Part shown: positions 1 through 54,751 of the stretch, piece by piece | Layout: the number at the start of each line of letters is the position of its first letter | Numbering within the stretch: the stretch's first letter is position 1 | From: Rhodobacteraceae bacterium (ex Bugula neritina AB1) | GTDB taxonomy: Bacteria; Pseudomonadota; Alphaproteobacteria; Rhodobacterales; Rhodobacteraceae | Length of the DNA stretch: 54,751 nucleotides | Direction: 5' to 3' | Assembly (NCBI GenBank): GCA_001730095.1 | Contig: MDLF01000052.1 | Coordinates: 1 to 54,751, forward strand | The notes under the pieces: model-generated | Database searches by the model: none | What the model was told of the DNA's origin: nothing | The model's input: only the letters and a program-made list of their open reading frames with translations | Translations under genes and position numbers: made by a program

Positions 1-29
1 AGTACTCTATCCAGCTGAGCTATCGGTCC
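1..29 (-). tRNA. 5' part of a tRNA, probably tRNA-Arg, cut by the window edge
   Basis: Read on the minus strand from 29, the sequence starts GGACCGA (acceptor strand), then TA, then a D-arm GCTCAGCTGGATAGAG. This is the first 29 nt of a normal tRNA. The anticodon lies outside the window. The start resembles alphaproteobacterial tRNA-Arg genes known to me, so the isotype is only a likely guess. Positions 30-291 hold no gene I can support. Confidence 0.75.
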
Positions 30-291
30 ACTGCGGCGGGGTTTACTTATACCGCCGCACGGCTGCAACCCCAAAAGAGACCAGGCTTCTAAATTCCTGC
101 CCGGTCTCAGCCCGCAGAGGAGGCCGGGTACATGACTGGCAGCCGGTTCTTCAGTGCTGCCTGCAGCCTTTGACAGTTGCGCGTGCCACTGATGCCCAAT
201 TCGCCAAAGAGTGTGGTATATAGGGCAGGCAACCTGCTTCCGGGGGCCTTCGCGCCGGAACCATATTACAGCAAAGCAAGGGAGACAGCCG

Positions 292-942
292 ATGCCCGAG
301 AGCCAGTCAGCCGCATACCGGCTCCGGCCGCTGGAACCGGATGATTTCGCCGATCTGGCCAGCTGGTTTCAAAATGTTGCCGACCTGGCCCGCTTTGACA
401 GGTCAGCCCGGGCACCGGCGCCTGCCGCCCGCGTTCAGGAGACCTGGGAGCCAGGTGGGGTTGCGGCGAAAAACCCGGAACGCTGCTGGTTCTCCGTCAC
501 GACGGACACCGGCGTGCTGTGCGGTGTGACCGGGCTTGAGGGCATCTCTGCGGTCAACCGCGACGCCGTTATCTCGCTCTTTGTCGAAGAGAGCAGGCGC
601 CGGCAGGGTATTGGCATCCGGTCAATGGCGCTTGTGCTGGATTTTGCCTTCCGTCAGATCGGGCTAAATCGCGTTACATCCTATTACCGGGCCGACAATG
701 CACACAGCCAGCAGATGACATCCCGCGCCGGGTTCGCAGAAGAAGGCAGAATGCGGGAAGCCTGGTTTGCGGAAGGCCGGTATTTCGACATGGTCGGTGT
801 CGGCATTCTGCGCCGCGACTGGGACGCGCGGCGCGGGGCATTGGCACAGGAGCTGGGGCCCGAGTGCAGGGTAGAGTTTCGGGGCGCAGCGGTGTCCGGC
901 TGGGTCTGGCCGCCTGGACCGCCCGGCGCGCAGGATAGCTGA
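292..942 (+). CDS. GNAT-family N-acetyltransferase
   Basis: A 216-aa cytosolic acetyltransferase of the RimJ/RimL/SpeG-like GNAT type, which transfers acetyl from acetyl-CoA to an amine. The acetyl-CoA pyrophosphate loop is visible as RRRQGIGIRSM, followed by a beta strand and helix (SLFVEESRRRQG, then LNRVTSYYRADNAHS) and the AGFAEEGRMRE segment typical of the fold. I chose the ATG at 292 because GGGAGA lies just upstream and the family starts about here; the open frame extends upstream to 211 without a good ribosome binding site. Substrate unknown. It stands alone upstream of the cyclase gene with a hairpin between them. Confidence 0.85.
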   Translation: MPESQSAAYRLRPLEPDDFADLASWFQNVADLARFDRSARAPAPAARVQETWEPGGVAAKNPERCWFSVTTDTGVLCGVTGLEGISAVNRDAVISLFVEESRRRQGIGIRSMALVLDFAFRQIGLNRVTSYYRADNAHSQQMTSRAGFAEEGRMREAWFAEGRYFDMVGVGILRRDWDARRGALAQELGPECRVEFRGAAVSGWVWPPGPPGAQDS

Positions 943-975
943 AGTGCGTCAGGCAATACGGCGCTGAACAAACCC

Positions 976-998
976 AACCCGGCGCCGCGGGCCGGGTT
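976..998 (+). terminator. Hairpin between the GNAT and cyclase genes
   Basis: Arms AACCCGGC (976-983) and GCCGGGTT (991-998) form a perfect 8-bp stem with a 7-nt loop. There is no clear T-run, so it may be a weak terminator or an mRNA end-stabilising hairpin. Confidence 0.4.
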
Positions 999-1027
999 CC
1001 GCCATTCTCACAGGAGGAGGACAGCTT

Positions 1028-2797
1028 GTGAGCGGCCAAGACAAGACATCCCTAGTCCGGCGGCAGCTTGGAGCAGTGCTGTTTGCTGACGTCGTCGGCT
1101 ATGCGCGGCTGATGGGCAATGATGAATTCGATACCTACAGCGCGCTCAAACTGCTGCTGGAGCAGCTTGAAGCAGCTTGCCAGAAGCACAGCGGCCAGGT
1201 GGTTGCTGTGCGGGGCGACGGGGTACTTGCCCTGTTCGAGACCGCAACCGATGCCGTGAAATTCGGTGTCGAACTGCACCGGATTGCGGATCAGAACAAC
1301 AGTGCGCGGGCAGAGGACCAGCAATTGCGATTTCGCGCCGGTGTGCATATGGGCGAAATTCTGATCGACGACCGCGGCATTCACGGCGACAACGTCAATA
1401 TTGCTGCCCGGCTGCAGGAAATTGCCGAGCCGGGGCGCGTGTTTGTCAGCGCCATAGTCTATGAACAGATCCGCAACCGGTTGCGGTACGGCTTTGAATT
1501 TCTTGGTCCGCAGCGGTTGAAAAACATCGCCGAGTCCATCCCCTGCTATTGCGTCCGCAGCGAGATCGAAGGCGCAGCCATGGCGGCCACCCTGCGCCCG
1601 GACCCGGGGCCTGCGCATCCGCAGCTGCCCGGCATTCCGTCAGTTGCCGTGCTGCCCTTTGCCAGCTTGGGCGGGGATCAATCCGACAGCTGGTTTGCTG
1701 ACGGGCTGACCGAAGACATCATCCTGAACCTGTCCAAGTTCAAAAATCTCTTTGTGATTGCCCGCAATTCCGCCTTTTTCTTCAAGGCGCGGTCCATGCC
1801 GCCGCAGGACGCTGCCCGCGAACTGGGGGTGCGCTATGTCGCGCGGGGCAGCATCCGGCGGACGGCCTCGCGGATCAGGGTGGCCATTGAGTTGATCGAC
1901 GCGGAGTCCGGCCGAACCATTTGGGGCGAACGCTATGATCGGGATATCGATGACATCTTTGCCATTCAGGATGAGGTGACAGATGCCATCGTTGCTGCCA
2001 CCGCCGTGCTGATCGAAGCGCAGGAGCGCAAGCGGATGGCGCAAACCGCGCCGGCCGATCTTGCCGCGTATGGCTATGTTTTGCGCGGGCAACAGTACAT
2101 CTTTCGCTACACGCGGCAAGACAACCGCGAAGCACAGACTTTGTACGAAAGAGCTCTGGCCCGCGATCAGGATTACGCCCGGGCGTCTGCCGCGCTGTCG
2201 CGCACCATGAACATCGATTGGCGCTATTCCTGGGCCAAGGACGCGGATCATGCATTGGATACTGCACTGTCCTTTGCGCAGCGGGCAGTGGAGCTGGATC
2301 CGACTGACGCCCGGGGCTTTGGCGAGCTGGGCTTTGTGCATCTCTATCGCAAGGAACATGACGCGGCGATCGGCGCCTACCGTCGCGCCCTGGCCTTGAA
2401 CCCGAATGACGCCGACCTGCTGTCGGACTATGCCGATGCGCTGGCCCATTCCGGGGACAATGAAACGGCGATCAGCAGCCTGCAGCAGGCCATCCGGCTC
2501 AACCCCTATTTCCCGGACCAGTATCTGTGGCACCTGGGCGGGGCCTATTACAATCTCAAGCAATATGACGCGGTCATCGAAACGCTGACGAAGATGAACA
2601 ACCCGACAGAAGGCCAGCGCATGCTGGCGGCCAGCTATGCCCAGTTGGGCAAGATGGAACTGGCGCGGGACATGGCTGCCCGGCACCGCGAGGCGCATCC
2701 GAATTTCTCCTTGGACCGTTGGGCCCGGGTGCAGCCTGACAGGCTGGAGGAAGACACCCAGCATTTTGTCGAAGGGCTGAAGAAAGCAGGGTTCTGA
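1028..2797 (+). CDS. Class III adenylate/guanylate cyclase with TolB-like and TPR regions
   Basis: A 589-aa protein. Residues about 12-185 are a class III nucleotide cyclase domain: metal-binding aspartates D21 (LFADVVGY) and D64 (VRGDGVLALF), and the transition-state pair N124/R128 in NVNIAARL. Residues about 205-335 match the TolB-like domain found in this cyclase family (SVAVLPFASLG, ELGVRYVARGSIR, IWGERYDR). The rest is TPR repeats to the C-terminus. No transmembrane segment is evident, so it is probably cytosolic. It starts with GTG behind a strong AGGAGGAGG site. The signal it senses is unknown. The regulator at 49207-51180 shares the TolB-like plus TPR tail. Confidence 0.88.
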   Translation: MSGQDKTSLVRRQLGAVLFADVVGYARLMGNDEFDTYSALKLLLEQLEAACQKHSGQVVAVRGDGVLALFETATDAVKFGVELHRIADQNNSARAEDQQLRFRAGVHMGEILIDDRGIHGDNVNIAARLQEIAEPGRVFVSAIVYEQIRNRLRYGFEFLGPQRLKNIAESIPCYCVRSEIEGAAMAATLRPDPGPAHPQLPGIPSVAVLPFASLGGDQSDSWFADGLTEDIILNLSKFKNLFVIARNSAFFFKARSMPPQDAARELGVRYVARGSIRRTASRIRVAIELIDAESGRTIWGERYDRDIDDIFAIQDEVTDAIVAATAVLIEAQERKRMAQTAPADLAAYGYVLRGQQYIFRYTRQDNREAQTLYERALARDQDYARASAALSRTMNIDWRYSWAKDADHALDTALSFAQRAVELDPTDARGFGELGFVHLYRKEHDAAIGAYRRALALNPNDADLLSDYADALAHSGDNETAISSLQQAIRLNPYFPDQYLWHLGGAYYNLKQYDAVIETLTKMNNPTEGQRMLAASYAQLGKMELARDMAARHREAHPNFSLDRWARVQPDRLEEDTQHFVEGLKKAGF

Positions 2798-2803
2798 AGC
2801 ACA

Positions 2804-2841
2804 GGCGCGGGCGCAGCCAGTTCAGCCGCGCCCGCGCCTTT
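2804..2841. terminator. Bidirectional terminator between convergent genes
   Basis: GGCGCGGGCGC (2804-2814) and GCGCCCGCGCC (2828-2838) form a perfect 11-bp GC-rich stem with a 13-nt loop, followed by TTTAT on the plus strand. It sits between the convergent cyclase (plus) and VSGAK-repeat gene (minus). Confidence 0.7.
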
Positions 2842-2863
2842 ATGGCCATCTCATGCCAGCTGG

Positions 2864-3715
2864 TCAGTCGCCGGAACCGCGTGCTTTTGCACCGCTCACC
2901 TTGGCGCCGCTGACCTTTGCACCACTAACCTTTGCGCCGCTCACCTTTGCACCGCTGACCTTGGCACCACTGACCTTTGCGCCGCTAACGTCAGGCCCGC
3001 CGCCGAAATAGACATCCAGCAGCACCTGTTCCAGCATACCGGTCATCACATCCATACGGATCGAATAGTCGGCTTTGTCATAATCCCAGACCCGGATATC
3101 GTTTGCGATCTGGTATTCAGCTGAAGCAACACCGGTCACGGATGGGCTCAAGGGCGCGCGGGCGCCCTGGTTGCCAGGCATGTCGTCGGTTGCGCTCTTG
3201 CCCTCGCCATGCACCAGGAACAGCGTGGGTTCCGGCAACTCGAAATAGGTGCCTTCATAGGCAAAACCGTAAATCCGGGCAAATTTGGCATGCAGGCTCA
3301 GCTGCGCATCCAGCAGATTGTTCCGCCCGCGCCCCCGAAGCCCCTCTTGTTTGTAAATCTGCTTGGGGATGTCCTTGATCTGGGTCCATACCGTGTCCCC
3401 GAGTTCAAGCCCTTCCAGAACGGCGACCCGATCATCCACCGCAACCTTCAGTTCTGACACCAGTTTCAGGGTGTTTCCATTTCCCGCCGTGACCTTGTAA
3501 ATTCCGTTCTCATTGGCATTGTTGCGACGCACCAGAACCAGATCGTCCACTGCGATTTCAACGCCGTCGATCTCTGGATCCACATTGTTCACATTCATCT
3601 TCTCGACAGTCGCCACGCGCACTGTCTTCTTGATGTCGGATCTGACGATCTGCAGATCTTTCAGGAGGCGTCCAAATAACAGCACTTCAGAGAAACTCAG
3701 TAAAGACTCGGCCAC
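2864..3715 (-). CDS. Protein with a C-terminal tail of seven VSGAK repeats, candidate YcaO/TfuA substrate
   Basis: A 283-aa protein I cannot assign to a named family. Residues about 45-110 contain DGVEIAVDDLVLVR..N..ENGIYKV, a pattern I know from phage tail and surface proteins (DGV.L..GD.VLV...N..NGIY). Residues 120-235 have no family I recognise. After a GGG (YFGGGPD), residues 243-277 are VSGAK repeated seven times without change, then ARGSGD. There is no cysteine, signal peptide or membrane segment. The start is GTG at 3715 with AGGAG 8 nt upstream. It is last in a minus-strand run YcaO, TfuA, peptidase, repeat protein, with a 149-bp gap before it. The tail could be a multi-unit substrate for the YcaO/TfuA pair, or a structural pentapeptide-like tail. 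The function is inference. Confidence 0.8.
   Translation of the reverse strand: MAESLLSFSEVLLFGRLLKDLQIVRSDIKKTVRVATVEKMNVNNVDPEIDGVEIAVDDLVLVRRNNANENGIYKVTAGNGNTLKLVSELKVAVDDRVAVLEGLELGDTVWTQIKDIPKQIYKQEGLRGRGRNNLLDAQLSLHAKFARIYGFAYEGTYFELPEPTLFLVHGEGKSATDDMPGNQGARAPLSPSVTGVASAEYQIANDIRVWDYDKADYSIRMDVMTGMLEQVLLDVYFGGGPDVSGAKVSGAKVSGAKVSGAKVSGAKVSGAKVSGAKARGSGD
2885..2989 (-). repeat. Seven 15-bp units encoding VSGAK, differing only at synonymous sites
   Basis: Read 5' to 3' on the minus strand, the valine codons run GTT, GTC, GTC, GTG, GTT, GTC, GTG. The serine codons are AGC or AGT, glycine GGC or GGT, alanine GCA or GCC, lysine AAG or AAA. No two units are identical in DNA, yet all encode VSGAK. 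This points to selection on the peptide rather than a fresh slippage array. Confidence 0.95.
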
Positions 3716-3864
3716 CGCACATACTCCTGTGGCTATGGAAACAAAACTGGAAGACCTTTTTTACAGCGGGCCGGCCAAAACACGGGTCAACCGGGCATCC
3801 GCAAAACGCATCCCTCAGGGTCAAAGTATCACAAAAAGAATGGGATTTACAGCCTATAGGAAAG

Positions 3865-5163
3865 TTACCCATCCGGCACCCGGGTCCGCACCGAATGCGC
3901 GTGGCTGTTTTCATCGGCTTCTTCCAGCCGCGGGCCTGCCTGAACCAGGCCAATTCCGCGCATCCTGAAATTGCCTTCGATGATCGACTGAAACGCACCG
4001 CCGGTTGAATTGCGGTCGACCAGCAGCAGGGCCTGTTCAACCGCTGCGTAAGTCAGGGTTTGCGCGTCCAGCATGCTCCAGGTTGCCGCCAGGTAGGAAC
4101 CCAGGATGTCCCGCGCTTCCAAAAGCGCCAGGCGGAATCCCTCCGGGTCCGCCGCATAGCGGGCATCAAACAGGGTCTGCATGACCTCTGCGTAATGCGG
4201 GCTGTCCTCCAGCTGATCAGACAGTTCCTCCATTTCCGGGGTAATCAGATCATGAACCAGCAGGCGTTCGTGGAAGATGTCCACCAGAATGTCGAACATT
4301 GCCCCGGTCAGCGGCTCGGACAGCGCGTGCTCGCTGCTCCAGCCGCACACAAAGTCATCCAGCAGCCGTGTGTTTGCCGCCATCCGGATCTGCGCGCTGC
4401 CGGCAAGTTCGGCAAAGCGGTTCAGCTGGTTGAAGGTGTACAGATTGCCCCGGGTGTTCTCCAGCAGCTCCTCTACCACCGAGCCAAAATGCAAAGAGGC
4501 AATCAACGCAACCATGTCCGCAGCGGATTCGTGAAAGCCGTAGTATTCACCGGGAACATCTTCGGAGACTGGCATGCCAGTCATGCTGTAAATAATGGCG
4601 TGGCCGATTTCATGGGCGACCACGTCAAAGTTCAGACTGTAGGCGCGGTATTCGCCGCCGTGTTCGCTGGTGCCGCCGGTTTCCAGGAACCCCCAGCCGA
4701 TATGGGCATTGTCCAGGCTGGGCAGCAGCGACAATTCCAGCCGGTCATAGTCACGGGCGAAATGCCAGGGGACCGGATGGCCAAAGTAAGCCTCCCAGAC
4801 ATCCATGGTAAAATGCGCCGCCGCAAACAGATGCGCGGCCTCGAACCGCGGATCGGACGGCGGGATGTGCAGGAAGTGCCCGTCCTCATCCGGTTTCGGC
4901 GACGGCTGAAGCGCTCCGTGCCAGGGGGGCAGATACATGCCGGGCCCCTGCGGCCCCTGCACAATCGCACCATAGGGGATCGACTTGCCCTGCGCGTTGA
5001 CAGTATACATCCGCGGCCCCGACGGCCCCGGGCCAATGGTTCCCGGCGGCGCCGAAATCTCGACTATCTCCAGCACCGGGTCTTCGGTTCGGAACGGCGA
5101 CTGCGGAAACAGCAGAAAGCGCGTTCCCGGTGCTTCCTCGGCCGCCTCGAAAGGGTCTTCCAT
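3865..5163 (-). CDS. HEXXH zinc metallopeptidase, thermolysin/M4-like (gluzincin)
   Basis: A 432-aa protein with the zinc-protease motif HEIGH at residues 184-188, in the context NFDVVAHEIGHAIIYSMTG. A candidate third ligand is E212, in GFHESAADMVAL. HEXXH followed by a glutamate in an ExxxD helix is the gluzincin arrangement; the spacing is close to, though not identical with, thermolysin. Residues 40-85 are rich in glycine and proline. No signal peptide is seen, so a cytosolic role is likely. The start at 5163 has GGAGG upstream. It lies 42 bp after tfuA and before the VSGAK-repeat gene, so maturation of a modified protein is a natural hypothesis, unproven. Confidence 0.82.
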   Translation of the reverse strand: MEDPFEAAEEAPGTRFLLFPQSPFRTEDPVLEIVEISAPPGTIGPGPSGPRMYTVNAQGKSIPYGAIVQGPQGPGMYLPPWHGALQPSPKPDEDGHFLHIPPSDPRFEAAHLFAAAHFTMDVWEAYFGHPVPWHFARDYDRLELSLLPSLDNAHIGWGFLETGGTSEHGGEYRAYSLNFDVVAHEIGHAIIYSMTGMPVSEDVPGEYYGFHESAADMVALIASLHFGSVVEELLENTRGNLYTFNQLNRFAELAGSAQIRMAANTRLLDDFVCGWSSEHALSEPLTGAMFDILVDIFHERLLVHDLITPEMEELSDQLEDSPHYAEVMQTLFDARYAADPEGFRLALLEARDILGSYLAATWSMLDAQTLTYAAVEQALLLVDRNSTGGAFQSIIEGNFRMRGIGLVQAGPRLEEADENSHAHSVRTRVPDG

Positions 5164-5205
5164 TGGGCCTCCAATCCTGTGGAGGTTTCGCCTGTATCGT
5201 TCTGC

Positions 5206-6549
5206 CTAATCGTTGCTGTCCGGCTCAGGCCGTGTTCTGCACCGTTGATGATACATCAATTCGCGGCGGATCAGCGCAAAGAATTCTTCGACGCTGAGCC
5301 CGATGGACGCCGCATGGGCCTCCAGGTCCGCCGGGATATCCTGCCGGAGGCAGGTTTCAAAGTGCCAGGCCGCCAATTGCAGCCGTTCTGCCTGCCCGGC
5401 GGGCCCATCGGGCTGCGCCTGACCGGCCAGCTGCTGCTCTTTGGCTTCGGCCCGTGATTTCAACCCGGCATAGGCGCCAGCAAGCCGGAGTTCCGCCAGA
5501 AGATAGGGCTGCAGTTCCTCCTGCACCGCATCCGCGGCCGCGGCGGCTTGGGCTGTTTCCTGCAGAACCGTCTCATATTGCGCCACTGTCAGCCCGTTGG
5601 CGTCCAGCCATGCCTGCAGGTCCTTGCTGCGCAACAGGCCGTTTGCCTGACGGTGGCGGTTGAGCTGTGCCAGCACAGCTTCCCGTCCGGCCTGCGCATC
5701 TGTACGGCGCGCCTTCTGTAACTGCACAAACCGCAGCGCCGCCCGGTTCAGCAAAGCGTCAAAGCGCGCCGGCGCCAGCCGCAATTCATCAAGCACCCGC
5801 TGGTCCGGCGCCTGTAGCGCCTGTTCCTGTTCCAGTGCCTCAGCCCGGCGCACCAGCCCCTGCCAGGCCAGGGTCCGCTCCATCCTTTCCCCGGCTGGGC
5901 CATCCGCCGGGGCTTCAGCAGCAGCCATCCGGTGCAGCATCTCTTGCGCGTCAGTGCGTTTGGCATCCACGGCCCCGGTTTCCAGCCACGCCGCAAACCG
6001 GTCCAGCCAGGGCGCCGCAGCAACATCCGCGAGGATCTGCGCCCAGCTCCGCTGCTGGTAAAACAGGGCTTTGGCGGTCTTCAGTACTGCAGAGGCCTGC
6101 GCCGCGTTCAAAACAGCGCAGCTGATCGCATGTTCCACCGTCGCACGGATCGAGACCATCGGCTCGCTCAGCGGCGCATAGCCCAGTTCTGCCGGGCTGT
6201 GCAGAACCGCGACCTCGTCGTCGTCCATGATGTCGCCAGAGGCATAGGCTTCGTAGATCCTGCCAACCCCCACCATGCCAAAGGCCGACAGCTCTGCCGC
6301 CCGCAAGGCCCCCATGCTGGCGCTTCCGTAGACTGCAATGCCCTGTTCCATCGCCCACAGGATCTCCTTGTGCCACACCGAAGGCACCCCTTCGAAATAG
6401 CCGTCGATCAACCCGATGGCACAGGCCCCGTGGCGGACTGCCCTGTAGATGTCCCCCTGACCGGCAGGCGGCAGCACGTCTGCATCTGGCAGCACCGCCA
6501 CCACGTCGGCTGCTTTGATCGTCGGCCCGGCAAACACCACCGCACTCAC
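5206..6549 (-). CDS. tfuA: TfuA-like protein, YcaO partner
   Basis: A 447-aa protein whose first about 230 residues match the TfuA family: VVFAGPTIKAADV at the N-terminus, then GQGDIYRAVRHGACAIGLIDG, VPSVWHKEILWAMEQGI, YGSASMGALRAAEL and GRIYEAYASGDIMDDDEVAV. TfuA proteins accompany YcaO enzymes in thioamide formation (for example on methyl-coenzyme M reductase) and in trifolitoxin biosynthesis, where they are thought to supply sulfur. The C-terminal about 200 residues are an alanine/glutamine-rich, mostly helical extension, making this longer than the usual TfuA. Its ATG overlaps the ycaO stop (6546-6549), indicating translational coupling. Confidence 0.88.
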   Translation of the reverse strand: MSAVVFAGPTIKAADVVAVLPDADVLPPAGQGDIYRAVRHGACAIGLIDGYFEGVPSVWHKEILWAMEQGIAVYGSASMGALRAAELSAFGMVGVGRIYEAYASGDIMDDDEVAVLHSPAELGYAPLSEPMVSIRATVEHAISCAVLNAAQASAVLKTAKALFYQQRSWAQILADVAAAPWLDRFAAWLETGAVDAKRTDAQEMLHRMAAAEAPADGPAGERMERTLAWQGLVRRAEALEQEQALQAPDQRVLDELRLAPARFDALLNRAALRFVQLQKARRTDAQAGREAVLAQLNRHRQANGLLRSKDLQAWLDANGLTVAQYETVLQETAQAAAAADAVQEELQPYLLAELRLAGAYAGLKSRAEAKEQQLAGQAQPDGPAGQAERLQLAAWHFETCLRQDIPADLEAHAASIGLSVEEFFALIRRELMYHQRCRTRPEPDSND

Positions 6550-7751
6550 GGGGTCACCTCAGCGGCCCGCAAGGCGCGCGGCCCGGCGATGAAGTCAGGG
6601 TCGTCATGCGGCGCTTCCAGCCCCGGGATCACCGCACGCACCACAGAGATGCCCAACCCGGAATGGGACAGATCCACGATCAGAACCTGCGCCATTCCAG
6701 CGGCTTCCAGACGGTCCAGAAGCCAGGCCTGATCCTCCTCAAAGGAGGGCGACGAAAGGGACGGGCAGTCCTGGAACCTGGCGCTGGCCTGGCTGCGCCT
6801 CAGCAGGCGGCGGACATAGCCTGCGCGTTCTGCCGCCGCCGCTGGCGTGAATTCATCCGGGTCCAGATCATCGCGGGCGCCAGAGATATAGGTCAGCCGG
6901 GTCTGGGCTGCCTCGGTCAGTGCCCGCAGCAGGGCAATGCGGCGGTCGGGATGGCAGCCGCTGCCGATACCGATATGGCCCGGACGGCTGCCTGCTTCGC
7001 AGATCATGCAGTGAAACGCCGGAACGCCGATATCAGAGGTGATGTTCCAGACCCCGGTTTCTAGCCCGGCCGCAGCAAACCGGTCCAGCGCATCGCGGCA
7101 GCGCCTATCATCAATGGTAGCCGGATCGATCCGCGGGCCTGGCGGCGCGTGGTGCCACAGGGTGATTGCGTCCCGCTCAATCAGCTCGCACAGCGCGTGA
7201 CAGGCCGCCTCTGCCAGGCTGTTTCCCGAAGCCAGCCCGTTGGTGGTGCGCGGAAACGCGCCCTGACCGCCGCTGGGCGGAGCCGTGTAGTCTGTATCCA
7301 CCATTTCAAATGGCAGCCAATACTGGCCGCCGGTGGCCATATCAGCGCCCGCAACCCACAGCATCCGGCGCTGCGGATCAAAATCGGCCCCGGTCACACG
7401 CGGCAGCCGGGCCACATCCGCCACCAGAGCATCCTTCTGCAAATCCTGAAAACTGGCTGACCGCAATGGCAGGCTGATCCGCTCGGCGTGCCAGGACTCG
7501 ATGGCTTCCATCACGCCAGAAGCCTGGGCAGCCTCCAGCGTCAGCCCCTTGCCCAGTGACACGGCAACCGACCGGGAATTGGGGCGTGTGACCATAACCG
7601 TGGGCAGGCCGACCCTGTCCAGCCCGGTCAGATTGGCAATCCGGGTGATGCCCATATCCGCCAGATGCGGGCGCACGGCTGCCAGCGTCTGCGCAGGGTC
7701 ACACAGCCGGTGCGTATCGTGCAGATAGCCTTTCTGTCTCGCTTTCGGCAT
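6546..7751 (-). CDS. ycaO: YcaO-domain enzyme (TfuA-associated, putative thioamidation)
   Basis: A 401-aa protein with the YcaO ATP-binding signatures: SLGKGLTLEAAQ followed by VMEAIE (residues 65-85), TNGLASGNSLAEAACHALCE then LIERD (170-194), and GIGSGCHPDRRIALLRALTEA towards the C-terminus. YcaO enzymes phosphorylate a peptide amide oxygen with ATP and install azolines, amidines or thioamides; the TfuA partner favours thioamidation. I chose the ATG at 7751 because the protein from there begins as family members do; the open frame upstream to 8138 is out-of-frame shadow of the torT gene and spacer. The C-terminus does not end in the PxPxP motif of azoline-forming YcaOs. There is a 145-bp gap to torT upstream on the same strand. 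Confidence 0.9.
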   Translation of the reverse strand: MPKARQKGYLHDTHRLCDPAQTLAAVRPHLADMGITRIANLTGLDRVGLPTVMVTRPNSRSVAVSLGKGLTLEAAQASGVMEAIESWHAERISLPLRSASFQDLQKDALVADVARLPRVTGADFDPQRRMLWVAGADMATGGQYWLPFEMVDTDYTAPPSGGQGAFPRTTNGLASGNSLAEAACHALCELIERDAITLWHHAPPGPRIDPATIDDRRCRDALDRFAAAGLETGVWNITSDIGVPAFHCMICEAGSRPGHIGIGSGCHPDRRIALLRALTEAAQTRLTYISGARDDLDPDEFTPAAAAERAGYVRRLLRRSQASARFQDCPSLSSPSFEEDQAWLLDRLEAAGMAQVLIVDLSHSGLGISVVRAVIPGLEAPHDDPDFIAGPRALRAAEVTP

Positions 7752-7896
7752 CTGGCTGGCCTCACTGCTGTGACCGCCGCAGGGCATCCGCCGCAACCCG
7801 GACGGCGACCGGCAAACATTACCGCAGGATGACCCGCTGCAGACGGGGGTCAACATCAGGACTGAAGCCCGGGTCCGCCCGCAGCCATCGGAGCGT

Positions 7897-8949
7897 CTAT
7901 TGCTGCGGCAGAAAATCAAACACCGGAACAAAACTGGCCGGCGCCAGGGTCTGTTCCAGCAGGTCTTCTTCTGCGGTGCCCGTATCCAAAACCCTGATAG
8001 CAGGGCCGGCATGTTTGACACGCAGGCTGCCCTCGATTGCACGCACGGCCATTTCAACCGCCAGCCGCCCCTGCAACACAGGAAAATCCGTCGGAGCAGC
8101 AATAATGCGATCGCGCAGGACACCCCGGTAGACCGCATGTGTCATGTAGTCAGAGACAACAAGAACCTGCTCTTGCAGGCTCCGGGCGCGCAGCACTGAT
8201 ACCGCAGCTTCGGCTGCAGGGGCAGAGCCTGCAATGTAGTCCAGATCCGGCACCTCATCCAGGGCTTCCTCGACCAGCCGCACCTGTATTTCCCGTCCGG
8301 TGTCACCGTATTTGGTAACCGCAATCTCCGCGGCGCTTTCCGCAAGCGCAGCGCGGAACCCTTCGTCCACAAATGCCACCCAGCCGGCTTTGTCTGGTCC
8401 GGGAAACCAGGCGACTTTCACGGGCGACCCTCCTTTGGGGTGGCGGGCTGCAATGATCCTGCCGGCCTTGGCGCCCATTTCCTTCCAGGACACGCCCACC
8501 TTCGCGGTGATCCCGGCATCTGCGATGTCGTTCACTGCGGCAATCACCGGCACCGAAGCGGCGATCCGTTCGACCGTGTCGGTCAGGCCCGAGAATGACA
8601 CCGTGCCAAGAACAAGCGCATCAGCGCCGTTTGCGACACATTCCTCGGCCTGCTGAATTTGCCGCTGCAAATTGGGATACCCGCCGGCTTCCACAAGCTT
8701 GAATGACACGCCCAGCCGGGCAGCTTCCGCCACCATCCCGTAGTTGACGCTCAGCCAGTAGGCGTCTTTCAGATGCGGATATGCGATGCACAGCCGCCAC
8801 GCCTGTGCGGCCTTCCCCAGCGGCGCATAGTCCAAAGTCTCAAGCTCACTGCTGTAGTCAAAAGCGGTTTGCGGCACTTGCAGTCGCCAGCTGTCCGCAG
8901 CTGCCGGCATGGACAGAAACGTAAAAAGCAATACCCAGAATGCACGCAT
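7897..8949 (-). CDS. torT: TorT-like periplasmic binding protein
   Basis: A 350-aa periplasmic protein with a signal peptide ([18 protein letters not shown], cut before DSW) and a type I periplasmic-binding fold ([57 protein letters not shown]). In Escherichia coli TorT binds TMAO in the periplasm and presents it to the sensor TorS. Here it is divergent from a TorS-like kinase with 40 bp between the starts, which supports the assignment. It precedes ycaO on the same strand, so the YcaO cluster may be read through from the torT promoter. The ligand is inferred, not shown. Confidence 0.82.
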
Positions 8950-8989
8950 GAGACCCCCTGTTTCCAGCCCGGAGGATAGGCAGCAGGGC

Positions 8990-11974
8990 ATGAAAGGGAA
9001 ATTCAAAATTGCGAAATCTGCAAATGCAGGCGAAAGTTCCCGAATGTTAGAGAAACTTGGCCTCGGCGGAAAATTGAGCCTGGCATTCATTGTCATTGCG
9101 GGATTGCCGACCCTTGCCGGCATTCTGGGGCTGATTGAACTGCAGGTGCTGGCGCGCCGCCAGGCAGAGGTGATCAGCCAAACCATCCCGGCCATCGCCG
9201 AGGTGCGCGGCATGGCTGAGGAAAGCACCCGGATCATTGCCATCGCCCCGGAACTGGCCGCGGTCACAACCCAGGCAGAACGCGCCAACCGGGCGCAGTT
9301 CCTGTCCAATCAGGTTCAGGCGCTGACACGCCGCCTGGATGCGCTGGAACGTGGCGGCATTGCCGGCTCCGGCCGCCTGCGGGATACGGTGACTGACGCC
9401 GCGCGGGTGCTGGCGCTGCTCAATGAACTGGTCGAGACCCGCATCGCGCTGCACAGTGGCCTGAAGCAGCTGACCACCCGCAACCTGACGGCCGCAAACA
9501 ACCTGCTCAGCATGGCTGACACATTGGTCGCCAATGCTGAAATGGGCACAACGGCGGTTATCTCGAGCCTTTACAGCCCCGGCAGTTCCCCCGTCGAAGA
9601 GCAGGCCCGCACCGATATGCTCGACAAGCTGATTGAGGTCGACCTGTTCCAGCTTGGGCTGATGTTTGAACTGCGGTCGCAGACTGCAGAAATCGGATTG
9701 CTGATAAACCGGATCGAAAAGGCCGGCACTGAGGCCGAACTGAGAGAGATCGAAGCCGCGCTGTCCAGCCGCCTGAACATCGTGTCGCGACGGATCAAGG
9801 CAATCCGGGATCCTGGCCGCCGCCAGCAGGCAGAGACCTATGCGGCCCAATTGCAGGCGGTGCCGGAAAGCAATGCCGGCCTGTTCGGGCTGCGCGGCCG
9901 GATCCTGACCACAGAGACACGCATCACCGCACTGAAACAAGAGCTGCAGAACACCGCGTTGCGGCTGGGCGACGAAGCCTCAGCGGTCGCCGATCAGGCG
10001 CAGGCTCGGGCGCTCAGCTCAGGCAATGCAGCCGCCGCCGACATCCAAAGAGCACAGCTGCGCAATGGTTTTGCCGCGGTCACCGGCTTTCTGCTGTCGC
10101 TGGCAGTGCTTTGGTTCTACGTGCGCGGCAGCATCACCCGGCGTCTCAACCAGCTGGCCGGCATCATGGCTGCGCTGATGCGCGGGCAGCTGGATCATCC
10201 GGTCCGTCCCCACGGGCAGGATGAGATTGCGCGCATGGAAGCCGCAGTAGAGGTTTTCCGCCAGCAGGCCCTGGATAAACTGGAACTGGAAAAGGTTCGC
10301 GACCGCAACGAACAGGAACTCCGGGAACACCGCAACAACCTGCAATCTCTTGTCGACAATCAAACGGAGCGGCTGCGGCAAGAAGTCGAAGCCCATGATG
10401 TGGCCCGCCAGAAAGCCGAGGCTGCCGACCAGGCCAAATCCGAGTTTCTGGCGATGATGAGCCACGAAATCCGCACGCCGATGAACGGCGTGCTGGGCAT
10501 GCTGCGCAGCCTGTCGGATGAAGGCCTGCCGCCCCGGCAGATGGACCGTCTGCGCACGGCGCTGGTTTCGGGGCAGAACCTGCTGAAGATTCTGAATGAT
10601 ATTCTGGACTACTCCAAGATCGAAGGCGGTGCACTGCAGCGGGAAGATATCACGTTCTCCCTGCGCGGCCTGATCAATGATATCGTCGTCCTGTTGCGCC
10701 CGGGCGCGGACAGCAAGGGGGTTCATCTTTTGCTGGATGCGGCACAGGAACTGCCTGACGTTGTCGAAGGCGACGCTGCCAAGCTGCGGCAGATTCTGTT
10801 CAACCTGCTGTCAAATGCGCTGAAATTCACCGACGAGGGAGAGGTCATTCTGCGGGTCCGCACCAATGGCAGCACCCACGGGCGCCACCAGATCACTTTT
10901 GAAGTCAGCGACACCGGCAAGGGGATCTCGCAAGAGGCCAAGTCCCGCATTTTCGAGGCTTTTGAACAGGAAGACAGCGAAACCGCCCGCAAGTTCGGCG
11001 GCACCGGGCTGGGTCTGGCAATCAGCAGGCATTTCGCGCAGACTATCGGCGCCCGCCTGTCTTTGGAAAGCGCCAAGAATGTCGGGTCGGTGTTCACTCT
11101 GGCCCTGGAGCTGGCAGCCGGTGATCCCGCAGCCCTGATACCAGAGGAGCCGCCGGTTCCGGTCCGGCCGACCGGTCCTCCTCTTTCTGTTCTGGTGGTC
11201 GAGGACAATGAGATCAATCAGATGGTGGCACAGGGTTATCTGGAACGCATGGGCCACAGCTGCCAATGTGCAGGAACCGCGGAAGAGGCGCTGGAACTGC
11301 TCCGCGAGGTGCCGTTCGATCTGGTGCTGATGGATGTCAATCTGCCCGGCATCAGCGGCACCGAAGCCACCCGCCGCCTGCGCGCGCTGCCGGATCCGCG
11401 GCTGTCCAAATTGCCGGTCATAGGCATCTCTGCGCATGTGCAGGAAGAACAGATAGAGACCCACCTGCAGGCGGGGATGAATGGTTTTGTGGCCAAGCCG
11501 GTGTCCCCGGAACGCCTTGCCAAGGCCCTGCAAAGCGTTACCCAGGGCCGCGAAGGCGCTGTCTACTTGTCAGCGCGCGGGGCCGCGCCTGAGCAGGACA
11601 GGACATCCAGCCTGCTGCAGCATATGCAGGAAAACATCCAGGATCTCGGCTCTGGCCGCGCAGCCGAAATTGCGGCCCTCTTCCAGCAGGAACTGCCTTT
11701 GAGCATTCAGAAGATGGAAGCGGCACTGTCCGCACAGGACCTTGGCCGTCTGGGAAAGGAGGCCCACCGGGCCAAGGGAGCCGCCGGCAATTTCGGGCAG
11801 CGGGATCTGGCCAGCCTTCTGACAAAGCTGGAAGCCGACGCAGTGAATGGCCGCCAGTCTGCCGCCGCAGAGCAGATGCGCCAGATTAATCTGCTGGCGC
11901 CGCAGGTTCTGGAAGCTTTGGCGGGGGTGCTGCGCGACTGCGGTCTTCAGACCAAAGGGGCCGTGAACACATAA
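8990..11974 (+). CDS. torS: TorS-like hybrid sensor histidine kinase
   Basis: A 994-aa inner-membrane sensor. Order: N-terminal membrane segment ([19 protein letters not shown]), helical periplasmic sensor, second membrane segment (about 360-380), HAMP-type linker, HisKA ([15 protein letters not shown], phosphorylated H492), HATPase ([17 protein letters not shown]), receiver domain ([11 protein letters not shown], phospho-acceptor D782 in LMDVNLPG) and C-terminal Hpt ([13 protein letters not shown]926). This His-Asp-His tripartite layout is that of TorS, which passes phosphate to TorR. ATGs at 8948 and 8990 are both possible; I used the second, which avoids overlap with torT. The 3' end overlaps the convergent torR by 28 bp. 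Confidence 0.88.
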
Positions 11975-12639
11975 CCTTCGCCATGCACGGTGGTGATGAC
12001 CCTTGGATTGGAGGGTTCTTCTTCCAGTTTTCCACGCAGGCGGCGGATCAGCACATCCACAGTGCGGGGATTGGCGCCGTACTGCCGGTGCGTCACCCGG
12101 CTCATCAGCGCATCCCGCGAGGCGACTTCACCCGCCCGGCTGACCAACATGTCCAGCACTTCGAATTCCGCCCGGGTCAAAGGCACGCTGTCGCCCTCCA
12201 GAGATTGCAGATGCCGTGCAGCAACATCAAAGCGGAAGTTCCCGAACGTATAGACCCGGCGTGACAGGCGTCTGGCTTCCTGGGTGCGGCGCAGCAGGTT
12301 TTTCAGCCGTGCCAGCAGCTCGCGCCGGTTAAAGGGTTTGCAGACGTAATCATCTGCGCCCAGTTCCAGCCCGACGATTCTGTCGACCTCATCATCGCGG
12401 CCGGTCACCAGAATAATCCCGATGTCTGACTTGGCCCGCTGTTCCCGGGTGATCTGCAGCCCGTCTTTGCCCGGCAGGTTGATGTCGACGACAAGCAGAT
12501 CAACATCGCTCGTCTGTAAAATTCTCTCTGCTTCTTCGGCCGTTTCTGCCTGGGACACGCTGTACCCCTGCGCATCCAGATAGCTGGCGAGCGTGGTCCG
12601 GCTGACCGGCTCGTCCTCGATGATCAAAATATGCGCCAT
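11947..12639 (-). CDS. torR: TorR-like OmpR-family response regulator
   Basis: A 230-aa two-domain regulator: receiver ([19 protein letters not shown], phospho-acceptor D52 in [13 protein letters not shown], conserved K in [16 protein letters not shown]) and an OmpR/PhoB winged helix ([45 protein letters not shown]). It is convergent with torS and divergent from the transporter operon. Two tor-box-like decamers lie in the 185-bp divergent promoter region (12699-12730), so it probably controls the transporter and perhaps itself. Confidence 0.88.
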
Positions 12640-12698
12640 ACCCGCATTGCCCCGTGAGATTTCCCACCAGTTAACAAATTTTAACATCTCTGGCCAGT

Positions 12699-13772
<1,074 letters not shown>

Positions 13773-13797
13773 ACCCCACACATCTCTCTCCAACTCA

Positions 13798-13819
13798 CCG
13801 GGGCAGCCTGCTGCCCCGG
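13798..13819 (+). terminator. Intercistronic hairpin after the binding-protein gene
   Basis: CCGGGGCAG and CTGCCCCGG form a perfect 9-bp stem with a 4-nt loop, with no T-run. Such hairpins after binding-protein genes usually stabilise the upstream mRNA or partly attenuate, giving more binding protein than transporter. Confidence 0.6.
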
Positions 13820-13843
13820 ACTTCTGTTAACGAAAGTAGACCT

Positions 13844-14875
13844 ATGACCGCCGCCACCCCCGTCATTTCCTGCAAAAACGTCTGGAAGCTGTTTGGTGCC
13901 CAACCGGAACAATACCTGAAGTCCCTAACCGGTAACCCCGGCTTCGATGAAATCCGGCAGGCCGGCTACATCGCCGCAGTGCGCGACGTCTCCATGGACA
14001 TCGCCAAGGGTGAAATGCTGGTGATCATGGGGCTGTCCGGTTCCGGCAAATCAACCTTTGTGCGCTGCCTGTCCCGGCTGATCGATATCACTGGCGGCGA
14101 GGTCAAGGTCGAAGGTCAGAACATCGGCGATATGTCCGAAAAGGAGCTGATCGACCTGCGCCGGAACAAGATGGGCATGGTGTTTCAAAGCTTTGGCCTG
14201 CTGCCGCATCGCACCGTTCTGGACAACGTCGCTTTCCCGCTGGAAATGCGCGGCCAGGACCGCCATGACCGCCGCGCCCGTGCGCTGGAGGTGATCGAAC
14301 TGGTGGGCCTCTCAGGCCGCGAGGACTATTTCCCGCGAGAGCTGTCCGGCGGCCAGCAGCAGCGCGTCGGCATTGCCCGCAGCCTGGCGATTGAGCCCGA
14401 CATCTGGTTCCTGGATGAGCCGTTTTCGGCGCTGGACCCGCTGATCCGCCGCGAGATGCAGGACGAGTTTCTGCGCCTGCAGGAGATGCTGGGCAAAACC
14501 ATTGTCTTCATCACCCATGACTTCGACGAGGCCCTGCGCCTTGCCGACCGCATCGCCATCATGAAGGACGGCGTGGTCGAGCAATGCGACACCCCCGATC
14601 AGATCGTGCTGAACCCGGCCACTGAATATGTCGCCAAATTCACAGAGGAAATCGAGAAATCCCGCGTGGTGCATGCCGGCGTTCTGGCCCGCGAGGTGAA
14701 CGGCCACAGCCTGACCGGCTCGCCCATTGGCGAAAAACAGACCATCTCCGAACTGGCCCGCCTGCTGGTCAATGACAACCGCGACTTCCTGCCGGTTGCC
14801 AGCAAATCCGGCAGCGTGATCGGCGCGATGAGCCGCCAGGAGGCGCTCGACGTGCTTCTGGGAGAGGCCTCATGA
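13844..14875 (+). CDS. ABC transporter ATPase, ProV/TmoV type
   Basis: A 343-aa ATPase: Walker A GLSGSGKST, Q-loop VFQSFGLLPH, signature LSGGQQQRVGIARSL, Walker B IWFLDEPFSALDP, switch H in FITHDF. The C-terminal about 70 residues (FLPVASKSGSVIGAMSRQEA) resemble a short CBS-type regulatory tail, as in ProV. The start at 13844 (MTAATPVISC) removes an upstream extension overlapping the binding-protein gene. Its stop overlaps the start of the permease gene by 4 bp. Confidence 0.9.
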   Translation: MTAATPVISCKNVWKLFGAQPEQYLKSLTGNPGFDEIRQAGYIAAVRDVSMDIAKGEMLVIMGLSGSGKSTFVRCLSRLIDITGGEVKVEGQNIGDMSEKELIDLRRNKMGMVFQSFGLLPHRTVLDNVAFPLEMRGQDRHDRRARALEVIELVGLSGREDYFPRELSGGQQQRVGIARSLAIEPDIWFLDEPFSALDPLIRREMQDEFLRLQEMLGKTIVFITHDFDEALRLADRIAIMKDGVVEQCDTPDQIVLNPATEYVAKFTEEIEKSRVVHAGVLAREVNGHSLTGSPIGEKQTISELARLLVNDNRDFLPVASKSGSVIGAMSRQEALDVLLGEAS

Positions 14876-16836
14876 CGGACCAGACCCTGACACTTGGCGC
14901 AAAAGGCGGCAATTGGACACGCGCCAAGACCGGCTGGGCGATCTTTGCTGCCGCCTGTCTCCTGGCTGTGTGCAATGCTGTTCTGCCCGCTGGGCTGGTG
15001 CGGCCGCCAGCCTGGCTGGTGCTGCCTTTTGCCGACTGGATCAACGCGATCTTTGAGTTTTTGCGCGATGATCTGGGGCTTCTCTATCTGACCCGCGCCT
15101 TTGCCGGCGGGGTCGAATGGTTGCTCGATGTCACCGCCAACCTGCTTTACGGCAAGAACCGCTGGCCCCGCATCGGCCCCATTCCCTGGACCGTGATCGC
15201 CAGCATCGGATTTGTCGTCGGCTACGCCCTGCAGGGCTGGCGCCTGTCGCTGCTGACCGGCGGCACCTTTGTCTGGATTGCTGTCATGGGACAGTGGAAA
15301 TGGGCGATGGAGACCCTGTCCGTCATCGTCGTCGCCGCCCCTTTCTCGATCCTCTTCGGTCTCGTCATGGGCATCCTCGCCTGGCGCTCAAAAACCTTTG
15401 AACGCTTCTTGAACCCGGTCCTGAATATCGCGCAAAGCCTGCCGCATTTCGCCTATATGATCCCGGTTGTCGTCTTTATCGGCGTCGGCCCCAAGGCAGG
15501 GGCCATCGTCACCATCATCTTCTCGGTGCCGCCGATGATCCGCATGTCCCTGCTGGGCCTGCGCAAGGTCCCCCATGAAGTCATCGAAAGCGGCCATATG
15601 TGCGGCTCTACCCGCTGGCAGCTGCTGCGCCATGTGCGCATCCCGACGGCCCGGACCGAGATCCTGGTCGGCGTCAATCAGGTCATCATGCAATGTCTTG
15701 CGATGGTGGTTCTGGCCAGCTTCATCGGCATGCCGGGGCTGGGGCAGAAACTGCTGCAACTTCTGCAGGCGTTGAAGATCGGCCGCTCTGTCGAGATCGG
15801 CATCACCATCGTGCTGCTTGCGGTCACGCTGGATCGCTGCACCAAAGCCTGGGCGACCAAACAGCCAGAGCACTTTGAAAAGGGCACTTCCTTTGCCCTG
15901 CGCAACAAGTATCTGCTGATTGGTGCCGGCCTGTCTCTGGTCTTTCTCATACTGGCCCAGTTCATCCCTCTGCTGGATCAGGTCAGCCGCCGTGATGCCT
16001 TTACCATCTCCAAACCCATTGATGCGGTGGCGGACTGGTTCATTGTGCTGATCGACCCGGTCACTCAATGGCTGCGCTGGTTCCTGATCACCTGGGTTCT
16101 GATCCCGATCCGCGATGCCTTTCTGTGGATGCCCTATACTGCCGTTCTGGCCCTGCTGGCCGCCGCGGGATGGGCAATTGGCGGGTTGCGCTCAGCTCTG
16201 GTCTGCTTTGCCTTTTTCGGCCTGATCGCCATCTCCGGCTGGTGGGACCGCGCCATGATCACCGTCTATACCGTGGTCGTCGCAGTCTCTATTGCTGCGG
16301 CTATCGGCTTCCCGCTGGGGATCTGGGGCTCTTTCAACCAGAAACGGGCCGGCCTGGCGCTGCTGATCTGCGATACCCTGCAAACCTTCCCCAGCTTCAT
16401 CTATCTGATCCCGGTGGTCATGCTGTTTGGCGTCAATGACGTGGCTGTAGTCGGCGCCGTTGTGCTGTTCGCCGCTGTGCCGCTGGTCCGCTACACCATC
16501 GAAGGCCTGCGCCAGGTGCCGGAAACCCTGATCGAGGCCGCCGACATGTCCGGTGCGACAAGGATGCAGACCCTATGGAAGGTCCGTCTGCCGATGGCGC
16601 TGCCAACGGTCATGGTCGGCGTCAACCAGTCTGTGATGTTCTCTTTGTTCATGGTGATCATTGCAGCCTTCATCGGCACTCAGGATCTGGGTCAGGAAAT
16701 GCAGCGTGCGCTGTCCTCCACCGATGTGGGCAAAGGTCTGGTGCTGGGTCTTGCTGTCGCCTTCATGGGGCTGATGGTCGACCATCTGATCACCACCTGG
16801 GCGCGGACCAAGAAAGAAGCACTGGGACTGGAGTGA
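14872..16836 (+). CDS. Duplicated ABC permease, ProW/TmoW type
   Basis: A 654-aa inner-membrane protein with two copies of the BPD_transp permease domain, about residues 140-320 and 460-645. Each holds an EAA-like loop: EVIESGHMCGSTRWQLLRHV in the first, ETLIEAADMSGATRMQTLW in the second. Ordinary ProW proteins have one copy and are about half as long, so this single chain may supply both transmembrane halves. Both copies have the NQVIM/NQSVM segment after the loop. It is translationally coupled to the ATPase gene. Confidence 0.88.
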   Translation: MTDQTLTLGAKGGNWTRAKTGWAIFAAACLLAVCNAVLPAGLVRPPAWLVLPFADWINAIFEFLRDDLGLLYLTRAFAGGVEWLLDVTANLLYGKNRWPRIGPIPWTVIASIGFVVGYALQGWRLSLLTGGTFVWIAVMGQWKWAMETLSVIVVAAPFSILFGLVMGILAWRSKTFERFLNPVLNIAQSLPHFAYMIPVVVFIGVGPKAGAIVTIIFSVPPMIRMSLLGLRKVPHEVIESGHMCGSTRWQLLRHVRIPTARTEILVGVNQVIMQCLAMVVLASFIGMPGLGQKLLQLLQALKIGRSVEIGITIVLLAVTLDRCTKAWATKQPEHFEKGTSFALRNKYLLIGAGLSLVFLILAQFIPLLDQVSRRDAFTISKPIDAVADWFIVLIDPVTQWLRWFLITWVLIPIRDAFLWMPYTAVLALLAAAGWAIGGLRSALVCFAFFGLIAISGWWDRAMITVYTVVVAVSIAAAIGFPLGIWGSFNQKRAGLALLICDTLQTFPSFIYLIPVVMLFGVNDVAVVGAVVLFAAVPLVRYTIEGLRQVPETLIEAADMSGATRMQTLWKVRLPMALPTVMVGVNQSVMFSLFMVIIAAFIGTQDLGQEMQRALSSTDVGKGLVLGLAVAFMGLMVDHLITTWARTKKEALGLE

Positions 16837-16840
16837 CGCG

Positions 16841-17872
16841 ATGACTATGCATTCAGGCGACTTCGGCCCCGCTCCGCTTCGTCGCATCGGCTTCCTGCTG
16901 TTTCCAGGCTTTCCTCTGGCCTGCCTGAGCGCCGCCGTGGAACCCCTGCGCGCCGCCAATGAGATCGCAGGCCGCGAGGTGTTCTCCTGGACCTTGATAA
17001 CAGAGACCGGCACGCAAGCGGTGGCGTCGGCAGGCATGCCGTTTTCTGCAGACACCAGCCTTGCTCAGGCAGAGGGGCTCGACTGTCTGTTCCTGCTGTC
17101 AGGGCCGGAAGCCGAGTTTGCAGACCCGGTTTCTAGCCCCGGGCGGCTGCGGTTCCTGGCTCGCCATGGCGTCGCGCTGGGCGCGGCGGCAGGCGGCGTC
17201 TTTCCCCTGGCCCGCAGCGGCGTTCTGTCCGGTCGGCGCTGCGCGGTTCACTGGTGCTACAGGCCCGCCTTTGAGACCGCCTTTGCCGATTGCACAGCGG
17301 TGGACAGGCTGGCGGTGCGCGACGGCGCCATACACACGGTGTCCGGGGCCGCGGCGATGTTCGACCTGTCCCTGGAGCTGATCGCCAATGCTTTGGGCGA
17401 CGCTGCGGTGAACGAAGTCGCCTGCCTGTTTCAGCACGCCGACATCCGCAGCGGCAGTGCCCGGCAAAAGGTTCCTGTTCTGCAAAGCGGCCGCACGGTT
17501 GATCAGATGCCGCCTGCGGTCAAACAGGCCATGTCCATCTTCTCTGAAAACGTCGAAACACCTGTCGGCATCCGCGAGGTCGCCCGTATGGCAGGCATTT
17601 CCCCGCGCCAGCTCGAGCGCAGTTTCCGCACCGCCACGGGGCTCAGCCCGGGGGAATACTACCGCCGCCAGCGCCTGAAGGCGGCGCGGCAAATGGTGCT
17701 GTACTCCTGGGACAGTATTTCGGACATTGCCCATGCAGTCGGCTATGCCAGTTCGTCGACATTGACGCTTCACTACCGCAAGTTTTACGGCGTCACGCCG
17801 GTGCAGGACCGCAAGCAGACAGTTGTTCCAGACACCCGCCGCCCAGCCCGCAGCACCCGGGCCCTGCAGTAA
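16841..17872 (+). CDS. GlxA-type AraC-family regulator
   Basis: A 343-aa transcription factor: N-terminal DJ-1/PfpI-like glutamine amidotransferase-like domain (RIGFLLFPGFPLACLSAAVEPL, here positions 14-35; LDCLFLLSG; GVALGAAAGGVFPLA; VSGAAAMFDLSLELI) and C-terminal AraC helix-turn-helix pair (GIREVARMAGISPRQLERSF, then SISDIAHAVGYASSSTLTLH). This is the GbdR/CdhR/ArgR group, which often regulates betaine, carnitine or arginine use, fitting the transporter 4 bp upstream. The ligand is unknown. Confidence 0.87.
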   Translation: MTMHSGDFGPAPLRRIGFLLFPGFPLACLSAAVEPLRAANEIAGREVFSWTLITETGTQAVASAGMPFSADTSLAQAEGLDCLFLLSGPEAEFADPVSSPGRLRFLARHGVALGAAAGGVFPLARSGVLSGRRCAVHWCYRPAFETAFADCTAVDRLAVRDGAIHTVSGAAAMFDLSLELIANALGDAAVNEVACLFQHADIRSGSARQKVPVLQSGRTVDQMPPAVKQAMSIFSENVETPVGIREVARMAGISPRQLERSFRTATGLSPGEYYRRQRLKAARQMVLYSWDSISDIAHAVGYASSSTLTLHYRKFYGVTPVQDRKQTVVPDTRRPARSTRALQ

Positions 17873-18211
17873 CAGCAGCCCATAGCGCCCCAGGCAGCGC
17901 TTTCGACCACGCGCCACAGCTCTGAACGGTTGTGGTGGGGGCGACAGGACAGCTCCGCACCTAGGCTTGGAACGTGGTCTTCCGGCGGGCGGAGCGTGCG
18001 CATTGCTTGGGTGCGGTCACATCATCAAAGCCTCGTGAAATACGCCAGTTATCGGAAACTGATGGCTCTGGCTTTTTATTTCTTTGGTTGTTTTTTGTAT
18101 ATTTAATAATTTCCTTAGGTTGCATTAAGGAAAAAACAGTAGTTCGGTATACATCATTAACCCACTTACGCCCTTCGTGACTGGCGCGCACGCCTCAAAG
18201 CAAACAACGGG
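17873..18211. other. Intergenic region before the stressosome operon
   Basis: About 340 bp with no convincing gene. From about 18060 to 18165 it is markedly AT-rich (runs such as TTTTTATTTC and TATATTTAATAATTT), so it probably holds the stressosome promoter. No consensus -35/-10 pair is clear enough to call. Confidence 0.5.
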
Positions 18212-19126
18212 ATGCCAATGGCCAAAGTAATCTCCTCCTCCCATTCGAATGCAGCCAGTGAAACACAAGGTTACGCAGACACTTTGTCGTGGTTCGACAT
18301 CACGCCGTCAGACAGGGCGCGTGTGCGGGAGTTGGCACCGGTCGCGGATCGAGTCGGCGATGAGATCATCAATGATTTCTATTCCCACATTCTCAGTTTC
18401 GAAGAAGCAGCCAAACAGTTCGCTGACGACAAACAGATCAGCCGTGTGAAACAAGGTCAGAAACGGTATTTTCAGGAACTTGTCTCAGCCGATCTGGATG
18501 AAGCTTATGCAGAGGACCGCAGGCGGATCGGCAGCATCCATGAACGCGCCGGCATCACGCCCACCCTGTATATCGGATCCTATGCCTTTTATCTGCAGCG
18601 CCTGGGGCATCTGGTTCTGGACGCGATGGAAGATGATCCGGCCAAGGCATTCGGACTTGTCCTGTCGCTGATGAAGATCGCCCATTTCGATATGGCGCTG
18701 GCGTTGGAGACCTATGTCGGCGCGCGCGAAAAGACGATCGAGACACAGCAGCGGCAGATGAGCGAGCTGCCGACCCCGGTGCTGAAGCTGCGCGACGGCC
18801 TGCTTCTGATACCAGTCGTCGGCACATTGGACAGCTACCGGGCCAGATCCCTGACGGTGCAAATGCTGGAAGGCATCCGCGACTACCGGGCCCGCGCCGT
18901 GGTGCTGGATATTACCGGTGTGGATTCCGTGGACAGCGCAGTTGCAAACCATCTGATCCAAACGATGACAGCAGCCCGCCTTATGGGCGCGAAATCGATC
19001 CTGACCGGCATCTCGGCCGATGTGGCACAGGCGCTGGTCAAGATTGGTGTTGACGGCGAGAGTATGAACACCGCCGGGGATTTGCAGCAAGGCATGGAGT
19101 TGGCAGACAAACTGCTGAGCGCTTAG
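18212..19126 (+). CDS. rsbR: RsbR-type stressosome sensor with an N-terminal globin domain
   Basis: A 304-aa protein: sensor globin (residues about 20-180) plus STAS domain (190-302). The globin-coupled-sensor hallmark IGSIHERAGITPTLYIGSYA gives proximal haem ligand H110. The STAS part reads PTPVLKLRDGLLLIPVVGTLD, VVLDITGVDSVDS and GAKSILTGISADVAQAL. RsbR proteins build the stressosome with RsbS and hold RsbT until stress; a haem globin would make the input oxygen, NO or redox state. First gene of a six-gene plus-strand run. The ATG at 18218 is an alternative start. Confidence 0.9.
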   Translation: MPMAKVISSSHSNAASETQGYADTLSWFDITPSDRARVRELAPVADRVGDEIINDFYSHILSFEEAAKQFADDKQISRVKQGQKRYFQELVSADLDEAYAEDRRRIGSIHERAGITPTLYIGSYAFYLQRLGHLVLDAMEDDPAKAFGLVLSLMKIAHFDMALALETYVGAREKTIETQQRQMSELPTPVLKLRDGLLLIPVVGTLDSYRARSLTVQMLEGIRDYRARAVVLDITGVDSVDSAVANHLIQTMTAARLMGAKSILTGISADVAQALVKIGVDGESMNTAGDLQQGMELADKLLSA

Positions 19127-19129
19127 AAC

Positions 19130-19489
19130 ATGGCAGTCCGCGTCCCCATTCTTCGCCAGGGAAGCCATCTGATCGCATCAATACAGGAAGAGCTGACCGA
19201 TAGCGATATCCTGAACCTGCAGACCCGCATTCTGGATGAAGTCGTCAAACGGCAGGCCGATGGTGTCATCATTGATGTCGGCGCCCTTGATGTGATCGAC
19301 AGTTTCGGAACCAGAACATTGGCTGAAATTGCCGCCGCGGTTCAGCTGCGCGGCGCAAAAATGGTGATCGTCGGCATCCAGCCAGAAGTGGCCCTGTCGA
19401 TGGTGCTGCTGGGGCTGACCCTGGATTCGGTCCCGACGATGCTGGATCTGGATGCAGGGATTGCCGAATTGAAAGGGTCCGCTCAATGA
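19130..19489 (+). CDS. rsbS: RsbS stressosome scaffold protein
   Basis: A 119-aa single STAS domain: VPILRQGSHLIASIQEELTD, ADGVIIDVGALDVIDSFGTR, GAKMVIVGIQPEVALSMVLLG. S58 in DVIDSFGTR is at the serine phosphorylated by RsbT in known RsbS proteins. The start is 3 bp after rsbR, and the stop overlaps rsbT by 4 bp. Confidence 0.92.
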   Translation: MAVRVPILRQGSHLIASIQEELTDSDILNLQTRILDEVVKRQADGVIIDVGALDVIDSFGTRTLAEIAAAVQLRGAKMVIVGIQPEVALSMVLLGLTLDSVPTMLDLDAGIAELKGSAQ

Positions 19490-19905
19490 AGCGGGCGGCG
19501 ATAGCTGAGGTGCAGCAGGTAAACGTGCAGCATGATGGCGATGTCGTCCTTGCCCGTCAGATGGGCCGCCAAATGGCAATGGATCTCGGTTTCAGCAAGG
19601 CGGATCAGGCGCTGATAGCAACGGCAATCTCCGAGCTCGCCAGAAACATTGTGAACTATGCCACCCATGGCACAGTTGAGATGCATCCGATTACCAACAG
19701 CCGTGACACAGGTATTCATGTCGTCGTGTCGGACGTCGGGCCGGGCATCGACGATATCGAGGCCGCCATGGCGGACGGTTTCTCGACGGGCCGCAGTCTG
19801 GGGCTTGGCCTGCCTGGAACCAAACGGATTGTGGATGAATTCGATATCCAAAGCACCCCAGGCGAAGGCGTGACCATTACCATCGTCAAGTGGAAGCTCC
19901 GATGA
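19486..19905 (+). CDS. rsbT: RsbT serine kinase of the stressosome
   Basis: A 139-aa GHKL-type kinase with the ATP-lid motifs of RsbT: ATAISELARNIVNYATHG (N-box), VVSDVGPGIDD (G1) and GRSLGLGLPGTKRIVDEF (G2). RsbT phosphorylates RsbR and RsbS, leaves the complex and activates a partner with an RsbU-type N-terminal domain. That partner here appears to be the histidine kinase two genes downstream. It overlaps both neighbours. Confidence 0.92.
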   Translation: MKRAAIAEVQQVNVQHDGDVVLARQMGRQMAMDLGFSKADQALIATAISELARNIVNYATHGTVEMHPITNSRDTGIHVVVSDVGPGIDDIEAAMADGFSTGRSLGLGLPGTKRIVDEFDIQSTPGEGVTITIVKWKLR

Positions 19906-20528
19906 CGGGAGGGCAGATTTCCATGCCCGGCTTAAACCGGCAGCTGACATGGTCCGTGGCGCATAAGGCAAAACTGGCCGGACACGCATCGGGCGACGGC
20001 TATCTGGTCAGCCGGGATGACCAATATGCCATGTTTGCCGTTGCCGATGGCAGCGGCAGCGGTCAGGAGGCTGCGCAGGCGACCGAACATTGCCTGGCGG
20101 CTTTGGGCAGGCAGGCGGAATTTGATCTGCCAGCCGGGTTCAGAGATTGCCACAGCGTCCTGAGAGGCAGCCGGGGCGCTGCCCTGGGAATTGTTCTGAT
20201 CGACATGCAAAGCGGCAGGTTCTCCTGGGCATCTGTTGGCGACATCGACGGGATGCTGGTGCGGGCCGACAATGGGCGGCCGAATGAAAGCATAATCCAG
20301 CGCGGCGGTGTCCTCGGCCTGAACCTGCCTCGGCTGCATCAAGCCGAGCATGCGCTGTATCCGGATGATCTGATCATCATGACCAGCGACGGAATCAAAC
20401 GCGCCTACCGCACCCACGTCACGGCAGCGACCTCTGCGGATCAGACAACCGCATCCATCATGGAGCAGTTTGCCCACCCCCGCGATGACTCCATTGTCCT
20501 CGCGGTCTCGATGGGGGCGGTCGGATGA
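19902..20528 (+). CDS. rsbX: RsbX-like PP2C/SpoIIE-type phosphatase
   Basis: A 208-aa phosphatase: MFAVADGSGSGQEAAQATEH (metal-binding aspartate in VADG), FSWASVGDIDGMLV, and DDLIIMTSDGIKRAY with a second metal-site aspartate. RsbX dephosphorylates RsbS and RsbR and resets the stressosome. The start ATG at 19902 overlaps the rsbT stop as ATGA; the stop overlaps the kinase gene. Confidence 0.88.
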   Translation: MTGGQISMPGLNRQLTWSVAHKAKLAGHASGDGYLVSRDDQYAMFAVADGSGSGQEAAQATEHCLAALGRQAEFDLPAGFRDCHSVLRGSRGAALGIVLIDMQSGRFSWASVGDIDGMLVRADNGRPNESIIQRGGVLGLNLPRLHQAEHALYPDDLIIMTSDGIKRAYRTHVTAATSADQTTASIMEQFAHPRDDSIVLAVSMGAVG

Positions 20529-21679
20529 ATACAGTTCAACCTCAGGATATCGCCGAACGGTACATTTCTGCTCTGGAAGATTTTGCCGAATTCGGCCAGG
20601 AGACCCGGTTGATCCAGGCGTATGATCTGGCCCGGGATGCCTTGCAGGAAGGCATCTCTCTCGCCGAAATCAGCGGCATCCACCACGTCGCGCTGCAGGA
20701 GCTGTTTGATGCATCGGCCAATCCGATGGAGCGGCTTGAAAGGCTGGAACAGTTCTTCCTTGAGGTGATCGCCGTCTATGACATGGCGCTGCGTGGCTAC
20801 AAAAGCAATGTCCAGTCGCTGCAGGCCGAAAACCTGAAAAGGCGCGGCACCGAGGCCAGGCTTCGCGAATTGAGCGATGAGCTGAAGCGGCAACGCGACA
20901 GTCTCGATATCCAGGTCAGGGGACGCACTGCGGAACTGGCCGAAAAGGCCTCTGATCTGGCGCGGGCGAATCTGCAGCTGCAGCATGCAAACCGCGAACA
21001 GGCGGAATTCACCTATGCCATTTCCCATGACCTGAAATCGCCGGTGAATACCATCGGCATGCTGATCAACGAGCTGTCTCTGGGCTATGGCGGTCTGTTC
21101 GACGAGGAGGGCAGGGAGCTGATTGACCTTGCCGTGCAAACTGTCGGGCGGATGGGCGACCTGATCGAAGACGTTCTGAGCTACTCCAGAACCGTCGAAC
21201 GGGGGTTTTCGGTGGAACCTGTCGATCTGAACCAGCTTTTTGCAGACCTGAGGTCCGACTTGCATGGTGACATAACAAGCCATGCTGTCCAGCTGGAAGC
21301 CGCAGAACTGCCCGTCGTGTCTGGCAATGCCCTTCAGCTGCGGATCCTGTTCCACAATCTGCTGTCCAATGCCATCAAATTCCGGGACCCGGAAAGGCCG
21401 CTCAGGATCCGTGTCTCCGGCACGGCTGATCCGGCAACCGGCAGTTTGCGTATTTCCGTTTCCGACAACGGCATCGGTATCCCGCCCGAATACCACAAGC
21501 AGATCTTTGCGCTGTTCCAGCGCCTGCATACGCATGATACCTATCCGGGGTCCGGTCTCGGTCTCGCATTGTGCAAGCGCATCGCCCTGAATCATAAGGG
21601 GGTGATTGACCTCTCCTCGACGCCTGGGCGTGGCTCCACCTTCTCCCTTGTTGTGACAGGCGGTGCATATGACAGCTAA
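20525..21679 (+). CDS. Histidine kinase with an RsbU-type N-terminal domain
   Basis: A 384-aa cytosolic kinase. Residues about 8-85 (IAERYISALEDFAEFG, TRLIQAYDLARDALQEG, LAEISGIHHVALQELF) resemble the RsbU N-terminal domain, which RsbT binds. A coiled coil follows (about 100-155), then HisKA (FTYAISHDLKSPVNTIGML, phospho-H in ISHDLK) and HATPase (SDNGIGIPPEYHKQIF, GSGLGLALCKRI). No membrane segment. RsbT released from the stressosome could switch this kinase rather than an RsbU phosphatase. The kinase signal then goes to the receiver encoded next. Confidence 0.87.
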   Translation: MNTVQPQDIAERYISALEDFAEFGQETRLIQAYDLARDALQEGISLAEISGIHHVALQELFDASANPMERLERLEQFFLEVIAVYDMALRGYKSNVQSLQAENLKRRGTEARLRELSDELKRQRDSLDIQVRGRTAELAEKASDLARANLQLQHANREQAEFTYAISHDLKSPVNTIGMLINELSLGYGGLFDEEGRELIDLAVQTVGRMGDLIEDVLSYSRTVERGFSVEPVDLNQLFADLRSDLHGDITSHAVQLEAAELPVVSGNALQLRILFHNLLSNAIKFRDPERPLRIRVSGTADPATGSLRISVSDNGIGIPPEYHKQIFALFQRLHTHDTYPGSGLGLALCKRIALNHKGVIDLSSTPGRGSTFSLVVTGGAYDS

Positions 21680-22079
21680 ACCAATCATCGAGACGGTCAT
21701 GCTGATCGACGATGAACGCGCCGATCAAATGATGTACCGCCGGATTCTTGAGCGGTCGGGCGTCGTGCGCAATCACATTTCCTTTCAGTATGCGAGCGAG
21801 GCTTTGGAATACCTGAAGCGGCAAGACCGGGCGGAAATTGATCTGATTTTCCTGGATATCAATATGCCCGGCATGAGCGGGTTTGAATTTCTGGAGGCGG
21901 CGACTGCAGAATTCGGGCCGGGCTTTGCCAAAGCTGTTGTCGTGATGCTGACCACCTCCCTCAACCCACGGGACCGGGAGCGGGCGGCTCAGTTCGACGT
22001 TGTGCGGGATTTCGTCAACAAACCCCTGACCGTTGAATATATTGAAACCCTTGCGGAGCTGGTTGCCGGATCGCAATAG
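21669..22079 (+). CDS. Single-domain receiver (CheY/Rcp1-like)
   Basis: A 136-aa receiver without an output domain: VMLIDDERADQMMYRRIL (acidic pocket), IDLIFLDINMPGMSGFEFL (phospho-acceptor aspartate), VVMLTTS, FVNKPLTVEYI (lysine). The insertion pattern resembles Rcp1-type receivers that partner phytochrome-like or soluble kinases. It overlaps the kinase gene by 11 bp. Output is by protein contact or a phosphorelay to a protein encoded elsewhere. Confidence 0.88.
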   Translation: MTAKPIIETVMLIDDERADQMMYRRILERSGVVRNHISFQYASEALEYLKRQDRAEIDLIFLDINMPGMSGFEFLEAATAEFGPGFAKAVVVMLTTSLNPRDRERAAQFDVVRDFVNKPLTVEYIETLAELVAGSQ

Positions 22080-22185
22080 GCTGTCGGTGCCTGTCGCACC
22101 GGGGGCAGCACCGGTCAGAACAGGTCCTGCGTTTGCAGCGGCGCTGGCATGCCTGCGGCCGTCCGCTGCGCCGGATCAGGACTGA

Positions 22186-22911
22186 TCAATCCGACAGGGT
22201 TTTCGGATCTTCGCTGCGCCGCCCGGCTGCCGTATCTGCGGCATCGGTAATGGCATCCAGGGATGCTTCCAGGCTTTGGCGCAGTGTCTCAACCTGTTCA
22301 TCGTCCGGTTTCTTGGGCACCACGTCCGTCCATTCGCGGCACATCAGCACGCCACGTGAAAACGGCAGCGGCAGCATCTGCCGGTCCCAGGTCGGCAGCG
22401 CCATCACCTTTTTTTCGGCAAAGGCCACGGTGAATACCCGGCAGCCGGTCATCCGCGCCCAGACCACTGGCACAGTGGACGAGACCCGCGCAGGTCCGCG
22501 CGGACCGTCGGCGGCAATGCCGATGGAGCAGCCATCGCGGGTGCGGCGCAGCACCTCGCGCGACAGCGCCACATGGCGCTTGTGGCTCGACATCGGGATG
22601 GTCTCAAATCCCAGCCGTACCAGGATCTGCCCCGCCAGCCGTCCGGCGCGGGCGGCAGAGGTCAGGGCGCAGATCCGGCCCAGTGAGGTGTCGAACAGAT
22701 AGGGCGCCATGATCAGCCGCTGGTGCCACAGCACAAAAATCACCGGCTCGCCGCGGCGCACGCAGGCATCCATCTCCTCGAACCCGGAGCGGGTCCAGCG
22801 CGAGGTGCGGAATGCGAATCGCACATAGGCGGCAAACAGGCCCTCGACGGCGCGGTTGACCCTTGGGCTGTCGGCAATTTTTTTTCTGAGGCTCACGGGG
22901 CTACGGCTCAT
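22186..22911 (-). CDS. DUF374 lysophospholipid acyltransferase-family protein
   Basis: A 241-aa protein of the DUF374/LPLAT group. VIFVLWHQRLIMAPYL carries the catalytic His motif region, and IGIAADGPRGPARV is the DUF374 signature. These enzymes are membrane-associated and modify lipid A or related lipids in Gram-negative bacteria; the acyl acceptor here is unknown. The start at 22911 (MSRSPVSL) follows CAGGA; the frame stays open further upstream through the tRNA-Trp gene, which rules out the longer form. Confidence 0.82.
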   Translation of the reverse strand: MSRSPVSLRKKIADSPRVNRAVEGLFAAYVRFAFRTSRWTRSGFEEMDACVRRGEPVIFVLWHQRLIMAPYLFDTSLGRICALTSAARAGRLAGQILVRLGFETIPMSSHKRHVALSREVLRRTRDGCSIGIAADGPRGPARVSSTVPVVWARMTGCRVFTVAFAEKKVMALPTWDRQMLPLPFSRGVLMCREWTDVVPKKPDDEQVETLRQSLEASLDAITDAADTAAGRRSEDPKTLSD

Positions 22912-23084
22912 TCCTGCTGGGGGCACAGGGCCTTGGCCCCGGTTACTGCCCGGTATTTGCCCGTCATACTGCATGGCTGCGCCGGGGCAAAGCCCGCCGT
23001 CTGCAAACCGTCGGGGCAGCGCAAGAAAATGCATTTTTTCCTCTTGCCTCTGCAGCGCGGCTGCCGTAGGACATGCCGCACCAC

Positions 23085-23160
23085 AGGGGTATAGCTCAGT
23101 TGGTAGAGCGACGGTCTCCAAAACCGTAGGTCTCGGGTTCGAACCCTGATGCCCCTGCCA
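23085..23160 (+). tRNA. tRNA-Trp (CCA anticodon)
   Basis: A full 76-nt cloverleaf: acceptor AGGGGTA with TGCCCCT, D-arm GCTCAGTTGGTAGAGC, anticodon arm ACGGT-CTCCAAA-ACCGT (anticodon CCA), T-arm with GGTTCGAACC, and encoded 3' CCA. tRNA-Trp near secE and nusG is a common bacterial arrangement. Confidence 0.97.
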
Positions 23161-23220
23161 TTTTCCCGCATATCGCCGGTACAGCACTGCCCGTCTGGGC
23201 AGGCCGTTTGGCGTGTCCGG

Positions 23221-25338
23221 TCACTCCAGTTCCAGATGAGTGGGCGACAGGCCCTGCTGTTGGCGTTCGCAGGCGGCGTCCAGGGCGCGCTCCAGCTGGC
23301 GGGCCAGCCGTTCGGGGCTGAACAGCGCTGCGGTCTGCTGCCGGTCACGGAGCTTATTGCGCAGGCTGGCGGTCGCCGCGCTGTCGGCGGCCAGTTCCGC
23401 GGCTTTGGCCTCGTATTCTTCGGGGCTGGCGGCAACCATCTCCGGCAGGCCGGCCGAGTGCAGCAGGCTGGCTGTGGTGCGGGCGGCGAATTGCTGACCG
23501 GCCAGGGTCAGGACCGGCAGGCCGGCGGCCAGGGCGTCGCGCGCCGCGGCGGCGGCGTTCACGGTGAATGTGTCCAGGAACAGGCTGCCCAGCGGCAGGC
23601 GGGCCAGGTGATCGTCACGGCTGGCAGCCGGGGCAAAGACCAGCCGGTCCGGGTCGACCCCGCGCGCTGCGGCGGCGCGGCGCAGGTTCGACATGGCATG
23701 TTCGCCATTGTCCGCCAGCCACAGAACGCTGCCTGGCGCACCCTGCAGCAAACGCATCCAGATATCGAATTCCTGCGGCGTGATGCGGCTGCCGGAGGCG
23801 AAGCTGCAGAACACGAAACCCTCTGCCGGCAGGCTGCAGGCCGCGCGGTCCGGGGCGGTGGCTGGTGCAGCGGGGGCGACCGCCTGATGGCCGTCCGTCA
23901 GGCGCAGCAGATGTTCGTTGTGGTAACGTTCGCTGCCCGGCGGGCAGGCGGCCGCATCGCTGATCAGATACTCATAAGCGGCGGCACCCATGGTGCCGGG
24001 ATAGCCGGAGAAGGCGATGTGCAGCGGCGCCAGGCGGGCGGCGAACAGCCGTGGAGCAAAGGTGCCGCAATAGCCAGAGAGATCCACCGCGGCATCCAGC
24101 CGGTCCGCTTTCACGGCTTCGGCCATCTGATCCATGGCGCCTGCGTCCAGAACCCTGAGCCCGCTGACCTTCTGCGCTACGGCTTCGGGTAGGCCTGCGC
24201 CGATGGCATAGAGGCGGATGTCGAAACGGGTCCGGTCGTGGGCGTCGAGCATTGCACTGTGCTGGTCCAGGATGGCGTCAGCGTCACAGGCCGCGAAGAA
24301 ATAGCCGATCCGCAACCGGTCCGGCCGCTGTCCGGCCTCTGAGGCAATACTGAGCTCTGCTTCTGCGAACAGATCGCTGGCAAAAGACTGGGCGCGGGCG
24401 CGCAGCAAATCGGGATTGTCTTCCATCAGCATCAGCGCGTCGGGCGCGCAGCCGCTGCTGCGTAAGCCCAGCTGGCGGCGGTGGTCGGCATACTCTGGCA
24501 GCCAGCGCCAGTCATTGAGCTCTGCCAGCATGTGCAGGCGCTGGGTGCGGGCGCGGTCGTCGGCCGGTTTCGCATCCAGCACCTTGTTGAAGCAGGGCAG
24601 AGCGTCTGCAAAGGCGCCCTCGGCCTTGAGCAGGAGACCCAGCTGGTACCGGGCCTCAGTCAGGGTGGGGTTCAGGCGGACGGCCTGTGTGTAATGCCCT
24701 TTGGCGTCCTCAGCGGCGCCCTGCTGGGTCAGGAGGCCCGCCAGCGTGACATGCAATGCGGCATCATGCGGCGCCAGTTTCACGGCCTTGCGCAGCATGT
24801 TGGCGGCTTTGCGGCTCTGGCCCTGCTGGATCAGCACCTCTGCCTTGCCGTGCAGCGCCTGCAGGCAGCCAGCCGTCAGCATCAGCGCCTTGTCAAACAG
24901 CGCCATGGCATTGTCCAGTTCGCCGCGAGCGGCCTGCACGCGGCCCATGGCGGCATAGGTGCCCGCAGCGCGAGGATTGAGCCCGACCGCCTTGTTCAGG
25001 CAGGTGGCGGCATTGTCCAGATGGCCGGCCGCCAGATGACAGCGGCCCAGGAATTCCCACAGAAAATGCGATTCGCGGAAGGTCTTGAGCAGGGCGCCGC
25101 AGCTTTCTGCGGCCTCGAAATGGCGGCCCTCGGCCAGCGCCTCCTCCAGCCCGGCCTGATGCACCGGCGACGGGTCGCTCTGCGAGTCCAGCCGCTTGCG
25201 CAACCCTTCCAGCGCTGATTGCGCGCGCTTGTTGCGAGGGTTGCGGGACAGGATGCCGGCATAGGCCAAGGCGGCATCTTCCAGCTGGGCTTCGCGTTCA
25301 AACTGTTCGGCTTGGGACAAGGAGTATGCTGGCGTCAT
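23221..25338 (-). CDS. TPR/GT41 O-GlcNAc-transferase-like glycosyltransferase
   Basis: A 705-aa protein. Residues about 10-270 are TPR repeats (LWEFLGRCHLAAGHLDNAAT, YAAMGRVQAARGELDNAMAL). Residues about 330-690 match GT41 (SPINDLY/OGT): RLRIGYFFAACDADA, VDLSGYCGTFAP, HIAFSGYPGTMGA, YLISDAAACPPG, FVFCSFASGSRITP, VLWLADNGEHAMSNL, FLDTFTVNAAAAARDALAAG (as separate motifs). Family members transfer a sugar from a UDP donor to protein Ser/Thr. The target is unknown; flagellin or surface protein is a common role for bacterial homologues. Confidence 0.87.
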   Translation of the reverse strand: MTPAYSLSQAEQFEREAQLEDAALAYAGILSRNPRNKRAQSALEGLRKRLDSQSDPSPVHQAGLEEALAEGRHFEAAESCGALLKTFRESHFLWEFLGRCHLAAGHLDNAATCLNKAVGLNPRAAGTYAAMGRVQAARGELDNAMALFDKALMLTAGCLQALHGKAEVLIQQGQSRKAANMLRKAVKLAPHDAALHVTLAGLLTQQGAAEDAKGHYTQAVRLNPTLTEARYQLGLLLKAEGAFADALPCFNKVLDAKPADDRARTQRLHMLAELNDWRWLPEYADHRRQLGLRSSGCAPDALMLMEDNPDLLRARAQSFASDLFAEAELSIASEAGQRPDRLRIGYFFAACDADAILDQHSAMLDAHDRTRFDIRLYAIGAGLPEAVAQKVSGLRVLDAGAMDQMAEAVKADRLDAAVDLSGYCGTFAPRLFAARLAPLHIAFSGYPGTMGAAAYEYLISDAAACPPGSERYHNEHLLRLTDGHQAVAPAAPATAPDRAACSLPAEGFVFCSFASGSRITPQEFDIWMRLLQGAPGSVLWLADNGEHAMSNLRRAAAARGVDPDRLVFAPAASRDDHLARLPLGSLFLDTFTVNAAAAARDALAAGLPVLTLAGQQFAARTTASLLHSAGLPEMVAASPEEYEAKAAELAADSAATASLRNKLRDRQQTAALFSPERLARQLERALDAACERQQQGLSPTHLELE

Positions 25339-25603
25339 GGCTTCCTACTTTTGTAAATCACACAGGACGCCCCGCCTGCGGCGCAGAGGGCCGTGGGAGG
25401 GGCGGTTTCGAGTCATTTTTGCCGCAAGTGGATTAAAATTTGATTGACCGGGCGGGCGCTGCCTGCGCAACGCCGCCGATGCCGGGCGTGCAGATCAGGC
25501 TGCGAGGCGGAGGGCAAGGCGGGCCGCGGCGGCGGTGCGGGCTTGAATTCAGGAGCGCCACCGGTTACATCGCCCTGACTGCTAGCAGAGAGACACCCCC
25601 AGT

Positions 25604-25801
25604 ATGGCAACTATCAACCCCGTTCAGTTCATCCAGCAGGTCCGCGCCGAAGTCTCCAAGGTCGTCTGGCCGACCCGCCGCGAAGTGCTGCTGACCACGG
25701 TCATGGTGTTCATCATGGCGGCGCTGACGGCGCTGTTTTTTGCGCTGGTCGACCTCTTGATCCGCTTTGGCCTGCAAGGGCTTTTGGGGATGTTCGGCTA
25801 G
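25604..25801 (+). CDS. secE: SecE preprotein translocase subunit
   Basis: A 65-aa membrane protein: FIQQVRAEVSKVVWPTRREV is the conserved SecE amphipathic segment, followed by one transmembrane helix (TTVMVFIMAALTALFFALV). It is the short single-span form usual outside enterobacteria and part of the SecYEG channel. It lies 217 bp before nusG in the usual order. The 265 bp upstream (25339-25603) hold no gene I can support. Confidence 0.96.
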   Translation: MATINPVQFIQQVRAEVSKVVWPTRREVLLTTVMVFIMAALTALFFALVDLLIRFGLQGLLGMFG

Positions 25802-26018
25802 GCCTGCAGCGATGCCAGGGTTTTGGGGCCGCAATTGCTGCGCTGCACTTGATCTTGGCGGCGATGAGCGGTAGCTGAGCAGGGATTATTGAGGCGGGCG
25901 TGCAGCGATTCGGTTTGCACGCCGCTTTTTGTTGGAGAGCGCAGCCTTGGGGCTGCAGCGGAATGAACAGGCAGCGGCGCGGCAAGTGGCCCGCCCGGCA
26001 GAACAAGGACAACGGTTC

Positions 26019-26552
26019 ATGGCGAAACGGTGGTATTCGGTCAGCGTTCTTTCGAACTTCGAAAAGAAAATCGCAGAGCAGATCCGCACCTCTGTCGCAG
26101 AACAGGGCCTTGAGGACGAGATCGACGAGGTTCTGGTCCCCACTGAAGAGGTGATTGAGATCCGCCGCGGCAAGAAGGTCTCGACTGAGCGCCGCTTTAT
26201 GCCCGGTTATGTGCTGGTGCATATGGAAATGTCCGACCGCGGCTATCACCTGATTTCCTCGATCAACCGCGTCACCGGATTTCTGGGCCCGCAAGGCCGC
26301 CCGATGCCGATGCGCGACGCAGAGGTGCAGGGCATCCTGGGCCGCGTCGAGGAAGGCGTCGAAGCACCGCGCACGCTGATCCATTTCGAGATCGGCGAGA
26401 AGGTCAAGGTCAACGACGGCCCGTTCGAGGATTTCGACGGCATGGTCGAAGAGGTCGACGAGGACAGCCAGAAGCTCAAGGTCACCGTGTCCATCTTTGG
26501 CCGCGAGACCCCGGTGGAGCTGGACTTTACCCAGGTCACCAAACAGGTGTGA
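26019..26552 (+). CDS. nusG: Transcription termination/antitermination factor NusG
   Basis: A 177-aa protein: NGN domain ([46 protein letters not shown]) and C-terminal KOW domain ([20 protein letters not shown]). It binds RNA polymerase and couples it to Rho and the ribosome. I used the ATG at 26019 (MAKRWYS); the longer frame to 25929 is not conserved-looking. A strong terminator follows. The usual next gene, rplK, is absent here. Confidence 0.96.
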
Positions 26553-26589
26553 CCGACAGCGGGCAGGCGCCTGTGCTACGGATTACGAG

Positions 26590-26619
26590 ACGCCGGGTTG
26601 GGTTCAACGCGGCGTTTTT
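26590..26619 (+). terminator. Rho-independent terminator of secE-nusG
   Basis: Outer arms ACGCCG and CGGCGT and inner arms GTTG and CAAC form an almost continuous stem-loop, followed by five T. It ends transcription just after nusG, before the inserted IS91-type unit. Confidence 0.85.
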
Positions 26620-26784
26620 CTTAGTGGGGTTGAGTGGCAGCTTGGCGGGACAAGGACGAAACCGCTTTCGCGGTATTGGCGCTTGCGGCGTGTGTTGCGC
26701 ACCGATGTGAGCGGCGTGAATTTTGCGAACTGACGAACCTGTCTGACGATTGGGACCTTCTCAATCTGATGACAGGAGGTTTCG

Positions 26785-27695
26785 ATGTCAGATCATTATG
26801 TTCCGGCGCTGCGCCAGCGGTTTCTCGAAGATATGCGGATCAAGGGTCTGCAGCCGAAGACGCAGACGATGTACCTGCGGGCGATGCGCGAGTTCACGCG
26901 GTTCCTGGGGTATTCTCCGGATAGCGCCACGCCGGAGGAGTTGCGGGCGTTCCAGCTCGACATGAAGGATCGCGGTGTTGGCGGCCCGACCTTCAACAAC
27001 CGGCTGACGGTGCTGAGTTTCTTTTTTGCGACGACATGCCCGCGCCCGGAAATGAAGCGGCACATGCGCTATCAGCGGGCGGCAAAGAAAATCCCCGTGG
27101 TGCTGAGCGCCGAGGAGGTGGCGCGCATTCTCGAAGCGGCACCTGGTCCCGGGCTGAGGTACCGGGCCGCGTTCAGTGTGGCCTATGGCGGCGGGCTCAG
27201 GGCGAGCGAGGTCACGCATCTGAAGGTCGGTGATATCGACAGTGACCGCATGCTGATCCGGGTTGACCAGGGCAAGGGCCGAAAGGATCGGCACGTGATG
27301 CTGTCGCCGAGCTTGCTGGATCTGCTGCGCGACTATTACCGCGAAGCGCGCCCGGCCGGATGGTTGTTTCCGGGGCGCAACCGGGTCGATCCGATCTCGA
27401 CGCGGCAATTCAACCGGGCGTTTGGAGTGGCCTGTAACTTTGCCGAGATCAAGAAGAAGGTCTCGCCCCATACGTTGCGGCACAGCTTTGCCACCCATCT
27501 GCTCGAAGGCGGAACAGACATCCGGGTGATCTATTACACGGCAGTCGAAACGCCGTTTCGACGAGAGGGCAGGTGCTGCTGGGGCATGCCAAGCTGGAGA
27601 CAACGACGATTTACACCAAGGTGGCAACCAAGACGATCCGGGACGTAACGAGCCCGTTCGATCTGTTGGCAGGCCGGGAGGCTGGTTCCGGCTGA
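26785..27695 (+). pseudogene. Tyrosine site-specific recombinase, interrupted by a 38-bp palindromic insert
   Basis: Codes for a phage-integrase-family recombinase: N-terminal SAM-like domain (RFLEDMRIKGLQPKTQTMYL) and catalytic domain with GLRASEVTHLKVGDID (catalytic R) and SPHTLRHSFATHLLEGG (HxxR). The frame is broken after GTDIRVI by the insert at 27532-27569. Without those 38 bp the frame continues QVLLGHAKLETTTIYTKV, restoring the GH and the catalytic tyrosine, and stops at 27695. Apart from the insert the gene looks intact. Confidence 0.9.
27532..27569 (-). repeat. Palindromic insert, copy E (38 bp)
   Basis: Read on the minus strand: box CCCTCTC, arm GTCGAAAC, loop GGC, arm GTTTCGAC, box TGCCGTGTAATA. 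The 8-bp stem is perfect. It is antisense to the recombinase gene. The base sequence after the 3' box is GATC. Removing exactly these 38 bp rejoins the recombinase frame. Confidence 0.85.
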
Positions 27696-27705
27696 CGCCG
27701 GTCCA

Positions 27706-28908
27706 ATGCCTCGCCCCAAACTAGAGATCGCGGATATCTTCCGCGCGTATGGGCCTGCGTATCGTCAAGCGCATGCGGGGCACCTGAACCTGCCTCAGTT
27801 GAAGGTGATGTCCGCAATCGAGACCTGCCGGACCGCTGCGCTGGGTGGCCATGTTGCCGCCTGCACCAAATGCGGTCACCAGCACATCGCCTATAACTCC
27901 TGCCGCAATCGGCATTGTCCGAAGTGCCAGGGAGCAACCGCGCGGGACTGGATACAGGCAGGCATGGAAGACCTTCTGCCAGTGGAATACTTCCACGTGG
28001 TCTTCACTCTGCCAGCTCAGATTGCCGACATCGCGTATCAAAACAAGGCAGCGGTCTATGGCCTGCTGCTCAAGGCATCGGCGCAAACATTGCTGACCAT
28101 TGCGGCCGATCCAAAGCATCTCGGTGCCCGCATCGGCATGACCAGCGTGCTGCACACCTGGGGATCGGCGATGACGCACCACCCGCATGTGCATGTCATC
28201 GTGCCGGGCGGTGGGTTGTCGGCGGATGGCACCCGCTGGATCGCCTGCCGCCCGGGCTTCTTCCTGCCCGTGAAGGTCCTGTCGCGTCTGTTCCGGCGTT
28301 TGTTCCTCGAAGGGCTGGCCAGGCTGCACAAGGCGGGGAAACTGACGTTCTTCGGCAATCTGTCAGAGTTGGCCGGCCCGGATACCTTCCAGGCCCACCT
28401 CGCGCCACTGCGCAAAGCCGACTGGGTCGTGTACGCCAAACCACCCTTCGGCGGACCCGAAGCCGTGCTGGCCTATCTCAGCCGCTACACCCACCGGGTC
28501 GCCATCTCCAACCACCGGCTGATCAGCGCCGATGCCGGCACCGTGGCGTTCCGATGGAAAGATTACCGGATCAAGCGTGGTGATCGGATGAAGATCATGC
28601 GCCTGCCCACGGCCGAGTTCATTCGCCGGTTCCTGATCCACGTCCTGCCATCCGGTTTCCATCGCATCCGCCACGCCGGGTTCCTCGCCAACGGCATCCG
28701 CCGCAACAGGATCGAGACGATCAGGTGCTTGCTCGATGCAGAACCTGAACCTGGCACTTCGCCGGGTGAAGGGGAACGTGACAATCCCGCTGATCTGGAT
28801 GCCCACAAGCCTTGCCCGAAGTGCGGCGGTGCCATGATCATCATCGAGACCTTCAGCCGCGGCCAAACGCCCAAATCCCGCGCACCGCCATGGGAGGAGG
28901 CTGCATGA
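27706..28908 (+). CDS. tnpA: IS91-family rolling-circle transposase
   Basis: A 400-aa transposase: N-terminal zinc-binding region (CTKCGHQHIAYNSCRNRHCPKC, cysteines at about 53-74), the HUH-type metal motif in HHPHVHVIVPGGGLS, and the conserved catalytic-tyrosine segment AYLSRYTHRVAISNHRL. A second CxxC pair lies near the C-terminus (CPKCGGAM). It cuts and joins single DNA strands by a rolling-circle mechanism. The frame is intact, so the element may be able to move or mobilise relatives. Confidence 0.92.
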   Translation: MPRPKLEIADIFRAYGPAYRQAHAGHLNLPQLKVMSAIETCRTAALGGHVAACTKCGHQHIAYNSCRNRHCPKCQGATARDWIQAGMEDLLPVEYFHVVFTLPAQIADIAYQNKAAVYGLLLKASAQTLLTIAADPKHLGARIGMTSVLHTWGSAMTHHPHVHVIVPGGGLSADGTRWIACRPGFFLPVKVLSRLFRRLFLEGLARLHKAGKLTFFGNLSELAGPDTFQAHLAPLRKADWVVYAKPPFGGPEAVLAYLSRYTHRVAISNHRLISADAGTVAFRWKDYRIKRGDRMKIMRLPTAEFIRRFLIHVLPSGFHRIRHAGFLANGIRRNRIETIRCLLDAEPEPGTSPGEGERDNPADLDAHKPCPKCGGAMIIIETFSRGQTPKSRAPPWEEAA

Positions 28909-29108
28909 TCCAACCATCACACCCGGCCCCGCCATCCGGACGCGCCGGACCAGTCATTGCGGCCAGTCCACCAAAGCCGGCGCTGCAACACGCCCAAGGC
29001 GTCGGAGAAAAGCGCCGATGGGTGGCATCGGATCGGAAAAACCAGCGGGCCGGCGCTGATCGGCGTCGCAGACTTCGCAGCTCAGCGCATCGGCTTCCCA
29101 AGCCCTGA
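28905..29108 (+). CDS. Small open frame overlapping the end of the IS91 transposase
   Basis: A 67-aa frame starting ATGA at the transposase stop, with GGAGG upstream. It is rich in arginine, proline and alanine, with no recognisable domain. It may be a translated accessory frame of the element or simple read-through of the IS 3' region. Confidence 0.3.
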   Translation: MIQPSHPAPPSGRAGPVIAASPPKPALQHAQGVGEKRRWVASDRKNQRAGADRRRRLRSSAHRLPKP

Positions 29109-29160
29109 ACCACATTCCCCATAGAAACGAAATCCGCCCGCGCTTTCCTCCTTGTCAGAT

Positions 29161-30951
29161 TTATCGCCGCTGCAGCTCACGCTGACAGCAGCCACAAACC
29201 TTGGACATCTCCACCATCTTGTCCCGCATCACAAACTTCTGAGGTTTTCCAGTAATCGTCATTGGAAGTTCTTCAACAATGCGGATGTGGCGCGGTACTT
29301 TGAAGTGCGCAATCTGCCCTTTCAGCGCATTGCGAAGTTCGTCTTCGGTCAGGTCCACGCCGGGTTTGGCGATTGCCCAGGCACAGACTTCCTCACCGAA
29401 TTTCTCATCAGGAATGCCGAAGACCTGAACATCACTGACCTTTGGATGTCGCATAAGGTATTCCTCGATCTCGCGGGGATAGATGTTTTCGCCACCGCGG
29501 ATGATCATGTCCTTCACGCGGCCGACGATGGAGCAGAAACCTGTCTCGTCGAATACGGCAAGATCGCCGGTGTGAATCCAACCGTCCATGATGCTTTCAA
29601 CGGTTTTTTGGGTGTCATCCCAATATCCCTTCATAACCGAATAGCCACGGGTACACAGTTCCCCTTGCGTACCGACAGGGGCAATCCGCCCGTCCTGATC
29701 GATGATCTTGACCTCAAGATGGGGATGAACACGCCCCACCGTTTCACAGCGTTTGTCAGTGGGATCGTCAACGAAACTCTGGAAAGATACAGGCGAGGTT
29801 TCGGTCATCCCATAGCAGATCGTGACTTCTTTCATGTTCATGTTCATGTCCGTGTTCACGCGCTGCATGACCTCAACCGGGCAAGGGGCCCCGGCCATGA
29901 TGCCGGTGCGCATGTTGGATAGATCACGCGGATTACCTTCAAGATTTTCGAGCATCGCGACAAACATTGTTGGGACGCCGTAAAGGGCCGTACATCGCTC
30001 TTTCGACAGCGCATCTAATGTCTGCGCCGCATCAAAACCTTCGCCGGGGAAGATCATAGTCGCCCCTTTGCTGACCGCCCCGAGAACGCCCATCACCATG
30101 CCAAAACAGTGATAGAGTGGTACGGGGATAGCGAGCCGGTCCGTCTCGGACAGGCCCATGCGATCGGTCACATAGCGCGCATTGTTGACGATGTTGTAAT
30201 GCGAAAGCGTGGCCCCTTTGGGCATCCCGGTCGTACCGGAAGTGAACTGAATGTTGATCGCATCATCGGGACCAAGTGTCTTGTCAACCTCCGGCAACCG
30301 AAGTTGCTGGGCCGGGCCGCCAAGTTGCTGAAGCATGTCGAACGAATACGCGCCGGGGCCAGGCTGATCATCCATGACAATGACGCTGCGCAACTGCGGC
30401 AGTTTTGCAGCACGCAGTTGCCCCGGTTCGCAATCCTCAAGCTCGGGGGCCAGAGTGCGGATCATGCCTGAATAGTCGGAAGATTTGAATGACTTGGCCG
30501 CAATCAGGGCCTTGCAACCGACCTTGTTCAAGGCGTATTCCAGCTCACCCAAGCGGTAGGCGGGGTTAATGTTCACCAGAACAAGTCCGACACGGGCGGT
30601 GGCAAACTGGGTGAGCACCCATTCGAACCGGTTTGGCGACCAGATGCCGACCCTATCCCCCTTGCCCAGACCGAGCGCCAATAGCCCGGAGGCCAGTTCA
30701 TCAACGGCACGGTCCAGATCGTAATAGGTCATCCGGATACCCTGTTCAGGAAACACGGCGGCTTCTCTGGGGCCAAATCGCGAAACGGCATTCCGCAAAA
30801 GCTGGGGAATGGTGATATAGGCCAGTGGCGGGGTTGTGGGGCCCCGAACATAGGACATACCTTCTCGAGGCGCTGTGACATCAACGGTGGTCTCAACTCG
30901 CGCATCCCGATCAGGAATACGCACCGCCAGACGTTCGCTCAGGATTGACAT
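29161..30951 (-). CDS. AMP-dependent acyl-CoA synthetase (fatty-acid/carboxylate-CoA ligase)
   Basis: A 596-aa ANL-superfamily ligase: P-loop-like INIQFTSGTTGMPKGATLSH, ICYGMTETSPVSF, IHTGDLAVFDETGF, VGRVKDMIIRGGENIYPREI and the C-terminal lysine in TITGKPQKFVMRDK. It activates a carboxylic acid with ATP and CoA. Last gene of the minus-strand amide operon, 12 bp after the ATPase-amidase gene, so the acid released by the amidase is the likely substrate. The last residues (KVCGCCQRELQRR) are unlike usual family ends and run up to the IS91 unit, which may have replaced the original terminus. Confidence 0.9.
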   Translation of the reverse strand: MSILSERLAVRIPDRDARVETTVDVTAPREGMSYVRGPTTPPLAYITIPQLLRNAVSRFGPREAAVFPEQGIRMTYYDLDRAVDELASGLLALGLGKGDRVGIWSPNRFEWVLTQFATARVGLVLVNINPAYRLGELEYALNKVGCKALIAAKSFKSSDYSGMIRTLAPELEDCEPGQLRAAKLPQLRSVIVMDDQPGPGAYSFDMLQQLGGPAQQLRLPEVDKTLGPDDAINIQFTSGTTGMPKGATLSHYNIVNNARYVTDRMGLSETDRLAIPVPLYHCFGMVMGVLGAVSKGATMIFPGEGFDAAQTLDALSKERCTALYGVPTMFVAMLENLEGNPRDLSNMRTGIMAGAPCPVEVMQRVNTDMNMNMKEVTICYGMTETSPVSFQSFVDDPTDKRCETVGRVHPHLEVKIIDQDGRIAPVGTQGELCTRGYSVMKGYWDDTQKTVESIMDGWIHTGDLAVFDETGFCSIVGRVKDMIIRGGENIYPREIEEYLMRHPKVSDVQVFGIPDEKFGEEVCAWAIAKPGVDLTEDELRNALKGQIAHFKVPRHIRIVEELPMTITGKPQKFVMRDKMVEMSKVCGCCQRELQRR

Positions 30952-30963
30952 ATTGTTCCTCCC

Positions 30964-33321
30964 TTACATGTTGCGCCAGTCACCCGATTGCTCAAACGCA
31001 TCGGCGGCCTGATAGATCTTCATTTCCCCGAAATGCGGCCCGACCAGCATCATGCCAATGGGCAGGCCTTCGCTCAGGCCGCAGGGAATGCTCATGGCAG
31101 GCAATCCACCGTTAAAGGGCGCAGTATTTGGGACCATTTCAAAAGCCCGTTGCACATAAAGGCTCAGTGAGCAGTCCGCAGGTGGATGTGGCTGCGACTT
31201 GATCGGCAGCGTCGGCATCAACAGCAAATCATATTGCTTGAGTGCCGCCATATAGCGTTCATTGCAAAGCCGCATGATGTTCTGACCCTTGCCGTAGAAC
31301 CTGCCACGGTATTGCCGCTGGAAGTGCTCGCCCACAAACATGCAGGCCTTGAGCGAATGGCTCAGTTCATCCGCGCGGCCCTGCCATTGCGCCATGTGGT
31401 CGGTCATCGACGGCAGGAACAGGCCCCGGTAATTGGTGCCGGTCGAATTGCCCCACATCATACCGTCCTGAAGCCCTTCAAGCGTGATCGCGGTCCACGC
31501 GTCCATGGCGGTATAGTGTTCGGGGATGGAAACCTCTTCCACCCGGGCGCCCAGTTCGCGAAAACGGTCTGCCGCTTGCATGACCTTTGCGTCGACGTCG
31601 GGTTCAGAATTCTCGTGACTGAACCCTTCCTTCAGAATGCCGATCCGCATCCCCTGCGCCCCGCGTCCCAATGCCTCGGTATAGCTATAGACCGTGGGCT
31701 TGTACTGACGCGGATCAAGCCCGTCTTCGCCTGCCAGCACTTCCAGAAGCAGTGCATTGTCAGCGACTGTGCTGGTTACCGGTCCAAGATGGTCAATGGT
31801 TTGCTCAATCGGCATCGCGCCGGTGTAAGGCACAAGCCCGTGAGTTGGCTTCATCCCATAGACGCCGCAATTCGACGATGGAATGCGGATCGATCCGCCC
31901 TGATCCCCGGCGATGGCCATGTCGACCTCGCCCGCGGCCACCAGTGCGGCAGATCCACCGGAAGACCCGCCCGCCATATATCCGCGTTTCCATGGGTTGT
32001 GGATCGGCCCCTTGGCATTGGTATGCGAGCCGCCCGACAGGCAGAAGTTTTCGCAATGAGCCTTGCCTGTGATGACAGCGCCTTCATCCAGCATACGGGT
32101 CACAATGGTGGCGTCAATTTCGGGCGTATAACCCTCCATTATGGAAGAGCCATTCATCATCGGCACGCCAGCAAGGCAGATTGTATCCTTCAGCGCGATA
32201 CGTTTGCCGCGCAGCTTGCCATCCGGCGCACCGCGCACTTCGGTCTTAACATACCATGCGTTGAGCGAATTCTCGGTCGGTTTCGGGAAATGGCCGGGGC
32301 TACGGGGATAGCGGACCTCGGGCAGATAATCGGGCATCGCATCCAGACGGTCATAGGCCTGCATGTAGGGCTCGATGATCTCGCGGTACTCTTCCAGGTC
32401 CGCGTCCGACAGGCTCATCCCGAACCGGCTGGCCATGTCACGCATCTGCGAAAGGGTTGGTCGTTTTATGGTCATGTTCGTCACCACGCTTGCGGCAGCC
32501 GGTTGGGTCCGGGTTACTGCCTGAGATTTGGGTTGTGTCGCGGATACCGGCTGGGCCACAGGGAGCCCGCTGGCCTGACCACGGGTTGATCGGGCCGCCC
32601 CGAAGCCAAGGAATTGATTGACCTTAGCTTGATCGGACAAATCAGCTTTGCTGAGTTCCCCGGTAATGCGGCCACGTTCAAGGACGAGAACCCGGTCAGA
32701 AAGGTCTGAGATGAAGTCGAAATTCTGTTCGACCAGCAGTATGGAAAGCCCCCGGCTTTGGCGCAGGGCCAGCAGCGTTTCGCCCATCTCCTCAATGATC
32801 GAGGGTTGGATTCCTTCGGTCGGTTCATCCAACAGAAGGAAATCCGGATCGCCCATCAGGCACCGCGCTAGGGCCAGCAATTGTTGTTCACCGCCCGAGA
32901 GCGCCCCACCATCACGATCAAGCAGCGGGCGCAGGCGCGGAAAATCGGCCAGCACGGATTCCATAACATCACTTTCTGACGCGCCGACATATTCATGCCA
33001 GGCAAACCTCAGATTGTCGCGAACGCTCAGCTGCGGGAAGATGCCCCGCCCCTGAGGTACATAGCCCAGCCCCAAACCAGCACGCTCAAAGGGCGACATG
33101 CCCGTAATGTCGGTGGAATGAAACCGGATCGTCCCGGACCCCGCAGGCAGAAACCCCATGAGCGTTTTCAGCAAGGTGGTTTTACCCATGCCATTATGGC
33201 CAAGAATGCCAACGACCTCGTTTTCGGCAACTGCGAATTCGATCCCGTGCAGGATCGGCACCTTTCCATACCCGCCCGACACGCCCTTGATTTCGAGGAT
33301 ATTTGTCACGTCGTCACTCAT
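30964..33321 (-). CDS. Fusion of a branched-chain/urea-type ABC ATPase and an amidase-signature enzyme
   Basis: A 785-aa protein. Residues about 8-240 form a LivF/UrtE-type ATPase (Walker A GHNGMGKT, signature LSGGEQQLLALARCL, Walker B FLLLDEPTEGI). A Q/P/A/T-rich linker follows (about 250-280), then an amidase-signature domain from about residue 286 (TIKRPTLSQMRD) to the end. The catalytic triad is visible as K in RIALKDTICLAG, and serines in GGSSGGSAAL and GGSIRIPSS. The amidase hydrolyses an amide to acid and ammonia. In effect the importer carries its own hydrolase. ATG at 33321, 1 bp after the stop of the upstream ATPase gene. Confidence 0.9.
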   Translation of the reverse strand: MSDDVTNILEIKGVSGGYGKVPILHGIEFAVAENEVVGILGHNGMGKTTLLKTLMGFLPAGSGTIRFHSTDITGMSPFERAGLGLGYVPQGRGIFPQLSVRDNLRFAWHEYVGASESDVMESVLADFPRLRPLLDRDGGALSGGEQQLLALARCLMGDPDFLLLDEPTEGIQPSIIEEMGETLLALRQSRGLSILLVEQNFDFISDLSDRVLVLERGRITGELSKADLSDQAKVNQFLGFGAARSTRGQASGLPVAQPVSATQPKSQAVTRTQPAAASVVTNMTIKRPTLSQMRDMASRFGMSLSDADLEEYREIIEPYMQAYDRLDAMPDYLPEVRYPRSPGHFPKPTENSLNAWYVKTEVRGAPDGKLRGKRIALKDTICLAGVPMMNGSSIMEGYTPEIDATIVTRMLDEGAVITGKAHCENFCLSGGSHTNAKGPIHNPWKRGYMAGGSSGGSAALVAAGEVDMAIAGDQGGSIRIPSSNCGVYGMKPTHGLVPYTGAMPIEQTIDHLGPVTSTVADNALLLEVLAGEDGLDPRQYKPTVYSYTEALGRGAQGMRIGILKEGFSHENSEPDVDAKVMQAADRFRELGARVEEVSIPEHYTAMDAWTAITLEGLQDGMMWGNSTGTNYRGLFLPSMTDHMAQWQGRADELSHSLKACMFVGEHFQRQYRGRFYGKGQNIMRLCNERYMAALKQYDLLLMPTLPIKSQPHPPADCSLSLYVQRAFEMVPNTAPFNGGLPAMSIPCGLSEGLPIGMMLVGPHFGEMKIYQAADAFEQSGDWRNM

Positions 33322-33322
33322 C

Positions 33323-34039
33323 TCAGGCCTTCTTTCCAAGATATACGTTCCGCACGGTGGGATCGGACATGACACGGTCAACGTGTTCTTCCATCAATAC
33401 CTTTCCTTGATGGAACACTGTCACCTTCTCGGCAATTGAGCGTATGAACTTCATGTCATGCTCAACGATGATGATCGCAGCTGTCTTGTTCAGCTCATGG
33501 ATGATCTCTGTCATCCGCTCGACATCTTCGGCGCTCATCCCTGCTGCGGGTTCATCAAGTAGCACCAGCCACGGATCACCGACAGCAACCAGCCCAAGCT
33601 CAACGCGTTGTCGCTCGCCATGCGCCAACCGCCCAAGATCGTCCCGGGCAATCGAGCCTAGGGCCAGTCGCTCTATGATTTCCTGTGTCTTCCGGTTCGC
33701 GTCCTGCGGGTTGTGAAACCGCCTCGCCGCAAGCCAAATGTTTTCAAACACGCTGAGGCTGTCCATGACATTTGGGGTTTGCGTTTTGATACCCACGCCC
33801 ATCGAGGCGATCTGATGCGGCATCCAGTGGGTGGTTTCGACCCCGCGCATGTAAACCTCGCCTTCGGACGGTGTTTGTAGCCCAGTCACACATTTGAAGA
33901 AGGTGGACTTTCCGGCTCCGTTCGGGCCGATCAGGCAGCGCAGCTCGCGGGCTTGCAATTTGAAGTCGACGTTGTCGGAGGCAACCACGCCGCCAAAGCG
34001 CATGGTCAGCCCGTGAGTTTCCAGAACCGTTTCAACCAT
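33323..34039 (-). CDS. Branched-chain amino acid/amide-type ABC ATPase (LivG/UrtD-like)
   Basis: A 238-aa ATPase: Walker A GPNGAGKSTFF, LAHGERQRVELGLV in place of the standard LSGGQ signature, Walker B WLVLLDEPAAGMS, and IIIVEHDMKFI. The LAHGE variant signature is usual for UrtD-type subunits. It pairs with the ATPase half of the fusion protein. The start overlaps the upstream permease gene by 8 bp. Confidence 0.92.
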   Translation of the reverse strand: MVETVLETHGLTMRFGGVVASDNVDFKLQARELRCLIGPNGAGKSTFFKCVTGLQTPSEGEVYMRGVETTHWMPHQIASMGVGIKTQTPNVMDSLSVFENIWLAARRFHNPQDANRKTQEIIERLALGSIARDDLGRLAHGERQRVELGLVAVGDPWLVLLDEPAAGMSAEDVERMTEIIHELNKTAAIIIVEHDMKFIRSIAEKVTVFHQGKVLMEEHVDRVMSDPTVRNVYLGKKA

Positions 34040-35069
34040 TGGCGCCCCCCCGGTTTCTCATGCGGCGTTGCTGGTGAATGCGCCCCTGGGGGCGACGGCC
34101 AAAGCTAACCTTCCAAAGACCTGCCAGCGCCGGAACAATGCCTTTTGGCAGAAAGAGAACGAAGAGCACGAGGATCAGGCCGGTTATCAGTGTGTTGTCG
34201 ACCACACTCTGCTGTCCCAAAAGGAACTTCAGATAGGCCAGCCCAGCGGCCCCAAGGATCGGGCCAAAGCGCGTACCCAACCCGCCGACAATGCACCAGA
34301 TGATAATCTCGGCCGATTGGCCGAGCGAAAACAGGCTCGGGGTGACAATCTCGGCCCAGTTCGCAAACAATGCTCCCGCCAAGCCCGCAATGGCTGCCCC
34401 GACAGCGAACAGAACAGTTTTTCTTGCCCGGACGTCATAGCCCATGAGGGACATGCGGACCTCGTTTTCGCGAATGCCAACCGCAACGCGGCCAAAGCTT
34501 GATCTCAACAAAGCCGACACAAGGAAAAGCACCAATGCCAGCAGAACGGCGCAGACATAAAAATAGCTGTCACCCCAGATGTAGTCATCCGGACGACCGG
34601 GAATATTCAATGTCTGAAAGCCGGGGATGCCATTGAACCCGCCGAGCCGGGCGTTGCCGATCACATATTGCGGCCCTGCGGTCGAGTTGATGAATTTGAA
34701 CAGGATCAGTGTCACAACAAGGGTGATGACCCCAAGATAAACATCCGTCAGCCGCCCATAGAACATCATGGCACCCAAAAGTGCCGCGAATGCCGCTGGA
34801 ACGAGAACAGCCAAAAGCATCGGAAACGTGCTTTCACCGATGTTGATCGCGGCAATGGCATAGGTGTAGGCGCCCAGCCCAAAAAAAGCAGCCTGGCCAA
34901 AGCAGAGGATGCCGCCAAATCCCCAGATCAAACCAAGGCTTAGCCCCAGCATTCCGTAGACGATCAAAATGGTGAGCGTGTAGGTGCTGATCAATTGCGG
35001 CATAATCCAGATCAGGATGGCAGTGACGAGCAAAATCGTGATGGCGTCTTTTGACAGGCTCCCGGGCAT
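34032..35069 (-). CDS. Branched-chain/urea-type ABC permease (LivM/UrtC-like)
   Basis: A 345-aa inner-membrane protein with about ten hydrophobic segments and the LivM-type pattern GLSLGLIWGFGGILCFGQAAFFGLGA (as separate GLSLGLIWG and FGQAAFFGLGAY), VGIRENEVRMSLMGYDV and AGALFANWAEIVTP. It is the second half of the translocation pore with the gene upstream. It abuts that gene directly. Confidence 0.92.
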   Translation of the reverse strand: MPGSLSKDAITILLVTAILIWIMPQLISTYTLTILIVYGMLGLSLGLIWGFGGILCFGQAAFFGLGAYTYAIAAINIGESTFPMLLAVLVPAAFAALLGAMMFYGRLTDVYLGVITLVVTLILFKFINSTAGPQYVIGNARLGGFNGIPGFQTLNIPGRPDDYIWGDSYFYVCAVLLALVLFLVSALLRSSFGRVAVGIRENEVRMSLMGYDVRARKTVLFAVGAAIAGLAGALFANWAEIVTPSLFSLGQSAEIIIWCIVGGLGTRFGPILGAAGLAYLKFLLGQQSVVDNTLITGLILVLFVLFLPKGIVPALAGLWKVSFGRRPQGRIHQQRRMRNRGGANG

Positions 35070-35936
35070 TTAAAAATTTCCTTTGAAGAACTTGCCGGTA
35101 ATGCCCTGCGGCAGCAGGCGCAGAAGGACAACTGCGGCGACCAGAAGCGCGACTTCGCCAATCACCGGCGAAATGGCAAAGGTGAAAATCTGGTTCACGA
35201 TGCCGAAGAAACCAGCGCTTGAGAAAAGGCCTGCGATCAGGGACGGTCCACCTGCGATGACGGTAATGAAGGCCTTGGCAATGTAAGCCCCGCCGGATGT
35301 CGGCACGAGGCCAACAAGAGGGGCAAGAACAGCGCCGGCCAAACCAGAAAGCGCAGAGCCGCAAAAGAAGGTCGCCAAATAAATGCGATCGGGACTGTAA
35401 CCCAAGGCTGCCGCCATATCCGAGCGCTGCATCGCACCGCGTGCAATCAACCCGGCGCGCGTGGCCTTCAGGATTGCAAGCATCCCGATCAGCAACAGAA
35501 TGGCGATCACGATGATGAAGAAATTGTAGCCGTTAATCTGATAATTCCCGATGGCAAAGCCGGGGATTGGTGTCGAAATCCCGGTTGTTGTGTTGCCAAA
35601 GATCATGGTGGCAAGCCCGATGAAGAACAGGCTCAGGCCCCATGTCGCCAACATCGTATCGACCAGCCTGCCATACAAATGCCGAATGACCAGACGTTCG
35701 ACCACAAGCCCGATCAGGCCGACGACAATCGGGGCGATGATCAGCATGGCCATGAAAATGTTCACGCCAAGGTTTACGGCCGTGATGGTGGCGTACCCGC
35801 CCATCATCATGAATTCGCCATGGGCAAGGTTGATCACTTTCATCATGCCAAAAATAACCGCGAGTCCGGCACTGATCAGGATCAATGAGGCGACCGCGTA
35901 GAGCATTTCGACAAGAATGACGACGGTTAGGTCCAT
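35070..35936 (-). CDS. Branched-chain/urea-type ABC permease (LivH/UrtB-like)
   Basis: A 288-aa membrane permease: LISAGLAVIFGMMKVINLAHG is the LivH signature region, with GEFMMMGGYAT, RSDMAAALGYSPDRIYLATF and SGLAGAVLAPL further on. I used the ATG at 35936 (MDLTVVILVE); an upstream start at 35963 is possible. It imports the ligand of the binding protein encoded upstream. Confidence 0.92.
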   Translation of the reverse strand: MDLTVVILVEMLYAVASLILISAGLAVIFGMMKVINLAHGEFMMMGGYATITAVNLGVNIFMAMLIIAPIVVGLIGLVVERLVIRHLYGRLVDTMLATWGLSLFFIGLATMIFGNTTTGISTPIPGFAIGNYQINGYNFFIIVIAILLLIGMLAILKATRAGLIARGAMQRSDMAAALGYSPDRIYLATFFCGSALSGLAGAVLAPLVGLVPTSGGAYIAKAFITVIAGGPSLIAGLFSSAGFFGIVNQIFTFAISPVIGEVALLVAAVVLLRLLPQGITGKFFKGNF

Positions 35937-36024
35937 GGGTGTGCGTATCCGTTGGAAAGACAAGTGGCCCGGTCATGGGCGTGAGGGGCGACAATGCCAC
36001 CGCCCCGCCGAAATCTGCGGGAGA

Positions 36025-37245
36025 TCAGAATTCGATTTCGTACTGGGTGTTGTCGTCCGGGTTGGCTGAAAGATCGCACACCGCCTGCGTGTCGATTGGC
36101 TGGCGCTGTGGCAGCGTTTCGATTACCTTCATACCCTGGTTTTCAAATTCCATGATGTGTACATCCAGAACCGCATGGTGCGTTCTCGGATCGACCGTGA
36201 CCTTGCCAGCCGGGCCATCAATCGACAGCCCAGATTCCAGAGCAGAAATCAATGCATCGCGATCCACCGACTCTGCCTGACGTACGGCTTCGGCCCAGGT
36301 CATCACTCCCTGATAGTTCGATACGGCGATCTCGTGAATCAGGTCGCTGTCGCCATAGGCGGCGGCCCAGCGATCCTTGAAGACGTTGTTCGCAGGTGTG
36401 TCAAGCTCCTGACTGTAGTTGTAGGCAACCATGATCCCGTTACCTTCCTCGGGCGTCAGAACTTTGTGCTCGTTGCCCACACCCAAAGTGGTCGAAGCCA
36501 GAGGAATGCGGCCTTTCATGCCAGCGGCGGCCCATTGACGGAAGAACGACAGATGCGCGCCGCCTACCAGCGGAGCAATCACCAGATCGGGACCAACGGA
36601 CTGGATTTTTGCGATCGTGGACCCGAAGTCGCTGACGTCCAGCGGGAAGAAATCGACGCCCACGGTCTCGCCACCATTGTCGGCCACAAACTTCTGAATC
36701 CAGCGTGCGGTGATCTGACCATAGTTATAGTCGGCAGCGAGGATGTAGACTTTCTTGCCTGACTTACCCATGGCGTATGGAACCAGCGCCTCAACCTGCT
36801 GCGCCGGCGTTACCCCGTTGATAAAGATGTTCCGGTCACAAACCCCACCTTCGTAAAGAACATTGTAGAAGTACGGCGTCTTGGTCTTGCGCATCGTCTG
36901 ACGGATCGCTTCACGCGAGGCCGACAGAATGCCACCATGCACAACATCCACCTTGTCCTGACGTGTCAGTTGCTGACCGTATTGCGAATAAAGCGCCATG
37001 TCGGACTGGGTGTCATAGGCTACGACTTCGACCTGTTTGCCCAGCAGACCACCTGCGGCATTGATTTCGTCTACGGCCAGACGCGCGGCCATGTCCATCG
37101 GCTTGCCATAAGCGTCAAAAATGCCGGATGTATCCAGAATCGAACCCAGCTTGATCGTGTCTGCGGCCATCACGATGCGAGGCAACATCGAAGCCCCTGC
37201 AAAGGCTGCGCTGCTGGCCAGGAAGTTTCGGCGGTTCAGTGACAT
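36025..37245 (-). CDS. UrtA/FmdD-like periplasmic amide- or urea-binding protein
   Basis: A 406-aa binding protein with a twin-arginine-like signal (MSLNRRNFLASSAAFAGASM) and a type I periplasmic-binding fold: IKLGSILDTSGIFDAYGKPM, VVAYDTQSDMALYSQY, YFYNVLYEGGVCDRNIFING and KKVYILAADYNYGQ. It resembles the urea/short-chain-amide group (UrtA, FmdD, AmiC) more than leucine-binding proteins, matching the amidase in the operon. The start at 37245 is fixed by the signal peptide. Confidence 0.9.
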   Translation of the reverse strand: MSLNRRNFLASSAAFAGASMLPRIVMAADTIKLGSILDTSGIFDAYGKPMDMAARLAVDEINAAGGLLGKQVEVVAYDTQSDMALYSQYGQQLTRQDKVDVVHGGILSASREAIRQTMRKTKTPYFYNVLYEGGVCDRNIFINGVTPAQQVEALVPYAMGKSGKKVYILAADYNYGQITARWIQKFVADNGGETVGVDFFPLDVSDFGSTIAKIQSVGPDLVIAPLVGGAHLSFFRQWAAAGMKGRIPLASTTLGVGNEHKVLTPEEGNGIMVAYNYSQELDTPANNVFKDRWAAAYGDSDLIHEIAVSNYQGVMTWAEAVRQAESVDRDALISALESGLSIDGPAGKVTVDPRTHHAVLDVHIMEFENQGMKVIETLPQRQPIDTQAVCDLSANPDDNTQYEIEF

Positions 37246-37295
37246 TTCAGTTTCCTCCCTAATGTCGATCCTGTTGGATGGACGGTGTTTTCCCG

Positions 37296-38912
37296 TCACT
37301 TCTCGTTCTTTGGTTTGTCTTTGATACGATTGGCGTAATCAGCGGTCCGGCCGGCCAAATTGGCATCGAAATCAAGGCCGATCTCTTCGCCCATCTGTTT
37401 CATCGCGGGCAGGCGTACGGCCATCCCAAGAATTTGATTCATCGCCGCGCCAAATGCGCCATCCACGCCTTCTCCCGCGCCAGAGCCATTGCTGCCGCCC
37501 GCGCCAGAGATCTGGTTGATCTTGATCGAGTCGATCTTTTCGACCGGTTTCATCATCTGCGTCATGATTTCCGGCAAGCGGTCCAGTTTACGCTCTTCCA
37601 GACGCATCCGGATAACCGCTTCATCAAGCGTGTTCTCGGCCTGATTCAGTGCAATGCGTCCTGCGGCCTCGGCCTCCATGCGGGCACGTTCCGCTTCGCT
37701 GGCCTTGGTTTTTGCGACGGCATCAGCCTTGGCCTTCTCAAGCAGGGTTTCGACGTCGCTCTTGACCTTTGCGCTTTCGAGCGCGAGGTCTTTTTCCTGC
37801 TTCAGACGGGCGATTTCCCCTTCACGCTCTGCGACGGCACGTTCTTTCTGCGCCTGAACGCTTTCCACGGCCAGGATTACCTTGGCTCGGGCCTCTTCCT
37901 CTTCTGCCCGCGCTTCGGCTTCGGCTGCGCGTTTGCGGGCGATCAGAATATCGTTTTCGATCTTTTCTTCTTCGAGGGTGCGAATGGCCGCCATCTCGGC
38001 CTTGCGTAGCGCTTCGTCGCTTGCCACCTGTGTCGCCTTAACCCGCTTTTCGTTCTCGATCCGGGTCGTTTCGCTGGCAAGTTTCGCTTCGTCCCGCGCG
38101 CGTTCTTCCCGCGACTTGGCATCTGCTTCCAGCTTGGCCAATTGCTCCTGCTGTGCGATCTCGGCTTCACGTTCTGCACGTTGCAATTCAAGCTGCCGCT
38201 GATGCTGGGCCAGATGGCTTTCACGAACAGCAACCTCGGCCTCGGTTTCGATGCGAATGCGTTCTTTGCGTTGATCGGCGACCAATTCCGCCAATTGGCG
38301 CATTCCTTGCGCATTGAAGGCGTTGTTCTCATTCCATTGGCTCAGGTCGCTCTGATCAACGGCGATCAAGGAAGCTGAAACCAGCGTCAGACCCAGTTTC
38401 GCGGCCTGAGTTTCGATGGCCTCTGCCACGTCCGTGGAAAACCCTGAGCGATCCAGATGAATGTCTTCCAACGTTCGCGCCGCAGCCGCGCGTTGAATGG
38501 CGTCCACAAGCGAACCTGCAAGGACATCCTTGACGGTATCTCCGCCACGCGCGATCCGTGATCCCAAAGCTTGCGCAGCCGTTGAAATGCCTTCGTCAGT
38601 TGGTGCAACACGAAGTTCGAATTCAAACTGCACATCTGCACGCATCTTGTCGCGCGTCAGAACGGCGTCCCGTCCCATCCGGTTGATCCCAAACGCCAGC
38701 GCCCCCATCGACACTTTCTGAACCTGATGCAAAATAGGAAGAGACAGACAGCCGCCATCGGTGACAACACGGCGCCCGCCGAACCCGGTTCTGACCAACG
38801 CGGTGTCCAAAGTTGCTTTCGCGTAGTATCTTTGCAGAAACCATATCGCGATCAGCGCGACGGCAGCCAGCAGAACCAGCGTGATGACCCAAGCCAAGGC
38901 AATTCTCCCCAT
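37296..38912 (-). CDS. Flotillin-like SPFH/band-7 protein
   Basis: A 538-aa membrane-anchored protein: one N-terminal transmembrane helix (ALAWVITLVLLAAVALIAIW), SPFH/band-7 domain (about 40-210; ALVRTGFGGRRVVTDGG), and a long charged coiled coil (about 210-440) rich in E, A, K and R. The C-terminus carries GAGGSNGSGAGEG. Flotillins organise membrane microdomains. First gene of the amide-uptake operon, 50 bp before the binding protein, so it may scaffold the importer; that role is inference. Confidence 0.88.
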   Translation of the reverse strand: MGRIALAWVITLVLLAAVALIAIWFLQRYYAKATLDTALVRTGFGGRRVVTDGGCLSLPILHQVQKVSMGALAFGINRMGRDAVLTRDKMRADVQFEFELRVAPTDEGISTAAQALGSRIARGGDTVKDVLAGSLVDAIQRAAAARTLEDIHLDRSGFSTDVAEAIETQAAKLGLTLVSASLIAVDQSDLSQWNENNAFNAQGMRQLAELVADQRKERIRIETEAEVAVRESHLAQHQRQLELQRAEREAEIAQQEQLAKLEADAKSREERARDEAKLASETTRIENEKRVKATQVASDEALRKAEMAAIRTLEEEKIENDILIARKRAAEAEARAEEEEARAKVILAVESVQAQKERAVAEREGEIARLKQEKDLALESAKVKSDVETLLEKAKADAVAKTKASEAERARMEAEAAGRIALNQAENTLDEAVIRMRLEERKLDRLPEIMTQMMKPVEKIDSIKINQISGAGGSNGSGAGEGVDGAFGAAMNQILGMAVRLPAMKQMGEEIGLDFDANLAGRTADYANRIKDKPKNEK

Positions 38913-38974
38913 TTGATCAATCGCCGGACCTGCGGCCCGCGACTTATTCGTTCGTCAAAGCGTGGGAGAATTTA

Positions 38975-39009
38975 ATTTCCATTTCAAGTATTTTATTTGA
39001 AATGGAAAT
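38975..39009. promoter_or_regulatory. 13-bp inverted repeat in front of the flotillin/amide operon
   Basis: ATTTCCATTTCAA (38975-38987) and TTGAAATGGAAAT (38997-39009) are perfect inverted arms with a 9-bp AT-rich spacer. The site lies 62 bp or more upstream of the flotillin start, in the 119-bp gap behind the AmiC-like gene. It fits an operator better than a terminator, since no T-run follows in GC-rich context. Confidence 0.65.
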
Positions 39010-39031
39010 CGAAACTACTTAAGAGTCTGTT

Positions 39032-40132
39032 TTATAATTCTTTTATTACCTCTAGATTTAGGCCGTCAGCGCGCGCAAGGTAGATAGGCGCCCGTTCACT
39101 CTTGTTGGCAGACAACTGCTTGCGCCCACTTCGATGAATCACTGGCAGGGCATCCGAAACACTCCGCTCGCGCCAAACTGTCGCGTGCCGCTGCATCAAT
39201 CCAGCCAGAAAATGCACCCCTTCATAGGTAGACTGACCCAAGGTGTTCAGAACCGGCGCATGATCGCCATGCACCCGGTAATATTTTTCCTTGAACGCGG
39301 CATTTGCTTCCGTCGGCAGCCCGCCAAAATAGGATGACGCGGCAAACATGCGTTGGCTGTTGCTTGCACCGCATCCTAGCAAACAGTTCTCATCAAGTGC
39401 GCAAGACAGCCGGACCATCCGGTCATGCAGTTTTGCCGTACCAAATGCCCGATTGAAAGTGACCGCGTCCTGACCAATCAGAGAGATCAGAACAGCCTCT
39501 GCGCCTGATCTGGAAATCTCTTCCACGAATTGGCTCATGCTTTTCAGGCCGAAGGGAAGGTACTTTTCATAGGCCAAACCAACTGACATCTCCTGAAGTT
39601 TGGCCTTGGCATAACTGTGTGACGTTCTGGGCCAGACATAGTCGTTGCCGATCAACGCCCAGCTTCGGGGTCGATATTCGTTTTGCAGATGCTCCATTGA
39701 CGGACCAAGCTGTTCATCAGGCGTTTCACCAATGGCGAACAAACCATCAGTTCGCTCGCCCCCCTCGTAGAGTGGCGTGTAAATGTATGGGATCCGCTGA
39801 CGAACGATTTTGCTGAGCCGATGGCGGATCGAACTGAGATGCATCCCGACGATAGCGTCGATCGACTCCGTTTCGATCAGGTCATTTACAGTCTCTTCAA
39901 TCGAGATGCTCGCTTCCATAGCGGCGTCTATCATAATCAGCTGCACCTTGCGGCCATCGATGCCGTTGGTCCGGTTCAACTCCTCGACCGCGACCTGAGC
40001 GCTTGAGATACATGACGGCGCCCAGAGCCCCGCTGCACCGCACAAAGGAATAAGGAGAGCGATCCGATAGCTTCCTTTCCCGCGCAACACCGGATTGTCG
40101 CGCAGTTCCTCAAGCTCGGTTGGTACAGCCAT
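39032..40132 (-). CDS. AmiC-like cytosolic amide sensor/negative regulator
   Basis: A 366-aa protein with the same type I binding fold as the UrtA-like protein but no signal peptide: YRIALLIPLCGAAGLWAPSC, DAIVGMHLSSIRHRLSKIV, IPYIYTPLYEGGE, WALIGNDYVWPRTSHSYAKA. This is the pattern of AmiC, the cytosolic amide sensor that controls the Pseudomonas aliphatic amidase operon by holding the antiterminator AmiR. No AmiR (ANTAR) gene is in the window, so it may act with the divergent MarR regulator or with an unlinked partner. Upstream of the operon on the same strand. Confidence 0.82.
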   Translation of the reverse strand: MAVPTELEELRDNPVLRGKGSYRIALLIPLCGAAGLWAPSCISSAQVAVEELNRTNGIDGRKVQLIMIDAAMEASISIEETVNDLIETESIDAIVGMHLSSIRHRLSKIVRQRIPYIYTPLYEGGERTDGLFAIGETPDEQLGPSMEHLQNEYRPRSWALIGNDYVWPRTSHSYAKAKLQEMSVGLAYEKYLPFGLKSMSQFVEEISRSGAEAVLISLIGQDAVTFNRAFGTAKLHDRMVRLSCALDENCLLGCGASNSQRMFAASSYFGGLPTEANAAFKEKYYRVHGDHAPVLNTLGQSTYEGVHFLAGLMQRHATVWRERSVSDALPVIHRSGRKQLSANKSERAPIYLARADGLNLEVIKEL

Positions 40133-40244
40133 AAGCGTCGTCAAAGTGGCACAGCCCTTTCAAGACTTCTCAGGGATCGCTACATACCAATTGATTTTAC
40201 TTTCCAAGTCAAATAAATTCAGCCTGTCAAAAACAGGTGCCCCA
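40133..40244. promoter_or_regulatory. Divergent promoter region between the AmiC-like and MarR genes
   Basis: 112 bp between divergent starts, AT-rich in the middle. The stretch 40201-40215, read on the minus strand, is TATTTGACTTGGAAA. It resembles TATTTGAAATGGAAA at the right arm of the inverted repeat at 38975-39009, so both may bind the same regulator, most simply the MarR protein. Confidence 0.5.
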
Positions 40245-40670
40245 ATGCAAACGAGCCCAAGTTCAATTCAGGACTATCTTTCCTATGCCCTAGCTGCGGC
40301 ACATCGAAAGATGTCTGCATCGTTGAACACACGTCTAAAGCAACACGGAATTCAGATCGAAGCATGGCGCATTCTTGAGACATTGGAGGTAGACCAACGT
40401 TTGACCATGGGACAGCTTGCCGAGGTCGTTTTGATGAACCCGCCAACGCTGACCAAACTGGTGGACCGGATGGTTTCGGATGGCCTAGTACACCGGCAAG
40501 TGGCGCAGGTTGATCAACGACAAATCAACGTACTTCCCACCGCGCTTGGCAAAAAACGAATGCTGCAAATCCGGCAGGAAGTGCAAGAACAGGATGCGGA
40601 ATTCCAATCCCTGCTCGGAAAGGAAGAGGCCGACAAACTCATCGAGCTTTTGCGCGGAGTGGTTCAATAG
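40245..40670 (+). CDS. MarR-family transcriptional regulator
   Basis: A 141-aa winged-helix regulator: IEAWRILETLEVDQRLTMGQL, AEVVLMNPPTLTKLVDRMVSDG (recognition helix), LVHRQVAQVDQRQINVLPTA (wing) and C-terminal dimer helix. It is divergent from the AmiC-like gene, as expected for a local regulator of the amide operon. The start at 40245 follows CAGGTG; the frame upstream runs into the divergent gene. Confidence 0.88.
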   Translation: MQTSPSSIQDYLSYALAAAHRKMSASLNTRLKQHGIQIEAWRILETLEVDQRLTMGQLAEVVLMNPPTLTKLVDRMVSDGLVHRQVAQVDQRQINVLPTALGKKRMLQIRQEVQEQDAEFQSLLGKEEADKLIELLRGVVQ

Positions 40671-40945
40671 CGCTTCAACCGCAAGATCACGATCAACATC
40701 GTATACCGACGCACTGAATTGGTTCTGGTGGACCGACTTGACAAAGCCGACCTTCACCCAAACCAAACGGATGGCGGCTCAGTTCCGAACCTGTAGATTG
40801 CCGCTGACAACCTAGGGTCAGGACTCATAGCCAATAGATGACGAGCGCGGCAAGCGCGATGGCTGAGAGGAAGACTTTTAGGCATCTGTCGTATCGGGTT
40901 GCTACACGCCGCCAATCCTTGAGCCGACCAAACATGATCTCGCAT

Positions 40946-40986
40946 CACTGCCCAGCAGTGCATTGCGCAGCAATGTCACGAGAGGG
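40946..40986 (-). repeat. Palindromic insert, copy A (41 bp)
   Basis: Read on the minus strand: box CCCTCTC, arm GTG-A-CATTGC, loop TGC, arm GCAATG-CAC, box TGCTGGGCAGTG. The single A is unpaired. It splits the transposase between KRRYKRRNR and MFGRLKDW. The junction is one base from exact. Confidence 0.8.
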
Positions 40987-41273
40987 GCGATTGCGTCGTT
41001 TGTAGCGCCGCTTGTCGTATTTTACCTTTGTCTTGCGCTGTTTCCTGCCAGGGATACAGGCGCGTATCCCTTTGCCCTGCAACGCTTTTCGGAACCAATC
41101 GGCTTCATAACCGCGATCCCCAAGCAGCCAGTCGACATCCGGCAGACTGCTCAACAAAGCCCGTGCCCCGATATAATCGCGAACCTGTCCAGCGGTCACG
41201 AACAGGTTGAGAGGGCGTCCCTGGCTGTCGCAGATGGCATGCAGCTTGGTGTTCATGCCGTCCTTGGTGCGCC

Positions 41274-41314
41274 CCCTCTCGGGACATTGCTGCGCAATGC
41301 CCTGTCGGGCAAGG
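41274..41314 (+). repeat. Palindromic insert, copy B (about 41 bp)
   Basis: Read on the plus strand: box CCCTCTC, arm GGG-A-CATTGC, loop TGC, arm GCAATG-CCC, box TGTCGGGCAAGG, followed by GATC. It is antisense to the transposase. Removing it, within one base, rejoins the conserved RGRLIGRTKDGM motif. Confidence 0.82.
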
Positions 41315-42047
41315 GATCAGGCGTCCACGCCCCCCTTTTTGACGCCCAAGCTGGTCGCGGTGCGGTGGGCCTTCAGATACGTCGCGTCGATCAACACAGT
41401 CTTCTCTTCACCATGTTCGGCAGCTGGCCCCGCCATCATACGGGCGAAGATGCCCTTGTCGCTCCACCGCTTCCAACGGTTGTATAGCGTCTTGTGTGGG
41501 CCATAGGCAGCAGGGGCATCGCGCCACCTTAAACCATTGCGATTGATAAAATAATACCGCTAAGAACACGTCTATCATCAACGCGGGGCTTGCCATGGGA
41601 CTTGGGAAAGAATGGCTCAAGACGCGCCATCTGCACGTCGCTCAACCAGAAAAGATCAGACATGTTCACCGCTCGTTTTTCGAAGCGTGAATCACGTAGA
41701 AAAGCGGAAATCAATGGGTCCTGACCCTATCAGGCCGCTGAATTAGTCAGGTCAGCAGGACGCTGTTCGCCCTGATGGGATGAGTTGCCTCATCGATCTT
41801 CGGGATCGGGTGGCTGGAAGCGGGCCCGTGGCCGCCTCATCCAGCCTCATACCGCCAACAACCGGGGTAGCCGAGCGAGATTTCCTGCGGCGCGTGTGAG
41901 AATGAAACGGGATCGCACGCGTTCGACGCCGCGATGGAGGGTCTGGGACATGCCGCCAACGGTCTTGGCTCAGCCAAACGCCTCCTCTATCCTCTTGCGG
42001 TGCTTCTGGGACAGGGCATAGCCTTTGTGCCTGGTTGTGCGCCCGTC

Positions 42048-42085
42048 CGCTGCCCGGCAGGTGAAGGGCACATTCACCGAGAGGG
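42048..42085 (-). repeat. Palindromic insert, copy C (38 bp)
   Basis: Read on the minus strand: box CCCTCTC, arm GGTGAATG, loop TGC, arm CCTTCACC (one mismatch), box TGCCGGGCAGCG, followed by GACG. Removing it rejoins ATC-GAC exactly (I-D in HSAIDGRTTRH). Confidence 0.85.
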
Positions 42086-42617
42086 GATTGCTGAATGCCG
42101 CGCCTTCCTGGCGACGTGTGGGGTGACGCAGGCCTGGCGGGGATCCGCGACGAATTCGGCCGCATCGTATCCTTTGTCGGCTCCTAAGGTCAGCTGCCGG
42201 GTCGATCCGGGGGAGTGGCGGTGCAGCATGTCCAGCGCAGCCCTGCGCTCGGCGCGGCCGTCAGCGCGGGTCAGGTCGCCTTGAACAACCAGCCCGTGCC
42301 GGTTCTCCATCAGCGCATGCCCCATGAAGCACAGCACCTGTGCCCGCGGATTTCTTATAGAGCCGTGCATCCGGGTCGGTGACCGAAGCATGGGTCGCAT
42401 TCGAACGCTTCTCGCCTTTGAAGTTGACTTCCGGATTGCGGCTGCGGCGAGTGGCGTGGGGCATTGGAGCGGTCTCAGGTTCGGTCTGGGCGGGCTGTAT
42501 GGCGGGGTTAACAGACGTCGGGGGCGGGTCGTCCGGACCATCATCGCCGGGCGGCGTGTCCGCTGCCTTTGGCTGGAAGCTCTTCATCGACGCCCAGGCC
42601 TTGACCAGCGTGCCATC

Positions 42618-42658
42618 CATTGCCCGGCAGGCGATTGCAAAGCAATCTGCCGAAAGGG
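42618..42658 (-). repeat. Palindromic insert, copy D (41 bp)
   Basis: Read on the minus strand: box CCCTTTC, arm GGC-A-GATTGC, loop TTT, arm GCAATC-GCC, box TGCCGGGCAATG, followed by GATG. Removing it rejoins GTC-GAT exactly (V-D in HFSVDGTLVKAW). Confidence 0.87.
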
Positions 42659-43238
42659 GACCGAGAAGTGGTCGTCCGACAGGAGCGGCGCGACCTCGCG
42701 ATGCGCCAGAATTGCCGCCATCACCTTGCGCGACATATCGGCTGTCAGCAGCCGGTCGCGGTTCTTGGTGAACACGGTCGGCGCCCACACCGGATCGTCG
42801 ATCCCGAGGCCCAGGAACCAGCGGAACAGCAGGTTATACTGCATCTGTTCCATCAACTGCCGCTCGGAGCGGATTGAGAACAGGATTTGGATCAGGCGCG
42901 CCCGGATCAGCCGCTCCAGCGGGATCGAGGGGCGGCCGAAATCGGTGTAGAGCGCCTCGAAATCGGCATCCAGACTGGCCAGCGCATCGTTGACCACCTG
43001 CCGGATCTTCCGCAGCGGGTGCCGCGCGGGGATGCGCTCTTTCAGATCGACATAGCTGAAAAGCGATCCGCTCGCTTCGTCCGTCCCGCGCGTCATCACC
43101 CCCGCCGAAATTGTGCTCAGGATGAATCATGTTCCTCAGACCGCGTCGAGAGCCGACTTCTTCAGCGGCCTGTTAGAATCACGCTATGCTCACGCTGGCT
43201 TTGCAAACCTCTCCAAAGTTGTATTTCGGGAGGGGACA

Positions 43239-44114
43239 ATGTCCGCACAAAAGCCTGTTTTTTCGGTTTCAGAAATTCTTGACATAACTCTATTCCGGAC
43301 CATTCCGGCGAGGCTTTTTGTTCGCGCTGGCGGGGAAGTGAACAGCTCTGGCTGGTCAAACGGAGTGCTGGTGCCGCGTGTCTATGTTACGCCGCCTGCA
43401 GATTGTATTCAGGAATTTGATTTTCTTGCTGCAGCGCCTAGCGGGGCTGTGTTCTGGGCTCTCAGTCCAATCCTAGGCGAAGGCTGGCTCGAAGAACTCC
43501 CAGACTGGGCGATTGGAATTCGGGTGATTGCCGAAACCAACGCGGCTGAAGGGCCTTTCCCCATGGCAGCAGCTCCCCTATCCGAGGCGGATGCGAACGC
43601 TACTAGCGCAACGGCTTGCGAAGGCCTGCAGCTGACTGCTTCCCATGACAAGATTGCACCAGAACCGTTGCTGATTGAAAGCGCAGAAGGTTACTTCGGC
43701 ACCAGCCCCCAAGGAGCAGTTTGTTTCGAATTTCAGCTTGCAAGCCTGAACATACCTGAGACCAAGACCATACTGGAAAACCGCTGCATTGCGAACAATC
43801 CTTTCAACGGCGAGTGCATAGCCAACGCCAAGATGCCTGTTCAGTACCACCGAACATCCAAGCTGCGGCTGATGGCGCGGATTTGCGTCCCGAACGGGGA
43901 GGAGGCCTTCGACCAGATCAAGGATTGCGCGCAGCAGGCCGTGATCGCGGGGGTCGCCATCGGAGTCGTGTCTACGGGAAACCTTGCAGCGGCAGCAGCA
44001 GCTTTGAAATCCTATCTGACTGCATGTCTGAAGGCAACGGCCGGAGATGCATTTGGATACATTTCTGCCGATCTGCGCCGGGAGAAGATTCCCGGTGCTT
44101 GGAAACGCCTTTGA
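43239..44114 (+). CDS. Protein of unknown function, first gene of the second YcaO locus
   Basis: A 291-aa protein I do not recognise. No signal peptide. The body is mixed, with SEILDITLFRTIPARLFVRA near the start. Residues about 230-275 form a hydrophobic, alanine-rich segment (DCAQQAVIAGVAIGVVSTGN, then LAAAAAALKSYLTACLKATA), which could be membrane-active or a helical hairpin. GGGAGGGG sits directly before the ATG at 43239, a very strong ribosome binding site. It lies 66 bp after the end of the IS1182-like element, and a protease gene follows 104 bp downstream on the same strand. Confidence 0.75.
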   Translation: MSAQKPVFSVSEILDITLFRTIPARLFVRAGGEVNSSGWSNGVLVPRVYVTPPADCIQEFDFLAAAPSGAVFWALSPILGEGWLEELPDWAIGIRVIAETNAAEGPFPMAAAPLSEADANATSATACEGLQLTASHDKIAPEPLLIESAEGYFGTSPQGAVCFEFQLASLNIPETKTILENRCIANNPFNGECIANAKMPVQYHRTSKLRLMARICVPNGEEAFDQIKDCAQQAVIAGVAIGVVSTGNLAAAAAALKSYLTACLKATAGDAFGYISADLRREKIPGAWKRL

Positions 44115-44218
44115 AACTGCACATCCGGGGCCCTGCTCTCAGACCGGGTTGCTCAGCCCGGGCAGTACCCTGACACCTTTTTTGAACATCCTGAAAACCT
44201 AAAGCAAGGGAGGTTAAA

Positions 44219-45715
44219 ATGGCCAACGCAAAGAAACCAACTTCCGCACAGCTTGACGCTGCGATGAAGAATGTGATGCAACAATTCGGGCATCGTGCAA
44301 ATTTCAGCGGAGTCGATCGCGGCTACCGCTACGTGAAAGGCAAGCGCACGGATGAAGTGGTTGTCCGCGTGCATGTCACACGGAAACTGCCCGAAAGTGA
44401 GTTGGAGGCAGCGGATGTTTTTCCGAAGCAAATCGATGGTGTTCCGCTGGATGTGATTGAGGGAGATTACAGGACTTGCTCTGGGTCAACGTCCCCGGCT
44501 CACCACCAAGCCCGCACACGGGCAGTGGTTGGGGGTACTTCATGCGGACGGGAAGACGGTACAACAGGTTCCATAGGGATGGTCGTCCTCGACAAGCGCA
44601 CGGGGCGCCCCGGCATTCTGTCAAACTGGCATGTCCTAGCCACCGCCCGCGCACGTGCAGGAGACGCAGTAGTGCAGCCCGGCATTATGGATGGCGGCAA
44701 GGCCGGTCGGGATCAGGTTGCAAGGCTTTCACGCTGGATGCTTGATGCCGGAGGAGACGCAGCTTTTGCAGAATTGGACACCGGACGGCCCTGGCTGCCG
44801 CTGCAGTTCGGATCTTATACGCAAGTCCGGTCCGTGCGTCGCTCCCGCCTTGGCGAGAGGCTGATCAAATCCGGCCGATCCACAGCAGTAACGGAAGCAA
44901 TCGTTGATGGTGAAGGCCATTACCGTGTGCCCTATGAAGTCAGTACGGGCCGCTATGAGCCGCGTGACATCAAAGGTTTCAAACTGGTACCGGTGCAGCT
45001 TGGAAATCCAGGTAATGACGAGCTGTCCGCAGGCGGCGACAGCGGATCCTGCTGGATGCATGAGGCCTCAGGTGCCGGGGTCGGGTTGCATTTCGCCGGC
45101 GAGACATCGCCTGACCCCCGGGCTGAGCACGCAATCGCCTGCAACCTAGATACAGTGTTTGAGCGGCTTGAGCTTGATGTGGCGCGGTTCGAAGATTTCT
45201 TTGATGAGCCTGCGGAAAAGAACGCGCCGCCCGCCAAAGCTGAGCTTACTCCGCGGCCCGATTGGCCGGACTGGCCTTGGTGGCCTTGGTGGCCGTTTCC
45301 GTTCCCTGTGCCAGGACAAGGCCCTTGGCCCTTGCCGCAACCATTCCCGCCAAGACCACCCCGGCCGTTTGACTTCGGCCGCCCAGTGCCGGGCTTGTCC
45401 TATGACGTCGCATTGAGAGGTTCAGAAAATGCCGCAAAAGACCGGATCAAGCGCCTGTTGGAGCTTTTTGAATTACTTAAGGGTGCGCTCAAAGCTTACG
45501 GGCTGATAATCCCCGGACTGGAGATTTTGACACCGGTGGACAGCTTGCTTGAAGGTCCAGCCAACCCGCGCGCAACCATTGCCAGAGCGGTCAACCGGTA
45601 CACACCCTTTGCCAATATTGGTCTGCGCCAGGTGATGCCGTCCGAGTTTCTGGACGACCTGACTTGCACGGACATCTGCGCAACCATCGACGCCATTCTG
45701 CGGGGAGAAAAGTGA
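44219..45715 (+). CDS. Trypsin-like (S1) serine protease with a tryptophan/proline-rich insert
   Basis: A 498-aa protein. Catalytic residues fit H138 (GILSNWHVLATA), D180 (GGDAAFAEL) and S275 (SAGGDSGSCW). Residues about 345-391 are an extreme W/P-rich stretch (DWPDWPWWPWWPFPFPVPG within it), then a helical C-terminus with two cysteines (LTCTDICATIDAIL). There is no signal peptide. The substrate is unknown; in a locus with YcaO it could process a modified protein. GGGAGG precedes the start. The stop overlaps the next gene (TGATG). Confidence 0.85.
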   Translation: MANAKKPTSAQLDAAMKNVMQQFGHRANFSGVDRGYRYVKGKRTDEVVVRVHVTRKLPESELEAADVFPKQIDGVPLDVIEGDYRTCSGSTSPAHHQARTRAVVGGTSCGREDGTTGSIGMVVLDKRTGRPGILSNWHVLATARARAGDAVVQPGIMDGGKAGRDQVARLSRWMLDAGGDAAFAELDTGRPWLPLQFGSYTQVRSVRRSRLGERLIKSGRSTAVTEAIVDGEGHYRVPYEVSTGRYEPRDIKGFKLVPVQLGNPGNDELSAGGDSGSCWMHEASGAGVGLHFAGETSPDPRAEHAIACNLDTVFERLELDVARFEDFFDEPAEKNAPPAKAELTPRPDWPDWPWWPWWPFPFPVPGQGPWPLPQPFPPRPPRPFDFGRPVPGLSYDVALRGSENAAKDRIKRLLELFELLKGALKAYGLIIPGLEILTPVDSLLEGPANPRATIARAVNRYTPFANIGLRQVMPSEFLDDLTCTDICATIDAILRGEK

Positions 45716-46872
45716 TGCCTGCTAAGCAATCAAGAAGCATCGCAATAAACGGCGCGGCAGCTGCGGCCTGCAGCCTGTGGCTGGCTGGAGCAGCGATGGC
45801 TGGGATCAAGCCGGAAGACCATGATGCCGGTACAGACGGAATCCTCTATCCTGTGGAAATTGGGCGCTGGGAAGCGGCGGTACTGGCGGACAAGGATCCG
45901 GACACACAGCCCATCCGAGACCATTATCTGGTCCAGATCGCAAAGCACCAAAACCAAAACGGGCCGGATGCGCCGCTGCTCCTGAGCTCAATTCAAGTCT
46001 ATCCCAAGGGCCTTGATTGCACCCCAGTCCGGCGTGTGATTTTGCGCAGCAGTGTTTTGGATGCCCCCCTGACCGGATGCGCGCCACTGGCGCCGTTCGG
46101 GTCCGGTGCGACGTTCAGTTTCAGCAGGGATGGGCTGACTGATATAAACACAATTGCCTTTTCCGGTGCGTTGCTTTTTCCTCTGGGACCTGTGCCGCGT
46201 CGGCATTCCGGCAGCAGGGAAGCTGCGCGGACTGCGCGGGGTTTGTCAGAGGCGGGATACGCCTTCTTCATCGAAGGCAATGGCACCAGCTCGTCAGGGC
46301 AGCCAACAACCGGGACTGTCAGGGCAGGGTTCAAGGCGGATTGGGCATTCGCAGGCGGAGGCTATGACCAGATCCTGCTGACGTCTGCGGTTTATGCGCA
46401 ATCGGATTTTGATCTCGACGGCCGGGCATACGGGCTGCAATTGGCCGTTACGCCGCAGGCAGTGGACAGGAAGCTTAACGGCACCAGCAGTTTCAGTCGC
46501 CGGGTGAAAGCCGGTGAAAAGTTCAGCGACCACTACTTTACGGTGAATGGTGTCTTGGATGCCTTTCATGTCGACGAGGCTGGCGAAACAGGGCTGACGG
46601 CCGGGGATGACTATGCTTGGCTGGGCGGCACGCTGGGTTACACCTATTTCAACAACAAGCAGGTCGCTTCTGGCCTGACGCTGGATGCCAAGCTGGATGC
46701 TTTCACCGATCTGGCGAACAATGAGGATGCAGTACTGTTTACCGGTACCATCGGATTTGCCCTGAACGAAGAGGGCACCGCCGCAATTGCCTTGAAGTAC
46801 GAGAAAGGCAGGAGCAGGCAGAGCTTCCAGAAGGTCGATTCCTTTAGTCTGGCTTATCAAGTGAGGTTTTGA
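45715..46872 (+). CDS. Putative outer-membrane beta-barrel protein
   Basis: A 385-aa exported protein: signal peptide (GAAAAACSLWLAGAAMA, cut before GIKPED), alternating strands in the second half (GYAFFIEGNG, AGFKADWAFAGGGYDQILL, YAWLGGTLGYTYFNNK) and a C-terminal aromatic residue (SLAYQVRF), typical of outer-membrane barrels. No named family recognised. It is coupled to the protease gene and followed by a terminator. Confidence 0.7.
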   Translation: MPAKQSRSIAINGAAAAACSLWLAGAAMAGIKPEDHDAGTDGILYPVEIGRWEAAVLADKDPDTQPIRDHYLVQIAKHQNQNGPDAPLLLSSIQVYPKGLDCTPVRRVILRSSVLDAPLTGCAPLAPFGSGATFSFSRDGLTDINTIAFSGALLFPLGPVPRRHSGSREAARTARGLSEAGYAFFIEGNGTSSSGQPTTGTVRAGFKADWAFAGGGYDQILLTSAVYAQSDFDLDGRAYGLQLAVTPQAVDRKLNGTSSFSRRVKAGEKFSDHYFTVNGVLDAFHVDEAGETGLTAGDDYAWLGGTLGYTYFNNKQVASGLTLDAKLDAFTDLANNEDAVLFTGTIGFALNEEGTAAIALKYEKGRSRQSFQKVDSFSLAYQVRF

Positions 46873-46887
46873 AACGCCGGGGAGAGG

Positions 46888-46928
46888 CAAGGCAGGGATA
46901 TCTTGCCTTCAAGCCCTGCCTTGTCTTT
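46888..46928 (+). terminator. Rho-independent terminator after the barrel-protein gene
   Basis: CAAGGCAGGG (46888-46897) and CCCTGCCTTG (46914-46923) form a perfect 10-bp stem followed by TCTTTCC. It ends the three-gene transcript before the cytochrome gene. Confidence 0.7.
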
Positions 46929-46983
46929 CCGGTCCGCAAACTTTGGCTCTTATCCTTTATGATCTCTGATTGGAGTTTCGACT

Positions 46984-48624
46984 ATGACGGAATTTATCCT
47001 GCGATTGCTGGTTGCCGCTACTCTGAGCGCAGGAAGCCTTTCTCCAGCGTTTGCGCAAATGCTGGCAGCAGCTGAGGGTGGTACTGAAACCGCGGCAGCG
47101 GCAGATCGTTTTCTCCCGCCGATGGCACCCGGAGTTGCTGGCGCGCCTGCTGGCAGCCTGACAGCCCAAGACTGCCCGGACACAGGCGGACTGGGGCAAA
47201 AAGTGGCGCCGGGGACGTATAAAGGGGCAGAGTTTTATTACTACTGTGCCGGGCTGAATCTGGGGCTGGACCTGACTGTAGGGCCGTCTGGTCCGACGCT
47301 GACGGAACTGGTGCAGTATCTCGGCTATTCCGGTGTCTCGGCACGTGACCTTGAAGAGGCCACTCCGGCAGAACTTATGCCGCAAACTACTGCGGAATAC
47401 GAGCTTCTGGCGCAAGCTGCTTCGGCTCCCGATACCTTTTCAAACGCCCTGAACCTTGAGGACTTCGGTGACCAAAACGTCTTGTCCGTCCGCTATTTCT
47501 CACAAAAGATCAGCAACTATCATCAGAAAAGCGCCAAAAATACTGTTCCCGGATGGCGCAAACTGGTCCGGCTGGCAGCGCGGCCAGGTTCGAAGGCGGC
47601 GCAGCACAGGATCACTGCGGGGTACATTCTTTACAATTACATTTCTCAGCCCCCTGGTCCTGATTTGTGCGACTTTTCGGTCGACGACATTTTCCCCTGG
47701 CGTGACGGGGCGCGTGACAGGGATGCGACCTGCGAGGGAAAAGAAAAGCGCTATGCTGAGGCTGTGCAGCTGATCCTGGAAGTAGACGCAGAAGATCATT
47801 TACAGTCAGATCGGCCTTCTCTTTATTTCCTGATTTTCGCGGGCGAGAAGCCCGATCTCTATCACGATCCTTTCGGGATCCAGCCCTACGGCCTGTCACC
47901 CGTTATCCGGGCCGGTTTTGATTTGGCTGGCACCTATCCGGGGGAACATGACCAGCTCTATTTTGTGCCGGACGCCTGTGCGCAGTGCCACGGGATGCCA
48001 AGAGGAGGCACCGTGCTGAACACAAACGAGGTTCTGGCCGGCGAAGCCGCAGGCAGGCTGAAACTAAATTTTCTGGATACCGATCACTGGTACGCGGCGC
48101 GGGCCTTGCCGGAATTCGATCAGCTGAACGGGCATGACGTTCCTGTACTAATTGACGCTGATCCTTCAGACACCAGCGGTAGCTACGAAGGCTTGTTCGA
48201 GGTGTACCGGCAATTCAACGCAAAGATTAGGCAGCAGGTTCTGGCGGCAGCGGGCAACAACCCGCAGTCCACGCCAGGGTTGCGAGCCCTTGCCAACTGG
48301 CAGGCGCGCCACGCAGACAGCAGCGCAACGCTAACCCTGGCGGAGCGTGTGCCGCCTTTAGGCGCCGGACAGTGGGATCTCAGCAAGGAAGAGGATGCAA
48401 ATCTGCTTGTCTTGCTGGATCACTACTGTTCGCGCTGCCATGCGGACATGTTTTTCAGCATTTACGAAAAGCCAACGGTGAAAGAGGCCGCCTATACTGC
48501 CTTGTTCCGGCTGACGGCCGACTTTGAGCCAGACGAACAATACAAGCGCATGCCGCAAGGTCGGGAGATGCCGGAAACAGATAAACAGGAACTCCTTCAA
48601 TATCTTGAAGCTCTGGCACAGTAA
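46984..48624 (+). CDS. Exported protein with two c-type haem motifs
   Basis: A 546-aa protein with a signal peptide (FILRLLVAATLSAGSLSPAFA) and two CxxCH motifs: CAQCH at residues 332-336 and CSRCH at 482-486. This marks a periplasmic di-haem c-type cytochrome. The first about 300 residues have no domain I recognise. It could be an electron carrier or a di-haem oxidising enzyme; the MauG-type glutamine/tyrosine signature was not identified. It follows a terminator, so it probably has its own promoter. Confidence 0.8.
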   Translation: MTEFILRLLVAATLSAGSLSPAFAQMLAAAEGGTETAAAADRFLPPMAPGVAGAPAGSLTAQDCPDTGGLGQKVAPGTYKGAEFYYYCAGLNLGLDLTVGPSGPTLTELVQYLGYSGVSARDLEEATPAELMPQTTAEYELLAQAASAPDTFSNALNLEDFGDQNVLSVRYFSQKISNYHQKSAKNTVPGWRKLVRLAARPGSKAAQHRITAGYILYNYISQPPGPDLCDFSVDDIFPWRDGARDRDATCEGKEKRYAEAVQLILEVDAEDHLQSDRPSLYFLIFAGEKPDLYHDPFGIQPYGLSPVIRAGFDLAGTYPGEHDQLYFVPDACAQCHGMPRGGTVLNTNEVLAGEAAGRLKLNFLDTDHWYAARALPEFDQLNGHDVPVLIDADPSDTSGSYEGLFEVYRQFNAKIRQQVLAAAGNNPQSTPGLRALANWQARHADSSATLTLAERVPPLGAGQWDLSKEEDANLLVLLDHYCSRCHADMFFSIYEKPTVKEAAYTALFRLTADFEPDEQYKRMPQGREMPETDKQELLQYLEALAQ

Positions 48625-48711
48625 CTGTGGGAGATCCGCGCTGCCGCACCTTAGGGAGCCGCCAGGTGCTAAAGCCACTTTCGCGATCCAAAACCAAAAG
48701 GGAGAAAACCG

Positions 48712-49203
48712 ATGTCCGATAAGGAACTTGAAGCCGCCGCGGCTAAGCGGCTGAAAATACTCTATCTCAGAACAACCGAAAAGATGGGGGTGCTGATAGA
48801 GAAATGGGCAGGTGACAGGACTACGCGGCCCAAGACAATGGATGAACTGGATGCGCAGCTCATTGCAAATGGCGTTATTGCCAGGCCAGAGTCAGGCCAG
48901 TTTCCTCATTGGCCCAATGGCCGCCCATCGGGGAACGTGGTTTTCCTTGATGAAGACCATGGCATGATGTCGGCTGTTCCAGCCCGCGAAGAAGACTTCG
49001 TAATCCGGATTCCGACCCCTGCGACCATCAAGGCAAGCAAAGCTTTGGCAAAAACCCTGAACGGATCATTTTATCCTCTGGCACAGGACTATGACAAAGC
49101 CTACCGTGGAGATCCGCCGCGGGAATCTTTCTCCTCCCAAAGGGACTGGGAAGAGATGTACCGGATCCGGCTGGGGGACTATTGCATCAACAAATGCATG
49201 TGA
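48712..49203 (+). CDS. Small protein whose only two cysteines are at its C-terminus
   Basis: A 163-aa protein of unknown family. The N-terminal half is helical and charged (KRLKILYLRTTEKMGVLIEK). The only cysteines are in the last nine residues, GDYCINKCM. A long leader-like body with a short Cys-containing end is a layout seen in some RiPP precursors, so it is a candidate substrate for the YcaO enzyme. It could equally be a small metal- or redox-active protein. GGGAG precedes the start. It converges on the SARP gene with a 3-bp gap. Confidence 0.7.
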   Translation: MSDKELEAAAAKRLKILYLRTTEKMGVLIEKWAGDRTTRPKTMDELDAQLIANGVIARPESGQFPHWPNGRPSGNVVFLDEDHGMMSAVPAREEDFVIRIPTPATIKASKALAKTLNGSFYPLAQDYDKAYRGDPPRESFSSQRDWEEMYRIRLGDYCINKCM

Positions 49204-49206
49204 GCC

Positions 49207-51180
49207 TTATGGAGTCGGCATCGCTTGGGTGAGGCCCGCAAGGGTCAGCCCGGTGCGCAGCCGCTCCAGCCCCTCCCGGTCCGCCAGCGGAAAACAATGC
49301 AGGAACCAGGCGGCGACATCTTCGGTGCTTGGATTCTGGCCCGACCCATGCCAATTCATGCGGGTCTCTTCCACAAAGCGTTTGCCGAGAAGACACGCCT
49401 CTTCCGAGCGGCCCAGATGCGCAAGGCATGCAACCTGCCAGCCGCTGGAATCCCGTGTGGCCCCTTGTGCCCGGACACCCCAAACACGGCTCATCTCATA
49501 GTCGCCTGCCAGAAAGTGAATGTTGGCCTGGTACTCGCAGTGCGACGGCGACGGGTGCTGGTCCAGTTGCAAGGCTTCGCCGGCCAGAGCCATCCCGTCG
49601 CTAAGGGCGCCGCTGAAAGCCAGGCCCAGCCCGGCAGAAACTATTGTCCATGGGTCGCTGGGATTTAGATCGTAGGATTGTGCAAAATACTGCTGTGCCT
49701 CGGCAAATCGCCCGTTCATTGTCATTGACCAGGCAGCAGCCAGATGCGTCTTGGTGTCCAATGGGTCCATGGCCAGCGCCCGGCGGGCAAGCGCCAGCGT
49801 TTCCTGTTCCGACGCTGCAGACCGCATACATCCGGGAAAAGCCAGATGCCGGGTGTTTTCCAGCATGACCAGACTCACATAGGCTGGAGTGTAATCGGGG
49901 GCATCCGCGACAATTTGTCGGAAGATTGTTTTCGCCTTGTCCCGGTCATCGGGCTGCCAGGTAAAGCTTAGTGACTGACCGTAAAGCCAGCGATCGAACA
50001 CGGCCCAATCGGTTTCGAATTGCTGGGTTAGCGCTGCGACCCGCTCTGCGGACAAATAAATGTTCAGTGCCAAGGCAACGCGCCTGACAATCCGCCTCAG
50101 CGCCTCACCAAAATCCCGTGGTACAGCGCCGTAGGTCTCGCTCCAAATGACACGGCCGCTGCGGGCATCCCGCAAAAACAGGATAAACCGGGTTTGGACG
50201 TCAAACCGCGTCAAATCGGCATCAATGACATAATCCGGCTTTGTTTCCGGAAGGCAGCCTTCGATGATAGACCATTCGCGAAACCGAGTGAGTGAGGCAA
50301 GAAGCTCGCTGCGAAACCCCTGCAATGTGTAGAGATCCTGCTGCGTCGGGGACAGGCTGTTGAAGGGCCCCAGTTCGATGACTGGCGCAATCTGAGGATC
50401 GGCCTGCGGCACCAGAGCGCGCCGTGGCGCTTCCGCGAGGGGAATATCGCCCCGCTTGATGTCTGCGATCAATGCAACTGTCTCGGGCATGGGTTCGGCA
50501 TCATGCTGCACATCCAGCGCATGCCAAAGCCGCTCATACTGCCGGATTGCCGCACCAGGATTCCCAGATCTGGCATGATGCATCATCACCCGGCGCTGTG
50601 CGGGCTCATGGCTGGGGTCCAGAAACGACAGTGCCTCGGCGATCCGGTCCGGGACATGATCGGGCACAGGGTGCTGCATCGCGTCGTCAAGTGCTGCATT
50701 AAGGCGTCCGCGCCAAGCTTGACGGGCGACCCGCAGCCAAGCGGTTAGCCCTGGATCCAGATCTTCAAATCCGTAAAACAGCCTCTCGGGCAAACCTTCC
50801 TCTGAAAGCAAGAGAGGATCGACCCGGCCACTCTTCAATGCGTCGAGTACTTTGCCTGCCCGGGACGTAACATGCCCCTGGTCCAGAGCAATTCTCTGAT
50901 GTTCGATTTTCAGGCAGCCCGCGCGCTCGTTGCCCAGATCCAGCCGCAACTGCCTCAGGCACTGGCGCAGCGCAGATCGCGCCTTTCCTTCAGTACTTTC
51001 ACTCCAAAGCAATCCGGCGATCCGTTCACGGGTATCGCTAAAGCCGGGCCGCATACCGAGATAAGCAAGCAGCGCTAAAGCTTTCCGACTGCGTATGGTC
51101 AGAGCTTCGAGTTCTGCGTCGCGCAGCGCAATCCCGTCAAATGGATCAACTACAAGTTTGGCCGGATTTTCCGACACCAT
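49207..51180 (-). CDS. SARP/BTAD-type transcriptional regulator with TolB-like and TPR regions
   Basis: A 657-aa regulator: N-terminal winged helix (LTIRSRKALALLAYLGMRPG, RERIAGLLWSESTEGKARSA, LRQCLRQLRLDLG), bacterial transcriptional activator domain (about 105-250), a TolB-like domain (about 275-390; DADLTRFDVQTRFILFLRDA, GRVIWSETYGAV) and TPR repeats to the C-terminus. SARP-type activators commonly switch on specialised-metabolite clusters. It lies 42 bp after the YcaO gene on the same strand, so it probably regulates this locus. Confidence 0.87.
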   Translation of the reverse strand: MVSENPAKLVVDPFDGIALRDAELEALTIRSRKALALLAYLGMRPGFSDTRERIAGLLWSESTEGKARSALRQCLRQLRLDLGNERAGCLKIEHQRIALDQGHVTSRAGKVLDALKSGRVDPLLLSEEGLPERLFYGFEDLDPGLTAWLRVARQAWRGRLNAALDDAMQHPVPDHVPDRIAEALSFLDPSHEPAQRRVMMHHARSGNPGAAIRQYERLWHALDVQHDAEPMPETVALIADIKRGDIPLAEAPRRALVPQADPQIAPVIELGPFNSLSPTQQDLYTLQGFRSELLASLTRFREWSIIEGCLPETKPDYVIDADLTRFDVQTRFILFLRDARSGRVIWSETYGAVPRDFGEALRRIVRRVALALNIYLSAERVAALTQQFETDWAVFDRWLYGQSLSFTWQPDDRDKAKTIFRQIVADAPDYTPAYVSLVMLENTRHLAFPGCMRSAASEQETLALARRALAMDPLDTKTHLAAAWSMTMNGRFAEAQQYFAQSYDLNPSDPWTIVSAGLGLAFSGALSDGMALAGEALQLDQHPSPSHCEYQANIHFLAGDYEMSRVWGVRAQGATRDSSGWQVACLAHLGRSEEACLLGKRFVEETRMNWHGSGQNPSTEDVAAWFLHCFPLADREGLERLRTGLTLAGLTQAMPTP

Positions 51181-51222
51181 TTTGCCCCCGTCGCACCAGC
51201 TAAGCGCCGAATTTCCGCCTTT

Positions 51223-52272
51223 TCAATAGATCGGCGGCAGCATTGATGGTGTTCTGTCCCCATTGTCCCCTTTTTTAGCTTTCCGATCAATGCTGTTGAC
51301 ATTATTAAGTCTGCCGGGGGTTCTCAGGGTCGAACAAAGAGCCTTGGTCACAGGAAGGTCTATCTCAGGGCGAGTAATATCGGCGCACTGTAACTGGTGT
51401 CCGGACATTTGCAGGGTCGCGGTCAAGTCAGCAAGGCCAGCAAAGGACCGTTCAGCCTTAGGTTCAAGGAAAGGTGCTGGCCACAGACAGGCATGATCGT
51501 TGTAAACTGGCATTGCTGCTGGCAGCCCGCGCCCAAGCCTGTTCGCAATCTCTCGGCTCAATTCCGCTTGCAACATTTCCATCCAAGCACCGGCTATCGC
51601 GCTCTGCATTGTGCAACCGGCGGCGAAGCCGCAAGCGGCCCGGCCATCGCTTTCATTACAGGAAAAGGCCCCTGCGACAGGAACCCCAAAGTCAGGTGTC
51701 AGATCTTTGAACCGGACAGAACCGGGCAGCGCTGATATTGGATCCAGGCCGCAGGCGCGATACAATTGGTCACCAGAGATATCGGGGGCTGCAGCTTGAC
51801 GCCCCCACCAATCCAGAACAGCATGGCGTTCAACCAGTTCCAGCACACCGTGCAGCAGCGCGCTTTTTCGATCGGGATGGGCACCCAGCCCGTTGGAGAG
51901 GGCCTGCTCCGATGCCGGAGCCCCTTGATCACGCAAAACCGCCGCGGCAGCAATCATGACATTTAAGCCATCAGGCTCCGTCCACCCTGGCACCGTGGCG
52001 TCCGCAGTTACAAGGGGATCAAACGGACGCTGAAGAAAGGAAAGATACTCTGCTGCTTCAGCGAGGCAAGAGAGGCGCGCGGTCTCCGAAGTGAACCCTT
52101 TTCCACTGGCGGAGACAGGAGGGCCTCCAGCCGGACATCGGATCAAAGCGCCGTGAAAAAAGACAGGCCGGCCGGCGTTTCTTTCAAATTGAAATTGATC
52201 AGTAAGTTGCGCCTCCACTGCCTTAGTCCAATTTTTTATAGTCACCTTGGTGTTGTTTTGTTGCCTTAACAT
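51223..52272 (-). CDS. Second YcaO-domain protein
   Basis: A 349-aa YcaO protein: VSASGKGFTSETARLSCLAE then AAEY (residues 53-75), SNGLGAHPDRKSALLHGVLE then LVERH (126-150), ACGFAAGCTMQSAIAGAWME and MLQAE further on, and CADITRPEIDLPVTKALC near the end. These match the conserved nucleotide-binding YcaO segments, though the motifs are less canonical than in the enzyme at 6546. No TfuA, E1/ThiF or dehydrogenase partner is in the locus. The start at 52272 (MLRQQNN) follows GGAAAGGA. The C-terminus ends TPSMLPPIY, proline-rich but not PxPxP. It heads the operon with the SARP gene. Confidence 0.82.
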   Translation of the reverse strand: MLRQQNNTKVTIKNWTKAVEAQLTDQFQFERNAGRPVFFHGALIRCPAGGPPVSASGKGFTSETARLSCLAEAAEYLSFLQRPFDPLVTADATVPGWTEPDGLNVMIAAAAVLRDQGAPASEQALSNGLGAHPDRKSALLHGVLELVERHAVLDWWGRQAAAPDISGDQLYRACGLDPISALPGSVRFKDLTPDFGVPVAGAFSCNESDGRAACGFAAGCTMQSAIAGAWMEMLQAELSREIANRLGRGLPAAMPVYNDHACLWPAPFLEPKAERSFAGLADLTATLQMSGHQLQCADITRPEIDLPVTKALCSTLRTPGRLNNVNSIDRKAKKGDNGDRTPSMLPPIY

Positions 52273-52357
52273 GAGTGATCCTTTCCCAGTTGAGTGGACC
52301 TCTGTTGTGATTGGGAATGCTGAGAATGGTGGTGCTCTGGATAGGTCAGCGGCTGAT

Positions 52358-52564
52358 CTAAGGTGTATCCAGGTTGGTTTCATGCCGCCAACTTGTGATC
52401 TTGGCCGTGCCAATATGCCTCCTTCGGTGCTCTGTTCTCAAGGTAGGAATGGGGCCGTTCGGTGTTGTACAACTGAACGTCAGAACATCTAAATTGCCAA
52501 CCGGCGTCGAGTTATTATTGCCTGCCAAACTGATGCCGATCGTCGATTCTAACAAGTACTCCAA
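52358..52564 (-). CDS. Possible 68-aa precursor-like frame upstream of the second YcaO gene
   Basis: An open frame with a TTG start at 52564, 4 nt after GGGAGGA. It begins EYLLESTIGISLAGNNNSTP, has one Cys (TFSCTTPNG), and ends HETNLDTP, 85 bp before the YcaO start on the same strand. A short frame upstream of YcaO is where a RiPP precursor would sit. However, the start is non-ATG, codon bias looks weak, and an overlapping plus-strand frame (52374-52715) is also open. Weak call. Confidence 0.25.
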   Translation of the reverse strand: MEYLLESTIGISLAGNNNSTPVGNLDVLTFSCTTPNGPIPTLRTEHRRRHIGTAKITSWRHETNLDTP

Positions 52565-52990
52565 AGTATCCTCCCTCGGTGTACTCGCACACCTTCTGGG
52601 TGTTGTGGTCACGAGATTCAGTCCTTTTGGATTTTTCGGCACTGATCTAATACGACGTCTGCACCTAATGCGGCTCGGTTTGGTTCCCATCTGGAGGGTA
52701 GGTTCCGGCCTTTGATTTCAAAGAACTGACAAACGCCGAACCTGCAGCCTTGTTAGTGTGGAGCTGCTACTATTGGACCCTGCTTTTGCCGATCCAGAAT
52801 AGCCGGCGTTCCTCAGGTGGAAGATGGGAGTGGTCATGCTGTCCTTTAATGGAAAAAATATTTCCGAAAAAATACTGACGACTTGAAGGGTGATAGCTAC
52901 AAAACTTCCGTGCCCGTCCGTTGAACCCGGCCTGTTGGGTTTGCGCTTAGGCTGTTACGCTGCTTGGGCAGCGTAACGCCAGGGGAGGAG
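52565..52990. other. AT-richer region without a convincing gene, between the YcaO locus and the IS3 element
   Basis: No gene with a ribosome binding site and plausible codon use. It holds a short AACCC/GGGTT hairpin (about 52924-52942) and a perfect 10-bp stem GTTACGCTGC / GCAGCGTAAC with loop TTGG (52954-52977), without a T-run. Base composition and codon use are unlike the flanking genes, suggesting remnants of transferred DNA. Confidence 0.5.
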
Positions 52991-53056
52991 AGAGGTGGTC
53001 GCGGAAATTCGGACCAGTGTTTAAGGTGGATCGCATGACGAGCGAGACGATCCAGA

Positions 53057-53365
53057 ATGAGCAAGAGAAAGAATTATTCGCCTGAATTTAAGGCCAAGGT
53101 AGCGCTTGAGGCGATCCGTGAAGAGATGACGCTGGCGGAACTGTCCAAGAAGTACAGCGTGCATCCCAATATGATCAGCGCCTGGAAGCGCGCTGCGATT
53201 GCCAACATGGCGCAAGCATTCGAGCGGAGCAAACCGGATGAGGCCCGGGCGTCTGAGGCCGAAATCGAGAAGCTGCATTCGAAGATCGGGCAGCTTGTCG
53301 TGGAGCGGGATTTTTTGGCCAGTGCCTCGCATCAGTTGCTCGGGACGCGAGGCAAAAAATGGTGA
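53057..53365 (+). CDS. IS3-family transposase OrfA
   Basis: A 102-aa helix-turn-helix protein: KRKNYSPEFKAKVALEAIRE and LAELSKKYSVHPNMISAWKR, then a leucine-zipper helix (EIEKLHSKIGQLVVERDFL). It binds the IS ends. A -1 shift at AAAAAA (53354-53359) would fuse it to OrfB to give the active transposase. Confidence 0.92.
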   Translation: MSKRKNYSPEFKAKVALEAIREEMTLAELSKKYSVHPNMISAWKRAAIANMAQAFERSKPDEARASEAEIEKLHSKIGQLVVERDFLASASHQLLGTRGKKW

Positions 53366-54189
53366 GCGCGGCACATGCTTTGAGCGTGCGGCGGCAGTGC
53401 AAGCTGCTGCGGCTGACGCGTTCCAACCTGTATTATCATCCTGTCGGCGAAAGCGCCGAGAACCTGAGGTTCATGGAGCTCATCGACAAGCAGTTCCTGG
53501 ACACGCCGTGGTACGGATCACGCCAGATGGCCCGGCACATGCAGCGGCAGGGCCACCGGTGCGGCCGCCATCGGGTCCGGCGTCTGATGCGCAAGATGAG
53601 GCTGGTGCCGATTTATCAGTCACCGAATACCAGCAAGAAGCATCCGCAACACAAGATCTGGCCATATCTTTTGAAAGGGCTACCCATCACCCGCCCCAAC
53701 CAGGTGTGGTGTGTTGATATCAGCTATATCCCCATGCGGCGTGGGTTCCTGTACCTCGTCGCCATCATGGATTGGTTCAGCCGCAAGGTGCTGGCCTGGC
53801 GGCTATCAAATGGCATGGAAAGCAGCTTCTGTATCGAAGCCCTGAAAGAGGCCCTGGCCAAATACGGAAAACCCGAGATCATGAACAGCGATCAGGGCAG
53901 CCAATTCACCGGCTTCGAGTGGACACAGGCCCTTACGGACGCTGCTGTGAAAATCTCGATGGATGGCAGAGGCCGCTGGATCGACAACCGGATGATCGAA
54001 CGTCTGTGGCGGTCCCTGAAGTATGAATGCGTCTACCTGAATGCCTTCGAAACCGGATCAGAGGCCCGGCACGGGATCGGCAAGTGGATCAGCTACTACA
54101 ATGCGGAACGCCCGCATTCGAGCCATGGCATCTTGACCCCGGACGAGGCCTATGAAAGCAAAACGCAACCCATGAAAATGGCAGCCTGA
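53359..54189 (+). CDS. IS3-family transposase OrfB (DDE integrase)
   Basis: A 276-aa rve-type integrase: catalytic D in NQVWCVDISYIPMR, second D in EIMNSDQGSQFTG, and E in DNRMIERLWRSLKYE, all present. The N-terminal HTH_21-like part (YGSRQMARHMQRQGHRCGRH) is intact. The frame is complete, so the IS may be mobile. Confidence 0.93.
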   Translation: MVSAAHALSVRRQCKLLRLTRSNLYYHPVGESAENLRFMELIDKQFLDTPWYGSRQMARHMQRQGHRCGRHRVRRLMRKMRLVPIYQSPNTSKKHPQHKIWPYLLKGLPITRPNQVWCVDISYIPMRRGFLYLVAIMDWFSRKVLAWRLSNGMESSFCIEALKEALAKYGKPEIMNSDQGSQFTGFEWTQALTDAAVKISMDGRGRWIDNRMIERLWRSLKYECVYLNAFETGSEARHGIGKWISYYNAERPHSSHGILTPDEAYESKTQPMKMAA

Positions 54190-54250
54190 TGTGAAACCCT
54201 GATCCACCTTAAACCGGCTGCAAACTGGTCAAGAATGCAGGACCACCTCT

Positions 54251-54574
54251 TATCTCGGTTTCGATCTGGTCATGGCCGAAAACCTGCCCAGCCCCAGCGT
54301 GTTGCTGGCGGATCGTGGCTATGATGGTGACAGCATCAGGGCGAAGCTGAATGCGCGCAACGTCCTGCCCGTTATCCCAATGCGAAAATCCCGTAAGAAG
54401 CGTATCGGTGTCGACCGCTCGCTTTACCGCCTGCGCAACCTGGTCGAGCGCTGCTTCAACAAACTAAAGAACGCCCGCCGCGTGGCAACTCGCTACGACA
54501 AAACCATGGAAAGCTTCCTGGGCTTCATCGACATTACCTCCATCCGGCTTTGGCTCAGACATTTGTCAACATGA
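54251..54574 (+). pseudogene. 3' remnant of an IS5-family transposase
   Basis: The frame is open from the exact edge of the IS3 element (YLGFDLVMAENLPSPSVLLA, then DRGYDGDSIRAKL, IPMRKSRKKR, YRLRNLVERCFNKLKNARRV, ATRYDKTMESFLGF) to a stop at 54574. It carries the C-terminal part with the conserved DRGYD and E-containing segments; the N-terminal half is missing, not seen on the other side of the IS3. Positions 54575-54751 hold nothing I can call. Confidence 0.85.
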
Positions 54575-54751
54575 CCTAGGGAGTACTGCCAACTTGAGAA
54601 GCGCGCCGAGATTTGGAATCTGTCCCGACTTGGTCAAGATACCTTCCCCAGGGCTTACTTCGATATCAGTCAAAAGAGATGGGCCGTCGATCAGATGTGA
54701 CCGTCCGGTCTGCCCGCACTGACGGTGGTCGTTAGTGATGGATAATGTCCA

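Follow-up and report, generated by a model that had tools for sequence, protein, structure and literature searches.

Hairpin inserts of about 40 bases in insertion sequences of marine Rhodobacteraceae: a probable family of miniature mobile elements

Marine Rhodobacteraceae carry hairpin DNA of about 40 bases within insertion sequence (IS) genes, and we consider it reasonably probable that these inserts form one family of non-autonomous, hairpin-recognised miniature mobile elements that ride in IS and are moved by a putative enzyme supplied in trans. The window, a stretch of 54,751 nucleotides from Rhodobacteraceae bacterium (ex Bugula neritina AB1), contains five of them, A to E. A sequence-only reading had placed all five inside transposase and recombinase genes, and each was confirmed at its position, as listed here with their host genes (a slash marks the insertion point).

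26785-27648, plus strand: IS91-associated tyrosine recombinase ORF (Phage_integrase, PF00589), broken by element E
27532-27569, minus strand: element E, 38 nt, degenerate 3' box, opposite strand to the host gene, model E-value 2.8e-5 (a sequence used to build that model)
27706-28908, plus strand: IS91-family Y2 transposase, 400 aa, open; belongs to the same host element as the recombinase
40945-41714, minus strand: fragments of the IS427/IS5-type transposase in which A and B lie; DDE_Tnp_1 matches 40945-41256, and DUF4096 matches 41529-41714 at a score below cut-off
40946-40986, minus strand: element A, 41 nt, at KRRNR/IEIMF of the IS427/IS5-type transposase, same strand as the gene
41274-41314, plus strand: element B, 41 nt, at RLI/GRT of the same transposase as A, opposite strand
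42048-42085, minus strand: element C, 38 nt, at HSAI/DGRT of an IS1182-like transposase, same strand
42074-43099, minus strand: fragments of the IS1182-like transposase in which C and D lie; DUF772 matches 42584-43099, whereas 42074-42544 matches no Pfam family
42618-42658, minus strand: element D, 41 nt, at HFSV/DGTL of the same transposase as C, same strand

Read from the sequence, removal of C and D restored the motifs given above and removal of E restored RVI/QVLLGHA, as had been claimed; B did so within one base, its site being one base shorter than in homologues, within the run of C at the left end. Element A has one extra base compared with the cleanly inserted relatives L043 and L245, so that insert plus base amount to 42 nt, and a TGA lies in the window's reading frame through them. 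The weakest copy is E, with the 3' box TGCCGTGTA and the tail ATA; annotated homologues of the recombinase that it breaks are 290 aa long and occur in Dinoroseobacter and Roseicitreum. The structure model was built from 13 sequences including all five window copies, whose model scores are thus not independent evidence. At the Rfam gathering score, only a tRNA matched within the window.

The family consists of CCCTCTC, a variable hairpin, TGCCGGGCA and an RYG tail. The three-nucleotide tail at the 3' end, mostly RYG, adds to the boxes and hairpin described earlier. The 5' CCCTCTC does not form an inverted repeat with the 3' TGCCGGGCARYG, the loop is about 3 nt, and most elements are single copies. 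Insert length is mostly 34-45 bp, where some called lengths of 42-47 include an extra C or mis-called ends and one call (L284) was false by eye. The longer forms have one unpaired A, three pairs up the stem. We assessed covariation in loci fetched by the boxes alone, with no fold filter. In 35 41-mer cores, 96.2% of positions were paired, compared with a mean of 72.9% and a maximum of 77.8% in 200 shuffles; there were 61 double-change cells versus 0-12 when the alignment was slid, and the unpaired A was kept in 34 of the 35. The 37-mer, 39-mer and 43-mer cores obtained in the same way were 87.3%, 90.2% and 92.3% paired (shuffle maxima 69.0, 82.1 and 77.7, respectively). A fold-filtered set of 65 41-mer cores gave 94.9% (shuffles at most 75.2%), with the unpaired A in 61 of 65; the four length classes tested cover 131 of the 193 distinct cores of the fold-filtered set. 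These comparisons indicate that the stem sequence is free, and that pairing and the unpaired A are what is conserved.

The structure model matched 30 times in the window's genome at E<=0.01, and a Leisingera relative held 96 elements. A strict pattern gave 12 matches in the window's genome and none in the reversed control; 11 were shared with the structure model, and the match at C1:35582 is probably due to chance. A 15-base 3'-end pattern gave 73 matches in two of three genomes (control 0), and in genome G002, 52 of 54 such 3' ends coincided with full elements. Elements were present in 29 of 37 sampled Rhodobacteraceae genomes, compared with 0 of 24 outside the family, with counts of 96 in G002, 40 in G019, 20 in G007, 19 in G033, 12 in G022 and 11 in G011; the raw counts of 177 and 402 elements come from overlapping loci and are not independent. 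The element finder has an energy filter that keeps only folding copies (115 of 127 pattern matches among the matches listed). The other 12 of those listed, which we count against the preferred reading, lacked a good hairpin; most have stems that look decayed, and L073 from Pseudomonas jessenii had no hairpin. This filter underlies the unique-site counts given below for empty sites, strand, target class and length, as well as the 65-core set. In a phage collection, no match extended over at least 80% of the query, and a viral-contig scan with a looser pattern gave 62 stretches, a number near chance by our own estimate on which we did not build.

We then assigned the host genes by Pfam; IS family names beyond Pfam are our own assignments. 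In G000 and G002, 16 of 20 host ORFs belonged to transposase or integrase families (4 below cut-off); these ORFs were hand-picked from 30 sampled of 70 unique sites, with repeats and badly chosen ORFs left out. The remaining 4 comprised 2 with only a weak helix-turn-helix match, 1 with none, and 1 sugar-nucleotide dehydratase gene beside a 34-nt copy. A separate scan of 20 ORFs, chosen in the order of their loci among the 64 that had been sampled out of 95, found 12 in transposase, integrase, IS-helper or IS3-type helix-turn-helix families (2 below the Pfam cut-off), and several others were short or antisense ORFs. By this comparison, nearly all sampled copies lie in IS genes. A structured intergenic repeat is another host. 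Intergenic DNA was rarely hit, which weighs against the reading we prefer. The earlier description needs three additions: the hosts are nearly always IS, some sites were hit repeatedly by different element types, and in other genomes two IS427-type copies have a reading frame that stays open across the insert.

Most insertions, whose target had not been stated earlier, lie between C and GAY, and the target is not duplicated. Because the main locus pattern demands GGAY, the target statistics were taken from 88 sites found without a flank requirement, which had C at -1 in 70, G at +1 in 71, A at +2 in 60 and T or C at +3 in 72. Hairpin-prone DNA was rejected as the target, since 160 sites were not clearly more structured than nearby CGAY (p 0.19, mean rank 0.56 vs 0.5). 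The hot spots include the motifs LLI/DSTG and MI/DATY, which we take to hold the first catalytic Asp.

The sequence-only reading had predicted transposase homologues lacking exactly these bases and many further copies in which the boxes recur and the stems vary. Both came true: close homologues did not all share the extra bases, copies abounded in Rhodobacteraceae genomes, and, of 245 unique sites, 160 had a homologous empty counterpart, which in 99 cases differed by no net gain or loss of bases. Among 98 sites with a homologue of at least 80% identity, 56 showed no net change, 32 had lost one base, 5 had lost two and 5 had gained. The best filled and empty pairs were 97.9, 97.1 and 95.7% identical; as the comparison is with homologues and not with alleles of one locus, movement is deduced from it indirectly. 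Together with the spread of copies, the empty sites support the claim that these are mobile mini-elements with no gene of their own. Comparing filled with empty sites, the right junction was nearly constant and the left varied; in our own reading, much of this variation is in the length of the C run.

The comparison shows many independent insertions. Identical elements (41/41) occurred at LLI/DSTG of IS5-type transposases (L372-L375, L047 and L271) whose first 30 nt of flank were only 63-93% identical (differing by 7-37%). Such identity at the same codon of diverged hosts suggests that the element moves on its own, and gene conversion was rejected as the sole mode of spread, as no conversion tract extended beyond the junction. 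Among 274 sites there were 179 target classes, and core similarity within a class averaged 0.68 versus 0.51 (500 permutations, maximum 0.60). Element type thus depends on target class. Inheritance with the IS or donor-specific homing would accordingly account for some of the spread, which we count against the preferred reading.

The comparison further shows that copies multiply when the carrier IS multiplies. In G003, for example, all 8 copies of an IS3-type element were filled and 99.2-100% alike. Their joined ORF was open, and an unfilled copy was not found.

According to the preferred reading of a hairpin-recognised element, the moving form would be recognised as a folded single strand, a DNA hairpin, by the enzyme supplied in trans, because the stem is free in sequence but conserves its pairing and the unpaired A; the covariation would also agree with RNA. 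Cleavage and joining at the C/GAY junction would give a duplication-free insert, and IS would offer safe places to land and carry the elements from genome to genome. No autonomous partner was found, nor any longer element with these ends in the loci and genomes examined. A more extreme version, which we regard as unlikely, is a new kind of site-selective, homing-like hairpin parasite dedicated to IS; in its boldest form, a filled IS would still make transposase and spread no less well than an unfilled one, which is what the uniformly filled copies of G003 would suggest.

Which enzyme moves the elements was considered in the same genomes. HUH enzymes act on single strands, and the Y2 (HUH) transposase of IS91-type elements correlated best with element number among the three enzymes tested (rho 0.76, p 3e-7, 32 genomes); IS91 left ends also have, in our own reading, a variable-stem hairpin. 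However, the correlation is confounded by IS load, IS91 being among the hosts; Y2 had no match in G007, G011 and G033 (20, 11 and 19 elements), and no box is common to the element and IS91 ends, including those of the resident IS91. We rejected it as the mover and consider it improbable, with a small chance left to it.

An RNA route, with a hairpin RNA copied into target DNA, or the insert excised from mRNA or bypassed by the ribosome to keep the IS active, would agree with the constant right and variable left junctions and with the uniformly filled, open IS3-type copies of G003. However, much of the left variation is, in our own reading, C-run length, both orientations occur relative to the host gene (112 same, 81 opposite, in 193 clear calls), and only 14 of 139 lengths are divisible by three, a proportion that also led us to reject frame preservation as a general rule. 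Furthermore, in two IS427-type copies from other genomes (L151 and L105), one extra base keeps the frame open through the insert, which would be needless if the insert were removed. RVT_1 had no match in G000, G002, G003, G007, G011, G019 and G022, each with at least 11 elements. We give this route a slim chance.

It is very improbable that the inserts are REP-like repeats moved by a Y1 transposase (IS200/IS605 or RAYT). Y1 substrates are typically small hairpins with an unpaired base and insert without target duplication, and insertion here is likewise duplication-free next to a fixed short target, mostly C/GAY. Y1 and element counts correlated weakly (rho 0.45, p 0.01, 32 genomes), but PF01797 had no match in G002, G007, G011, G019, G022 and G033, which together with the reverse transcriptase result removed both enzymes as movers. 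There is one hairpin in place of the separate left and right end hairpins of IS200/IS605. GTAG REPs and REPINs with RAYT are also tiny non-autonomous hairpins, whereas the present elements lack the GTAG tag, do not need RAYT and are intragenic. CGTC REPs of Alphaproteobacteria, including Rickettsia RPE-4 and RPE-6, resemble them in being hairpins of 20-40 bp that have an unpaired tag at the end, variable stems and loops, some intragenic copies and no dedicated transposase known (Di Nocera 2013, PMC3733652). The same paper describes tags CGTC, TGTC or CCTC, 8-9 bp stems starting with AT, loops of 4-5 nt, a CCA tail, and mostly head-to-head, mostly intergenic dimers with a few fortuitous links to transposase genes (PMC3733652). 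The sampled elements have none of this combination of tag, stem, loop, tail and intergenic dimers: they have CCCTCTC and TGCCGGGCARYG boxes, an unpaired A, loops of about 3 nt, and lie mostly singly in IS genes.

Host defence, silencing IS by hairpin insertion, would explain hosts that are almost only IS genes and hot spots at LLI/DSTG and MI/DATY, but filled IS copies multiply and insertions also occur in a structured intergenic repeat, and no linked system was noticed; we find it hardly credible. The idea least in keeping with the data is that old inserts, not mobile now, spread only by IS copying and gene conversion: types are enriched by target class and the 8 listed IS427 A sites share one type with small variants, yet 179 target classes span many IS families, identical elements occur in diverged hosts without a conversion tract, and one 41-mer type occupies several unrelated sites of G002.

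Other known systems share some of these features. Integron attC sites, too, are hairpins recognised by their structure, with extrahelical bases and an unconstrained stem sequence, which we count as a likeness, whereas no R or L boxes were seen here by eye. MITEs are also non-autonomous and repeated; the present elements have no terminal inverted repeats shared with an autonomous IS and no target site duplication, and are shorter than the bacterial MITEs of about 100-200 bp covered in a review (PMC2229807). Rickettsia palindromic elements are likewise palindromic inserts in coding genes, and the two in-frame IS427-type copies recall them, but they are about 105-150 bp, in frame and in ordinary genes (PMC2229807, PMC10969869); here the inserts are mostly 34-45 bp, usually frame-breaking and in IS genes, and L151 and L105 are open only through the extra base. 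In agreement with the sequence-only reading, no description of the family was seen among the papers listed by the literature searches.

If the preferred reading is true, few known families of mobile DNA would be as small as this one. Its niche inside other transposons had no description in the literature searched, its target is defined, and its folded shape is conserved although no enzyme is known for it. That enzyme, once found, could provide an insertion system that is compact, directed by a hairpin and free of target duplication. The inserts would account for many IS genes that are broken in Rhodobacteraceae, and they could serve to trace horizontal transfer of IS elements.

The five palindromic inserts, A to E, that the sequence-only reading had claimed were all found in the window. 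Set in one direction, the copies consist of CCCTCTC, a hairpin, TGCCGGGCA and three further bases, mostly RYG, and comparison across copies showed that the hairpin stem is free in sequence with its pairing preserved. For the covariation analysis, loci were fetched via the boxes alone, without a fold filter. In 35 distinct 41-mer cores, 96.2% of cells were paired, compared with a mean of 72.9% and a maximum of 77.8% in shuffles (n = 200), and there were 61 double changes, compared with 0-12 when the partner strand was slid. Core position 11 was an unpaired A in 34 of these 35 cores. Pairing also exceeded the shuffle maximum in the 37-nt (87.3% vs 69.0%), 39-nt (90.2% vs 82.1%) and 43-nt (92.3% vs 77.7%) classes, likewise unfiltered. 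A larger, fold-filtered core set agreed with this covariation; in that set, the first stem pair was often A-C in the two shorter length classes. At gathering scores, a tRNA was the sole Rfam match in the window, and no element matched. No longer element bearing the same ends was seen among the 3' ends of genome G002, which belongs to the same genus as the window's genome, or in 30 loci read from G002 and genome G006. In G002, 52 of 54 3' ends fell in covariance-model matches; three 3' ends in the 30 loci had no normal 5' box, two carrying altered versions of it and the third resembling a chance match.

In the genome to which the window belongs, a covariance model made from 13 copies returned 30 matches at E ≤ 0.01, so that the further copies anticipated from the sequence were indeed present. 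A strict pattern gave 12 matches in that genome, 11 of which were also model matches, and its reversed control gave none. G002 contained 96 elements. Matches at E ≤ 0.01 were found in 29 of 61 relatives (29 of 37 within Rhodobacteraceae and 0 of 24 outside), and when the family was sampled at about one genome for each genus, under stricter filters, 97 of 248 genomes carried one match or more at E ≤ 0.001. Scanning 84,980 species genomes with a pattern gave at least 118 stretches; among the 80 matches listed, six came from organisms outside Rhodobacterales (Vreelandella neptunia twice, Pseudomonas jessenii, Rhizobium straminoryzae, a Hyphomicrobiales MAG and a Rhizobiaceae MAG), with the hairpin present in all but the Pseudomonas match. 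Plasmids were rich in copies: two element types were found in 108 and 88 records, mostly from Pseudosulfitobacter, Sulfitobacter, Leisingera and Phaeobacter.

To describe the hosts, 30 of 70 unique sites in genomes G000 and G002 were sampled, and 20 of these 30 were hand-picked for a Pfam scan. Transposase or integrase families (rve, DDE_Tnp_1, DDE_Tnp_1_5, DUF4096, IS66, IS110 and Y2_Tnp) were matched by 16 of the 20, four of them below the cut-off. The others were two weak helix-turn-helix matches, one without a match and one dehydratase gene, followed downstream by the element. In a sample from other genera, in which several ORFs were badly chosen, 12 of 20 hosts matched such families. The second clear host was a structured repeat that lies between genes in Rhodobacteraceae. 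It measures about 120 bp plus its arms, GCCAGACC..GGTCTGGC, which are set within a longer stem, CGCGATC..GATCGCG. It occurs in both states:
Empty repeat: for example, loci L331, L338, L342, L346, L353 and L357
Repeat filled at C/GAT (the slash marks the insertion point): loci L133, L329, L330, L332, L095 and L097
In the loci searched, no Rfam model matched the repeat at gathering score, and we regard it as a separate structured repeat or RNA family. A different small hairpin, GTCATGC..GCATGAC, is inserted at the 3' end of this repeat, or close to it, in loci L349 and L343, where its orientations are opposite; it possibly represents a second family of tiny hairpins. G000 and G002 share a 34-nt copy at one position, downstream of a sugar-nucleotide dehydratase gene (L019, L285), and a further one elsewhere (L057) looks intergenic; these are perhaps old insertions or look-alike terminators.

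Empty-site homologues, also predicted from the sequence alone, were found for 160 of 245 unique sites among the fetched loci, and the closest filled and empty pairs were 97.9, 97.1 and 95.7% identical. There was no net change at 99 of the 160 sites; 39 had lost one base, eight had lost two, nine had gained one and five showed other changes. Filled sites had no target duplication relative to homologous empty sites. The right junction was near-constant in these alignments, and the left, as we read them, varied mostly in C-run length, with a base changed or lost in a minority. Target statistics came from 88 sites at loci retrieved with no condition on the flanks. C preceded the insert in 70, and after it came G at +1 in 71, A at +2 in 60 and T or C at +3 in 72. 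Hairpin-proneness of the targets was not clearly present. At symmetric targets (RTC/GAY), insertion was in gene sense in 21 of 28.

The 274 sites fell into 179 target classes, and some were hit repeatedly: LLI/DSTG of IS5-type transposases held at least five element types in 17 sites, with no reversed copy seen, and MI/DATY held several types in six. An identical 41-mer occupies LLI/DSTG in four IS copies of genome G007 (L374 and L375 much alike), in L047 and in L271, in hosts whose nearest 30 nt on either side already differ by 7-37%. Because the same 41-mer lies between diverged flanks, neither co-inheritance with the IS nor long-tract conversion explains this case. Element types were nevertheless enriched by target class (mean within-class core similarity 0.68 vs 0.51; 500 permutations, maximum 0.60), which indicates that some inserts were inherited with the IS or that donors home to matching sites.

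IS copies that carry inserts have multiplied. An IS5-type IS of G002 with four inserts (L251 and its copies) occurs at least seven times in near-identical form. Since its reading frame is still broken after joining, it was probably helped in trans, that is, mobilised by something else. In genome G003, all eight copies of an IS3-type IS are filled, 99.2-100% alike, and their joined ORF of 326 aa is open in all eight. They occupy at least seven separate places, two lying within a common longer duplication and the rest being differently flanked. When the whole of G003 was searched with a 451-nt piece, there was no unfilled copy; the other hits were a 78% relative, which carries an insert at that site too, and a single 79% fragment. 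Either a helper is no longer present, or some activity survives the insertion. Arguing against general removal of the insert from RNA, both orientations are common (112 same and 81 opposite strand in 193 clear calls), only 14 of 139 lengths are divisible by three, and an additional base renders the insert readable in L151 and L105. There (L151:3854, L105:921), an IS427-type transposase stays in frame through the insert with 14 additional residues (KRRNR-PSRD..CTAGQ..-EIMFGRL); copy A of the window is of this type, yet a TGA interrupts that frame.

As for the mover, the IS91 Y2 transposase was the best correlated of three enzymes (rho 0.76, 32 genomes), but it had no match in G007 or in genomes G011 and G033, and IS91 ends differ from those of the element. 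Y1 transposases and reverse transcriptases had no match in several element-rich genomes. IS91-type elements themselves start with a variable-stem hairpin near conserved bases (window about 26646-29207; L326-L328, L394-L407), another case of shape kept and sequence free. An enzyme acting in trans may recognise the element as a folded single strand, which would fit the covariation, the unpaired A and insertion without duplication.

The described repeats that come nearest are CGTC-tagged alphaproteobacterial REPs and RPEs (PMC3733652), MITEs (PMC10969869) and the small repeats reviewed in PMC2229807, from which the elements differ in defining tags, tails, location or size. Among the matches listed from full-text literature, which excludes most subscription papers and all preprints, there was no related description or sequence, and the 10 papers listed, of 64 containing a 9-mer from the element, were unrelated by title. 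Both the initial observation and its interpretation as a mobile mini-element family were judged right, to which this analysis adds scale, the IS niche, a target rule, covariation and site preference. These results indicate that the family comprises miniature palindromic mobile elements, of a known kind but in an unusual niche.
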